Source of the DNA: Loxodes magnus
Lineage: Eukaryota; Ciliophora; Karyorelictea; Loxodida; Loxodidae
DNA length: 64,000 nucleotides
Reading direction: 5' to 3'
Assembly: GCA_946699065.1 (NCBI GenBank)
Contig: CAMPDV010001519.1
Location: 43,717-107,716 of the forward strand
Below are positions 1 through 64,000 of this stretch, piece after piece (the first letter of the stretch is position 1; each line of letters begins with the position of its first letter). The notes beneath the pieces are model-generated. The model was not told the origin of the DNA. It ran no database searches and was given only the letters and a program-made list of their open reading frames with translations. The position numbers and the translations under genes were made by a program.

Positions 1-2229
1 ACATAGAGATAAAAAGAAGTGATAAGTATTTAGAAAAGTGAGGAAGTAAAGTAAGAAAAGAAGAAAGAATATCAGCTTAAGATTTACTAAAACATAGAGA
101 TAAAAAGAAGTGATAAGTATTTAGAAAAGTGAGGAAGTAAAGTAAGAAAAGAAGATAGAATATCAGTTTAAGATTTACTAAAACATAGAGATAAAAAGAA
201 GTGATAAGTATTTAGAAAAGTGAGGAAGTAAAGTAAGAAAAGAAGAAAGAATATCAGCTTAAGATTTACTAAAACATAGAGATAAAAAGAAGTGATAAGT
301 ATTTAGAAAAGTGAGGAAGTAAAGAAAGAAAAGAAGAAAGAATTTCAGCTTTTAGAATTACTAAAACTTAGAGATAAAAAGAAGTGATAAGTATTTAGAA
401 AAGTGAGGAAGTAAAGTAAGAAAAGAAGAAAGAATATCAGCTTAAGATTTACTAAAACATAGAGATAAAAAGAAGTAATAAGTATTTAGAAAAGTGAGGA
501 AGTAAAGAAAGAAAAAAAAAAAGAATATCAGCTTTTAGAGTTACTAAAACATAGAGATAAAAAGAAGTGATAAGTATTTAGAAAAGTGAGGAAGTAAAGA
601 AAGAAAAGAAGAAAGAATTTCAGCTTTTAGAATTACTAAAACTTAGAGATAAAAAGAAGTTATAAGTATTTAGAAAAGTGAGGAAGTAAAGTAAGAAAAG
701 AAGAAAGAATATCAGCTTAAGATTTACTAAAACATAGAGATAAAAAGAAGTAATAAGTATTTAGAAAAGTGAGGAAGTAAAGAAAGAAAAAAAGAAAGCT
801 TATCAGCTTTTAGAGTTACTAAAACATAGAGATAAAAAGAAGTGATAAGTATTTAGAAAAGTGAGGAAGTAAAGAAAGAAAAGAAGAAAGAATATCAGCT
901 TAAGATTTACTAAAACATAGAGATAAAAAGAAGTGATAAGTATTTAGAAAAGTGAGGAAGTAAAGTAAGAAAAGAAGATAGAATATCAGCTTTTAGAGTT
1001 ACTAAAACTTAGAGATGAAAAGAAGTGATAAGTATTTAGAAAAGTGAGGAAGTAAAGTAAGAAAAGAAAATAGAATTTCAGCTTTTAGAGTTACTAAAAC
1101 TTAGAGATAAAAAGAAGTTATAAGTATTTAGAAAAGTGAGGAAGTAAAGAAAGAAAAAAAGAAAGAATATCAGCTTTTGAGTTACTAAAACTTAGAGATG
1201 AAAAGAAGTGATAAGTATTTAAAAAAGTGAGGAAGTAAAGTAAGAAAAGAAAATAGAATTTCAGCTTTTAGAGTTACTAAAACTTAGAGATAAAAAGAAG
1301 TTATAAGTATTTAGAAAAGTGAGGAAGTAAAGAAAGAAAAAAAGAAAGAATATCAGCTTTTAGAGTTACTAAAACATAGAGATAAAAAGAAGTGATAAGT
1401 ATTTAGAAAAGTGAGGAAGTAAAGAAAGAAAAGAAGAAAGAATATCAGCTTAAGATTTACTAAAACATAGAGATAAAAAGAAGTGATAAGTATTTAGAAA
1501 AGTGAGGAAGTAAAGTAAGAAAAGAAGATAGAATATCAGCTTTTAGAGTTACTAAAACTTAGAGATAAAAAGAAGTTATAAGTATTTAGAAAAGTGAGGA
1601 AGTAAAGTAAGAAAAGAAAATAGAATATCAGCTTAAGATTTACTAAAACATAGAGATAAAAAGAAGTGATAAGTATTTAGAAAAGTGAGGAAGTAAAGTA
1701 AGAAAAGAAGATAGAATTTCAGCTTTTGAGTTACTAAAACTTAGAGATGAAAAGAAGTGATAAGTATTTAGAAAAGTGAGGAAGTAAAGTAAGAAAAGAA
1801 GAAAGAATATCAGCTTTTGAGTTACAAAAACTTAGAGATAAAAAGAAGTAATAAGTATTTAGAAAAGTGAGGAAGTAAAGTAAGAAAAGAAGAAAGAATA
1901 TCAGCTTAAGATTTACTAAAACATAGAGATAAAAAGAAGTGATAAGTATTTAGAAAAGTGAGGAAGTAAAGTAAGAAAAGAAGATAGAATATCAGTTTAA
2001 GATTTACTAAAACATAGAGATAAAAAGAAGTGATAAGTATTTAGAAAAGTGAGGAAGTAAAGTAAGAAAAGAAGAAAGAATATCAGCTTAAGATTTACTA
2101 AAACATAGAGATAAAAAGAAGTGATAAGTATTTAGAAAAGTGAGGAAGTAAAGAAAGAAAAGAAGAAAGAATTTCAGCTTTTAGAGTTACTAAAACTTAG
2201 AGATAAAAAGAAGTGATAAGTATTTAGAA

Positions 2230-3505
2230 AAGTGAGGAAGTAAAGTAAGAAAAGAAGAAAGAATATCAGCTTAAGATTTACTAAAACATAGAGATAAAAA
2301 GAAGTGATAAGTATTTAGAAAAGTGAGGAAGTAAAGTAAGAAAAGAAGAAAGAATTTCAGCTTTTGAGTTACTAAAACTTAGAGATGAAAAGAAGTGATA
2401 AGTATTTAGAAAAGTGAGGAAGTAAAGTAAGAAAAGAAGATAGAATTTCAGCTTTTGAGTTACTAAAACTTAGAGATAAAAAGAAGTGATAAGTATTTAG
2501 AAAAGTGAGGAAGTAAAGTATAAAAAGAAGAAAGAATTTCAGCTTTTAGAATTACTAAAACATAGAGATAAAAAGAAGTGATAAGTATTTAGAAAAGTGA
2601 GGAAGTAAAGTAAGAAAAGAAGAAAGAATATCAGCTTAAGATTTACTAAAACATAGAGATAAAAAGAAGTGATAAGTATTTAGAAAAGTGAGGAAGTAAA
2701 GTAAGAAAAGAAGAAAGAATTTCAGCTTTTGAGTTACTAAAACTTAGAGATAAAAAGAAGTGATAAGTATTTAGAAAAGTGAGGAAGTAAAGTAAGAGAA
2801 GAAAATAGAATTTCAGCTTTTGAGTTACTAAAACATAGAGATAAAAAGAAGTGATAAGTATTTAGAAAAGTGAGGAAGTAAAGTAAGAAAAGAAGAAAGA
2901 ATATCAGCTTAAGATTTACTAAAACATAGAGATAAAAAGAAGTGATAAGTATTTAGAAAAGTGAGGAAGTAAAGTAAGAAAAGAAGAAAGAATTTCAGCT
3001 TTTGAGTTACTAAAACTTAGAGATGAAAAGAAGTGATAAGTATTTAGAAAAGTGAGGAAGTAAAGTAAGAAAAGAAGATAGAATTTCAGCTTTTGAGTTA
3101 CTAAAACTTAGAGATAAAAAGAAGTGATAAGTATTTAGAAAAGTGAGGAAGTAAAGTATAAAAAGAAGAAAGAATTTCAGCTTTTAGAATTACTAAAACA
3201 TAGAGATAAAAAGAAGTGATAAGTATTTAGAAAAGTGAGGAAGTAAAGTAAGAAAAGAAGAAAGAATATCAGCTTAAGATTTACTAAAACATAGAGATAA
3301 AAAGAAGTGATAAGTATTTAGAAAAGTGAGGAAGTAAAGTAAGAAAAGAAGAAAGAATTTCAGCTTTTGAGTTACTAAAACTTAGAGATAAAAAGAAGTG
3401 ATAAGTATTTAGAAAAGTGAGGAAGTAAAGTAAGAGAAGAAAATAGAATTTCAGCTTTTGAGTTACTAAAACATAGAGATAAAAAGAAGTGATAAGTATT
3501 TAGAA
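2230..3505. repeat. Higher-order duplication of 7 satellite monomers (638 bp)
   Basis: Two consecutive blocks share the same order of variant monomers. The diagnostic variant AAAGTATAAAAAGAAG occurs at about 2516 and 3154, the GATGAAAAG variant at about 2385 and 3023, and the GTAAGAGAAGAAAATAG variant at about 2796 and 3434, all 638 bp apart. This indicates a recent unequal-exchange or slippage duplication of seven monomers. Confidence 0.7.
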
Positions 3506-6500
3506 AAGTGAGGAAGTAAAGTAAGAAAAGAAAATAGAATTTCAGCTTTTGAGTTACAAAAACTCAGAGATAAAAAGAAGTGATAAGTATTTAGAAAAGT
3601 GAGGAAGTAAAGTAAGTAAAGAAGATAGAATATCAGCTTTTAGAGTTACTAAAACTTAGAGATAAAAAGAAGTGATAAGTATTTAGAAAAGTGAGGAATT
3701 AAAGTAAGAAAAGAAGATAGAATATCAGCTTAAGATTTACTAAAACTTAGAGATAAAAAGAAGTGATAAGTATTTAGAAAAGTGAGGAAGTAAAGTAAGA
3801 AAAGAAGAAAGAATTTCAGCTTTTGAGTTACTAAAACTTAGAGATAAAAAGAAGTGATAAGTATTTAGAAAAGTTAGGAAGTAAAGTAAGAAAAGAAAAT
3901 AGAATTTCAGCTTTTGAGTTACTAAAACTTAGAGATAAAAAGAAGTAATAAGTATTTAGAAAAGTGAGGAAGTAAAGTAAGAAAAGAAAATAGAATTTCA
4001 GCTTTTAGAGTTACTAAAACATAGAGATAAAAAGAAGTGATAAGTATTTAGAAAAGTGAGGAAGTAAAGTAAGAAAAGAAGAAAGAATATCAGCTTAAGA
4101 TTTACTAAAACATAGAGATAAAAAGAAGTGATAAGTATTTAGAAAAGTGAGGAAGTAAAGAAAGAAAAGAAGAAAGAATTTCAGCTTTTAGAGTTACTAA
4201 AACTTAGAGATAAAAAGAAGTGATAAGTATTTAGAAAAGTGAGGAAGTAAAGTAAGAAAAGAAAATAGAATTTCAGCTTAAGATTTACTAAAACTTAGAG
4301 ATAAAAAGAAGTAATAAGTATTTAGAAAAGTGAGGAAGTAAAGTAAGAAAAGAAGAAAGAATTTCAGCTTTTAGAGTTACTAAAACTTAGAGATAAAAAG
4401 AAGTGATAAGTATTTAGAAAAGTGAGGAATTAAAGTAAGAAAAGAAAATAGAATTTCAGCTTTTAGAGTTACTAAAACTTAGAGATGAAAAGAAGTGATA
4501 AGTATTTAGAAAAGTGAGGAAGTAAAGTAAGAAAAGAAAATAGAATTTCAGCTTTTAGAGTTACTAAAACTTAGAGATAAAAAGAAGTAATAAGTATTTA
4601 GAAAAGTGAGGAAGTAAAGTAAGAAAAGAAAATAGAATTTCAGCTTTTGAGTTACTAAAACTTAGAGATAAAAAGAAGTGATAAGTATTTAGAAAAGTGA
4701 GGAAGTGAAGTAAGAAAAGAAGAAAGAATTTCAGCTTTTGAGTTACAAAAACATAGAGATAAAAAGAAGTAATAAGTATTTAGAAAAGTGAGGAAGTAAC
4801 GTAAGTAAAGAAGATAGAATATCAGCTTTTAGAGTTACTAAAACTTAGAGATAAAAAGAAGTGATAAGTATTTAGAAAAGTGAGGAAGTAAAGTAAGAAA
4901 AGAAGATAGAATTTCAGCTTTTGAGTTACTAAAACTTAGAGATGAAAAGAAGTGATAAGTATTTAGAAAAGTGAGGAATTAAAGTAAGAAAAGAAGATAG
5001 AATATCAGCTTTTAGAATTACTAAAACTTAGAGATAAAAAGAAGTGATAAGTATTTAGAAAAGTGAGGAAGTAAAGTAAGAAAAGAAAATAGAATTTCAG
5101 CTTTTAGAGTTACTAAAACTTAGAGATAAAAAGAAGTGATAAGTATTTAGAAAAGTGAGGAAGTGAAGTAAGAAAAGAAGATAGAATATCAGCTTAAGAT
5201 TTACTAAAACATAGAGATAAAAAGAAGTGATAAGTATTTAGAAAAGTGAGGAAGTAAAGTAAGAAAAAAAGAAAGAATATCAGCTTTTAGAGTTACTAAA
5301 ACATAGAGATAAAAAGAAGTGATAAGTATTTAGAAAAGTGAGGAAGTAAAGAAAGAAAAGAAGAAAGAATATCAGCTTAAGATTTACTAAAACTTAGAGA
5401 TAAAAAGAAGTGATAAGTATTTAGAAAAGTGAGGAAGTAAAGTAAGAAAAGAAGATAGAATATCAGCTTTTAGAGTTACTAAAACTTAGAGATAAAAAGA
5501 AGTGATAAGTATTTAGAAAAGTGAGGAAGTAAAGTAAGAAAAGAAGATAGAATTTCAGCTTTTAGAGTTACTAAAACTTAGAGATAAAAAGAAGTGATAA
5601 GTATTTGGAAAAGTGAGGAAGTAAAGTAAGAAAAGAAGATAGAATATCAGCTTTTAGAGTTACTAAAACTTAGAGATAAAAAGAAGTGATAAGTATTTAG
5701 AAAAGTGAGGAAGTAAAGTAAGAAAAGAAGATAGAATATCAGCTTTTAGAATTACTAAAACTTAGAGATAAAAAGAAGTGATAAGTATTTAGAAAAGTGA
5801 GGAAGTAAAGTAAGAAAAGAAGAAAGAATTTCAGCTTTTAGAGTTACTAAAACTTAGAGATAAAAAGAAGTGATAAGTATTTAGAAAAGTGAGGAAGTGA
5901 AGTAAGAAAAGAAGAAAGAATATCAGCTTAAGATTTACTAAAACATAGAGATAAAAAGAAGTGATAAGTATTTAGAAAAGTGAGGAAGTAAAGTAAGAAA
6001 AGAAAATAGAATTTCAGCTTTTAGAGTTACTAAAACTTAGAGATAAAAAGAAGTGATAAGTATTTAGAAAAGTGAGGAAGTAAAGTAAGAAAAGAAGAAA
6101 GAATATCAGCTTTTAGAATTACTAAAACATAGAGATAAAAAGAAGTGATAAGTATTTAGAAAAGTGAGGAAGTAAAGTAAGAAAAGAAAATAGAATTTCA
6201 GCTTTTAGAGTTACTAAAACTTAGAGATAAAAAGAAGTGATAAGTATTTAGAAAAGTGAGGAAGTAAAGTAAGAAAAGAAAATAGAATTTCAGCTTTTAG
6301 AGTTACTAAAACTTAGAGATAAAAAGAAGTGATAAGTATTTAGAAAAGTGAGGAAGTAAAGTAAGAAAAGAAAATAGAATATCAGCTTAAGATTTACTAA
6401 AACATAGAGATAAAAAGAAGTGATAAGTATTTAGAAAAGTGAGGAAGTAAAGTAAGAAAAGAAAATAGAATATCAGCTTTTGAGTTACTAAAACATAGAA

Positions 6501-9500
6501 ATAAAAAGAAGTGATAAGTATTTAGAAAAGTGAGGAAGTAAAGTAAGAAAAGAAAATAGAATTTCAGCTTTTAGAGTTACTAAAACTTAGAGATAAAAAG
6601 AAGTGATAAGTATTTAGAAAAGTGAGGAAGTAAAGTAAGAAAAGAAAATAGAATATCAGCTTAAGATTTACTAAAACATAGAGATAAAAAGAAGTAATAA
6701 GTATTTAGAAAAGTGAGGAAGTAAAGTAAGAAAAGAAAAGAGAATTTCAGCTTTTAGAATTACTAAAACTTAGAGATAAAAAGAAGTAATAAGTATTTAG
6801 AAAAGTGAGGAAGTAAAGTAAGAAAAGAAGATAGAATATCAGCTTTTAGAGTTACTAAAACTTAGAGATAAAAAGAAGTGATAAGTATTTAGAAAAGTGA
6901 GGAAGTAAAGTAAGAAAAGAAAATAGAATTTCAGCTTTTAGAGTTACTAAAACTTAGAGATAAAAAGAAGTGATAAGTATTTAGAAAAGTGAGGAAGTAA
7001 AGTAAGAAAAGAAGAAAGAATTTCAGCTTTTGAGTTACTAAAACTTAGAGATAAAAAGAAGTGATAAGTATTTAGAAAAGTGAGGAAGTAAAGTAAGAAA
7101 AGAAAATAGAATTTCAGCTTTTAGAGTTACTAAAACTTAGAGATAAAAAGAAGTGATAAGTATTTAGAAAAGTTAGGAAGTAAAGTAAGAAAAGAAGAAA
7201 GAATATCAGCTTAAGATTTACTAAAACTTAGAGATAAAAAGAAGTGATAAGTATTTAGAAAAGTGAGGAAGTAAAGTAAGAAAAGAAGAAAGAATTTCAG
7301 CTTAAGATTTACTAAAACATAGAGATAAAAAGAAGTGATAAGTATTTAGAAAAGTGAGGAAGTAAAGTAAGAAAAGAAGAAAGAATATCAGCTTTTAGAA
7401 TTACTAAAACATAGAGATAAAAAGAAGTTATAAGTATTTAGAAAAGTGAGGAAGTAAAGTAAGAAAAGAAAATAGAATTTCAGCTTTTAGAGTTACTAAA
7501 ACTTAGAGATAAAAAGAAGTGATAAGTATTTAGAAAAGTGAGGAATTAAAGTAAGAAAAGAAGATAGAATATCAGCTTTTAGAATTACTAAAACTTAGAG
7601 ATAAAAAGAAGTGATAAGTATTTAGAAAAGTGAGGAAGTAAAGTAAGAAAAGAAGAAAGAATATCAGCTTTTAGAATTACTAAAACTTAGAGATAAAAAG
7701 AAGTAATAAGTATTTAGAAAAGTGAGGAAGTAAAGTAAGAAAAGAAGAAAGAATATCAGCTTTTAGAGTTACTAAAACTTAGAGATAAAAAGAAGTTATA
7801 AGTATTTAGAAAAGTGAGGAAGTAAAGTAAGAAAAGAAAATAGAATTTCAGCTTTTAGAGTTACTAAAACTTAGAGATAAAAAGAAGTGATAAGTATTTA
7901 GAAAAGTGAGGAAGTAAAGTAAGAAAAGAAGAAAGAATTTCAGCTTTTGAGTTACTAAAACTTAGAGATAAAAAGAAGTGATAAGTATTTAGAAAAGTGA
8001 GGAAGTAAAGTAAGAAAAGAAAATAGAATTTCAGCTTTTAGAGTTACTAAAACTTAGAGATAAAAAGAAGTGATAAGTATTTAGAAAAGTGAGGAAGTAA
8101 AGTAAGAAAAGAAAATAGAATTTCAGCTTTTAGAGTTACTAAAACTTAGAGATAAAAAGAAGTGATAAGTATTTAGAAAAGTGAGGAAGTAAAGTAAGAA
8201 AAGAAGAAAGAATATCAGCTTTTAGAGTTACTAAAACATAGAGATAAAAAGAAGTGATAAGTATTTAGAAAAGTGAGGAAGTAAAGAAAGAAAAGAAGAA
8301 AGAATTTCAGCTTTTAGAATTACTAAAACTTAGAGATAAAAAGAAGTGATAAGTATTTAGAAAAGTGAGGAAGTAAAGTAAGAAAAGAAGAAAGAATATC
8401 AGCTTAAGATTTACTAAAACATAGAGATAAAAAGAAGTGATAAGTATTTAGAAAAGTGAGGAAGTAAAGTAAGAAAAGAAAATAGAATATCAGCTTTTAG
8501 AGTTACTAAAACTTAGAGATAAAAAGAAGTGATAAGTATTTAGAAAAGTGAGGAAGTAAAGTAAGAAAAAAAGATAGAATATCAGCTTTTAGAATTACTA
8601 AAACTTAGAGATGAAAAGAAGTGATAAGTATTTAGAAAAGTGAGGAAGTAAAGTAATAAAAGAAGAAAGAATATCAGCTTAAGATTTACTAAAACATAGA
8701 GATAAAAAGAAGTGATAAGTATTTAGAAAAGTGAGGAAGTAAAGTAAGAAAAGAAAATAGAATTTCAGCTTTTAGAGTTACTAAAACTTAGAGATAAAAA
8801 GAAGTGATAAGTATTTAGAAAAGTGAGGAATTAAAGTAAGAAAAGAAGATAGAATTTCAGCTTTTAGAGTTACTAAAACTTAGAGATAAAAAGAAGTAAT
8901 AAGTATTTAGAAAAGTGAGGAAGTAAAGTAAGAAAAGAAGATAGAATATCAGCTTTTAGAATTACTAAAACTTAGAGATAAAAAGAAGTGATAAGTATTT
9001 AGAAAAGTGAGGAATTAAAGTAAGAAAAGAAGATAGAATATCAGCTTAAGATTTACTAAAACTTAGAGATAAAAAGAAGTGATAAGTATTTAGAAAAGTG
9101 AGGAAGTAAAGTAAGAAAAGAAGAAAGAATTTCAGCTTTTGAGTTACTAAAACTTAGAGATAAAAAGAAGTGATAAGTATTTAGAAAAGTTAGGAAGTAA
9201 AGTAAGAAAAGAAAATAGAATTTCAGCTTTTGAGTTACTAAAACTTAGAGATAAAAAGAAGTAATAAGTATTTAGAAAAGTGAGGAAGTAAAGTAAGAAA
9301 AGAAAATAGAATTTCAGCTTTTAGAGTTACTAAAACATAGAGATAAAAAGAAGTGATAAGTATTTAGAAAAGTGAGGAAGTAAAGTAAGAAAAGAAGATA
9401 GAATATCAGCTTTTAGAGTTACTAAAACTTAGAGATAAAAAGAAGTAATAAGTATTTAGAAAAGTGAGGAAGTAAAGTAAGAAAAGAAGAAAGAATTTCA

Positions 9501-12500
9501 GCTTTTGAGTTACTAAAACTTAGAGATAAAAAGAAGTGATAAGTATTTAGAAAAGTGAGGAAGTAAAGTAAGAAAAGAAGATAGAATATCAGCTTAAGAT
9601 TTACTAAAACATAGAGATAAAAAGAAGTGATAAGTATTTAGAAAAGTGAGGAAGTAAAGTAAGAAAAGAAAATAGAATTTCAGCTTTTGAGTTACTAAAA
9701 CTTAGAGATAAAAAGAAGTGATAAGTATTTAGAAAAGTGAGGAATTAAAGTAAGAAAAGAAAATAGAATTTCAGCTTTTAGAGTTACTAAAACTTAGAGA
9801 TGAAAAGAAGTGATAAGTATTTAGAAAAGTGAGGAAGTAAAGTAAGAAAAGAAAATAGAATTTCAGCTTTTAGAGTTACTAAAACTTAGAGATAAAAAGA
9901 AGTGATAAGTATTTAGAAAAGTGAGGAAGTAAAGTAAGAAAAGAAAATAGAATTTCAGCTTTTGAGTTACTAAAACTTAGAGATAAAAAGAAGTGATAAG
10001 TATTTAGAAAAGTGAGGAAGTAAAGTAAGAAAAGAAGAAAGAATATCAGCTTTTAGAATTACTAAAACTTAGAGATAAAAAGAAGTGATAAGTATTTAGA
10101 AAAGTGAGGAAGTAAAGTAAGAAAAGAAGATAGAATATCAGCTTTTAGAGTTACTAAAACTTAGAGATGAAAAGAAGTGATAAGTATTTAAAAAAGTGAG
10201 GAAGTAAAGTAAGAAAAGAAAATAGAATTTCAGCTTTTAGAGTTACTAAAACTTAGAGATAAAAAGAAGTGATAAGTATTTAGAAAAGTGAGGAAGTAAA
10301 GAAAGAAAAGAAGATAGAATATCAGCTTTTAGAGTTACTAAAACATAGAGATAAAAAGAAGTTATAAGTATTTAGAAAAGTGAGGAAGTAAAGTAAGAAA
10401 AGAAAATAGAATTTCAGCTTTTGAGTTACAAAAACTCAGAGATAAAAAGAAGTGATAAGTATTTAGAAAAGTGAGGAATTAAAGTAAGTAAAGAAGATAG
10501 AATATCAGCTTTTAGAGTTACTAAAACTTAGAGATAAAAAGAAGTGATAAGTATTTAGAAAAGTGAGGAAGTAAAGAAAGAAAAGAAGATAGAATATCAG
10601 CTTAAGATTTACTAAAACATAGAGATAAAAAGAAGTGATAAGTATTTAGAAAAGTGAGGAAGTAAAGTAAGAAAAGAAGAAAGTATATCAGCTTTTGAGT
10701 TACAAAAACTTAGAGATAAAAAGAAGTAATAAGTATTTAGAAAAGTGAGGAAGTAAAGTAAGAAAAGAAAATAGAATTTCAGCTTTTGAGTTACTAAAAC
10801 TTAGAGATAAAAAGAAGTGATAAGTATTTAGAAAAGTGAGGAAGTAAAGTAAGAAAAGAAAATAGAATTTCAGCTTTTAGAGTTACTAAAACTTAGAGAT
10901 AAAAAGAAGTGATAAGTATTTAGAAAAGTGAGGAAGTAAAGTAAGAGAAGAAAATAGAATTTCAGCTTTTAGAGTTACTAAAACTTAGAGATAAAAAGAA
11001 GTGATAAGTATTTAGAAAAGTGAGGAAGTAAAGTAAGAAAAGAAGATAGAATTTCAGCTTAAGATTTACTAAAACATAGAGATAAAAAGAAGTGATAAGT
11101 ATTTAGAAAAGTGAGGAAGTAAAGTAAGAAAAGAAGAAAGAATATCAGCTTTTAGAATTACTAAAACTTAGAGATAAAAAGAAGTTATAAGTATTTAGAA
11201 AAGTGAGGAAGTAAAGTAAGAAAAGAAGATAGAATATCAGCTTTTAGAATTACTAAAACTTAGAGATAAAAAGAAGTAATAAGTATTTAGAAAAGTGAGG
11301 AAGTAAAGTAAGAAAAGAAAATAGAATATCAGCTTTTAGAATTACTAAAACATAGAGATAAAAAGAAGTGATAAGTATTTAGAAAAGTGAGGAAGTAAAG
11401 TAAGAAAAGAAGATAGAATTTCAGCTTTTGAGTTACTAAAACTTAGAGATGAAAAGAAGTGATAAGTATTTAGAAAAGTGAGGAATTAAAGTAAGAAAAG
11501 AAGATAGAATATCAGCTTTTAGAATTACTAAAACTTAGAGATAAAAAGAAGTGATAAGTATTTAGAAAAGTGAGGAATTAAAGTAAGAGAAGAAGATAGA
11601 ATTTCAGCTTAAGAGTTACTAAAACTTAGAGATAAAAAGAAGTGATAAGTATTTAGAAAAGTGAGGAAGTAAAGTAAGAAAAGAAGAAAGAATTTCAGCT
11701 TTTGAGTTACTAAAACTTAGAGATAAAAAGAAGTGATAAGTATTTAGAATAGTGAGGAAGTAAAGTAAGAAAAGAAGAAAATAGAATATAAGCTTTTGAG
11801 TTACTAAAACTTAGAGATAAAAAGAAGTGATAAGTATTTAGAAAAGTGAGGAAGTAAAGTAAGAAAAGAAGAAAGAATATCAGCTTAAGATTTACTAAAA
11901 CATAGAGATAAAAAGAAGTGATAAGTATTTAGAAAAGTGAGGAAGTAAAGTAAGAAAAGAAGATAGAATATCAGCTTTTAGAATTACTAAAACTTAGAGA
12001 TAAAAAGAAGTGATAAGTATTTAGAAAAGTGAGGAAGTAAAGTAAGAAAAGAAAATAGAATTTCAGCTTTTAGAGTTACTAAAACTTAGAGATAAAAAGA
12101 AGTGATAAGTATTTAGAAAAGTGAGGAAGTAAAGTAAGAAAAGAAGAAAGAATATCAGCTTAAGATTTACTAAAACTTAGAGATGAAAAGAAGTGATAAG
12201 TATTTAGAAAAGTGAGGAAGTAAAGTAAGAAAAGAAGAAAAATTATCAGCTTTTAGAGTTACTAAAACTTAGAGATAAAAAGAAGTGATAAGTATTTAGA
12301 AAAGTGAGGAAGTAAAGTAAGAGAAGAAAATAGAATTTCAGCTTAAGATTTACTAAAACATAGAGATAAAAAGAAGTGATAAGTATTTAGAAAAGTGAGG
12401 AAGTAAAGTAAGAAAAGAAGATAGAATATCAGCTTAAGATTTACTAAAACATAGAGATAAAAAGAAGTGATAAGTATTTAGAAAAGTGAGGAAGTAAAGT

Positions 12501-15500
12501 AAGAAAAGAAAATAGAATTTCAGCTTTTGAGTTACTAAAACTTAGAGATAAAAAGAAGTGATAAGTATTTAGAAAAGTGAGGAAGTAAAGTAAGAAAAGA
12601 AGATAGAATATCAGCTTTTAGAATTACTAAAACTTAGAGATAAAAAGAAGTGATAAGTATTTAGAAAAGTGAGGAAGTAAAGTAAGAAAAGAAGAAAGAA
12701 TTTCAGCTTTTAGAGTTACTAAAACTTAGAGATAAAAAGAAGTGATAAGTATTTAGAAAAGTGAGGAATTAAAGTAAGAAAAGAAAATAGAATTTCAGCT
12801 TTTGAGTTACTAAAACTTAGAGATAAAAAGAAGTAATAAGTATTTAGAAAAGTGAGGAAGTAAAGTAAGAGAAGAAAATAGAATTTCAGCTTTTAGAGTT
12901 ACTAAAACTTAGAGATAAAAAGAAGTGATAAGTATTTAGAAAAGTGAGGAAGTAAAGTAAGAAAAGAAGATAGAATTTCAGCTTTTGAGTTACAAAAACT
13001 CAGAGATAAAAAGAAGTGATAAGTATTTAGAAAAGTGAGGAAGTAAAGTAAGTAAAGAAGATAGAATATCAGCTTTTAGAGTTACTAAAACTTAGAGATA
13101 AAAAGAAGTGATAAGTATTTAGAAAAGTGAGGAAGTAAAGTAAGAAAAGAAGATAGAATATCAGCTTTTAGAATTACTAAAACTTAGAGATAAAAAGAAG
13201 TGATAAGTATTTAGAAAAGTGAGGAAGTAAAGTAAGAAAAGAAGAAAGAATATCAGCTTTTAGAATTACTAAAACATAGAGATAAAAAGAAGTGATAAGT
13301 ATTTAGAAAAGTGAGGAAGTAAAGTAAGAAAAGAAGATAGAATTTCAGCTTTTGAGTTACTAAAACTTAGAGATGAAAAGAAGTGATAAGTATTTAGAAA
13401 AGTGAGGAAGTAAAGTAAGAAAAGAAGATAGAATTTCAGCTTTTGAGTTACTAAAACTTAGAGATAAAAAGAAGTAATAAGTATTTAGAAAAGTGAGGAA
13501 GTAAAGTAAGAAAAGAAGAAAGAATTTCAGCTTTTGAGTTACTAAAACATAGAGATAAAAAGAAGTGATAAGTATTTAGAAAAGTGAGGAAGTAAAGTAA
13601 GAAAAGAAAATAGAATATCAGCTTTTAGAATTACTAAAACTTAGAGATAAAAAGAAGTGATAAGTATTTAGAAAAGTGAGGAAGTAAAGTAAGAAAAGAA
13701 AATAGAATATCAGCTTTTAGAGTTACTAAAACTTAGAGATAAAAAGAAGTGATAAGTATTTAGAAAAGTGAGGAAGTAAAGTAAGAAAAGAAGATAGAAT
13801 ATCAGCTTTTAGAATTACTAAAACTTAGAGATAAAAAGAAGTAATAAGTATTTAGAAAAGTGAGGAAGTAAAGTAAGAAAAGAAAATAGAATATCAGCTT
13901 AAGATTTACTAAAACATAGAGATAAAAAGAAGTGATAAGTATTTAGAAAAGTGAGGAAGTAAAGTAAGAAAAGAAAATAGAATTTCAGCTTTTGAGTTAC
14001 TAAAACTTAGAGATAAAAAGAAGTGATAAGTATTTAGAAAAGTGAGGAAGTAAAGTAAGAAAAGAAAATAGAATTTCAGCTTTTAGAGTTACTAAAACTT
14101 AGAGATAAAAAGAAGTGATAAGTATTTAGAAAAGTGAGGAAGTAAAGTAAGAAAAGAAGAAAGAATATCAGCTTTTAGAGTTACTAAAACATAGAGATAA
14201 AAAGAAGTGATAAGTATTTAGAAAAGTGAGGAAGTAAAGTAAGAAAAGAAGATAGAATTTCAGCTTTTGAGTTACTAAAACTTAGAGATGAAAAGAAGTG
14301 ATAAGTATTTAGAAAAGTGAGGAAGTAAAGTAAGAAAAGAAAATAGAATATCAGCTTTTAGAGTTACTAAAACTTAGAGATAAAAAGAAGTGATAAGTAT
14401 TTAGAAAAGTGAGGAAGTAAAGTAAGAAAAGAAGATAGAATATCAGCTTTTAGAATTACTAAAACTTAGAGATAAAAAGAAGTTATAAGTATTTAGAAAA
14501 GTGAGGAAGTAAAGTAAGAAAAGAAGATAGAATATCAGCTTTTAGAGTTACTAAAACTTAGAGATAAAAAGAAGTGATAAGTATTTAGAAAAGTGAGGAA
14601 TTAAAGTAAGAAAAGAAGATAGAATATCAGCTTAAGAGTTACTAAAACTTAGAGATAAAAAGAAGTGATAAGTATTTAGAAAAGTGAGGAAGTAAAGTAA
14701 GAAAAGAAGAAAGAATTTCAGCTTAAGAGTTACTAAAACTTAGAGATGAAAAGAAGTGATAAGTATTTAGAAAAGTGAGGAAGTAAAGTAAGAAAAGAAG
14801 ATAGAATTTCAGCTTTTGAGTTACTAAAACTTAGAGATGAAAAGAAGTGATAAGTATTTAGAAAAGTGAGGAAGTAAAGTAAGAAAAGAAAATAGAATTT
14901 CAGCTTTTAGAGTTACTAAAACTTAGAGATAAAAAGAAGTGATAAGTATTTAGAAAAGTGAGGAAGTAAAGTAAGAAAAGAAGAAAGAATTTCAGCTTAA
15001 GAGTTACTAAAACTTAGAGATAAAAAGAAGTGATAAGTATTTAGAAAAGTGAGGAAGTAAAGTAAGAAAAAAAGATAGAATATCAGCTTTTAGAATTACT
15101 AAAACTTAGAGATGAAAAGAAGTGATAAGTATTTAGAAAAGTGAGGAAGTAAAGTAATAAAAGAAGAAAGAATATCAGCTTTTAGAATTACTAAAACTTA
15201 GAGATAAAAAGAAGTTATAAGTATTTAGAAAAGTGAGGAAGTAAAGTAAGAGAAGAAAATAGAATTTCAGCTTTTGAGTTACTAAAACTTAGAGATAAAA
15301 AGAAGTAATAAGTATTTAGAAAAGTGAGGAAGTAAAGTAAGAAAAGAAAATAGAATTTCAGCTTTTAGAGTTACTAAAACTTAGAGATAAAAAGAAGTGA
15401 TAAGTATTTAGAAAAGTGAGGAAGTAAAGTAAGAAAAGAAGATAGAATATCAGCTTTTAGAGTTACTAAAACTTAGAGATAAAAAGAAGTGATAAGTATT

Positions 15501-18500
15501 TAGAAAAGTGAGGAAGTAAAGTAAGAAAAGAAGATAGAATATCAGCTTTTAGAATTACTAAAACTTAGAGATAAAAAGAAGTGATAAGTATTTAGAAAAG
15601 TGAGGAAGTAAAGTAAGAAAAGAAGATAGAATTTCAGCTTTTAGAGTTACTAAAACTTAGAGATAAAAAGAAGTGATAAGTATTTAGAAAAGTGAGGAAG
15701 TAAAGTAAGAGAAGAAGATAGAATATCAGCTTTTAGAGTTACTAAAACTTAGAGATAAAAAGAAGTGATAAGTATTTAGAAAAGTGAGGAAGTAAAGTAA
15801 GAAAAGAAGATAGAATTTCAGCTTTTAGAGTTACTAAAACTTAGAGATAAAAAGAAGTGATAAGTATTTAGAAAAGTGAGGAAGTAAAGTAAGAAAAGAA
15901 GATAGAATATCAGCTTTTAGAATTACTAAAACATAGAAATAAAAAGAAGTGATAAGTATTTAGAAAAGTGAGGAAGTAAAGTAAGAAAAGAAGAAAAAGA
16001 ATATCAGCTTTTAGAGTTACTAAAACTTAGAGATAAAAAGAAGTGATAAGTATTTAGAAAAGTGAGGAAGTAAAGTAAGAAAAGAAGATAGAATATCAGC
16101 TTTTAGAGTTACTAAAACTTAGAGATAAAAAGAAGTGATAAGTATTTAGAAAAGTGAGGAATTAAAGTAAGAAAAGAAGATAGAATATCAGCTTTTAGAA
16201 TTACTAAAACTTAGAGATAAAAAGAAGTGATAAGTATTTAGAAAAGTGAGGAAGTAAAGTAAGAAAAGAAGATAGAATTTCAGCTTTTAGAATTACTAAA
16301 ACTTAGAGATAAAAAGAAGTGATAAGTATTTAGAAAAGTGAGGAAGTAAAGTAAGAAAAGAAGAAAGAATTTCAGCTTTTAGAGTTACTAAAACATAGAG
16401 ATAAAAAGAAGTTATAAGTATTTAGAAAAGTGAGGAAGTAAAGTAAGAAAAGAAAATAGAATTTCAGCTTTTAGAGTTACTAAAACTTAGAGATAAAAAG
16501 AAGTGATAAGTATTTAGAAAAGTGAGGAAGTAAAGTAAGAAAAGAAGAAAGAATATCAGCTTTAAGAGTTACTAAAACATAGAGATAAAAAGAAGTGATA
16601 AGTATTTAGAAAAGTGAGGAAGTAAAGTAAGAAAAGAAAATAGAATATAAGCTTTTAGAGTTACTAAAACTTAGAGATAAAAAGAAGTGATAAGTATTTA
16701 GAAAAGTGAGGAAGTAAAGTAAGAGAAGAAGAAAGAATATCAGCTTTTAGAATTACTAAAACTTAGAGATAAAAAGAAGTGATAAGTATTTAGAAAAGTG
16801 AGGAAGTAAAGTAAGAAAAGAAAATAGAATATCAGCTTTTGAGTTACTAAAACTTAGAGATAAAAAGAAGTGATAAGTATTTAGAAAAGTGAGGAAGTAA
16901 AGTAAGAAAAGAAGATAGAATATCAGCTTTTAGAATTACTAAAACTTAGAGATAAAAAGAAGTGATAAGTATTTAGAAAAGTGAGGAAGTAAAGTAAGAA
17001 AAGAAGAATAGAATATCAGCTTTTAGAGTTACTAAAACTTAGAGATAAAAAGAAGTGATAAGTATTTAGAAAAGTGAGGAAGTAAAGTAAGAAAAAAGAA
17101 AATAGAATTTCAGCTTTTAGAGTTACTAAAACTTAGAGATAAAAAGAAGTGATAAGTATTTAGAAAAGTGAGGAAGTAAAGTAAGAAAAGAAGATAGAAT
17201 ATCAGCTTTTAGAATTACTAAAACTTAGAGATAAAAAGAAGTGATAAGTATTTAGAAAAGTGAGGAAGTAAAGTAAGAAAAGAAGATAGAATTTCAGCTT
17301 TTGAGTTACTAAAACTTAGAGAGATAAAAAGAAGTGATAAGTATTTAGAAAAGTGAGGAAGTAAAGTAAGAAAAGAAGATAGAATTTCAGCTTTTAGAGT
17401 TACTAAAACTTAGAGATAAAAAGAAGTGATAAGTATTTAGAAAAGTGAGGAAGTAAAGTAAGAAAAGAAGATAGAATATAAGCTTTTGAGTTACTAAAAC
17501 TTAGAGATAAAAAGAAGTGATAAGTATTTAGAAAAGTGAGGAAGTAAAGTAAGAAAAGAAGATAGAATATCAGCTTTTAGAATTACTAAAACTTAGAGAT
17601 AAAACGAAGTGATAAGTATTTAGAAAAGTGAGGAAGTAAAGTAAGAAAAGAAGATAGAATATCAGCTTTTAGAATTACTAAAACATAGAAATAAAAAGAA
17701 GTGATAAGTATTTAGAAAAGTGAGGAAGTAAAGTAAGAAAAGAAAATAGAATTTCAGCTTTTAGAATTACTAAAACATAGAAATAAAAAGAAGTGATAAG
17801 TATTTAGAAAAGTGAGGAAGTAAAGTAAGAAAAGAAGAAAGAATATCAGCTTAAGAGTTACTAAAACTTAGAGATAAAAAGAAGTTATAAGTATTTAGAA
17901 AAGTGAGGAAGTAAAGTAAGAAAAGAAGATAGAATATCAGCTTTTAGAATTACTAAAACTTAGAGATAAAAAGAAGTGATAAGTATTTAGAAAAGTGAGG
18001 AAGTAAAGTAAGAAAAGAAAATAGAATTTCAGCTTTTAGAGTTACTAAAACTTAGAGATAAAAAGAAGTGATAAGTATTTAGAAAAGTGAGGAAGTAAAG
18101 TAAGAGAAGAAAATAGAATATAAGCTTTTGAGTTACTAAAACTTAGAGATAAAAAGAAGTGATAAGTATTTAGAAAAGTGAGGAAGTAAAGTAAGAGAAG
18201 AAGATAGAATTTCAGCTTTTAGAGTTACTAAAACTTAGAGATAAAAAGAAGTGATAAGTATTTAGAAAAGTGAGGAAGTAAAGTAAGAAAAGAAGATAGA
18301 ATATAAGCTTTTGAGTTACTAAAACTTAGAGATAAAAAGAAGTGATAAGTATTTAGAAAAGTGAGGAAGTAAAGTAAGAGAAGAAGATAGAATTTCAGCT
18401 TTTGAGTTACTAAAACTTAGAGATAAAAAGAAGTGATAAGTATTTAGAAAAGTGAGGAAGTAAAGTAAGAGAAGAAAATAGAATATAAGCTTTTGAGTTA

Positions 18501-19578
18501 CTAAAACTTAGAGATAAAAAGAAGTGATAAGTATTTAGAAAAGTGAGGAAGTAAAGTAAGAGAAGAAGATAGAATTTCAGCTTTTAGAGTTACTAAAACT
18601 TAGAGATAAAAAGAAGTGATAAGTATTTAGAAAAGTGAGGAAGTAAAGTAAGAAAAGAAGATAGAATATCAGCTTTTAGAATTACTAAAACTTAGAGATA
18701 AAAAGAAGTGATAAGTATTTAGAAAAGTGAGGAAGTAAAGTAAGAAAAGAAGATAGAATATCAGCTTAAGAGTTACTAAAACTTAGAGATAAAAAGAAGT
18801 TATAAGTATTTAGAAAAGTGAGGAAGTAAAGTAAGAAAAGAAGATAGAATATCAGCTTTTAGAATTACTAAAACTTAGAGATAAAAAGAAGTGATAAGTA
18901 TTTAGAAAAGTGAGGAAGTAAAGTAAGAGAAGAAAATAGAATATCAGCTTTTAGAGTTACTAAAACTTAGAGATAAAAAGAAGTGATAAGTATTTTGAAT
19001 AGTGAGGAAGTAAAGTAAGAAAAGAAGAAAATAGAATATAAGCTTTTGAGTTACTAAAACTTAGAGATAAAAAGAAGTGATAAGTATTTAGAAAAGTGAG
19101 GAAGTAAAGTAAGAAAAGAAGAAAGAATATCAGCTTAAGATTTACTAAAACATAGAGATAAAAAGAAGTGATAAGTATTTAGAAAAGTGAGGAAGTAAAG
19201 TAAGAGAAGAAGATAGAATATCAGCTTTTAGAATTACTAAAACTTAGAGATAAAAAGAAGTGATAAGTATTTAGAAAAGTGAGGAATTAAAGTAAGAAAA
19301 GAAAATAGAATTTCAGCTTTTAGAGTTACTAAAACTTAGAGATAAAAAGAAGTGATAAGTATTTAGAAAAGTGAGGAAGTAAAGTAAGAAAACAAGAAAA
19401 TAGAATATAAGCTTTTAGAATTACTAAAACTTAGAGATAAAAAGAAGTGATAAGTATTTAGAAAAGTGAGGAAGTAAAGTAAGAAAAGAAGAAAGAATTT
19501 CAGCTTTTAGAATTACTAAAACTTAGAGATAAAAAGAAGTGATAAGTATTTAGAAAAGTGAGGAAGTAAAGTAAGAAA

Positions 19579-20964
19579 ACAAGAAAATAGAATATAAGCT
19601 TTTAGAATTACTAAAACTTAGAGATAAAAAGAAGTGATAAGTATTTTGAATAGTGAGGAAGTAAAGTAAGAGAAGAAGATAGAATTTCAGCTTTTAGAGT
19701 TACTAAAACTTAGAGATAAAAAGAAGTGATAAGTATTTAGAAAAGTGAGGAAGTAAAGTAAGAGAAGAAGATAGAATTTCAGCTTTTAGAGTTACTAAAA
19801 CTTAGAGATAAAAAGAAGTGATAAGTATTTAGAAAAGTGAGGAAGTAAAGTAAGAAAAGAAAATAGAATATAAGCTTTTGAGTTACTAAAACTTAGAGAT
19901 AAAAAGAAGTGATAAGTATTTTGAATAGTGAGGAAGTAAAGTAAGAGAAGAAGATAGAATTTCAGCTTTTAGAGTTACTAAAACTTAGAGATAAAAAGAA
20001 GTTATAAGTATTTAGAAAAGTGAGGAAGTAAAGTAAGAAAACAAGAAAATAGAATATAAGCTTTTAGAATTACTAAAACTTAGAGATAAAAAGAAGTGAT
20101 AAGTATTTTGAATAGTGAGGAAGTAAAGTAAGAGAAGAAGATAGAATTTCAGCTTTTAGAGTTACTAAAACTTAGAGATAAAAAGAAGTGATAAGTATTT
20201 AGAAAAGTGAGGAAGTAAAGTAAGAGAAGAAGATAGAATTTCAGCTTTTAGAGTTACTAAAACTTAGAGATAAAAAGAAGTGATAAGTATTTAGAAAAGT
20301 GAGGAAGTAAAGTAAGAAAAGAAAATAGAATATAAGCTTTTGAGTTACTAAAACTTAGAGATAAAAAGAAGTGATAAGTATTTTGAATAGTGAGGAAGTA
20401 AAGTAAGAGAAGAAGATAGAATTTCAGCTTTTAGAATTACTAAAACTTAGAGATAAAAAGAAGTTATAAGTATTTAGAAAAGTGAGGAAGTAAAGTAAGA
20501 AAACAAGAAAATAGAATATAAGCTTTTAGAATTACTAAAACTTAGAGATAAAAAGAAGTGATAAGTATTTTGAATAGTGAGGAAGTAAAGTAAGAGAAGA
20601 AGATAGAATTTCAGCTTTTAGAGTTACTAAAACTTAGAGATAAAAAGAAGTGATAAGTATTTAGAAAAGTGAGGAAGTAAAGTAAGAGAAGAAGATAGAA
20701 TTTCAGCTTTTAGAGTTACTAAAACTTAGAGATAAAAAGAAGTGATAAGTATTTAGAAAAGTGAGGAAGTAAAGTAAGAAAAGAAAATAGAATATAAGCT
20801 TTTGAGTTACTAAAACTTAGAGATAAAAAGAAGTGATAAGTATTTTGAATAGTGAGGAAGTAAAGTAAGAGAAGAAGATAGAATTTCAGCTTTTAGAGTT
20901 ACTAAAACTTAGAGATAAAAAGAAGTTATAAGTATTTAGAAAAGTGAGGAAGTAAAGTAAGAAA
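19579..20964. repeat. 462-bp higher-order repeat of 5 satellite monomers, 3 copies
   Basis: A five-monomer block is repeated with starts at about 19579, 20041 and 20503, exactly 462 bp apart. Each block begins with a monomer reading ACAAGAAAATAG and contains two monomers ending TTTTGAATAG. Related blocks recur out of step at about 21148 and 22163. Higher-order structure is confined to this part of the array and implies local homogenisation. Confidence 0.7.
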
Positions 20965-23900
20965 AGAAGATAGAATATAAGCTTTAGAATTACTAAAACT
21001 TAGAGATAAAAAGAAGTGATAAGTATTTAGAAAAGTGAGGAAGTAAAGTAAGAAAAGAAGAAAGAATTTCAGCTTTTAGAATTACTAAAACTTAGAGATA
21101 AAAAGAAGTTATAAGTATTTAGAAAAGTGAGGAAGTAAAGTAAGAAAACAAGAAAATAGAATATAAGCTTTTAGAATTACTAAAACTTAGAGATAAAAAG
21201 AAGTGATAAGTATTTTGAATAGTGAGGAAGTAAAGTAAGAGAAGAAGATAGAATTTCAGCTTTTAGAGTTACTAAAACTTAGAGATAAAAAGAAGTGATA
21301 AGTATTTAGAAAAGTGAGGAAGTAAAGTAAGAGAAGAAGATAGAATTTCAGCTTTTAGAGTTACTAAAACTTAGAGATAAAAAGAAGTGATAAGTATTTA
21401 GAAAAGTGAGGAAGTAAAGTAAGAAAAGAAAATAGAATATAAGCTTTTGAGTTACTAAAACTTAGAGATAAAAAGAAGTGATAAGTATTTTGAATAGTGA
21501 GGAAGTAAAGTAAGAGAAGAAGATAGAATTTCAGCTTTTAGAGTTACTAAAACTTAGAGATAAAAAGAAGTTATAAGTATTTAGAAAAGTGAGGAAGTAA
21601 AGTAAGAAAAGAAGATAGAATATCAGCTTTTAGAATTACTAAAACTTAGAGATAAAAAGAAGTGATAAGTATTTAGAAAAGTGAGGAAGTAAAGTAAGAG
21701 AAGAAAATAGAATATCAGCTTTTAGAGTTACTAAAACTTAGAGATAAAAAGAAGTGATAAGTATTTTGAATAGTGAGGAAGTAAAGTAAGAAAAGAAGAA
21801 AATAGAATATAAGCTTTTGAGTTACTAAAACTTAGAGATAAAAAGAAGTGATAAGTATTTTGAATAGTGAGGAAGTAAAGTAAGAGAAGAAGATAGAATT
21901 TCAGCTTTTAGAGTTACTAAAACTTAGAGATAAAAAGAAGTGATAAGTATTTAGAAAAGTGAGGAAGTAAAGTAAGAAAAGAAAATAGAATATAAGCTTT
22001 TGAGTTACTAAAACTTAGAGATAAAAAGAAGTGATAAGTATTTTGAATAGTGAGGAAGTAAAGTAAGAGAAGAAGATAGAATTTCAGCTTTTAGAATTAC
22101 TAAAACTTAGAGATAAAAAGAAGTTATAAGTATTTAGAAAAGTGAGGAAGTAAAGTAAGAAAACAAGAAAATAGAATATAAGCTTTTAGAATTACTAAAA
22201 CTTAGAGATAAAAAGAAGTGATAAGTATTTTGAATAGTGAGGAAGTAAAGTAAGAGAAGAAGATAGAATTTCAGCTTTTAGAGTTACTAAAACTTAGAGA
22301 TAAAAAGAAGTGATAAGTATTTAGAAAAGTGAGGAAGTAAAGTAAGAGAAGAAGATAGAATTTCAGCTTTTAGAGTTACTAAAACTTAGAGATAAAAAGA
22401 AGTGATAAGTATTTAGAAAAGTGAGGAAGTAAAGTAAGAAAAGAAAATAGAATATAAGCTTTTAGAGTTACTAAAACTTAGAGATAAAAAGAAGTAATAA
22501 GTATTTAGAAAAGTGAGGAAGTAAAGTAAGAAAAGAAGATAGAATATCAGCTTTTAGAATTACTAAAACTTAGAGATAAAAAGAAGTGATAAGTATTTAG
22601 AAAAGTGAGGAAGTAAAGTAAGAAAAGAAGATAGAATATCAGCTTTTGAGTTACTAAAACTTAGAGATAAAAAGAAGTGATAAGTATTTAGAAAAGTGAG
22701 GAAGTAAAGTAAGAAAAGAAGAAAGAATATCAGCTTTTAGAGTTACTAAAACTTAGAGATAAAAAGAAGTGATAAGTATTTTGAATAGTGAGGAAGTAAA
22801 GTAAGAAAAGAAGAAAATAGAATATAAGCTTTTGAGTTACTAAAACTTAGAGATAAAAAGAAGTGATAAGTATTTTGAATAGTGAGGAAGTAAAGTAAGA
22901 GAAGAAGATAGAATTTCAGCTTTTAGAGTTACTAAAACTTAGAGATAAAAAGAAGTGATAAGTATTTAGAAAAGTGAGGAAGTAAAGTAAGAAAAGAAGA
23001 AAGAATATCAGCTTTTAGAGTTACTAAAACTTAGAGATAAAAAGAAGTTATAAGTATTTAGAATAGTGAGGAAGTAAAGTAAGAAAACAAGAAAATAGTA
23101 TATAAGCTTTTGAGTTACTAAAACTTAGAGATAAAAAGAAGTGATAAGTATTTAGAAAAGTGAGGAAGTAAAGTAAGAGAAGAAGATAGAATTTCAGCTT
23201 TTGAGTTACTAAAACTTAGAGATAAAAAGAAGTGATAAGTATTTAGAAAAGTGAGGAAGTAAAGTAAGAAAAGAAGAAAGAATATCAGCTTTTAGAGTTA
23301 CTAAAACTTAGAGATAAAAAGAAGTGATAAGTATTTTGAATAGTGAGGAAGTAAAGTAAGAAAAGAAGAAAATAGAATATAAGCTTTTGAGTTACTAAAA
23401 CTTAGAGATAAAAAGAAGTGATAAGTATTTAGAAAAGTGAGGAAGTAAAGTAAGAGAATAAGATAGAATATCAGCTTTTAGAGTTACTAAAACTTAGAGA
23501 TAAAAAGAAGTTATAAGTATTTAGAAAAGTGAGGAAGTAAAGTAAGAGAAGAAGAAAGAATATCAGCTTTTAGAATTACTAAAACTTAGAGATAAAAAGA
23601 AGTGATAAGTATTTAGAAAAGTGAGGAAGTAAAGTAAGAAAAGAAGATAGAATATCAGCTTTTGAGTTACTAAAACTTAGAGATGAAAAGAAGTGATAAG
23701 TATTTAGAAAAGTGAGGAAGTAAAGTAAGAGAAGAAGATAGAATTTCAGCTTTTAGAGTTACTAAAACTTAGAGATAAAAAGAAGTAATAAGTATTTAGA
23801 AAAGTGAGGAAGTAAAGTAAGAAAAGAAGATAGAATATCAGCTTTTAGAGTTACTAAAACTTAGAGATAAAAAGAAGTGATAAGTATTTAGAAAAGTGAG

Positions 23901-24829
23901 GAAGTAAAGTAAGAAAAGAAGAAAGAATTTCAGCTTTTAGAGTTACTAAAACATAGAGATAAAAAGAAGTGATAAGTATTTAGAAAAGTGAGGAAGTAAA
24001 GTAAGAAAAGAAGAAAGAATATCAGCTTTTAGAGTTACTAAAACTTAGAGATAAAAAGAAGTGATAAGTATTTTGAATAGTGAGGAAGTAAAGTAAGAGA
24101 AGAAGATAGAATTTCAGCTTTTGAGTTACTAAAACTTAGAGATAAAAAGAAGTGATAAGTATTTAGAAAAGTGAGGAAGTAAAGTAAGAGAAGAAAATAG
24201 AATATAAGCTTTTGAGTTACTAAAACTTAGAGATAAAAAGAAGTGATAAGTATTTAGAAAAGTGAGGAAGTAAAGTAAGAGAAGAAGAAAGAATATCAGC
24301 TTTTAGAATTACTAAAACATAGAGATAAAAAGAAGTAATAAGTATTTAGAAAAGTGAGGAAGTAAAGTAAGAAAAGAAGATAGAATATCAGCTTTTAGAG
24401 TTACTAAAACTTAGAGATAAAAAGAAGTGATAAGTATTTAGAAAAGTGAGGAAGTAAAGTAAGAAAAGAATATAGAATATAAGCTTTTAGAGTTACTAAA
24501 ACTTAGAGATAAAAAGAAGTGATAAGTATTTAGAAAAGTGAGGAAGTAAAGTAAGAAATGAAGAAAGAATTTCAGCTTTTAGAGTTACTAAAACTTAGAG
24601 ATAAAAAGAAGTGATAAGTATTTAGAAAAGTGAGGAAGTAAAGTAAGAGAAGAAGATAGAATATCAGCTTTTAGAATTACTAAAACTTAGAGATAAAAAG
24701 AAGTGATAAGTATTTAGAAAAGCGAGGAAGTAAAGTATAAAATTGATATTGAAAATATGACTAATATAAAAGAATTTAATTAGCATATTATTCTAAGAGT
24801 GAAAGAACAATTTTTATAAGAATGTTTTT

Positions 24830-25170
24830 AAAGGAATACACGGATGCCTACAGCTTAAAGATACGCGTAATAAATTTTAAATAATCAAAGTGTACTTCCT
24901 GAAATAACTTATACTAAGTATAACAGGCATAGAGTATAAGACATAATTTCTATTTTCAAGCTGAGGACATTCACCTATAATTTCTAATACGAACTTAGTT
25001 TGCGTCACATAAGCACATAAAATGGAATTGATGTGTATGTGGTTTAGCTCATGATGAACTCGATCATATATTTGAATGTACTTTATATAAAGATTTCTTT
25101 TAGGAATTATCTAATCGAAAAATATTTAATGACAAAGATTATAAAAAAATAATTCTTTATAACTAAAATT
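24830..25170 (+). pseudogene. 3'-terminal relic of a LINE-type (non-LTR) reverse transcriptase
   Basis: With TAA/TAG as Gln, the stretch reads as the C-terminal tail of a non-LTR retrotransposon reverse transcriptase. The clearest part is at 25032-25079: C-V-C-G followed by H-D-E-L-D-H-I-F-E-C, the Cys-x-Cys...His-x4-Cys motif that closes these polymerases. Upstream, a KLRT / GHSP / YNFQYELSLRH pattern matches the usual R-T-G-H segment, but it is split over three reading frames, so the copy has frameshifts and is dead. The catalytic part is missing: the satellite begins about 100 bp upstream. A basic, AT-rich tail continues to about 25560. The assignment rests on motif order only. Confidence 0.6.
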
Positions 25171-25559
25171 ATATTAATTCAAACTTTCCAAAAAGTAAAA
25201 CCCCCAAGATTGACAAATATATTAAAAATTTTCATCAAAAATTGCTTAAAAAAGTGATAGAAATTTAAAAAATTTAGCAGTTGAAAATAAAAGAAAAATT
25301 GATGGGAGAAAAAAATATTTTAAGAAAGAAACTTAAATATTGGTTGCGAAAACAAATAAGAAGAAAATTGAAAATAAGAAGAGAGAGAGGAAAATGTGAG
25401 AACACGATTTAGAACCAATATAGAAGAAACAAAAGAACAGGAGTAGGAAGAATTAACTAGAGGTTGATAATAAACTTACATAAACTCTTATACTTAACAT
25501 AATTCGCATGAAATAAACTATAATTAGTGTAATTATGTCCCAATACCCAAAGTATTGAA

Positions 25560-26512
25560 ACTTTTTTATCTTATTATTATTAATATTAAAAGTGTCTGTG
25601 GTGTCTAATCAATCACCACTTAATAAAAGTTTTGGAATTTAAATCTAGTTTTTTACGAACTAGCAATCGTGAGTCTTGCATTCCAAATTCTCTTTCTCAT
25701 TCCGTTATTAATTCAAATTAAGTCTTCTGGTTTTACTTGTTTAGAGGTCTTCTTCAATCTGTAAGGTTAAACTTTTTCATTGCACCAGATCTAGTTTTTC
25801 TTTTTTATTTATTATTATAATTATTTCTTCCAAGATTTCTCCTTGTCTTTTCTAAATTGTTAAAATTCTTCCAAAACTCATTTACTTTTACAGTAGTAGC
25901 ATAATTTCTAAATCTTGAGTTTGAGCTCAATTATTTTCGCTTTTTGAGATATCTTCTCAATCTCCATCTTATCGGAATTTACCTACTTTAATGCGGTCTG
26001 CTAGCTCTCTGATTTTACAAGATTCTTTCAATCTGCTGACTCTAATCTTGTATCCTTTTTACTTACGAATTAGTCTGACTAAACTGCTCCTGCTGATAAT
26101 TTAATAGGGCATCAATCTCACTTTCTTTGCTAGCCATCTGAGATCTAAAGTATCTTGCAATCCATGCTGGATCTTCTGTGATCGTTTCTCGTTCTCGTTT
26201 TCCTTTCTGAGCTTCCTGACTTCTTCCTAGAGGTTTAGGACCATTTTGATGAGCTGCTCCATACTCATCTAGCCAGAAGGATTGACATCAAAGACCTCAT
26301 GGTGAAGGACAAATTTCATCTACTTCCTTGGCTACTTCTCCAACGTTGGCGTTTCAGTATATGTACCTTTCTTTTATTTTTTCCATTCTTCTTGTTATAT
26401 TCCAGGTTATTAGCAGAATAAGGTTAGGATAAGAAGGCTGAGGAAAAGAATTTTCTAGATTTCTTTTCTTCTTCATGAAAGTGGTATAAAATCCCGTTTT
26501 GAAACTTTCAAT
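25560..26512 (-). pseudogene. ORF1-family copy IV (coiled coil + CCHC knuckle), degenerate
   Basis: The frame begins with ATT where other family members have ATG (26510-26512), then E-S-F-K-T-G-F-Y-T-T, matching the family head. Downstream it matches copy II at 31989: both read P-R-K-Q, then L-H-(H/Q)-E-V, P-S-G-Q, M/I-E-Q-L-I-K and N-L-Q-E-E-V-(R/K)-K-L. TAG encodes the shared Gln in SGQ and NLQ in both copies. A coiled coil follows, then a partial knuckle C-Y-Y-C-K-S-K near 25901. At least one frameshift lies between the leucine-rich part and the segment MASKESEIDALL. Family knowledge: coiled coil plus CCHC knuckle is the plan of retroelement ORF1/Gag nucleic-acid-binding proteins. No polymerase is attached here. 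Confidence 0.65.
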
Positions 26513-26565
26513 TTTTAAATTTTTAAGTTTATGTTACAATTAATTAAATTAAATATAACTTAGGA

Positions 26566-26934
26566 ATGAAATCTTAAGATAATATAAATTATAAAATTCA
26601 CAATATAATAATATATATACATAACTAAAAGTAATATAGATAGAAAAATAATAAGCAAAGAAAAGATGGATTTAGTACTTCTGTAATTAGAATAATTTAT
26701 GCTAAAAATAATCCTGATATAAGGAATCAAAAAAGTTAAAAAGATATATTTAAAATATTTTGTGAAGAAATATTCTATCCAAAGCAAGTTTATGGCTTAA
26801 TTTATTAGAGTCATAAGAAGAGAAGAATTAAAGTTTCGAGAATGAGAAAGTAATTTTTGTTAAAAAATAAAAAGAATGAAAAAATTGAAAAATATAAAAT
26901 TAGACCAAATATCTAGTAATTAAAGTATTGCTAT
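26566..26934 (+). CDS. Possible unrecognised gene or gene fragment
   Basis: From the ATG at 26566 there is a frame free of TGA through at least 27000, reading M-K-S-Q-D-N-I and then a mixed-composition part, SVIRIIYAKNNPDIRNQ and FCEEIFYPKQVYGLIY, followed by a lysine/arginine-rich tail. The composition looks more protein-like than the flanking AT-rich DNA. No family is recognised and the 3' end cannot be placed because TAA/TAG are probably sense. It would converge on the kelch gene to its right. Random AT-rich frames often stay open under this code, so this is weak. Confidence 0.3.
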
Positions 26935-27262
26935 AAAATAATAATGAACATAAACTTAATAAATAACATTTTAATCGCGAGTAAATAAACATTTTTATTC
27001 TTTTTATTAGCAATAAATTTTGTTTGGCTATAGTCTTAAATTCTTAAGATTATATTTACTATTTTTTCTATAAAGAAGAAGGGAATAAATTTATAAACTA
27101 TAAGTGATATTTAACTAATTTAAATACAGTTTTTCTTTAATTTTATTTGGATTAAGTACTTTAAAAATTAAAGTTAGTCTGAAATTAGCTTCTGAGAAAT
27201 TAAAGTAAGTTAGTATTTTATTTTAATACTTAAATTAAGAAAATTATGTTTAAAAATTCATT

Positions 27263-28195
27263 TCAATCTTGTTGAAAGAACATTCCAACTCTTACCTTTT
27301 ATATCATATAAATAGAGCAACCATCCATTTTTTATATATCATGAATAAATTTTAAAATCATGTAAAAAAGGTAAAAAGTTCGGATATAGCAAAGTAATAT
27401 TTCAGGAAAGATTGGACCATGTTCTGACATCTCTTTAAAATCGTAAATAAGTGTTTTATCTATATACTAATAGTAATCATATATTATTATCCCATTTATT
27501 TTCTCTACAAAGCTACTTAATACGATATGAGATTATTTAAATAAATTATCATGATGAATTCATCTATCTAAATTACATTCGTATTAATACATATCTTTAC
27601 TCATTCTTGGACCATATCCACCTATATTGTAAACACTTTTATTAGCATAAATACAACTATTTCCTTTTCTACTCACAGGACATGGTTTTATTTATTTAGA
27701 TTTTTGAGTATTCAAATTAAAAGCTTCACATTTATAACTACCTAAATAATGCATATTTTAAGTTATACAGTATAAAATTCTATTCCGGATCTCATAAGTT
27801 ATCTTAAAGCTTTTTTCATAATTATTAAGAGTTTAAAACTCTCTTTTTTATACTTCTTTCCTGAAAAATAAGATACTACTATTACTAGATATCACATAGT
27901 TTAAATTATCAAACTGAAATAAAAAATGAAACCATTAAGCTGTATCAGGGCCTTGGTGTATAAAGCAAACTTTGCTAGAAACGTTGCAGTTTAAAATAGC
28001 TTTACGTTATGATTGTAAAATGATATAAGTGTTATTGAGATAGCATAAGTTAGGTAATATTTCGTATTTGAGAATCATTAAAGGAATCTTAGAAAAAAGT
28101 TATCCTGATTAAGTTTAGTTAGACTATTTTAATACATTTCTTAAGAAAATAGCTTTAGTAAGTAAACTTTCTTTGGTAAAAGCTGTACTATCCAT
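27263..28195 (-). CDS. Kelch-motif protein
   Basis: Starts at ATG 28195 (M-D-S-T-A-F-T-K-E-S) and stays in one frame; 310 codons to the TGA at 27263-27265. A kelch blade is clear around residues 188-212: N-S-C-I-Y-A-N-K-S-V-Y-N-I-G-G-Y-G, then D-M-Y-Q-Y-E-C-N-L-D-R followed by codon 212. Kelch blades have the double Gly and, about 20 residues later, a conserved Trp; codon 212 is TGA (27560-27562) exactly at that Trp. ATG and this codon are 633 bases apart, a multiple of 3, so no indel intervenes. Several TAA/TAG codons read as Gln. Kelch proteins form beta-propellers for protein-protein binding; ciliates have many. Only one blade is textbook, and the remaining ones are weak. The TGA at codon 311 is the likeliest stop, since the sequence after it looks less protein-like. 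Confidence 0.75.
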
Positions 28196-28331
28196 TTAAT
28201 TATTATAAGATAATATTTGATAGTTATAAAAGAAAATTCTTAGATAATAAATTAAATTAAATATTATAAAAAGTATTTTTATTTAGCCTATTTATATTTT
28301 AACTTCAAAAAATACTTAATAAACTAAATTG

Positions 28332-28372
28332 GATTATAGAGCGCGTAGCACTCTAGTTGGTGCACAGATCTT
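28332..28372 (-). repeat. Terminal hairpin repeat, copy A
   Basis: Reads ATTATAGAGCGCGTAGCAC on the plus strand followed by TTGGTGCACAGATCT, i.e. the repeat in minus orientation. The family consensus (minus-to-plus) is AAAGAGCTGCGCACC, a short loop, GTGCTACGCGCTCTATAAT, an imperfect stem-loop with AGAGC pairing GCTCT. This is the most degraded of the five copies. Confidence 0.7.
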
Positions 28373-28690
28373 TAAATTTATTTTATTTAATGTCGAAAAA
28401 TAAAATTTTATGGTTCTCTCTTTCCTTGTTTTCTCTTCTTGCAGTACTTCCCTGTAATTTTTCCTTCCAAAGCATGGGATGCAATATGTGATTACGGGTA
28501 CATCTTTCCCCGACCTATGATGAAAAAGGTTTTCTCGTAGCATTCAGAGTTCTCCATCTTGTCGAATTTTCCTTCTCTTGTTATTGGCTTCTCTTTCTCC
28601 GATTTATCCTACGTCCGCGCTCATTTTTTAGTTACCTTTCTGGACCTCCAAGCAGTACCCGAATGAAAGGACTTTCCACCCTATTTAAAA
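28335..28690 (-). pseudogene. ORF1-family C-terminal fragment next to hairpin A
   Basis: On the minus strand a frame reads M-S-A-D-V-G-Q, then KRRKIRQDGEL, W (TGA) and a part with C-I-P-C followed by Q-E-E-K-T-R-K-E-R. The single Cys-x2-Cys and the basic E/K/R tail resemble the knuckle and tail of ORF1 copies I to IV, but the second half of the CCHC is missing. The frame runs straight into the hairpin repeat. It is GC-richer than its surroundings. Membership in the ORF1 family is inferred from position and composition more than from alignment. Confidence 0.4.
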
Positions 28691-28914
28691 TATATATTTA
28701 ATAAATCTTAATTACTATCACAATACATTTACTAGGCAATAATTGAATTGATTTAAGTCTTTCTTTTATGTATTCAATATAATTTTTTATTTGGGATTCT
28801 TTTTATAAGGAGTAAACGTTCATAATATTATTTATAAGAGAAAGTAATAATATATATAGTTAGAACTAAAAGAGTTATTTTTATTTCTATAGATAAAAAA
28901 TATTAATATTATAT

Positions 28915-29222
28915 AAATAAATAGGGAGGAGCGATCCTCCAACTGAAACTGACTTAAACTCTGGTACCAGGAAGTACCCCATAGGTGAAGAACCAGTTAA
29001 GAGAAGATAAGATAAGATAAGATCGAAGAGGCATCAAGTAGCATTAATGACGAAAGATGCCAGATACTAAGGCCTCTTAGGGTATTCCGATCGCAGCCCT
29101 ATAGAAGACAGAACTGATAAAGGAATGCTAGCACTGTGGAAGACTTCAATAAGTAATTTTTTAGCTTTAAAAATCTTTATTAAAGAGCTGCGCACCATTG
29201 AGGTGCTACGCGCTCTATAATC
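28915..29222 (+). repeat. Structured repeat module ending in hairpin copy B
   Basis: A module of about 300 bp, moderately GC-rich, shared with 33271-33585. Shared landmarks in order: a stem GGAGGA-GCGA-TCCTCC (28925-28940), the palindrome CTGGTACCAG, a stem GGCATC...GATGCC (29030-29061), the string GCCCTATAG, and the terminal hairpin AGAGC...GCTCT (29184-29216). The two copies differ in spacer length by amounts that are not multiples of 3, while the stems are kept, so this looks like conserved RNA structure rather than coding sequence. With hairpin A it bounds an 890-bp interval with inverted ends. Confidence 0.7.
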
Positions 29223-30240
29223 TCATTTATTTATATAAATATTTTTTTAAATGTTTTGATAGTATTATATAAATATAAGATGACTAATTATTAAATTCAT
29301 AAGAAATTAATAAATTTCTTAAATAATAGTATATCTTCAGCAAATTGAACATATTTTACTATATTTTATATACCTTGAATTATTATTATTTTCTACAGAT
29401 AAGAAGCAATCTATTTCTTGATTATTATCATTCAAGAATTTATAATATGAAATTTAGTGAAAATTATTTGTTTATTTATATCTATCTTTTTAAATGTCTT
29501 TTATTAATTTAATATTGTCTAAATTATGACAGATATAGTTTAAAATCATTCACTTATTTATTTAAGTTTCTTATTTTTATTTTACTTGAAATTTTAGATA
29601 TTTTTAAATGATTTTATTTTCTGATTACTCTCTAATCAAACAGTCTATACTAAAGTTTATTTTTAAATTTAATATCTAAAATGCGTTTAATTGCTCAATA
29701 ATTATTCTTGAATTATCTAATTAATTTTAGTTTATTTAATGTTAAAATTCGAGATTGAATAAAATATTTAGTTCTAACTAATCTGTAGGCAATACTAAAA
29801 TACCATCTATTCTGCAATTCAACGCAGACATTGTGATAGTTAGACCTTAATTTTCCTTATCGAGATCTGATCTTCCTAAGTATCTAAATAGATAAGTTCC
29901 TCGTGAAAAAATAAAAAAGGCGCAATTAGCTAAAAAATAACTTTAGTTTCGTGCTCCCTGCATAATTTTCCTTCTGTGCCATATAAAATTGCTAGTTTAT
30001 ATAGTATAGAATCGCAAATAAAATAAAGAATATAAAAGTATTATTAACACTTATATGCAATTTAATAACTTTCATTCTATATAAGTTTCAAATCCTCAAA
30101 TATAAAACATTAATATAATTTTTATATATTTTATTGTAAAATTAAAAAAACTTAAACTAAACTAAAAAGTCTGGTGACATCTTTAATTTTTAGAATTACT
30201 TCCTTCAATTAAAGATGCTTTAGAATTATTAATGAGTTTT
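29223..30240. other. AT-rich stretch, nothing recognised
   Basis: About 1 kb of low-complexity AT-rich DNA without tRNA, recognisable protein motif or repeat match to the rest of the window. A short GC-richer patch near 29820-29960 was read on both strands and gave no motif. Confidence 0.6.
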
Positions 30241-30423
30241 TCATCTCCCACTTTCATCTTCATCTTATACTTCAGCTTGATCATCTTAATTATCAATTTA
30301 TTCCTTCTATTTTTCCACTTCCTCTTTCAGCTCTTCTTGTTATTCCTTTTCTTCCTCGTTCTCTTCACTATTTTCTTGTATATTTTATTGTAATTATATA
30401 ATAATTTCCCTTCATTATTCCAT
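30241..30423 (-). CDS. Small acidic coiled-coil protein or C-terminal exon
   Basis: From ATG 30423 to TGA 30241 the frame gives 60 codons: M-E-Q-W(TGA)-R-E-I-I-I-Q-L-Q-Q-N, then an extremely acidic part, ENSEENEEEKEQQEELKEE and QDEDESGR, ending on TGA. TAA/TAG supply several of the Gln. The frame can be extended upstream (K-L-E-S-K-K-I-Y-E-S-N-L), so this may be the tail of a longer coiled-coil protein. No family recognised. Acidic repeats are easily produced by purine-rich DNA, so it remains moderate. Confidence 0.4.
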
Positions 30424-30865
30424 CTAAGTTAAATTGCTTTCATAAATCTTTTTTGATTCTAGCTTTAATTAAAATTAGTTATATTAACAAACTAAATTTT
30501 TAATTTTAATTAAAAAACTTAAATCTAACTTTATATTCCCAAAGCTTATTTTTTGTTTATTAATACTTATAAAAAAACTAACTTTTTTATAAATTAAGTA
30601 TATATTATTTATTTAAGCATACTACTATATTAGTTTACATTAATATAGATTTATTAAATAGTTAGTTTCTATAAGAGATTATTCTAAAAAAGTATTAAGT
30701 ATTTATGTGTTTGCTTCTACAGATTTATTTTTTTATTGATTTTCCAAATTATTGGATTAGATTAAATATAAGTTATTATATTTAGCTTTTAACAAAACTT
30801 AGTAGTGTTAGATAACATCTTTTGCTATTATACTTATTTTCGAAATCTGTATAAATAATAGAAAA

Positions 30866-31740
30866 ATCGCTGGTTTCTAGAAGGGTTTTTTATCACTTCT
30901 TTAGAGTAGAAGAAAAAACCAGAAAAAAGTTCTCTTGTATTTATCGCTTTTCCTAGTAAATTTAACCATAGATAAAATGGAAGAATTTAAGAAAAATCTA
31001 AACTCCTAAAAATTAGAATAAAGGGATTTTCTTTCTTCAAAGGACAAGAAGAAACTGATAAAATATTCCAAACAGAAAAGTTAACACATTTCTCCATGCC
31101 ACCATAAAAAATGAAGAAGAAACCTTTCAACTGAATCATTGAAACAAATAAGTAATAAATAAAAAATAAACGAAGTAGACTAAGATCGAAAATTAATAAC
31201 AGATACTACATGTTTTATCTAGATGATACCATGTGCTAGACAAAAGAGCTAAAGCCGGATTTTATGAATGAACGACAATATTAAAGAATGATATTTGAAT
31301 AATGAGAGAACAAGACGAGAAAAATTGAGTAAAATTAGATTTAAGATTCAAATAATAGAAGTAAGTTTTTAGAAATCTTTATAAGAAACTCCTTAAAAAC
31401 GGAGAAAAAGAAAAGACATTTCATAGAATAGTAAAAAGATGCTACATCTGCAAAAGCACTTGAAACTTATGATGGAATACTCTAAATAAAAATAAATAAG
31501 TTGAATATCTGAAGAAATATTAACTTTAGCAACTGGAATAAGGAATGACAGAATCTTTTCCATCGGGAAATGGGAAAATCTGGAAGAAAAACGAAATTCT
31601 TAACTTAGAATATAAAAAAGAGTAGGAGCAAGAAAAATATAATACAAAGATAGAAAACGCAGGAATGGAGATTTTATACATTAATAGCTTCGATCAAGCC
31701 GAAAGGCGAATAATTTTTTAATGAAATAAATAATTTTTAA
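30866..31740 (+). pseudogene. ORF1-family copy I, degenerate
   Basis: Head reads I-A-G-F-Q-K-G-F (start codon ATC where copy III has ATG). Downstream it parallels copy III: S-S-K-D-K near 31040; the segment D-I-W-I-M-R-E-Q-D-E-K-N-W-V-K-L-D with both Trp as TGA; knuckle C-Y-I-C-K-S-T-W at 31440; and, after a change of frame that copy III also shows, I-G-K-W-E-N-L-E. Between the copies the first of these segments changes mainly at silent or conservative positions (ATT/ATC, GAA/GAG, I/V), pointing to descent from a translated gene. The copy itself is degraded: the start is lost and the knuckle lacks His and the last Cys. Confidence 0.65.
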
Positions 31741-31744
31741 ATAT

Positions 31745-31988
31745 TAAACTCGAAATAGAAGCAGAAAGATCTGAGCAGTAAGTTAGAAAAGATAAAAGAA
31801 AATACAAAATTTACAGTGCTAAACGAAACTAAGAGAATAATGGAATGATTCATTGATAGTCGAAGAAGAAAAAACTCAAGAAATAAACCTAAACGAGAAA
31901 AAAAAATGTTATTACTGTAATTCTCGTATGTTTCTGGGAAAAAGATGTAGGTTTTTCGATTTTAATAAGAGTACTGAAAAGAAAAAAT
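31745..31988 (+). pseudogene. ORF1-family C-terminal fragment, cut by copy II
   Basis: Reads V-E-E-E-K-T-Q-E-I followed by KKKCYYCNSRMFLGKRC, which lines up with the linker and knuckle of copy II (I-E-E-E-Q-V-I-K ... KKKCQFCKSQNHPCRRC). The fourth and fifth ligand positions are altered (His replaced). It stops being family-like exactly where the ATG of copy II begins, suggesting insertion of a younger element into an older one. Confidence 0.55.
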
Positions 31989-32873
31989 ATGGAAGGCTTA
32001 AAGAAAGGTTTCTACACCACCTCCAGGAAATAGGAGAGGAAACCAGAAGCCGCTCTTAATCAGTCGTCTTACACTTAACCCTAATCTTCTTCTTAATAAG
32101 ACTAAACTCCGGTGAAGTAATTTTAATCTTCCTTACCCAGGGAAGAATACCCAATTGCTAGGACAAGCCATGAACTCACTCCGTCAACGCAGGAAAAGCC
32201 AAGGAAGCAGCCTAAGTCGGCTCTACATTAGGAGGTGTCGGAAGTCTATCCATCCGGGTAGTTGAGCATAGAACAACTAATCAAGGTAGTCATAAACCTA
32301 TAGGAAGAGGTTAAGAAGCTCAAGAGGGAAAATATGAAGCTAATGGATTTAATTGAGCAACAGGACTCAAGAGAGCTTTGAATGGCAAATTGGGAAAGGG
32401 AGCTTGACACTCTCTGGAAGTATCAGTAGGAAGAATTGAAACAGATGAGCGCCTCAATAAAGACGATACAAGATTAGAATAAGGAAATAATATTAAGTTA
32501 GAGACAAGAAATTCCTAAGATCGACAAAATGGAAATAGAAGAAGAATAGGTAATCAAGATGGAGCCGGCTAGAAAGATAAAGAAGAAATGTTAATTTTGT
32601 AAAAGCCAGAATCATCCGTGCAGAAGATGCAAGAAATTCTAGAAATTCAAGAAAGAATACTGAATTAGAGAAGAAAAGGAAAGGAAGAAACTGTATTGCA
32701 ATAAGACGGACAAATATACAAGAAAAAATAAAAACAATCAAGAACTTCAATAATAGAGAAGATGAGAATTGGGACAAGAGAGAATCAAGAAGAAAAACCA
32801 CCAAGATTAAAAAACTTTTATTTTATGCGGCGAATTGAAGCTACCGCAGAACATTTAAATTGAATTGAATTGA
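31989..32873 (+). CDS. ORF1-family copy II: coiled-coil CCHC zinc-knuckle protein
   Basis: The best-preserved member. ATG at 31989 gives M-E-G-L-K-K-G-F-Y-T-T-S; the knuckle C-Q-F-C-K-S-Q-N-H-P-C-R-R-C begins at 32589, exactly 600 bases later, so the frame is unbroken. Residues 1-70 are Q/S/P-rich, about 75-180 form a leucine-heptad coiled coil (L-I-K-V-V-I-N-L-Q-E-E-V), residues 201-214 are the CCHC knuckle (C201, C204, H209, C214), and the tail is very basic. In-frame TGA sits at codons 131, 225, 259 and 295. Codon 295 (32871-32873) is a possible stop, but the frame stays open beyond it. The plan matches Gag/ORF1 proteins that coat element RNA; no reverse transcriptase is in the same copy, so it is probably non-autonomous. 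Confidence 0.65.
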
Positions 32874-33270
32874 ATAAGAGTATTGAAACTGCTAGAAGAA
32901 ACCGGAGAATAAAAAGAAGAGACTTCTTAAGATATAACTAAAAAGAGAAAGAGAAAAATTATTTTGCAACAAATTGGAAAAATGATACTAGAAAAAAAGA
33001 TCAATCATTATCTAGGCGCAATAATATCTCAAAAATATTTGCATAGTAAGCAGAAGAGTTTTAGAGATTTTCAAATTTTTATATTTAGACTTTAGAAAAT
33101 CTAGAGGTTAGCAGGAAAGAGATTGAAATACCTCCAAGAGAGCCGGACATTTAATTATAATTTTAATTTTTGTTTTTATTTAAAATGTTAAATGCTAATT
33201 TAAAGGTTTTTTCCATTAAAATATTTATAATATATTATATTTATATTAATATTTTATTATATAATTGATT

Positions 33271-33585
33271 TTAAATAGGGAAGAGAAATTCTTCCACTGT
33301 AATTGAAAGAAACTCTGGTACCAGGAAATATCCCGTGTGAAGACCTGAACAAGAATCTTGGAAGAAGCCAAGGATGTCAAGACCGAGGCATCAAGTAACG
33401 ATATGTTGAACGATGCCTGAGAATAATGTCTCTTTAGGGAAGCACTCCGACACTGGCCCTATAGGAGACAAGAACTTTCAAGGGATGCTAACAAAGGGAA
33501 GAATGTAATGTAATACGTTTTTTAAACTTTAAAAAACTTTAATTAAAGAGCTGCTCTGCTATCGTAGTGCTACGCGCTCTATAAT
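33271..33585 (+). repeat. Structured repeat module ending in hairpin copy C
   Basis: Second copy of the module at 28915-29222. It has stem GGAAGA-GAAAT-TCTTCC (33279-33295), CTGGTACCAG, stem GGCATC...GATGCC (33387-33417), GCCCTATAG, and terminal hairpin AGAGC...GCTCT (33547-33580) followed by ATAAT. Relative to the other copy, the first stem differs by a compensating pair (G-C to A-T on both sides). It lies downstream of ORF1 copy II in the same orientation, so it may be the 3' end of that element. Confidence 0.7.
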
Positions 33586-33621
33586 ATTTGCTTTTTTACA
33601 TTATACAAATATTTATTAAAT

Positions 33622-33885
33622 ATGGTGCCCTCGAACGAATATGTTTCTGCTTGCTTACGCCAATAACTCGATTAGAAGGTATCCATCTAGAAAGAAAAAT
33701 GGTATGAAGTAAGCAGTTTTAAGTTTCCCAATTCTTAACTTGAACTGAAAGCCACTGCTCGAGTATTTACTAGAGTATTAGACATCTTCTTTGGCAAAAA
33801 TAATTCAAATAGTACGAGAATGGAACCATGGAGAAAAATCAGAAGTCATCTTATATGGAAGTGTGGAAGCTATTTCAATTTAATA
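33622..33885 (+). CDS. Possible unrecognised coding segment
   Basis: ATG at 33622 opens M-V-P-S-N-E-Y-V-S-A-C-L-R-Q and continues with K-W-Y-E-V-S-S-F-K-F-P-N-S and A-R-V-F-T-R-V-L-D-I-F-F-G-K to about 33885, without TGA. The stretch is distinctly richer in G/C and in varied residues than the flanks. It starts 37 bp after hairpin C, so it may be an old gene fragment flanking an insertion. No family recognised. Confidence 0.35.
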
Positions 33886-33889
33886 TATT

Positions 33890-34550
33890 TATATTTTGTA
33901 AAAAGAATAATAACAGGCAATCAAATATAATTAAGGAGCTAAAAGTATACTTTAATTTTAATTTTTTTTTCAAATTTTATCCCTTATACCTCTAATATAA
34001 TTGATTACTATCTTACTTTAATTCGAATAAATCGCACTGATTTATTTCTTAGCTCAATCACATTAATCATTCTTTTATTTAAAAAATTAAAAATTGAGAT
34101 AATTTAATAGTCTAATAACATGAATATCTAATTAGTCTATTATTTTACTTATTTAAACTATGAAATTTAATTTTACTTTTTTTAATTTTTTAAATCATTT
34201 ATATTATAATATATTAAATAATTATCTAGCAATATGAGCATATCCAGATTTTTTTATATTTTATCTTCATATCATCACTTTTATTAACTTTTAGATTCAT
34301 TATTTATAAATTCATTTTTAGCTTTAAAAATAAAAAATAATTAAATCTAATAATTTTAAACTTGAATATTCATTTTATAATTATAGTTTGATGCATTTTC
34401 TACTTCTACCTAATTATAACTTTTAATATAATCTAGTTTTTAATTTTTAAATATATTAATATTTTTGAGATTTTTATATGAGCTTTTATTTCTAAATAAT
34501 AGAAGAGAAATATGAGGTTATTGCAAGATAATAGCATTAAGGGTGTAGTG
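33890..34550. other. AT-rich stretch, nothing recognised
   Basis: Low-complexity AT-rich DNA between the fragment at 33622 and the CCHC gene. No motif, tRNA or window-internal repeat match was seen. Confidence 0.6.
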
Positions 34551-34557
34551 AATTATT

Positions 34558-35327
34558 TTAATTTAAATTTTTTTGATTCTTATAAATCTTTAATATATTA
34601 TAATAATAGGAATGAATTATAGTGATGCCACCCTTATTGGGTTCATCTCTTTTAAAAATTTTAATAGCTTTGTTAAATTTTCCATTTCCAGTTATCTTTT
34701 GGCTCACTTTCTTAAAGTACATATCTTGGTGTAGTGCGTTTTCCACTCTTGACCATTGGAAACTAATTTCAATCAAGTTCCATTCCAAGTATTTATCGAT
34801 TTCTTCTTTATTGTGCATACGCAATGTGCATCAGTATTTCACTTCCAATATGCATTTTTTTACTATATACGAATCCTTCTGAGTGCAGATTAGGTTACTT
34901 ATGGATTTCCATAACTTAAAGCTTTCTAATTCTTATTTTTATTAAAGATTTCAACATTATCTTAAAATATGTCCATATTTCCTGCAGTACCTGCATTATT
35001 TTTTATTCTTTACTATAATAATTTTTGCTGGTTAAAGATTTGGTTCCACATCTATGGAATAATTATTTGTAGTATTTTTTAAAATATATTTTCAGTCAAT
35101 TCTGCTAATTGATTGAATTTGGATTCTATTTGTTCAACTCTCAAATTGACTGGTTGGGAATTTTCGTTTTTTGGTATGCGATTTTTTACTTCTAGTTCTT
35201 ATACATTTCTTAAAAGTTTAAAATTCTCATATAGCATAACTTTGAGTTCTTGAAGAATATTTTGTTGATCGTAAAACGATTGAGATAGATCCTGTTTAGG
35301 ATAGACTTATTGCAAGAAATTTTCCAT
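34558..35327 (-). CDS. Gag-like CCHC zinc-knuckle protein, one frameshift
   Basis: From ATG 35327 (M-E-N-F-L-Q-Q-V-Y) a Gln-rich, leucine-repeat N-terminal half is followed by C-R-Y-C-R-K-Y-G-H-I-L-R-Q-C, a perfect Cys-x2-Cys-x4-His-x4-Cys knuckle (about 34950-34990). Its preceding Gln is TAA and it is followed directly by TGA (Trp or stop). The N-terminal half and the knuckle are one base out of frame, near the A-run in CAGCAAAAATT at about 35025. After the knuckle comes W/L-K-S-I-S-N-L, a second Cys-containing part, and E-W-N-L-I-E-I-S-F-Q-W-S-R, ending at TAA 34558. The gene begins 75 bp downstream of the deubiquitinase stop on the same strand. It could be a retroelement Gag or a domesticated one. 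Confidence 0.55.
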
Positions 35328-35401
35328 TTTTTTTAATTTTAATATGTTAATATTATTGCCAATGTAGTTAATCTGATAAACTTAAAATTTAAATTGCTAA
35401 A

Positions 35402-38331
35402 TCAATTTTATTGATGTCTTTGGTAGAAAAGTGTGTAAGCGTTTGGATCTTGAATATCTTAACATTTTTATACATTTGAATCGTTGAAATAATACCACGT
35501 ATCATCAACTTTTGCATAAGCATGTAATGCCCATTTTTGCCTGTTTCTATATGATTATTCACTGCATATAAATCATATGAGCATTATTCATTTTTAATTT
35601 CAGGAAGAATCTGATTTAAATTTAATTCTTCTGGATATTCTATTTCCTCTTAATTTTTAACTATATCATATCCATTCTATATAAACCTCTTCAATTATAT
35701 AATTAGTATTTCAGATACTTTATATAATATTATTATTTTTGTTCCATTTACATGAGTTTTACAGTTCTTACAATAGAACTATTTTTATCCTTCTAGATAT
35801 TCAGTTTATGATTAGTATTTTATGCAGTCATAGAGAGTTGTTTTAGATATTATTTACTAAGCTGGAATATTATTTCAAATAGCATAATTTCTGTACAGAA
35901 TATACTATTCAAACATCTAATTTTTTTCTTTAAGAGTTATTTTAATCCTAAAATCACTTTTTTCAATGAATTATCCAATGTTTTCCCTTATACTTACTTT
36001 AAGTAGATGACCTTGTTAACATCTGTTTTATGAACTACAAAATACGCAAATATTCTTTCTTCTAACTTTGTTTTCTTGATTTCTATTTATTTACAAATCT
36101 TTGTTTAAGTCTTATATAACTGATTCTCTATTTTATTCTTCTCTGATACTTACCTAAAAAATTTATAAGACATGATTATCTTATGTATGAAAATTAGAAA
36201 AGAATTAGAAATGAATAAGTTAATAAATATCTTTTAAACTTGTCTATCTTTCTATATCTAAAATTTCAGGTATTCCTATTCTTTTTGAGAGATTATTTCA
36301 AAAGCTTTTATTTTCATAATAAAATTCTACGAAAGTTCTATAATAAGTTTAAGATTTCGGATAAACTTTGTAACCTAACACTTTTTACTGAGTTAAGTTT
36401 GAAAAACTATTTTTTATTGCCTAAAATGTGTCTAAAGTTACTTCTTTGTCACACTAAATTAGTATAATTTCCTTAGCACCTGTTTACTAAGTTAAAAGAT
36501 TTATAGATTCTACAATTGGTTGGTTCTTTTAAAAATAAATTTATGAATTTCAGGCTTAACCACTAAATTCATTAGGAATTATAGTAATTATTTGTCTTTT
36601 GGGAATTTCTATGCCTAATACAGCAAAGGATTCAAATATTACTGATTCTAACATGCATTACTCACACTTCAAAATTGATTTTATTTGTCCATGCATTAAA
36701 TCTACTATTTTTGAATCATTTCTCTTTCTATATCTATCTCAACATTCTTATGAAACTATTTCATCCGATCTTCCATCACTTGATTTTTCTTCGATATAAG
36801 GTTTCATCGTAATTTTGTTTAAATCTTCATGTAAAATGCCAAGTATAAAATTAATAAACTATTAAGAATCATGTTCCTATTCTTTAGTAAACTAATTAGC
36901 AAAATTTAGTAATTACTCTCTAAAACTTTGAGGTTTTAATATTCCTTTTTATTATTAAGTTGCTTACTTAACAAGAAACGCAAACTCAGAAGTAAGAACT
37001 CCTCCTGTTCCAAACTAATTTTTTGCATTTAGATCCTTTTATCATTAATTAGATAGACAATACTCTACTAAAGGAGTAGTATGTAATAAGCATTATAAAG
37101 CTGAATTCATATAGCATGTATTTCCTAAGTTTTCTAATCCTATTAAGCTAAGCTTTATTTATTAAAAGCATTAATGTAGAGTATCTTACTATGAGCATTC
37201 TTTTGAACACCATTATAATAAACTACATTACTAGCATTTAAACTAAATCCCATTTTACTTACATTAATAGCATGCTTCTTATATAATGGAGCTTGTTCCT
37301 TATTCTATAATAATAGTAGAGTTATTATCTATTTTTAGTTCTTCGAATGTATCTTCCAAGTCATTTATTTTAGAAATAGGAGTTCTAAAAATTTAAATAC
37401 TTGTAGTGAATGGATTGAAAAACTGCAAAAGGTTGCTAAGTTCAGTTCTTGTTTCTAGTTTTCATACTTTGAAGTCAGTTTCTTAAAAGTATTAAGATAT
37501 AAAAGATCTTATTGAACTTTACTTTGTGACTTTAAATTTAAAAAAGTATCGTTAACTATCATTCAAATATATTGTATTTAGAAGCAAATATTAAGGCTAT
37601 ATTTCAGAGATTTAACTTGCAGATTAAGTTTGGCTCTAGAAAAATAAATAATCTTCTTGAACCTGCACTTCCTGGTTAAACTATCATGCTTCTATCTATT
37701 TTTAATCTTATAAGCTTTGCAAAAATATTTTAAACTTTTGCTAGAAAATGTTTAAAAAGTTTTCTAGTTTTGCTATCTATTAGATCCCTTGAAGTTCAAT
37801 CTCCTCATATTATTTCCAATCAACTTTTTGCTTACTACTCTTTATCAAGATTGAGTTAGATTAACCAGTCTATAATCTTTCTAAATGAAATTTAAAGCTT
37901 AGAATTTGTTGTTTTATTTTATCTTAAGAGTTTAATAGACTTTTAGTAGCAGAATCACTTAATAAAGTTTTTTATATCAAGCTAACAAAACTTTAAACGA
38001 ATTAGGCTCTTAGTTTTTTAATTTTCTATAGAACTTCTTTGTTTTTTTAGTGCTGCAATTGAAGCTTCTGATATGCATCTTTTATTACTTCCTTCTAATT
38101 TTACTGATTTATCAGTTCTTCAATTATTTGTCTATCCTGCTATAAATTTATAGGGAGTATACTAGAGATTTGCTTACAGGAGGAGAATATGCATATAGTT
38201 TGCTAAGTTCTTTCGTATTGGTTAAAAATACAGCTTTAGCATAAAATATGAGAGCATGGGAGTTTTAGAGGAATGTGTCTAAGAACATCAAATGGATATT
38301 AACAAGACTCACACTACAGAGTGAGGGACAT
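35402..38331 (-). CDS. RING / coiled-coil / UBL / MYND-like / USP deubiquitinase
   Basis: ATG 38331 opens a frame of about 975 codons read with TAA/TAG as Gln and TGA as Trp. RING-type finger: C7, C10, C26, H28, C31, C34, C47, C52. Coiled coil at about 80-215. A ubiquitin-like stretch at about 265-345 (F-K-V-W-K-L-E, then D-T-F-E-E-L). MYND-like finger: C354, C357, C366, C369, C375, C379, H386, C388. USP catalytic domain: Cys box G-L-E-N-L-G-N-T-C-Y-M-N-S, with C406 the nucleophile; Gln box E-H-D-S-Q-Q-F near 486-492; L-K-R-F; T-L-Y-D-C-I; finger C-K-N-C; His box N-G-H-Y, H935. USPs cleave ubiquitin from substrates. In-frame TGA at codons 216, 290, 430, 531, 594, 678 and 819; codon 531 sits in E-C-(W)-D-R, a Trp in USP4/15-type enzymes. 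One base is missing right after G-H-Y (35522), after which A-Y-A-K-V and the canonical end A-Y-T-L-F-Y-Q-R continue in the next frame to TGA 35402. Confidence 0.85.
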
Positions 38332-38599
38332 TTTATTATAATGAAGGTAAAAAAGTTAGAATAAAAGGGATTATTATAAACCTAAAATTCTTTAATTTAA
38401 TAAGTTAGTAAATTGAAGTTCAAAGATTGAAATTAAACTTATTTTAATGAGTCTCTAATATATAATGATATTCATTTTTAGGAGGCTCAGAGACTTACAA
38501 GTGTACGAAGAAAAAAAAATTATTTGTTTTAGATTTGATAAAAAGAATATCAATACCTTACATTGATATTTTATGTTTTTTTATTTTAGATATATTACA

Positions 38600-39233
38600 G
38601 ATTCAGTTTCTTGATAATTGACTAGAATATTCTAGTAGATTAATTAATGTATAAATCTCTCTTGCTTTGATATGTTGAGCATGGCTTTGAAAAAGAGTTT
38701 TTTAAATCTAAGAGAAAAATATTTTTCAACTCTTAATCTTGAAAAGAATTAAAAATCAGATTCTTGGTAATTCTTAAGAAATTTCTAGCTTGTGTTTCAT
38801 ACAATCTTATCATTATTAATTACCTAACTTTTTTAAATTTTTTGCTTTAATGTTTAATATAATTTTGTTAAAGCATTTATATATTTTTATATGCTTATCT
38901 ATTTTTATTTCTAAACCAGCACTGAGAAAACCTTCTTTAATAACTTTATAGTGCTGCTAAATTTTATCCTTCTAAAAGTTAATCTAAATCTCTAACTGCT
39001 GCTTAGAAATCTCCTTAATCTTTTCTAAAAATCTTTTTCTTCCTGAACTAAAATTCCTTGATGAATAATTCAATTTTTTCAACTCTAATTTTAGGATTTT
39101 CAGCAATCATTAAGAAACATTAAGCACAAAAAAGCCAATATTTTGCCAAATCTTGAACAGAAGAAGTTCATAAAATCGAATATTCTCTTGGAGTAAAACA
39201 AATAAAGCCAACTAAGCTTCTATTAATTTCCAT
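38600..39233 (-). CDS. Unrecognised minus-strand coding region
   Basis: ATG 39233 gives M-E-I-N-R-S-L-V-G-F-I-C-F-T-P-R-E-Y-S and then W(TGA)-T-S-S-V-Q-D-L-A-K-Y-W, to E-L-F-I-K-E-F near 39060. After a one-base change of frame a coiled-coil-like part follows (E-K-I-K-E-I-S-K-Q-Q-L-E-I-Q). A diverged counterpart, also starting M-E-I and with similar nucleotide stretches (GCTGCTAAATTT), lies at about 59270-59560 in the duplicated segment. No family recognised. It sits between the RING-USP gene and the 847-codon gene, all on the minus strand. Confidence 0.4.
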
Positions 39234-40057
39234 TTTATCAATCTAATAAAACAAAAAATAAATCTCTAGTCAAGCTATTGCTATTATAATAGCTATAGAT
39301 AAATAAATGTTTAAATAAGATGCATTTAATCCTTTTTCTACTAGTCTTTAAGATTTATTTATATCCTTAGCCACCAAAATTATTTAAGCTATTCTAAAAT
39401 TATTTTGATTAAGATTCTTACAAAACATACTTACTCTTTAATCTGTCTAGCTCTTAAATTGGATTCTTAGTAAATTAGATTTTCTTTTATGTATTCAGGG
39501 TCTCTTAATCACTATTAAGATCATAAGATAATGTAATACATAGAAGTGAGTAGAATATTAGAATTATTAAGCTAATATAAATTTTAGATAAGCTTAATAA
39601 CTTCCATTTTAATAAGGGAAATAGGAGATAAAAGTTAATTTTAAGTAGTAAAGTTAGAAGGTAGGATTAATATATAAATAACTATAAATAAAAGTATTTT
39701 AAATTAAGCAGGAAATTAATTATTTAATTGAAAAGGTTTAAAAGTTATAAGAAGCATGAAATTTAGAATAATAGAGATAGATAAAAAGTAGGATATAGAT
39801 ATATAATATTTAGTAAAATAGCTTATTCAATGTTTTATAAGAAAAATACATTAGAAAATGAATTATATTATTTATAAGCATAGAGAAAAATATAAGATAA
39901 ACTGGAATTAGCTTTAAAAAATAAATTATTATCTGGTATTATAGCATCCATTTAGAAGAAGTGAGGATTAAATAAAAATAGCTTAAAAATAAGAGAAGTT
40001 AAAATAAAATATTAAACATTAAAATAGTAACTTAGCTATCATAAGCACAAGCTAGTT

Positions 40058-42601
40058 TCAAACCTTTAAAAAAACCAAATATTAAAATAAAGAATCCTAT
40101 TGATGTTTAATATAAAGCACTTTATTTTATATTATAGCCTTAATAATTAATTTCAAATAACTAAGATCAATATCACTAATATCATCTTTTAATTTACTAA
40201 AAATAAGTATAATTATTAATTTGATATACGAATTAAGATTCATAATAGACTTATTTAATAATAAATAAAAAGCTATGTGAAAAAGTTTTAATCTCATTGT
40301 TAAATATTTCAAAATACTAAAATTTAATTTCTTAAACTCAAAAGTTTATAAAAGTTGTATTTACCTCTTAATTTTTTTAAAACAATTAAGAATATTTTTT
40401 TATCTTTATAAGCAATATAATCTTTATCATCTTAAAGAAAAATCATAAGTACTTATATAGTGTATTAAGAGAAGAATATGTTGCATCTTAATTTAATATT
40501 TTATATTTCATCAAATTTTTAGGTTTTATTAATTTATTATTCTTAATCTATTAAAATATTAGTTTCTTATAAAATATCTTTTGAATCTATGGAAATCCTT
40601 TTTCTTAACTTTTTCTTTATTGGTTTTCAAACAATTTTCCTTTTTATTCTTAAAGTATAAATTATGACTTATTCGCTCTTTTTATTTATCTTAGAAAGTT
40701 CTCATAATATAAATCCTTCTCTTCTATTTCATTTTATTTGTCTACGAAAAATTATGATTCTCCAAATTTTTAATTATATTCTTCATTAATTTATGAAGGG
40801 GTTAGAATCATCAAATTTATTTAATCTGATACTAATATCTCTCATTATTGTAGGAGAACGATCTTTTAATACTTTATTTTTTTTATGATAGCCAACATTT
40901 TGTTATCGCTTCTTTATTCGACTGAGAAAAAGAAAGTTTCTATTGCTTTAATTTTTGAAATTTTTAGTGAAAGTTTATTTAAATTTTGCTTCATTTGATT
41001 ATAGGATCTATCTGATCTGCTTTATATACCCAATATACTTTGAAAAGATTATCAACTCTCTCTTTTGAGTCTTTCAAGTAAAGGACATTCCTTAGAAAGT
41101 TTTATATTACATTATCTAAGCTAAGCTTTATTTCTCAAATTAGGGAAAAAGAAAATCACATATCACTAATAGAATTTATTTCCTGATTTTTCCCTTTTAA
41201 TAGCATAGTAAGAAAAGCTAAAAAATTAATGTCAAAAGGATATAAAGAACTAGGGTTTAATTATACTTTTATTTAGAACTAAGTGACAAAGTAGAAGCAC
41301 AAAGAGTAAAATATTTGATTCTTAAAATAAATAAGATATTAACTTTAAAACTTAATAGCTTATCAATCTTTAAAGGAATAATCCTTATTTTTATATCTAT
41401 GTCTCCTAATTGTTATTTAAATGATAGCTTTCTTAGAAATATGGAAAAATTAAGCTAAAAACTAATTTGCAAATACTTATTCCTTCATTTAATCTTAATA
41501 ACCAACCTTAGATAATAAACTTAAGGGTATACAAACATAGTGATTATTGAATACTAATAAGCATTAAGATATTAAATATTTAACTTAGTCTCTTTAACTT
41601 GAATTTTCTTATAAAAGCCAATAAGTATATAATTAATGTTTATTTATTTAAATATAATTAATAGAAAAGTTGAAAGAGCTATTAATTAATATTACTTAGT
41701 TATTAAATTTTTAATTAATATTTAGTTATTAAAGAGTTCATGGGTTTTGCTTGTTTCTTTTCAAAATACTTTCTTCTAATAAGTTAAAGCTTAAAAGGCG
41801 GCTTTCTTTATTTCTTCTTCTTTTCATCTTTAAAGCATACTGAAATATCACTTTTAGTTCTAATTCTTAATTTTACTTTCTTCTCATTTGATTTGAAATG
41901 TTTTATACTGTTTAGTTATAATCTTTTGATGCCTCATTCTAGCTTTTTCGCTAATATTTGTTGCATGCTGAACTTTTTTCAGAATAAACTTTACTTTAAG
42001 TTACATGAGTATTAAAAGGTTTTTCTTCCAATTTATCTTACGTATGTTTATCACAGTTTAGTAGTAAACCCTTATTTTTGTTTTTCTTAGTGGTTTTCGT
42101 TTTAAAAAATTTGTTGAGCCATAAATGATTAGTTTACTTCAAGTTAGTTATGGACTTTTAATTTCCTTTCTTTCTATTCAAATATTCAAATAGATTCTTA
42201 ACCTTCTCATTACAATTTTATTATCATTTATTATGACTTAGTAAGTATTCTAGCATTTTTAGTTCTATTTAGATGCTCTCATTGCTTAACTAAATTTTGC
42301 TAAAGATAGTATACTACAATCCCTTACTTTTATGATGCTTGATTGCCTCTACTATTTACTCTAGATTTTATTCACTAGGAATCATTTGAAATAAGTTTCA
42401 CTTAGAAATAAAATATAGAAGGTGTAAAGTTTCTAAGTGAGTTAGATTATAGAAAGAAACTAATCTAATCATATCATCTTCTTTCAGTTCTTCCATCTTA
42501 TTTTAAAATTCCCAAACCTAAGACTGAAAGAAATTATATACCATAATACGTTAGCTTAGTGTAATAAAACTGACTATCTCCTAACTAGTTTTTTCCTCCA
42601 T
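40058..42601 (-). CDS. Unrecognised 847-codon protein, full-length copy
   Basis: Starts M-E-E-K-T-S-Q-E-I-V-S at ATG 42601. The frame is still in register at 40312 (763 codons) and meets TGA at 40058-40060, codon 848, which I take as the stop. About ten earlier in-frame TGA codons are read as Trp. A diverged paralogue starts at 62913: both share T-L-(S/D)-Q-R-(I/M)-M-V-x-N-F-F-Q, E-T-L-H-L-L-Y, S-K-W-N and K-M-L-E-Y. Codon 26 is CAG here and TAG there; codon 17 is TAA here and TAG there; codon 68 is TGA here and TGG there. The N-terminal 150 residues look all-helical, the middle is basic and C-terminal parts are hydrophobic. No domain recognised. From 40199 rightward the gene lies in the left arm of the inverted repeat, and its last 47 codons are outside it. 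Confidence 0.6.
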
Positions 42602-43137
42602 ATTATAACCTTCTATAATCAATTGTATTTTAATAGAAAAATATTCTTAATTTCTAATAAAAGCTAATAGCTATATTTTTAACTATAGAAAGTTAAAATA
42701 CACTTAAATTTAGTAAAAACCTTGCTAATTAGAATAAAAATTATGATCATAATATAAATAACTGGAAATATTAGTAAGCTAAATGTATAATTTCAAAGTA
42801 GCTAATTGTAGAATTATAAGACAATTAAATGCTTCAAAGAGTATTATAATCATATTTATTTATAAATTAAACTTAATAGATATGAAGATTTTTATTTGAC
42901 TGCATATGTAGATAAAAAGATAAACTTAATAGAGTTAGCAAGTGACAAAATAATATTTTATTGGATTTTAAGAATATAATTAAGCTTAATAAATATAAAT
43001 ATAAATATAAATATAAAAAATAAAAGCTTAAGAGCAACATTTTAAAATTATATTTAATTCAAAGCATCAATACCAGGATTGTATAACTTTAGTTTGAAAA
43101 TTAAGGATAAATTCTACATTACTAGTTTAAAAAAATA
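40199..43137. repeat. Left arm of a 2.94-kb inverted repeat
   Basis: Reverse complement of 45089-48032. Position pairs sum to 88209 at the gene starts and to about 88226-88231 near both ends, so only a few small indels separate the arms. The largest is a stretch of ATAAAT repeats near 43000 that is about 18 bp longer in this arm. Very few mismatches were seen. The outer boundary is at ATACTTATTTTT (reverse strand), where the gene continues here but not in the other arm. Confidence 0.95.
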
Positions 43138-45088
43138 AAAAAAAGCAATCTTAGAAATATTCTTGATTATTTATTTTATTTTTTGGAGATTATTAAATTA
43201 GGCTAAATAATTTTATTTAGTTAATTAATAAATAGGCATTTTTTTAATTTAGCTCTTTGCTATTTAAAAATTTAATAATTTTTTAAACTTCTTAATTTTT
43301 TTCCTCTGTATTTATCTTATAATTTTTAAATTTAAATAGAATAGATGTTATATTATATTTAATTCTTGATATTATGGTTCTCTATAGCATTTATATATGT
43401 TTTTAATTATTATAATTAGCTCAAAAATAGCTTTTTTATCTTGTAAATAAGATAAGTGGAGACATGAAAATTTAATCAATATTGGACCAAATTAAGTTAC
43501 TTGCAACTTAGTTTTTTAGGTTTCTAAATTTCTTCTTCTAAACTTATCTGTTTGATATGAAGAAATTCTACTTATAATGTCTTATAATTTAAATTAAAAC
43601 TGATATATGATGAAGAAACATAACATCACTATCAATAAGCTTTCATATCTTAAGAAAAGCAAAATTATACTATAAATCATTATTTTCTACTTTGCATACC
43701 TAAATGATTGAAAATATGATAACATGATGAGATAACTATTAACTTAAATTACTCAAGTTATATCATAAATATAGAGTTATAATTTACTGTTTGTCTAATA
43801 GCATTCTTGAAGTACTAAACAGTAAATTGAATTAAAAATTTATTTTAGACAATTAACTATTTAGATAGGACACTTAAATCAACTTTTATATGATCAAAGC
43901 CTTTAAATCCTTAGTTATGTAAAATAATCTTGCTTATGGTTCTGTGATAGAAGTTTAAAATATTTAATATTAGTGCCAATGTAATAAAACACAAATCATA
44001 AAAGAAATTACTTTAGTTAAAAAGTTTAAATAAACTATCCATCTAGTAATTAGAAAAGCCAATCCTTAATATGTAAATTTGTTCCTTTTTATTTTTAAAT
44101 ATTTGTTTCAAAATGCTTAGATTTAGAAAGGAAGATTGAGATTTCTCAAAATAGTAAAAAGTAAAATTTACTAAAATGAAAACTTTAAAGGAAAAAGGAG
44201 TTGCAAAAATCTAAGAATATCTCATTAATAATTTGCTCTAATAAAACCTATTTATAAGTTTAATAATTCATTTTCTATCTAAACTTTATAACTTAAGAAG
44301 AAAAGTAACTATAAAATTTAATTCATAAATGATACAATAAAAAAACTAATTAATGAAAGCACTTTCATAATAGTAGAAGTAGTGTAAATATAAATATTTA
44401 ATGGAGACATAAAATAATTTGTTTATATGAAAAAGTTAAATTTAAGATATTTACCTCTTAATATCATTTTAGCTTATTATAAATTATTTTAAGCCTAGTT
44501 TTATTTACATTTAAATAGAATAATAGCAACTTAACTAAAGAATTCTTTATTCTTTAATAAATTTGCAAAAATTTTTTAAAATTATAGTAATTTCAGAAAG
44601 TTAGTTTTTGGTTTAGAATTAAAAAAGGATATTTAAAAATGAAATTTTTCCTATTTTATACTATTTCTTATATCCCATATATATAACCAAATATATATAA
44701 GCTAATATTTTTCTGCCATCAGAATTTACTAGATCATTCTCTCTTAAAAATTATGATTAAATTTTGTTTCTAGTTTGGCGGTAAAATTATTTAAGATCTT
44801 ATCCAGAAAACTTAGATTTTATATAATAATATTTATATAGTTAAACTTAAGCTTTATTCTAATGTAAAGAGTTTCTAAGTTAACTGTATACTAAATAAAT
44901 AAGTTTATATATTTGATAAGCAATATAATAGGATCTTAATAGTTATATAAATACTTTTAATTTTAAACTAAGCAAATAAATAAAAAAACAATGTGAGTAA
45001 GTTTAATATGAAATGATAGTAATTTTTTAAATTATAACAATTTTGGTATTAAAGGGTTTAGATTTAATATGAATAGAGAATTAGTTAA
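43138..45088. other. Unique spacer of the inverted repeat
   Basis: About 1.95 kb between the arms. AT-rich; no tRNA, zinc finger, knuckle or other motif was found on either strand and nothing matches other parts of the window. The two genes in the arms diverge from this spacer, so it could hold their upstream regions. Confidence 0.7.
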
Positions 45089-48032
45089 TATTTTTTTAAA
45101 CTAGTAATGTAGAATTTATCCTTAGTTTTCAAACTAAAGTTATACAATCCTGCTATTAATGCTTTGAACTAAATATAATTTTAAAAATATTAATCTTAAG
45201 CTTTTATTTTTTATATTTATTAAGCTTAATTATATTCTTAAAATCCAATAAAATATTATTTTGTCACTTGCTAACTCTATTAAGTTTATCTTTTTATCTA
45301 CATATGCAGTCAAATAAAAATCTTCATATCTATTAAGTTTAATTTATAAATAAATATGATTATAATACTCTTTGAAGCATTTAATTGTCTTATAATTCTA
45401 CAATTAGCTACTTTGAAATTATACATTTAGCTTACTAATATTTCCAGTTATTTATATTATGATCATAATTTTTATTCTAATTAGCAAGGTTTTTACTAAG
45501 TTTAAGTGTATTTTAACTTTCTATAGTTAAAAATATAGCTATTAGCTTTTATTAGAAATTAAGAATATTTTTCTATTAAAATACAATTGATTATAGAAGG
45601 TTATAATATGGAGGAAAAAACTAGTTAGGAGATAGTCAGTTTTATTACACTAAGCTAACGTATTATGGTATATAATTTCTTTCAGTCTTAGGTTTGGGAA
45701 TTTTAAAATAAGATGGAAGAACTGAAAGAAGATGATATGATTAGATTAGTTTCTTTCTATAATCTAACTCACTTAGAAACTTTACACCTTCTATATTTTA
45801 TTTCTAAGTGAAACTTATTTCAATTGATTCCTAGTGAATAAAATCTAGAGTAAATAGTAGAGGCAATCAAGCATCATAAAAGTAAGGGATTGTAGTATAC
45901 TATCTTTAGCAAAATTTAGTTAAGCAATGAGAGCATCTAAATAGAACTAAAAATGCTAGAATACTTACTAAGTCATAATAAATGATAATAAAATTGTAAT
46001 GAGAAGGTTAAGAATCTATTTGAATATTTGAATAGAAAGAAAGGAAATTAAAAGTCCATAACTAACTTGAAGTAAACTAATCATTTATGGCTCAACAAAT
46101 TTTTTAAAACGAAAACCACTAAGAAAAACAAAAATAAGGGTTTACTACTAAACTGTGATAAACATACGTAAGATAAATTGGAAGAAAAACCTTTTAATAC
46201 TCATGTAACTTAAAGTAAAGTTTATTCTGAAAAAAGTTCAGCATGCAACAAATATTAGCGAAAAAGCTAGAATGAGGCATCAAAAGATTATAACTAAACA
46301 GTATAAAACATTTCAAATCAAATGAGAAGAAAGTAAAATTAAGAATTAGAACTAAAAGTGATATTTCAGTATGCTTTAAAGATGAAAAGAAGAAGAAATA
46401 AAGAAAGCCGCCTTTTAAGTTTTAACTTATTAGAAGAAAGTATTTTGAAAAGAAATAAGCAAAACCTATGAACTCTTTAATAACTAAATATTAATTAAAA
46501 GTTTAATAACTAAGTAATATTAATTAATAGCTCTTTCAACTTTTCTATTAATTATATTTAAATAAATAAACATTAATTATATACTTATTGGTTTTTATAA
46601 GAAAATTCAAGTTAAAGAGACTAAGTTAAATATTTAATATCTTAATGCTTATTAGTATTCAATAGTCACTATGTTTGTATACCCTTAAGTTTATTATCTA
46701 AGGTTGGTTATTAAGATTAAATGAAGGAATAAGTATTTGCAAATTAGTTTTTAGCTTAATTTTTCCATATTTCTAAGAAAGCTATCATTTAAATAACAAT
46801 TAGGAGACATAGATATAAAAATAAAAATAAGGATTATTCCTTTAAAGATTGATAAGCTATTAAGTTTTAAAGTTAATATCTTATTTATTTAAAGAATCAA
46901 ATATTTTACTCTTTGTGCTTCTACTCTGTCACTTAGTTCTAAATAAAAGTATAATTAAACCCTAGCTCTTTATATCCTTTTGACATTAATTTTTTAGCTT
47001 TTCTTACTATGCTATTAAAAGGGAAAAATCAGGAAATAAATTCTATTAGTGATATGTGATTTTCTTTTTCCCTAATTTGAGAAATAAAGCTTAGCTTAGA
47101 TAATGTAATATAAAACTTTCTAAGGAATGTCCTTTACTTGAAAGACTCAAAAGAGAGAGTTGATAATCTTTAAAAAGTATATTGGGTATATAAAGCAGAT
47201 CAGATAGATCCTATAATCAAATGAAGCAAAATTTAAATAAACTTTCACTAAAAATTACAAAAATTAAAGCAATAGAAACTTTCTTTTTCTCAGTCGAATA
47301 AAGAAGCGATAACAAAATGTTGGCTATCATAAAAAAATAAAGTATTAAAGATCGTTCTCCTACAATAATGAGAGATATTAGTATCAGATTAAATAAATTT
47401 GATGATTCTAACCCCTTCATAAATTAATGAAGAATATAATTAAAAATTTGGAGAATCATAATTTTTCGTAGACAAATAAAATGAAATAGAAGAGAAGGAT
47501 TTATATTATGAGAACTTTCTAAGATAAATAAATTTTTAAGACGAATAAAAAGAGCGAATAAGTCATAATTTATACTTTAAGAATAAAAAGGAAAATTTTT
47601 TGAAAACCAATAAAGAAAAAGCTAAGAAAAAGGATTTCCATAGATTCAAAAGATTTTTTATAAGCAACTATTATTTTAATAGATTAAGAATAATAAATTA
47701 ATAAAACCTAAAAATTTGATGAAATATAAAATAATAAATTAAGATGCAACATATTCTACTCTTAATACACTATATAAGTACTTATGATTTTTCTTTAAGA
47801 TGATAAAGATTATATTGCTTATAAAGATAAAAAAATATTCTTAATTGTTTTAAAAAAATTAAGAGGTAAATACAACTTTTATAAACTTTTGAGTTTAAGA
47901 AATTAAATTTTAGTATTTTGAAATATTTAACAATGAGATTAAAACTTTTTCACATAGCTTTTTATTTATTATTAAATAAGTCTATTATGAATCTTAATTC
48001 GTATATCAAATTATTAATTATACTTATTTTTT
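45089..48032. repeat. Right arm of the 2.94-kb inverted repeat
   Basis: Reverse complement of 40199-43137. Inner end at TATTTTTTTAAACTAGTAATG (45089 onward). The outer end at 48032 falls in the middle of the copied gene, so this arm looks like the derived copy and the left arm like the source. The tRNA-Asp gene begins 79 bp beyond. Confidence 0.95.
45608..48032 (+). pseudogene. Truncated inverted copy of the 847-codon gene
   Basis: ATG 45608 begins the same protein as 42601. Register is kept at 45719, 45809 (the TGA of S-K-W-N) and 47045, all multiples of 3 from the ATG. About 808 codons are present before the arm ends at 48032; the C-terminal S-K-L-K-D-D-I-S-D-I-D-L part of the full copy is replaced by unrelated sequence. 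If both copies are transcribed their RNAs are complementary over nearly 3 kb only if read-through crosses the palindrome; each on its own is a sense transcript. Confidence 0.6.
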
Positions 48033-48110
48033 ACTAAATTTCATTTAAATTTAAATATATAAGATATTTATATTTAAGTATTTAAGAGTTAGATGCTTTT
48101 AATTATAAGA

Positions 48111-48182
48111 TCCGAGGTAGTATAGTGGCTAGTATTTCTGCCTGTCACGCAGACGACCCGGGTTCAATCCCCGGCCTCGGAG
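48111..48182 (+). tRNA. tRNA-Asp (GUC)
   Basis: A 72-nt cloverleaf without intron. Acceptor TCCGAGG pairs with CCTCGGA, discriminator G at 48182. D-arm TAGTGGCTAGTA. Anticodon stem TCTGC/GCAGA with loop CTGTCAC, anticodon GTC at 48144-48146. T-arm CCGGG-TTCAATC-CCCGG, containing the B box. The 3' CCA is not encoded, as expected in a eukaryote. It lies just outside the inverted repeat, surrounded by AT-rich DNA. Confidence 0.97.
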
Positions 48183-48189
48183 TTTTTTT
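48183..48189 (+). terminator. Pol III T-run terminator of the tRNA gene
   Basis: Seven T residues follow the discriminator base directly, the usual RNA polymerase III termination signal. Confidence 0.85.
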
Positions 48190-49020
48190 AATAGATTTCT
48201 AAGAACAACTAAATATTTTAAACTTGATTAAAGCAATTCTAAGTTAATTAATTTTGAAGCTAAACCTCTTAAAAATATTAAACTATTTAGATTTGTTTAC
48301 TATATGTTTACTAATATTCATTTTTATTTAAATATCATCCAGTTTCTTTATTAATTTTAATTTGACAACATTATTTTCTTATATTAAGATTTTATAAAGT
48401 TTATACTTATAAACCTATATTTCCTATTTAAAAATCATTTCTTTATTTATTTTTTTATTTTTGATTATGTCATGCAAAGACTTAAAAAGATATACAGATT
48501 TTTAGATGTTTAAAGCTAGAAAGTTATGAAGCAAATTAATTTTCTTATTCAAATAAAATAGATATGATAGTTAAACTTAATATAGTCCTCTTTAAGAGTG
48601 AAAATTAAAACTTAAAAGTAAAGCTTATAGCCTTTAATATTTTAAACTTTTTCTAGTAGATAAATACTAAAAATATTAAAATATTATTGTATATTGACTT
48701 AGGTTTTATATGAGAAATATTAGTACATTTCAGAAGCTACTTGAGAAGTTAGAAAATGTTTAATATTTTTGAAAGCTTAAATTAAATTTTGTTAAATTAT
48801 TTCATTTTCTATATTTTCTAATTTAGGTAAAATAAAAATTTTAAAATAATTAAAAGTAAAAAATAAATAATATTATTAGATATTTATGAGTTAAGCAGGT
48901 AGACAGAAACCAGAGTTAATTCCATGTTAAAAATAATTGAAAAACTATTAATAATTAATAGATCAAAAAAAATTGAAGCCTTAGAAAAATAATTAAGTCT
49001 TAACTTTAATTAATTAATTT
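48190..49020. other. AT-rich stretch, possible short coding tail only
   Basis: Mostly low-complexity AT. Near 48885-49015 two overlapping plus-strand frames look mildly protein-like (for example M-S-Q-A-G-R-Q-K-P-E-L-I-P-C), but no motif supports either, so no gene is called. Confidence 0.5.
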
Positions 49021-49025
49021 CAACT

Positions 49026-49310
49026 AAAAAAGTTTTATGACCGGAAACTCCTTTCTGATTGCACGACCTGACGCTCTCTTTTTATGGAATAACGGGGATA
49101 TCCTGTTTTGCTCCAAGCACAGCTGCTAGGGAGCTCCATCGCTATGAGCAGCCAGGCTTCAAGCCCCTACCAAAAGCGGATAATCTCAAAGACAGCGTTC
49201 CCTTCAGAAAATGACTCTGACCAGGGACTTTCTCAGCGACAGGAAAGGAACTTGTTCCTAGCCATAAAACCAGAAAGTGTTGTCACGAAGGTCATTCTCA
49301 GCTCCCACCA
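49026..49310 (-). ncRNA. Candidate Pol III structured RNA in a GC-rich island
   Basis: About 280 bp at roughly 50% GC, surrounded by DNA near 20-25% GC. On the minus strand it ends in TTTTTT (49031-49026), a Pol III terminator. Its ends can form two nested long-range helices: AUGACC with GGUCAU (49290-49295 with 49037-49042) and CUUUCUG with CAGAAAG (49271-49277 with 49051-49057). Local hairpins such as GGAACAAGUUCC are also present. Size, GC and termination suit SRP RNA, RNase P/MRP RNA or a similar RNA; GAGAAAGUCCC resembles the P4 strand of RNase MRP/P, but I could not complete the conserved core, so no identity is claimed. Reading the other strand as protein needs reassigned codons scattered throughout and gives no motif. 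Confidence 0.5.
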
Positions 49311-49329
49311 TCTTTTCAATTATAAGTCT

Positions 49330-51500
49330 TAACTTTAAATTAATAGATAAATATTTACTCAAAAGTAAACACATAAAAGAACTATTTAAAATTTTTTAAA
49401 GGATTATATCAATAAAAATTAGTAGTCATGAGCTTTAATAAATTGTATAATTTACTATTTATGAAAAGTGGTGAAATATAGTTAAAAAATCTCAAAGCAA
49501 ACTAATAATCAAAGTAAATAACTATTTTAATATCTCTCAAATTTTTGCCAAACTTGCATATTTTAAGTTTATAATAATCAACATTTTCAAAGTTCATTTT
49601 CACAAAAAATGTTTTAACTCATAATAATTAACATCTAATAAGTGAAGAATATTTCAATCTAATTTCAATCTAAATATTACTTATAGTTACTATTAATTTT
49701 GTCTTATTTCATAATATAAATTATTAAAGCGATATCTTTCTAGTATGAAGATAAAGCTTAAGAAATATAATTATATAAGCAGGTCTAAGTTTCTAGTAGG
49801 ATTATCAATTTTAATGCTAACAAGGAGATTTAATGAAGGTACTATTTTAATTTAGGATATTTTTTATAATTTTAAAATTTTAATAAAAGTAGATGAAGAA
49901 ACAAAAGTTTGGTATCTCTTTTAGAAGAAAATATTAAAGCTTTTAGAATTATTAATGCAAATTATCTTTTCTAAGTTAGATTTTTTTAATTAAATTATCA
50001 TTTTTTTAGTGAAATTATCATTAACTATCTCTAAAGATTCTATTTAATTTTAAATCAAAAATTTAAGCTTTTATTTTGTTTATTTGCAAATAAGGAAAAT
50101 TTTCCATTCAATTATAAAGACCAAATATATAAAGCATGAGATTTAAAATGTAGAATACTAGTAAAATTAAAAAAATATTTACCAAAAATCAAATTTCAAC
50201 TCAGTTTTACAACTACAAAGTCTTCTTAAATTCGTTATATTGATTATAAAAATGAAAAAATTTAGAAAAGTCTTAATCTTATGCTAAAAATAAATAAAAA
50301 CCTTAGGTTTTCATATCCATTTAGTGTTTTTTAATAATTGTATAAAAAATCTGAATAAATACTAGGAAAATTTAGTTTTAATAACGATTGTATCTAGTGC
50401 TATAATAATGATAATATAATTCTAAGAGTTATTAAGATATAAGTACTTAAATGTCTAATATCATTATAGTTATTTAATCTATTTTGATTAATGTTTAAGA
50501 ATAATAGTTATATTATATATGAAGTTAAAAAACTGGAAGTTTAATCTTTAGCTACTGTTCAATTTTTAAAATTTTGGTGAATTAATTTTGGAAATTTAAG
50601 TTACTTAAATGAACTAGGAAATTAGAACATTTTAAAGAAGGAAAAATTATTTAATACGTCTTACTAAGAGATAGTTCTGCAGCTTCGCATTAAAATTTAA
50701 TATATAAAAGCTAAGCTCTTAGATAGTTAGCTCTTGTTATAAAATTTCTATATTTGAGTGCTTTAAGAATTGATAAAATTTAGAACTATAAATTTAATTT
50801 TAATTCCATTTGCTCAGTAAAATAGCAAAAAAATCCAGATAAAATCAAAATTTCTAATTATCTTAATTTTAGTTTTATAAAGTACTAGCTAGATAGTCCT
50901 AATAAAGGATAAAGCTTATTAAATAACATTTTCTAATTTATCTGAAATTTACAAGGAATCAGAAAAAGAATTAGTTCATTAGCATCAAACAGAATATCTA
51001 GTACTTATATAGAATAAAGTAATTAGTTTTCTCCTTGTTTCTTAGATTTTTTTAAATAAAGTAAACATTTTCTAAAAAGAAAAAAAGTTTAAATCATAGA
51101 ATAAAAATAGATAGGAGATAATAAAATTGTGGCAACATATTAAGAAGCTAGATGCTTTAAACATATAATCATTAATTTTATTTCTGTTTCGCAAAAAAAA
51201 TTAAGCTTCAATTGAAGTATTTTCATATCTTCACTCTAACTATTATAATTTTTTAATTATCTCAAAATTGCAGATTATAAAGGTCTGAAAGGCCTTCAAA
51301 GGCATTAAAAAGTTATCTTCCCGAATATTTCTAAATGTATCTAGTGAAAGTTATTAGATTAAAATATCAAAATAGAATTTAAATAGAAACTAGATTATTT
51401 ATGCTTTTGAAATAAATAAAGTAGCCTATCCCTTAGCATTTTAATTTAGTAAAAGTTAAGAGTTCCTTTTATTTATTAATCTCATATTTTTTCATATTAT
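49330..51500. other. AT-rich intergenic stretch
   Basis: About 2.2 kb upstream of the C2H2 gene. Both strands were read for zinc-finger, kinase, knuckle and RNA motifs without success; no repeats shared with the rest of the window were noticed. Confidence 0.6.
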
Positions 51501-51507
51501 AATAAAA

Positions 51508-52368
51508 ATGTAAAAGAGTTATGCTTAAATAAGAAACTTTGAAAATTTTTCTGACTTGAATGATATTTTCTTTAAGTAAAAAACTAGGAAAGAGAATTTA
51601 ATTAGTTAGACATTAGATAATAGTTTAAGAAAGGTATAGAATAATATTCAGATTAAAACATATCAAACAAATTCTGCTGCTCCTATTAATATTAATGAAA
51701 TGGCCACCTAAAATATTCAAAATTAAGTGATGATCTAGCAATTTTGTCCTGAAAATTCGAATGGAAATTTCGAAGAAAAGGATGTCTTACCATTTAAAGA
51801 GAACATTCAGAGCATTAGTCATTATATACCTAAAGATACAGTAGAAAAATAAATGAGTTAGTAATAATTAAAAAAAGAAGAAAAATAAGAAGAGTTGACG
51901 CAAATTGCTCAAGATGTTTCTGATCTATATGAGATGTAAATAGAATTTTTCTGTGAGATTTGTTAAAAGTAATATAAGAATAAAAAAACTTATAACTCTC
52001 ATGTCTAAACTAAACACAATGAGACTAAACCATTTTAATGCAACATTTGTTAAAAAAGTTTCAAAAGACCAGATTATTTATAGAAGCACAAATAATCACA
52101 TAATGAAGACAAAGAAATTACTTGTAACGAGTGTGATCAAAAGTTCAAATCCAAGGTCACCCATGAAAAACATGTTAAAACAGTTCACGCAAAAATTGTA
52201 TGTGGAACTTGCAAATGCTGCAACAAAGGATTCACTCGTATGGATTATTTAAAGAAGCATTTGCAAAGAGGATAATAAAACTATAAATGTATACATCAAG
52301 GATGCGCAAAAAGATTTTCAAGTAAGCAATCGATGGAAAGACACAATGCAGCAAAGCACTAAGGTTGA
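51508..52368 (+). CDS. C2H2 zinc-finger protein, five fingers
   Basis: ATG 51508 to TGA 52366-52368, 286 codons, unbroken and with no internal TGA. Residues 1-145 are polar and Gln-rich; the Gln come largely from TAA/TAG. Fingers: C149/C152/H165/H170; C178/C181/H194/H198; C206/C209/H222/H227; C235/C238/H251 with no clear fourth ligand; C261/C266/H279/H284. Linkers such as T-K-P-F-Q-C are classic, and TAA/TAG fall inside linkers and helices (I-C-Q-K, D-Y-L-Q-K-H). A TAA two codons before the end reads as Gln 285. C2H2 arrays like this bind DNA, so a nuclear transcription-factor role is likely. This is the best evidence in the window that TGA also works as the stop. Confidence 0.93.
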
Positions 52369-53550
52369 CATCTAGATTTTTATTTTCGTACATAAAGACC
52401 CTTAAATATAAGCATATAATAAGTCTTATATTTAGTCTTAAATTATTAAAGTTTTATTTAAAAGAACCTAATTTTAATTAAGATAAAAAGTGTATTAGAG
52501 ATATAGAAGAGGACTTTCTATGAATCTTATGTTTATTAATTATATTCTCTTATTAAACTTCAAAAACGCTTATTTAAAATATTAAGCTAAACATATAACT
52601 AAGGATGGAAATAAAAAAATAGCAATATAAATCAAAAATTCCTCTCATAAATATAAATAAAAAGATGAAGATTCTTTATTTTTTAAGATAATAAATTTAT
52701 TAAATAATGCAATCTATAAAATCTTATTAATATATCTTAAACATTAAATAGCTTATCAGTAACAAAATTTTCTATGAAGGGAATTTAAAGCAAATCTAGA
52801 TCATATTACTATCTCTTTTCAAAATCAAATTAAAAGTTTATATTATAAAACTATAAATACTATCTAGATAAATTAAGTTTTTTGTTTATTATTTTTTAAA
52901 ATTTAGGTTAAGTTTTATATTAAAATGAATTTCATTTTCAACTAATTTTAAATATTCTTCCTTTGGAACATTTTGAAAATAAAAAATAAAATTTATTCTT
53001 TCTTTTGAATGAGTTGAAGAAATTTAATAGCAAAAAAGGAAAAAATGATGAGTTAGTCTTAGATAAAAGTTTTAATTATTTTAATAAAACGATGATTTGA
53101 TTGATTATAATAAAAGAAACTAAAGAACTTATATAAGATAATCAAGGAATTTTAGCAGGGTAACTTTCAGAATTCTTTTACTAGATATAACTTTTGAAAT
53201 ATTCAAGTAATTCTTATCTTCTTCTAAAAGCTTTAAGATTAGTAAATTATCTAAGAAAATAATTATTCATGCAAGGCTTTATTATAAAAAACTCAAATAA
53301 ATCAAATTTATATAGCTAAATATTTATAAGATACTAAAAGATTGCCTTTAGAAGATTCTTTTAATTAATCTAAAATCTTAATTTTTCAGATGATATTCTT
53401 AGATAAAATTTATTAATAATTTTTTTTATTTATAAATATTCCTCTCAATTTATTATATTTCTATAAATATAGAGAATCGGCTTATATATTATTTTAAAAT
53501 AAAAATATCATTGAATGCTTTTTTATTATTATATCATTTTTTTAAAATCG
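52369..53550. other. AT-rich region with weak coding-like frames
   Basis: Between about 52500 and 53430 several plus-strand frames look protein-like (for example L-I-L-N-I-L-P-L-E-H-F-E-N-K-K near 52940), but different frames score equally well over the same DNA and no motif decides. A possible AT-rich gene is not excluded; none is called. Confidence 0.4.
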
Positions 53551-53574
53551 CCATAGTTGTTTGAAGGTGTACAA

Positions 53575-53845
53575 CAAGGTCATCTTCATCAGAGGTTGGG
53601 GAAGTTAAGTACCCATAATCGACTTTATGTCTTCCTCTGCTTTGGTTTGGTCTCGAGACATAAGATTCTTAGACCTTCGACACTGGCTTGGCTTGGTTTA
53701 TTTTTAATTCTGGAACGAAAAAGAAATAATATTGCGAGCTTCATCAGAGGTGGGGAATTTAAGTACCCATAATTGACACATGTCGTCCTCTTCTTTGGTG
53801 ATGCAATGAGACACAATCCTGCCATGTCCTTGGACCTCCAACAAG
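53575..53845. repeat. Tandem pair of a GC-richer unit, about 155-160 bp
   Basis: Two copies of a unit beginning CTTCATCAGAGGT, then GGGGAA, TTAAGTACCCATAAT and a TC-rich tail with CTTTGGT. First copy from about 53581, second from about 53739. They are diverged in their second halves (TTAGACCTTCGAC versus CTTGGACCTCCAAC). The DNA is clearly GC-richer than the flanks. Either strand can be read as short peptides but nothing is recognised. It precedes hairpin copy D and may be the body of that repeat. Confidence 0.65.
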
Positions 53846-53871
53846 TAGAAAAGATTACGAGTATTCTTAAA

Positions 53872-53985
53872 TTATATCAGTATTAAACATTTTTATCAGT
53901 ACTGAATAATTATACCAGTATTGAACAAGGTCTACCAGTATCTGATAATTTTATCAGTAACAAACATTCTTGTCAGTATGAAACA
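53872..53985 (+). repeat. Short degenerate tandem repeat (TATCAGTA-type)
   Basis: About six imperfect units of roughly 17 bp, each with a core TA(T/C)CAGTA followed by T/C-TGA-A-A/T and an AT tail. It lies between the GC-richer tandem pair and hairpin D. Confidence 0.6.
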
Positions 53986-53993
53986 TTTTTTTT

Positions 53994-54044
53994 AAAGAGC
54001 TGCGCACCAACGAGAGTGCTACGCGCTCTATAATCAAATTTATT
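53994..54044 (+). repeat. Terminal hairpin repeat, copy D
   Basis: TAAAGAGCTGCGCACC, loop, GTGCTACGCGCTCTATAATC and then AAATTTATTTAT. AGAGC (53996-54000) pairs with GCTCT (54025-54029), and GC/GCAC pair with GTGC/GC with a small bulge. The trailing AAATTTATTTAT is shared with copy E, so the repeat unit extends beyond the stem. Confidence 0.8.
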
Positions 54045-54624
54045 TATCTATGAAAGAAAGAATAAATTAATAATTTTTAATCTAAAATAAGATTAATTAT
54101 GCTTAAAGATTTATTAATTAAATATCAATATTATATTTTTTATTTAAGGATTACTAATAAGTAGCTTAAGAAGATTGCTCGTATTTTATTTTAATTTATA
54201 AAATAAAAAATTGTCTAACTTAATAAATTTAAAACTAATTTTAGAAACTTAATTTTCTTAATTTTAGCTTTTTCATAATCAAACATTTATGTCCTATCTA
54301 ATTATTTGTTTATTTTATAACCTTCTTATAAAACTAATTTTAAAGAGTATAACGAAATTCTCAATTTAATTAACTTCATATATTTAAATTAATTGTTATA
54401 TATAACAAGTTAAAATAAGGCTTCCTTATATGAGATTCTATCTCTAGCTTACTCAAGCTGTATATTGGAGTAGAAGGTACTAGATATTCAAGTAATAACA
54501 TGGATGAACAAGTTTTTAGGCTAATTAAGCATAATTTGAAATAAAATCCACTGTTTTGGTGTTCGATTGAGTAAGTGGATATCTATTTAGCGAAAATTTT
54601 CTAAGTAAGGCAAGGAAATATAAA

Positions 54625-55690
54625 ATGGCTAGCTTCAAGAAGGGTTTTTTTACCACCTCCTCAGAACAAGAGAGAAAACCAGAAGCAAATATTCTCACTA
54701 CGTCTTCTTCAACTTAACGCTCTTCTTAATAAAAATAACCAGAACAACAAAATAAATTAGAAGAACTAATAAAAAATACTAAATCCTACAAATTTTAATA
54801 AAGCGGACTTCTTCCATCAAAGGACAAGCAGGAACTGAGACAAAAATTCAGAACAAAAAAGTTGACAAAGCTCTCAACGCCTCCATTGAAAACTGAAAAA
54901 GAGACCACTCAACTGAATCTATAAAAATAATAACGAAGAAATAAAAAATAAACGAAGAAGGTAAAGTACGATAATTTAATATAGATCCTATTATCTTTGA
55001 TTTAGACAACATTGAAATAGAACAAATGAACTCTGAATAGATGAAACAGCTGATTCATCTACTTATTAGAAACATAAAAAAACTCGAAGAGGAATTAAAA
55101 CTCCCAGAAGGAAGAGATGTTTACAATAAGTCAGGATCTGATAAATCATGAAGATGATGACGAAGTCCATATGGTAGACCGAAGAGCTAAAGTCGGAGTC
55201 TATGAGTCAATTTAAAATTTAGAGAATGATATCTGAGTAATGCAAGAGCAAGACGAGAAAAATTGAGTAAAATTAGATTCCAGACTTTATTTAATAGAAG
55301 AAAACCTGTAGAAGCCTTCTTAAGGAATTCCAATGGAAATAGAGAAACAAGAAAAGATATTTCCTAGATCAAGGAAAAGATGTTACATTTACAACAGCAC
55401 TTGACATCTATGGCGAAAATGTCCCCAATAGAAAAGAATAAGAATGAATATTTGGAGTAATATTAACTATTAGCAACTGAAATGGCGAGTGATGGAATTC
55501 TTCCCATCGGGAAATGGGAAAATCTGGAAAAAAAATTCTTAACTCAGACTATTAAAAAGAGAGAAGTCCAGAAAAAAGAGCACAAGGAACGAACATGCAG
55601 GAAAAGAGATTTTATAAATTTAAAACTTCAAATAAGCCGGAAGGCGAACAGTTATTTTAATTATTTAATGATTTAAAGTAGGGCAAGGAT
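54625..55690 (+). pseudogene. ORF1-family copy III
   Basis: ATG 54625 gives M-A-S-F-K-K-G-F-F-T-T-S, followed by Q-E-R-K-P-E-A and an S/Q-rich part as in copy II. A change of frame lies before about 55000, after which I-E-I-E-Q-M-N-S-E-Q-M-K-Q-L-I is the leucine-repeat part. Then D-I-W-V-M-Q-E-Q-D-E-K-N-W-V-K-L-D with both Trp as TGA, and a knuckle C-Y-I-Y-N-S-T-W-H-L-W-R-K-C at 55381 (second Cys mutated). A further frame change leads to I-G-K-W-E-N-L-E near 55500 and a basic tail. Frameshifts and the lost Cys make it a probable pseudogene, though the start is intact. Confidence 0.65.
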
Positions 55691-55699
55691 AGAACTTTG

Positions 55700-56825
55700 G
55701 AAATACCTCTTATATTAATCTGGATGAAAAAATGGTAGTTAATGAAAAGGTGTAAAACTAAACACGATTAGAGACTTCTAGTATATAAAAGAAGCAATTA
55801 AATAAAGAAATAAAATATCCATTCTTTACTAAAATATTAAAAATGAAGATCGAAGCTTAGTTAATTTACGATTGTGAGATAAAAAGAAAACGTTAAAAAA
55901 AAACTTTTTATGACTAATCTAAAATTGGCTTTACTAGTTCTTATGAAAGAAGAATAATTAAGAAATCGAAAATATGAACTTGCATTCTCAGATTTAATCT
56001 GGTTCAAGTTTTTTTTAATATTTTAAAATATGCAAAACATTGAAGATCCCATTAAAGGAGGACTCGTTTTAATTTATTATTGAAATAATAAAAAGATTTA
56101 TTTTAGTATTTCCTAATAGACATTTTCTTTAAGAAATTGATAAATTATATTTACTATTTTATTTAAAAAGACAACTTGCAGTAAAGAACAAAGAGATTAA
56201 GAAGACATTCAAAATCGAAAAAAAATGAAAATCTTAGTACAAAAATTAAAAATTTTCAAGAGAAAGAAAAGATTAGATAAAAAATTAGATAAATCTTCTT
56301 TGCAAATCTTTTGTGAGAACTATATTAAATTATATAGAAGAGAGCATTTTAAATATGGAATTACAATAAATAGTGATAGTTGCAAACGAAAAGGACGAAT
56401 GTTTAATTTTGGAGATTCATGAAGAAAATAATATTTTAAATATCTTTTGCATGAACGTATTATTTCAGAAAAAGTAAAAAAATGTGAAACTTTTATATTT
56501 AAACTTTAAAAAAGAAAACCTATTGATGTATGAAACCACTTTAAACAACTATTATCACTTATAATTATTTTTTTTATAAAATTTTGTAAATTCTCGAAAA
56601 TTACAAATATTTCTTCGTTATTTATTTAATTTTTTAATATATATTATTAAAATTGATAGAGTTTTATAATATCAAATTAGGTTTATAAACTATATAAATT
56701 TTAGTTTATAGATAATATATTTAATTATCATAAAGAAATTTAGAAATCTTCAGTAAATAAAGAAAACAATTAAGTTTTATAATTGATAAATTTATTTTAT
56801 TACATATAACTAAATAAATAAATAA
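55700..56825. other. AT-rich region, one short basic frame
   Basis: Mostly AT-rich. From ATG 56225 a Lys/Arg-rich frame of 65 codons to TGA 56420 (M-K-I-L-V-Q-K-L-K-I-F-K-R-K-K-R) is visible, extending upstream without TGA. It could be the downstream part of the ORF1 copy III element; not enough to call a gene. Confidence 0.4.
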
Positions 56826-56870
56826 ATTTGATTATAGAGCGCGTAGCACCTCGTTGGTACGCAGCTCTTT
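56820..56870 (-). repeat. Terminal hairpin repeat, copy E
   Basis: Minus orientation. AGAGC-GCGTA (56836-56845) pairs with TACGC-A-GCTCT (56858-56868), the best stem of the five copies. It begins 8 bp past the stop codon of the RING-kelch gene and shares the outer ATAAATTTGATTATAG with copy D. Confidence 0.8.
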
Positions 56871-56877
56871 ACATATC

Positions 56878-58683
56878 TCAATATATGTCAGTTTCTTCAA
56901 GTAAACCTTCAGGTAATAGAAATTCTTCTCTTATTAGTTCCATATCTTCATCATTTTCTTCTTCATTATCTCTTGTTCTGCTGTCTTCTATCTATCTACG
57001 TTTTATTGATTCTTTATTACAAGCGTCCATTATTTTTTCTTACATACTTTGCTAATTTTCGTTTCTAATTATTTTCTTCTTGATCAAGTTTTTATACACT
57101 CATAAAATTTATCCATTCCCTGTTCTATAATATTTTCCTATTTCTTTTTTTTGATTCAATTTTCTTTTCTATATATAATAAAAAATCTTATATAAGTTTA
57201 TAATTTTATTTTTAGTAGCTTTTCTCTCATTCAATCTTCTACCAAAATCCATTGCTCAGTGTATATTAAAATAAGTCTGTATCAAAGTCAAACTAATATA
57301 CTTGCTTTTTATTTCTATTTGCAAAGTAAAACAATTTTAATTTCCTTAAAATGATTATCCATGCTTTATGATCTATTTTCTAAGTTTTTCGTATAAATTA
57401 ATCCAGAATTTTTACTTTGTAAAAAGCAAGAATCGCAAGAATATTATTTGATAATTGACTTTTAAGAAGCAATCATTTGTTATTTATTAAATCATACATT
57501 TAAATTTTTTTTTATGAGTCGAAGCCTCCAATCACGAATATTTCGTTTAATAATCAATAAAGGCTCCAAAATATGATGCTGGATATATTATATTTTAAAT
57601 TTATTTAAATGTTTGACTATTTTTATCAAAAACTTCACATTAATTAACGTAATCTGAGTAATATCCAGAAATTATAAAAATATTCTACAAGTGATTGCAA
57701 ATAGTTCCATGATTATATCTACTAAACTTCATTTAAAAGTATCCTTATTTTTATTTTTAGTTATTTAAAAAACTAAACATTTGCCATTTTACTCACTTCC
57801 AGATATTAATAAAACTTATTCTTCTATTTGCTCTATTTAAGTATTATCGAATCTTGTCTTTAAAATATCAGTTTAAAATGTTTTAATTTAAGTTTTTCTA
57901 AATTATAATCTTTCCTGGTTTTAGTGTAGCTTTTTATATATGATGGATTTTAAATTCCTTAATATCTACTTTTTTATTAGTTTTCCACTATTTTATTCTG
58001 TCTACTATTTTACAATTAAGCTTCTTGTAAGATGTTTTAATTTGCTGATTATTTTTATTCTTATAAGCTTTACAAAAATATCTTAAAATTTTGCTTGAAA
58101 AATTCTAAAAAATACTCTAATTTTTATATTTACTAGACTCCATAAAGCTCCACTTTCTCATAGAATTTTCAGTTAATTTCTTGCTCTTTACTGTCTTCAA
58201 ATTCGATTATATCTTTCTCTTCTATAAATATTCTAAATACAATTTAAAGTATCTAATTTATTAGCTGGCTTTATCTTAAGAACTTAATAGCTTTTAAGAA
58301 GCAGAATCCTTAAATAGAGTTTAGTACATCAAACTAACAGCACTCCAAATGAAGTAGGCTCGAAGTTTATTAATCTTCTGAAGAATTTGTTTATTTTTTT
58401 CGTGCTGCATTTAAAGTTTCTGATATGTATCTTTTATTGCTTCCTTCTAATTTTATTGATTAATCTAGTCCTCAACTATTTATTTATCCTGCTATAAATT
58501 TATTGGGTGTATATTGGAGATTTACTTACAATTGGAGAAGGAACAAATAATTTATTAATTTGTTTCATATTAGTTATAAATACAGCTTTAGCATAGAGTA
58601 TGAGAGCATGGGAATTTTAGAGGAATGTGTCTAAGAGCATCGAATGGATACTAGCAAGATGCACACTCCTGCCTTAGTGACAT
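56878..58683 (-). CDS. RING / coiled-coil / kelch-type protein
   Basis: ATG 58683 to TGA 56878-56880, 601 codons plus stop; all landmarks are in one frame. RING-type finger with the same eight ligands and spacing as the deubiquitinase gene (C7, C10, C26, H28, C31, C34, C47, C52). The coiled coil (E-A-I-K-D-T-Y-Q-K-L-Q-M-Q-H) also aligns, up to about residue 210. After that the proteins differ: here a kelch-like blade follows at about 334-355 (N-I-F-I-I-S-G-Y-Y-S-D then C-E-V-F-D-K-N), and a very acidic tail D-N-E-E-E-N-D-E-D ending E-E-T-D-I-Y before TGA. In-frame TGA at codons 272, 297 and 384, among others, read as Trp. A RING plus kelch protein would suit a ubiquitin ligase with a substrate-binding propeller; this is inference. 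Blades after the first are weak, so the kelch part may be partly decayed. Confidence 0.7.
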
Positions 58684-58999
58684 TTTAATATTAGGATAGT
58701 AGGATGCTAGAATAAATATGATTTATATAATTTAGAAATACGTGGATTTTGGTGAACTTATGCTAGCTATTTTATTTTAAAATTATATTATAAATAATTA
58801 ATTAATCTTTGGATTCTTTTTCTAGATATAAATCCCAGAGTTAAAATTCCTTTTTTGTAATTCCTAAAAAGAAAAAAAAATCCTTATTCATATTTGCCTA
58901 CATTCCTTTATTTTATTTAATATAAGGTTAAATTGTTAAATTAAAAAGACTTAAGTGTTTTCCTACTATTAGCAGCTTTATTGAAGTTTATTTTTTATA

Positions 59000-59560
59000 T
59001 AGTAAATTTTCATAGATTAACAGAATATCTTTGAAAATACCACATTGTAATCTCATTTACCATCTTAGCATTGATTTCTTATTTTATAAATGCTTAAATT
59101 TTTAATTTCCTACTTTTAAAATAGATTAAGCTTCTAGAAACTATTATATAATTATTAGATGCTGCTAATGCTTCTAATTTACAATATAATTAATCTCCCT
59201 TTCTTAATTTAAATAATAAGCCTTTAGAAATTTCTTATCTATTAGATTTTATTTTAACGCTATCATTTATGTAGTTTTAATATGCTGCTAAATTTATTCT
59301 TTTGCTTAAAACTGCTTCTTATTTTAAATTTTTTTGTTTATATCTCTTGCAGCCTTTCTAATTTTTTTTGTTTCCTACATTTGTTATCCTCCAGAAATAA
59401 TTCAAATTGATTACTTTCTTAATTTAATATTTTAAGTGAATATATAAAAGCATTATTCGCTTTAAATTTTCTGCTTTTATCCGAATCATGAACTGATTCT
59501 TATCACTCGAACCAAATAATCAATAAAATCTCCTTTTATTATATTTCATCAATCCGAAAA
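59000..59560 (-). pseudogene. Diverged counterpart of the 38600-39233 region
   Basis: Occupies the same place relative to the RING gene in the second segment. A frame opening M-E-I at about 59560 and the stretch ATGCTGCTAAATTT near 59280 parallel M-E-I-N-R and GTGCTGCTAAATTT in the first segment. Frames are not consistent along its length. Function unknown. Confidence 0.3.
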
Positions 59561-61259
59561 AATTTCCATTAATTATAATTTACCACAACAAGCATCCGAT
59601 AAATAAAAGCAACCAAATAAAAAAGCAAAAGTTATATTTCTAAAGCTGGATATAAATCTCTAATTTAATATATTAGAGAATATTTAAATTAAGCATCTTA
59701 ATATTAAATTAGCTTTAGAAACTATTTTACTATTATTTTCCCTTTTATCGCTCTTCATTATTTAAAAAATATCTATCTAGGCTGATTATTTTTCCTATTA
59801 AGAGTCTCTTTATTATTTACATAATTAGATGTGTAATTATAAAAGCCAAAATATCTTAAATATTTATATACTTGGAATTTGGTAGAGATGCTAAGGATCT
59901 ATTAATTTTTTATAAGAGATTGCATTTTAAAATTAATGATAGAGTTGAAGACTAAAATAAGATATCGAGCATTAATGTATAAAGCAGCTTCTTAGTAATA
60001 AAATAGAAAAATAACAGTTTAGATGATTTATTCTAAATGATTAGGGGATAATAAAAGGCAGAGTTAATTGAAAGAATTAATAATCATATATAAAATAAAA
60101 ATTATGCCTAGCTTTATTATTGATATTGATTATGAGAGCTTACAAATGGAATAACTAATAAGATATAAAATACATAGAAGAAACTTTTGATAACGAAAGA
60201 TGCTTTGGTTTAGAAAAATAATTAGTCACTATTGTAGTCGAAATTAAAAAAATTAAGAATTAAATAGAAACAGCAATTTAGTAGGTATAAGTAAAATAAT
60301 TTTTAACTTTATTAAAGAAGCCAAATAATTTGAGTAAAGCTTATTATTTAAATTATAAAATAACGCATCCAATTAAAAAAGAAACAATTTAAAATTATAT
60401 TTGATAAATAATAAATATCCCTATTTAATTCTATCAAATAGCTATAATATTAGTCTTTATATTCGATAAGCCAAAGAAAAGAGATATAAATCTTTTATTA
60501 TTTAAAAAAATTATATAAAAGATAGATTAAAAACTTAGTAATAAAAGAAAATTTATAAAATTAATGCCTTCAACTATTTTATTTCAAGAATGAAGATTAA
60601 TAAATTTTAATTTTGTCTTGCTAAATTTTTATATTTTTGCTATTAAAGCATCGTTAGATTTTAAACTTGAAGTGCATTTTATTTGAAAACTAAAATAAAA
60701 AATAAAAGAAATAATTTTACCTTATATAAAGAATGTCAATTATTTAAAAAAAAACTTTAGAATACAAAAAATTTAAATTTCATATATAATTTATTAAAAG
60801 AAACTTTAGTGACTACATAATCTATTTTTTCTTTCTGAAAAATTATTTTTTAAAATTATTCTAAATGTTTTTCTTAAATTGCTCAAATTGTTAAAATTAT
60901 CAATCATAAAACCATTTTTGTTCTATAGATAAAGGATATCTATTTTTTATATTTATTCATTTCATACTAGGCTTTAGCTTTAAGTATAATGAGAAACTTA
61001 AATTATTTCAATAAAAATTTAAAGCGTTTTTATTAGATTTTAATCATAACACTAGTTCTTTTTCTCTATTTTTATGAGTTTTTAAAAATATTTATATTTA
61101 AAAGTCTTTTATATGTCTTATATAGCTTTAGAAAGAATTAATTTATATTTCTCAGAAGAAAATACTTAATCCTCTTATTTTTCTTAAAAAGGAATTTTTT
61201 CTTCAAAATCTTCAATTTATGTCCTTAAAAAAATGTCTTACAATCTATTTTTAATTATT

Positions 61260-62913
61260 TAATTGCAAAATTAAAAGTTCTAGCTCTATTAATTGTTTTT
61301 TAACTAATTTCCTAAACTATTTAAAGTTTACCTTGGTCTTAAAATTTAATTATATTTCTTGCTTTTTATACTTATAAAGATATCTTTCTCTTTTGATTTA
61401 ACTAGTAAGTATCTTTATATAGAAAATCTATCATTGTTTAAGCTTAATTCCTTTTTTTCTTTACAAGGTATATTTTTTTATTTTTATCCGTAAACTTTGT
61501 TTCAAAAATAGAAGTGTTTGTCTTAATTGATTATCCATTTAAACTTAACTAAGAAAAATAAAGGTTTTTATATCTTGAAGATTAAATAAATAACATCTAA
61601 TTTTATTTTAGTTTAAGTTTGAAAAAGCCAAAGTTAATGATTGTAGAATTAATATACCTATTATAAAAATAAAAAATTAATAAACTTAAAATGAATATAT
61701 CCTTATTTTTATTTCAAATCATGAATAAAATAATCAAAATGGTGATAATTTCAAAGACAAGAAATTAATAATTTTTTATGTTTTTTGATTTATTCATTCC
61801 ATCGAAAAATTAACTTTTGCTAAATCGAAAAAACTAAAATATTTCCTAATTTTTTTGCAATAAAGATGATTATTCATTTAGATATATTTTAAGTTTTTCT
61901 TGTAAACTTTACATCTAAAATTTTTTTAGATATAGGATAAATAAACATTTGCTTTATTTTTAATTTTTAAGTATAGGTATTTAAAGTTTATGCTTTAATT
62001 TTGAATAATTAGTAAAAAAAATTTTTAAATCTGTCTAGTTATTTTAAAATCTCATGAGTCTTTTTGATTCTCTTCACAGGGGTATCTTCTAATTGGTTTA
62101 ACTTATGAAGATAATTCTCTTTATCTCTACTTCTTTTCATCCTAGAAAAATACTGAAATATCATTTTCATTTCTTCTTTATTTTATTTTCTTTTCGATTA
62201 TTTTGAAAGTTTTTCAACTATTTGGTTATAATTTTTTAATCCAGCACTCTATCTTTATTGCAAGTATTTATTTTATAGTTAACTCCTATCAGGATTAATT
62301 TTACCTTAAATAACTGGAGTATTTAAGGGCATAATTTTAGATGAATCCTAAGTATATTAATTATAGTTTAGTTTGTTGTCTTTATTTATGTTCCTCAAAT
62401 TTCTTCTAATTTTAATATCCTTTTCTAATACTTATTGAGTGCTTCCATGCAAGCTAGTAATATATTTTTTATTTCCTTTCTTGCTACTCAAGTACTAAAT
62501 AAGTCTTAAACCTTCTCATTGTAGTTCTATTATTCCTTATTATAACTTAGCTAATATTCTAGCATTTTTAGTCCTATTTAAATATCCTCATTGCTTAACT
62601 AAACTTTGATATAATTAATATATTTGAATCCTTTGCTTAAATGTAGCCGGATTATTTCTATAGCTTCCTTTAAATCACTTCGGCTTGGTCTTTTCTCCAA
62701 TGGGTTCCATTTAGATAGAATATAAAGAAGATGTAACGTTTCCTAGTGGTTTAACTCATAAGAAGCTATCATTTTAACTAAATCAACTTCATTCAGTACT
62801 TCCTACTTGTCTTTACATAGCTAAACCTTCTACTAAAAGAAGTTATTTACCATCATACGCTAATCTAGCGTAACTTAATTGGCAACTAACACCAAATTCA
62901 TTTATTCTTTCAT
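61260..62913 (-). CDS. Diverged paralogue of the 847-codon gene
   Basis: ATG 62913 gives M-K-E-Q-M-N-L-V-L-V and then T-L-D-Q-R-M-M-V-N-N-F-F-Q-Q-K, matching the full copy at 42601. E-T-L-H-L-L-Y-I-L-S-K-W-N carries TGG (62707-62709) where the first copy has TGA. Similarity continues through L-S-N-E-D-I-Q-I and K-M-L-E-Y-Q to about residue 140 in one frame, and returns further on (L-S-L-N-N, S-K-E-K near 61400), but with apparent frame changes between. The 3' boundary cannot be set. It may be a decaying copy or a fast-evolving gene. Confidence 0.5.
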
Positions 62914-62919
62914 CTTATA

Positions 62920-64000
62920 AAATGCTGTAAATTCTCCTTTTCTAGAAAAGTCTAACTTAATTCTAATAAAAGCTATTAGCATCGTAAAATAAACTTTATT
63001 TAACTAAAAAAATTAAAATTTCAATAAAAACTAATAGACTTAGATATGTATACCTTATATGGAAAAATAGCTTTGATGATTTACTTGCTAAACACAGAGA
63101 AAAATTAGTAAAAAAGAATCAAAATGATAAAATAAAGAATTGATATAGATGAAATGATTATAGCATATCTAGAGCTTTACATTTGTATAAATTAGCTTTA
63201 TACATAGTGAGAAAGTATTTGTATGAAAGAGCATATTAAAAATACAAGCTTTTATTTAGTTTAGAAGTTATAGAAAGTTTTTTATCTAGCTGTAAAAACA
63301 TTAAATAGCTTATTTTACAATTAAAAGAATGAATTTTGAATAAAGATTCATATTCCTTCATTAAATAAATTAGTTAAAGTTATTTTTCATAAAGCATACC
63401 TTTTATATAGTCAAAAATAATATTGCTTGCTAAAAGAAAAAAAATGATCTAAATAAGAAGTTTAGAAAACTAAGAAGCGAATTGTAAAATTCCTAAATGA
63501 ATTTCCTATTATTTTATTTTAAAATTCCGCAGAATTAGATGCTTGCAAAAATAAAATTTAAATAGGATAAATTGTATTAAATTCTTAGTTATAAAATGTC
63601 AATAACAATACTTATTAATGCTAGTTTAAATTAAAAGTACTGTGTAATAGAAATGAGTTAATAAAAGAACGCAAATGGTTTATTTCGATGACTAAATTAA
63701 ATATACAACTCAATTAAAATTCCGAAATATGAAAATAAAATTTAGTAATCTAAATTCGGAATTTATACTAAAATTAATTAAATAAAAGCAAATGAAATTA
63801 AATTGTTTCATATAAGTAAAGCATAATTAAATAGTAAATGACAAGTTACTTTTTTACTTAGATTCTAATAATTACGCCTGAAAAATTAAAAAATGTTAAA
63901 AGTGATGTTTGATGCAAATGATTCAAACTAATTAAATAAAATAATTGAGCAACAAAATAATTAGAATTGTTTAAAAGATTATAACTTAAAAATAATACCT
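62920..64000. other. AT-rich upstream region of the second segment
   Basis: Immediately upstream of the paralogue it still resembles the first segment (AAAGCTATTAGC versus AAAGCTAATAGC; AAAAACTAATAGACTT-like stretches), so the duplication continues for some hundred bases. Beyond about 63400 nothing is recognised. Confidence 0.5.

Follow-up and report, generated by a model that had tools for sequence, protein, structure and literature searches.

A worked illustration, in DNA very probably from Loxodes magnus, of the known code in which UGA is both tryptophan and stop

Within a 64,000-nucleotide stretch of DNA (hereafter the window), UAA and UAG are almost certainly read as glutamine, and UGA as tryptophan within coding sequences and as a stop where the message approaches its 3′ end. 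Judged from sequence, this corresponds to NCBI table 27, in what is very probably macronuclear DNA of the karyorelict Loxodes magnus. A sequence-only reading of the same DNA had proposed this code (TAA and TAG as glutamine, TGA as tryptophan and also stop), and it is supported here both by the window itself and, for a single large family (the UCH domains), across the genome. The code is correct in the window, yet it is already known: the excerpted text of Seah et al. 2024 (PMC11441545) states table 27 for Loxodes, with UGA ambiguous as tryptophan and the only stop. The likeness to L. magnus as described in these excerpts covers this double role of UGA together with short AT-rich 3′ ends; the code as tested is no different, and the window adds worked examples only. 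Parduczia sp. is alike in having UAA and UAG as glutamine and UGA as tryptophan or stop (Swart et al. 2016, PMC4967479, in excerpt). Given that the principle has been in print since 2016 and that the Loxodes code was stated in 2024 (2022 as cited there), we regard the window as a clean illustration and not as a discovery. Where a code reserves no codon for termination alone, a stop can be specified by where a codon lies along the message and not by the codon itself, which is relevant to code evolution and to the annotation of such genomes.

Codon meaning was assessed blind, column by column, in 47 UCH (ubiquitin-protease) domains, namely 46 from the organism's own genome (705,730,643 bases) and the one in the window. 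The genomic set goes back to 48 UCH stretches drawn from 111 listed genome matches, with one excluded because its match was split in two pieces (L078) and another because it is more than 85% identical to a retained domain (L073, to L072); two TGA cells with fewer than 10 other residues in their column were also dropped. For TGA (145 cells), tryptophan scored +223.9 nats and the other 19 amino acids were all negative, while tryptophan scores for 2000 random TGA placements reached at most −328.1 nats. Glutamine was the sole amino acid with positive support for TAA (946 cells, +14.4 nats), and likewise for TAG (445 cells, +84.6 nats), every other amino acid being negative. Seven tryptophan columns held 77 of the 145 TGA cells, compared with a mean of 1.5 and a maximum of 6 across the 2000 random draws. 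One near-pure tryptophan column contained TGG 31 times, TGA 12 times, and nothing else (n = 43), and a near-invariant glutamine column contained TAA 22, TAG 13, CAA 11, and CAG 1, with no other codon (n = 47). The tabulation of TGA against family-conserved residues, which had been proposed as a check on the code, thus shows TGA concentrated in tryptophan columns and not placed at random, in this one family.

These counts bear directly on NCBI table 6, under which UAA and UAG would encode glutamine and UGA would be a stop only, so that in-frame UGAs would mark pseudogenes or gene ends. Such a code would be compatible with a C2H2 gene and two eRF1 copies that have no internal TGA (see below), and with a USP copy in the window that is apparently frame-shifted. 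It is contradicted by the 77 of 145 TGA cells in tryptophan columns, where random placement gave a mean of 1.5, and by the share of TGA among TGA-or-TGG codons in the 46 genomic UCH domains (142 of 275). Because decay would scatter TGA, its clustering in tryptophan columns counts against pseudogenes, and the column test already refutes table 6 unless the aligned domains are all dead copies. UGA is moreover found in a sense role in the UCH columns, in the S-K-W-N family, and in the alignment to USP15 described below, leaving table 6 with a probability close to nil.

The UCH domain of the window (Pfam UCH, E = 3.5e-37) belongs to a USP-type deubiquitinase gene on the minus strand (35402–37482, a span without a placed 5′ end), whose nearest solved relatives are USP15 and USP4 (PDB USP15, E = 4.5e-63) and in which TAA, TAG, and TGA are all present in frame. 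The TGA at 36739–36741(−), previously assigned to the tryptophan of an E-x-W-x-R motif, aligns with a tryptophan of human USP15, and its family column, likewise almost purely tryptophan, comprises TGG 22, TGA 15 (including the window), and other codons 3 (n = 40). It fills exactly one alignment column, with no flanking insertion (“qecWdryrkrnds” against “eeaWenhlkrnds” in USP15). A rival explanation would place the TGAs in short introns, so that they never reach the ribosome. Short introns do exist in Loxodes, with a mode of 17 bp (PMC11441545, in excerpt), but the single-column fit to USP15 and the TGG found in the same column of paralogues make the intron explanation scarcely credible. A further TGA at 37042–37044(−), in “LSNQ-TGA-QKDLN”, falls in an aromatic column (tyrosine in USP15) where the 47 domains have TGA 16 times (including the window), TGG 6 times, and other codons 25 times, among them TAT 8 and TTT 5. 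Counting against the tryptophan reading, three of the five window TGAs within the UCH alignment sit in variable, non-tryptophan columns. At 37462–37464(−), 5′ of the UCH domain, the codon is TGA as claimed for a tryptophan-like site of a ubiquitin-like domain (UBL), but the short-fragment scan returned no Pfam domain there; we take the surrounding stretch to resemble the ubiquitin-like domain of USP15. The final ~42 codons of the gene lie in another frame, past an apparent 1-nt deletion (the shifted part matches UCH 219–254, E = 2.9e-4), and given this deletion the window copy may be a pseudogene or reflect an assembly error.

Exchange between TGA and TGG was also seen in a second family. An A-type coding domain on the right arm of a palindrome (45608–46030, plus strand) carries TGA as codon 68 (45809–45811) at an S-K-W-N site, where a B-type paralogue (62491–62913, minus strand), identical at 71 of 140 aligned residues, carries TGG (62707–62709). 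The copy on the left arm (42179–42601, minus strand; TGA at 42398–42400) differs at 1 of 423 nt. In a family alignment of 14 rows, for which 11 of 12 fetched stretches were used (L093, with two partial hits, was omitted), A-type rows had TGA 7 times at this site, and B-type rows TGG 5 times and TGA once (L090), with one stretch frame-shifted at the site (L092); the two codons therefore interchange even inside the B-type. Further differences between the A-type domain and its paralogue are TAA versus TAG at codon 17 and CAG versus TAG at codon 26, both as noted earlier, whereas codon 126 is TGA in the A-type and glutamate in B-type rows, a point against tryptophan at UGA. The 847-codon gene in which the sequence-only reading had placed this domain was not borne out: paralogue homology ends near codon 141, and the frame is not among the 16 segments of a codon-usage scan trained on UCH domains and one eRF1.

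Gene ends could be placed for three genes (USP, C2H2, and eRF1), and all three are TGA. The C2H2 zinc-finger gene on the plus strand (51616–52368, the scored coding part, with the start not placed; zf-met 1.8e-9, zf-C2H2 5.2e-8, PDB zinc fingers E = 3.9e-26) has 20 in-frame TAA or TAG codons and zero internal TGAs, in agreement with the earlier description, and the TGA after its last finger, at 52366–52368(+), is most likely the terminator. A TGA at 35402–35404(−), directly after the UCH C-terminus “AYTLFYQRHQQN”, most likely ends the USP gene, the nearest sense-frame TGA upstream being ~157 codons off (35875–35877). Homology places TGA at the end of eRF1 as it does for USP, and both eRF1 copies are without internal TGA, each having four tryptophan codons that are all UGG. 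L079, which matched eRF1_1 best, was not taken as eRF1; its motifs look, we presume, like those of the eRF1 relative Pelota/Dom34.

In a Condylostoma-type code (table 28), UAA, UAG, and UGA would each also serve as stops. A 2022 karyorelict paper (Seah et al., Peer Community J.) is said to report a small minority of UAA stops in karyorelicts, which would favor such a code. Coding UAA, like UGA, is also depleted just upstream of the stop (PNAS paper, PMC11441545, in excerpt), although the gene model published there has UGA as sole stop. Condylostoma magnum resembles the present case in that all 64 codons have sense meanings, but it also terminates at UAA, UAG, and UGA (PMC4967479, in excerpt), while here only UGA was seen in that role, in three genes. 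UAA and UAG stand at none of the placeable ends, a count of only three, and we consider table 28 very improbable; of the two codes, that of karyorelicts agrees better with the data than that of Condylostoma.

Window-wide scans were performed on positions 25–64 kb. Under the standard code, no open frame in this region reaches 200 codons, and the list of open reading frames with a base-position score was too weak for gene calling. Six-frame Pfam scans with code 27, a search proposed along with the original reading, recovered UCH and the C2H2 fingers and, with scores under their cut-offs, RING-like motifs and one Kelch_1. Matches to Cox20, TPR_CcmH_CycH, L51_S25_CI-B8, and zf-C2H2_10, also below Pfam cut-offs, were dismissed, as were chance-level matches to PCI, DUF4822, Choline_bind_1, and Cg6151-P (short-fragment scan, E 10). 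In the codon-usage scan, top scores included USP (42.8), C2H2 (31.6, at 51616–52365), and overlapping frames at 31.4–33.1 kb (36.8 and 50.1). Every codon named in the initial reading was as claimed, with TGA at 27560–27562(−), 36739–36741(−), 37462–37464(−), 42398–42400(−), 45809–45811(+), and 52366–52368(+), and TGG at 62707–62709(−). The kelch tryptophan proposed at the first of these is indeed a TGA codon, but the kelch call there is a weak one, at E = 0.0039 for Kelch_6 and 17.6 bits where the cut-off is 25.3, with no match at E 0.1 in the whole-frame Pfam scan. A second such TGA, absent from the sequence-only reading, lies at 57473–57475(−) (Kelch_1, E = 0.0059, below cut-off), and we take both codons to occupy the tryptophan position of a kelch repeat. 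The conclusion on the code is independent of these weaker pieces, namely the unsupported 847-codon gene and UBL domain and the weak kelch at 27560.

In the published model (PMC4967479, in excerpt), translation would be the default outcome at UGA: upstream, tryptophan-tRNA would outcompete eRF1, a contest that is itself inferred, and eRF1 would prevail towards the end of the transcript, with its short 3′ UTR and nearby poly(A) tail. As to a scarcity of sense UGA just ahead of the stop, TGA and TGG numbered 16 and 38 at no more than 50 codons from the end of the UCH domain, versus 126 and 95 farther away (Fisher p = 0.0004), where the domain end is a proxy for the stop, the near cells come mostly from one column, and cells are non-independent. 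By analogy with reports for Parduczia and Condylostoma, UGA could have a third meaning here, selenocysteine. A tRNA scan was uninformative on tryptophan or glutamine tRNAs, as RF00005 scored 63 of 42,786 genome candidates and ARAGORN, run on 30 of those loci, returned tRNA-Lys(UUU) and tRNA-Ala(UGC) only. UGA makes up 0.61% of codons in the 46 genomic UCH domains (142 of 23,229), one expanded family, versus 0.120% in Parduczia sp. (PMC4967479, in excerpt). With 142 UGA and 133 UGG in these domains, we tentatively suggest, as a possibility we rate below even, that UGA is no rare extra but, for some gene families, one of the main codons for tryptophan, while both eRF1 copies use UGG only; were this genome-wide, the tryptophan-tRNA would have to decode UGA and UGG with about equal efficiency, and termination would depend almost wholly on 3′-end context.

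Under the standard code, the region from 25 to 64 kb did not include any open frame of 200 codons, and reading through TAA and TAG yielded two clearly recognizable proteins within it, namely a USP-type deubiquitinase and a C2H2 protein. From four sets of sites within 27.5–62.9 kb, the sequence-only reading had proposed Gln for TAA and TAG and a double role, Trp and stop, for TGA; it was right from sequence alone, and the codons it named at specific positions were each confirmed. The code is assigned to the karyorelict nuclear code (NCBI table 27), the species being very probably Loxodes magnus, and the phenomenon is already documented for this organism and is not new. UGA may also have a third meaning here, selenocysteine. 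A 2019 single-cell survey (PMC6935857) gives UGA as stop and UAR as Gln for Loxodes. The present analysis adds a family-level measure of TGA and TAA/TAG usage in UCH domains.

A blind test used an alignment of 46 UCH domains from the same genome (705,730,643 bases) and the one from the window, in which TGA, TAA, and TAG were all masked as X and scored by the residues that other sequences show in each column. Family-conserved residues at TGA favored Trp by 223.9 nats over background across 145 cells, with every other amino acid negative, and Trp was the most enriched residue of the column for 92 of these cells. Gln alone was positive for both TAA (+14.4 nats, 946 cells) and TAG (+84.6 nats, 445 cells), the low total for TAA probably reflecting its abundance in variable regions. 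The known residue ranked first for all eight control codons (TGG, CAA, CAG, TGT, AGA, GAA, TTA, and TCA), AGA being also weakly positive for Lys. Rather than falling at random columns, 77 TGA cells were located in Trp columns vs at most 6 by random placement, and randomly placed TGAs reached a Trp score of at most −328.1 nats (2000 trials). Column 159, which includes the window's TGA at 36739–36741, held 22 TGG, 15 TGA, and 3 other codons (n = 40), and column 802 held 31 TGG, 12 TGA, and no other (n = 43). Two mostly-Gln columns (n = 47 each) displayed 22 TAA, 13 TAG, 11 CAA, 1 CAG, and no other codon in the first, and 5 TAA, 18 TAG, 14 CAA, 9 CAG, and a single other codon, from the window, in the second. 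Overall, TGA represented 51.6% of TGA and TGG codons in the 46 genomic UCH domains, and TAA or TAG 72% of Gln codons. Separately, a UCH subfamily of ~335 codons forms many-copy clusters on contigs C1431, C365, C1234, and C4067 of this genome.

The window's own deubiquitinase is encoded on the minus strand at 35402–37482 (UCH, E 3.5e-37, Pfam; USP15, E 4.5e-63, PDB), and its TGA at 36739–36741, proposed as a USP Trp, aligns exactly with the Trp of 'EEAWENHLKRNDS' in USP15 (PDB alignment). Elsewhere in the PDB alignment, TGA 37042–37044 stands opposite a Tyr of USP15. Of the five TGAs that the window contributes to the UCH alignment, three (36550, 36298, and 35875) occupy variable columns, which counts against the Trp assignment. 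The Trp-like TGA site proposed in the UBL received no profile support from Pfam, and an extra in-frame TGA upstream of the UCH domain (37684–37686) may belong to another gene. An apparent 1-nt deletion lies between the 'GHY' and 'AYAK' motifs (within 35509–35532, near 35522), and the end of the UCH domain lies in a different frame from the rest, so that the window may hold a dead gene copy or an assembly error at this point. The family test is independent of this frame shift, since the Trp score without window cells was 223.1 over 140 cells. A RING-like motif is also found upstream of the gene (38200–38313, minus strand; PF13445, E 5.2e-4, below cut-off).

Further evidence came from a domain at 45608–46030 (plus strand; A-type) with 27 matches among genomic relatives; its B-type paralogue in the window is at 62491–62913 (minus strand). 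Across 14 aligned rows, the S-K-W-N codon was TGA in seven A-type rows, TGG in five B-type rows, and TGA in one further B-type row (L090), while the last row (L092) was frame-shifted at this site. At this conserved site, TGA and TGG thus swap even among members of one subfamily, as B-type rows have both. Counting against the Trp assignment, codon 126 is TGA in the A-type domain vs Glu in B-type rows. The 847-codon gene that had been proposed here is unsupported because homology to the paralogue stops near codon 141. The A-type domain is contained in both arms (~2.9 kb; its second copy at 42179–42601, minus strand) of a large palindrome, 40199–43137 and 45089–48031, with pieces 96–100% complementary and a centre of ~1.95 kb; on contig C1425, too, two A-type copies are oppositely oriented. 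The two domain types occur as a pair, ~15–17 kb apart, on contigs C1425, C2048, C1928, C2539, C4590, and C1813, except that on C1928 the distance to the B-type domain is 77 kb for the long A-type copy and 17 kb for an A-type fragment. Given this recurrence on several contigs, this part of the window represents a multi-copy block or unmerged alleles.

For termination, the plus-strand C2H2 protein (51616–52368), recognized by Pfam and PDB zinc-finger matches, includes 20 TAA/TAG codons; TGA occurs in it solely as the last codon, as originally read. The chance of no TGA in 249 codons is ~0.024 at the local TGA frequency, which makes this absence, taken alone, a modest point. The only grounds for placing its putative end at this TGA are that the codon immediately follows the final finger and that the coding score stops there. 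The deubiquitinase most likely ends at TGA 35402–35404, directly after the UCH C-terminus. The 60 nt following these two stops (deubiquitinase and C2H2) are 18% and 23% G+C, whereas the corresponding coding sequences have 25% and 29%. TGA was relatively rarer near the UCH domain end, with TGA/TGG of 16/38 within 50 codons vs 126/95 further away, a difference driven by one column; this agrees with the scarcity of sense UGA over the ~20 codons that precede the stop, described for Loxodes in PMC11441545. Two eRF1 copies (L080 and L081) were detected ~35 kb apart on contig C196, each containing four TGG codons and using TGA solely as its terminator, the first matching a solved eRF1 across nearly its whole length. 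Compared to this solved eRF1, 'RAQNIKS' replaces 'TASNIKS' and 'FLCENTF' replaces 'YLCDNKF', in two motifs that contact the stop codon. PMC4967479 cautions that individual substitutions in eRF1 do not follow the codes used by ciliates.

A TGA had also been assigned to a kelch Trp at 27560; the codon is present, and the kelch match fell below Pfam cut-offs. Another kelch-like repeat, at 57.5 kb and also below cut-offs, has TGA at the Trp position as well, and a RING-like motif lies upstream of its frame (58543–58665, minus strand; PF13445, E 4.2e-4, below cut-off). The window begins with a tandem array of 91–92 bp step extending from 1 to between 24 and 26 kb (~25,000), with constant strand asymmetry (GC skew ~0.65, AT skew 0.32–0.41). 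Elsewhere in the genome, tRNA-Lys(UUU) is present in many equal-scoring copies (stretches L018–L030; contigs C78, C103, and C158), in some loci paired with tRNA-Ala(UGC), with evenly spaced runs of 1752–1753 bp (C158 and C78) or 527 bp (C103).
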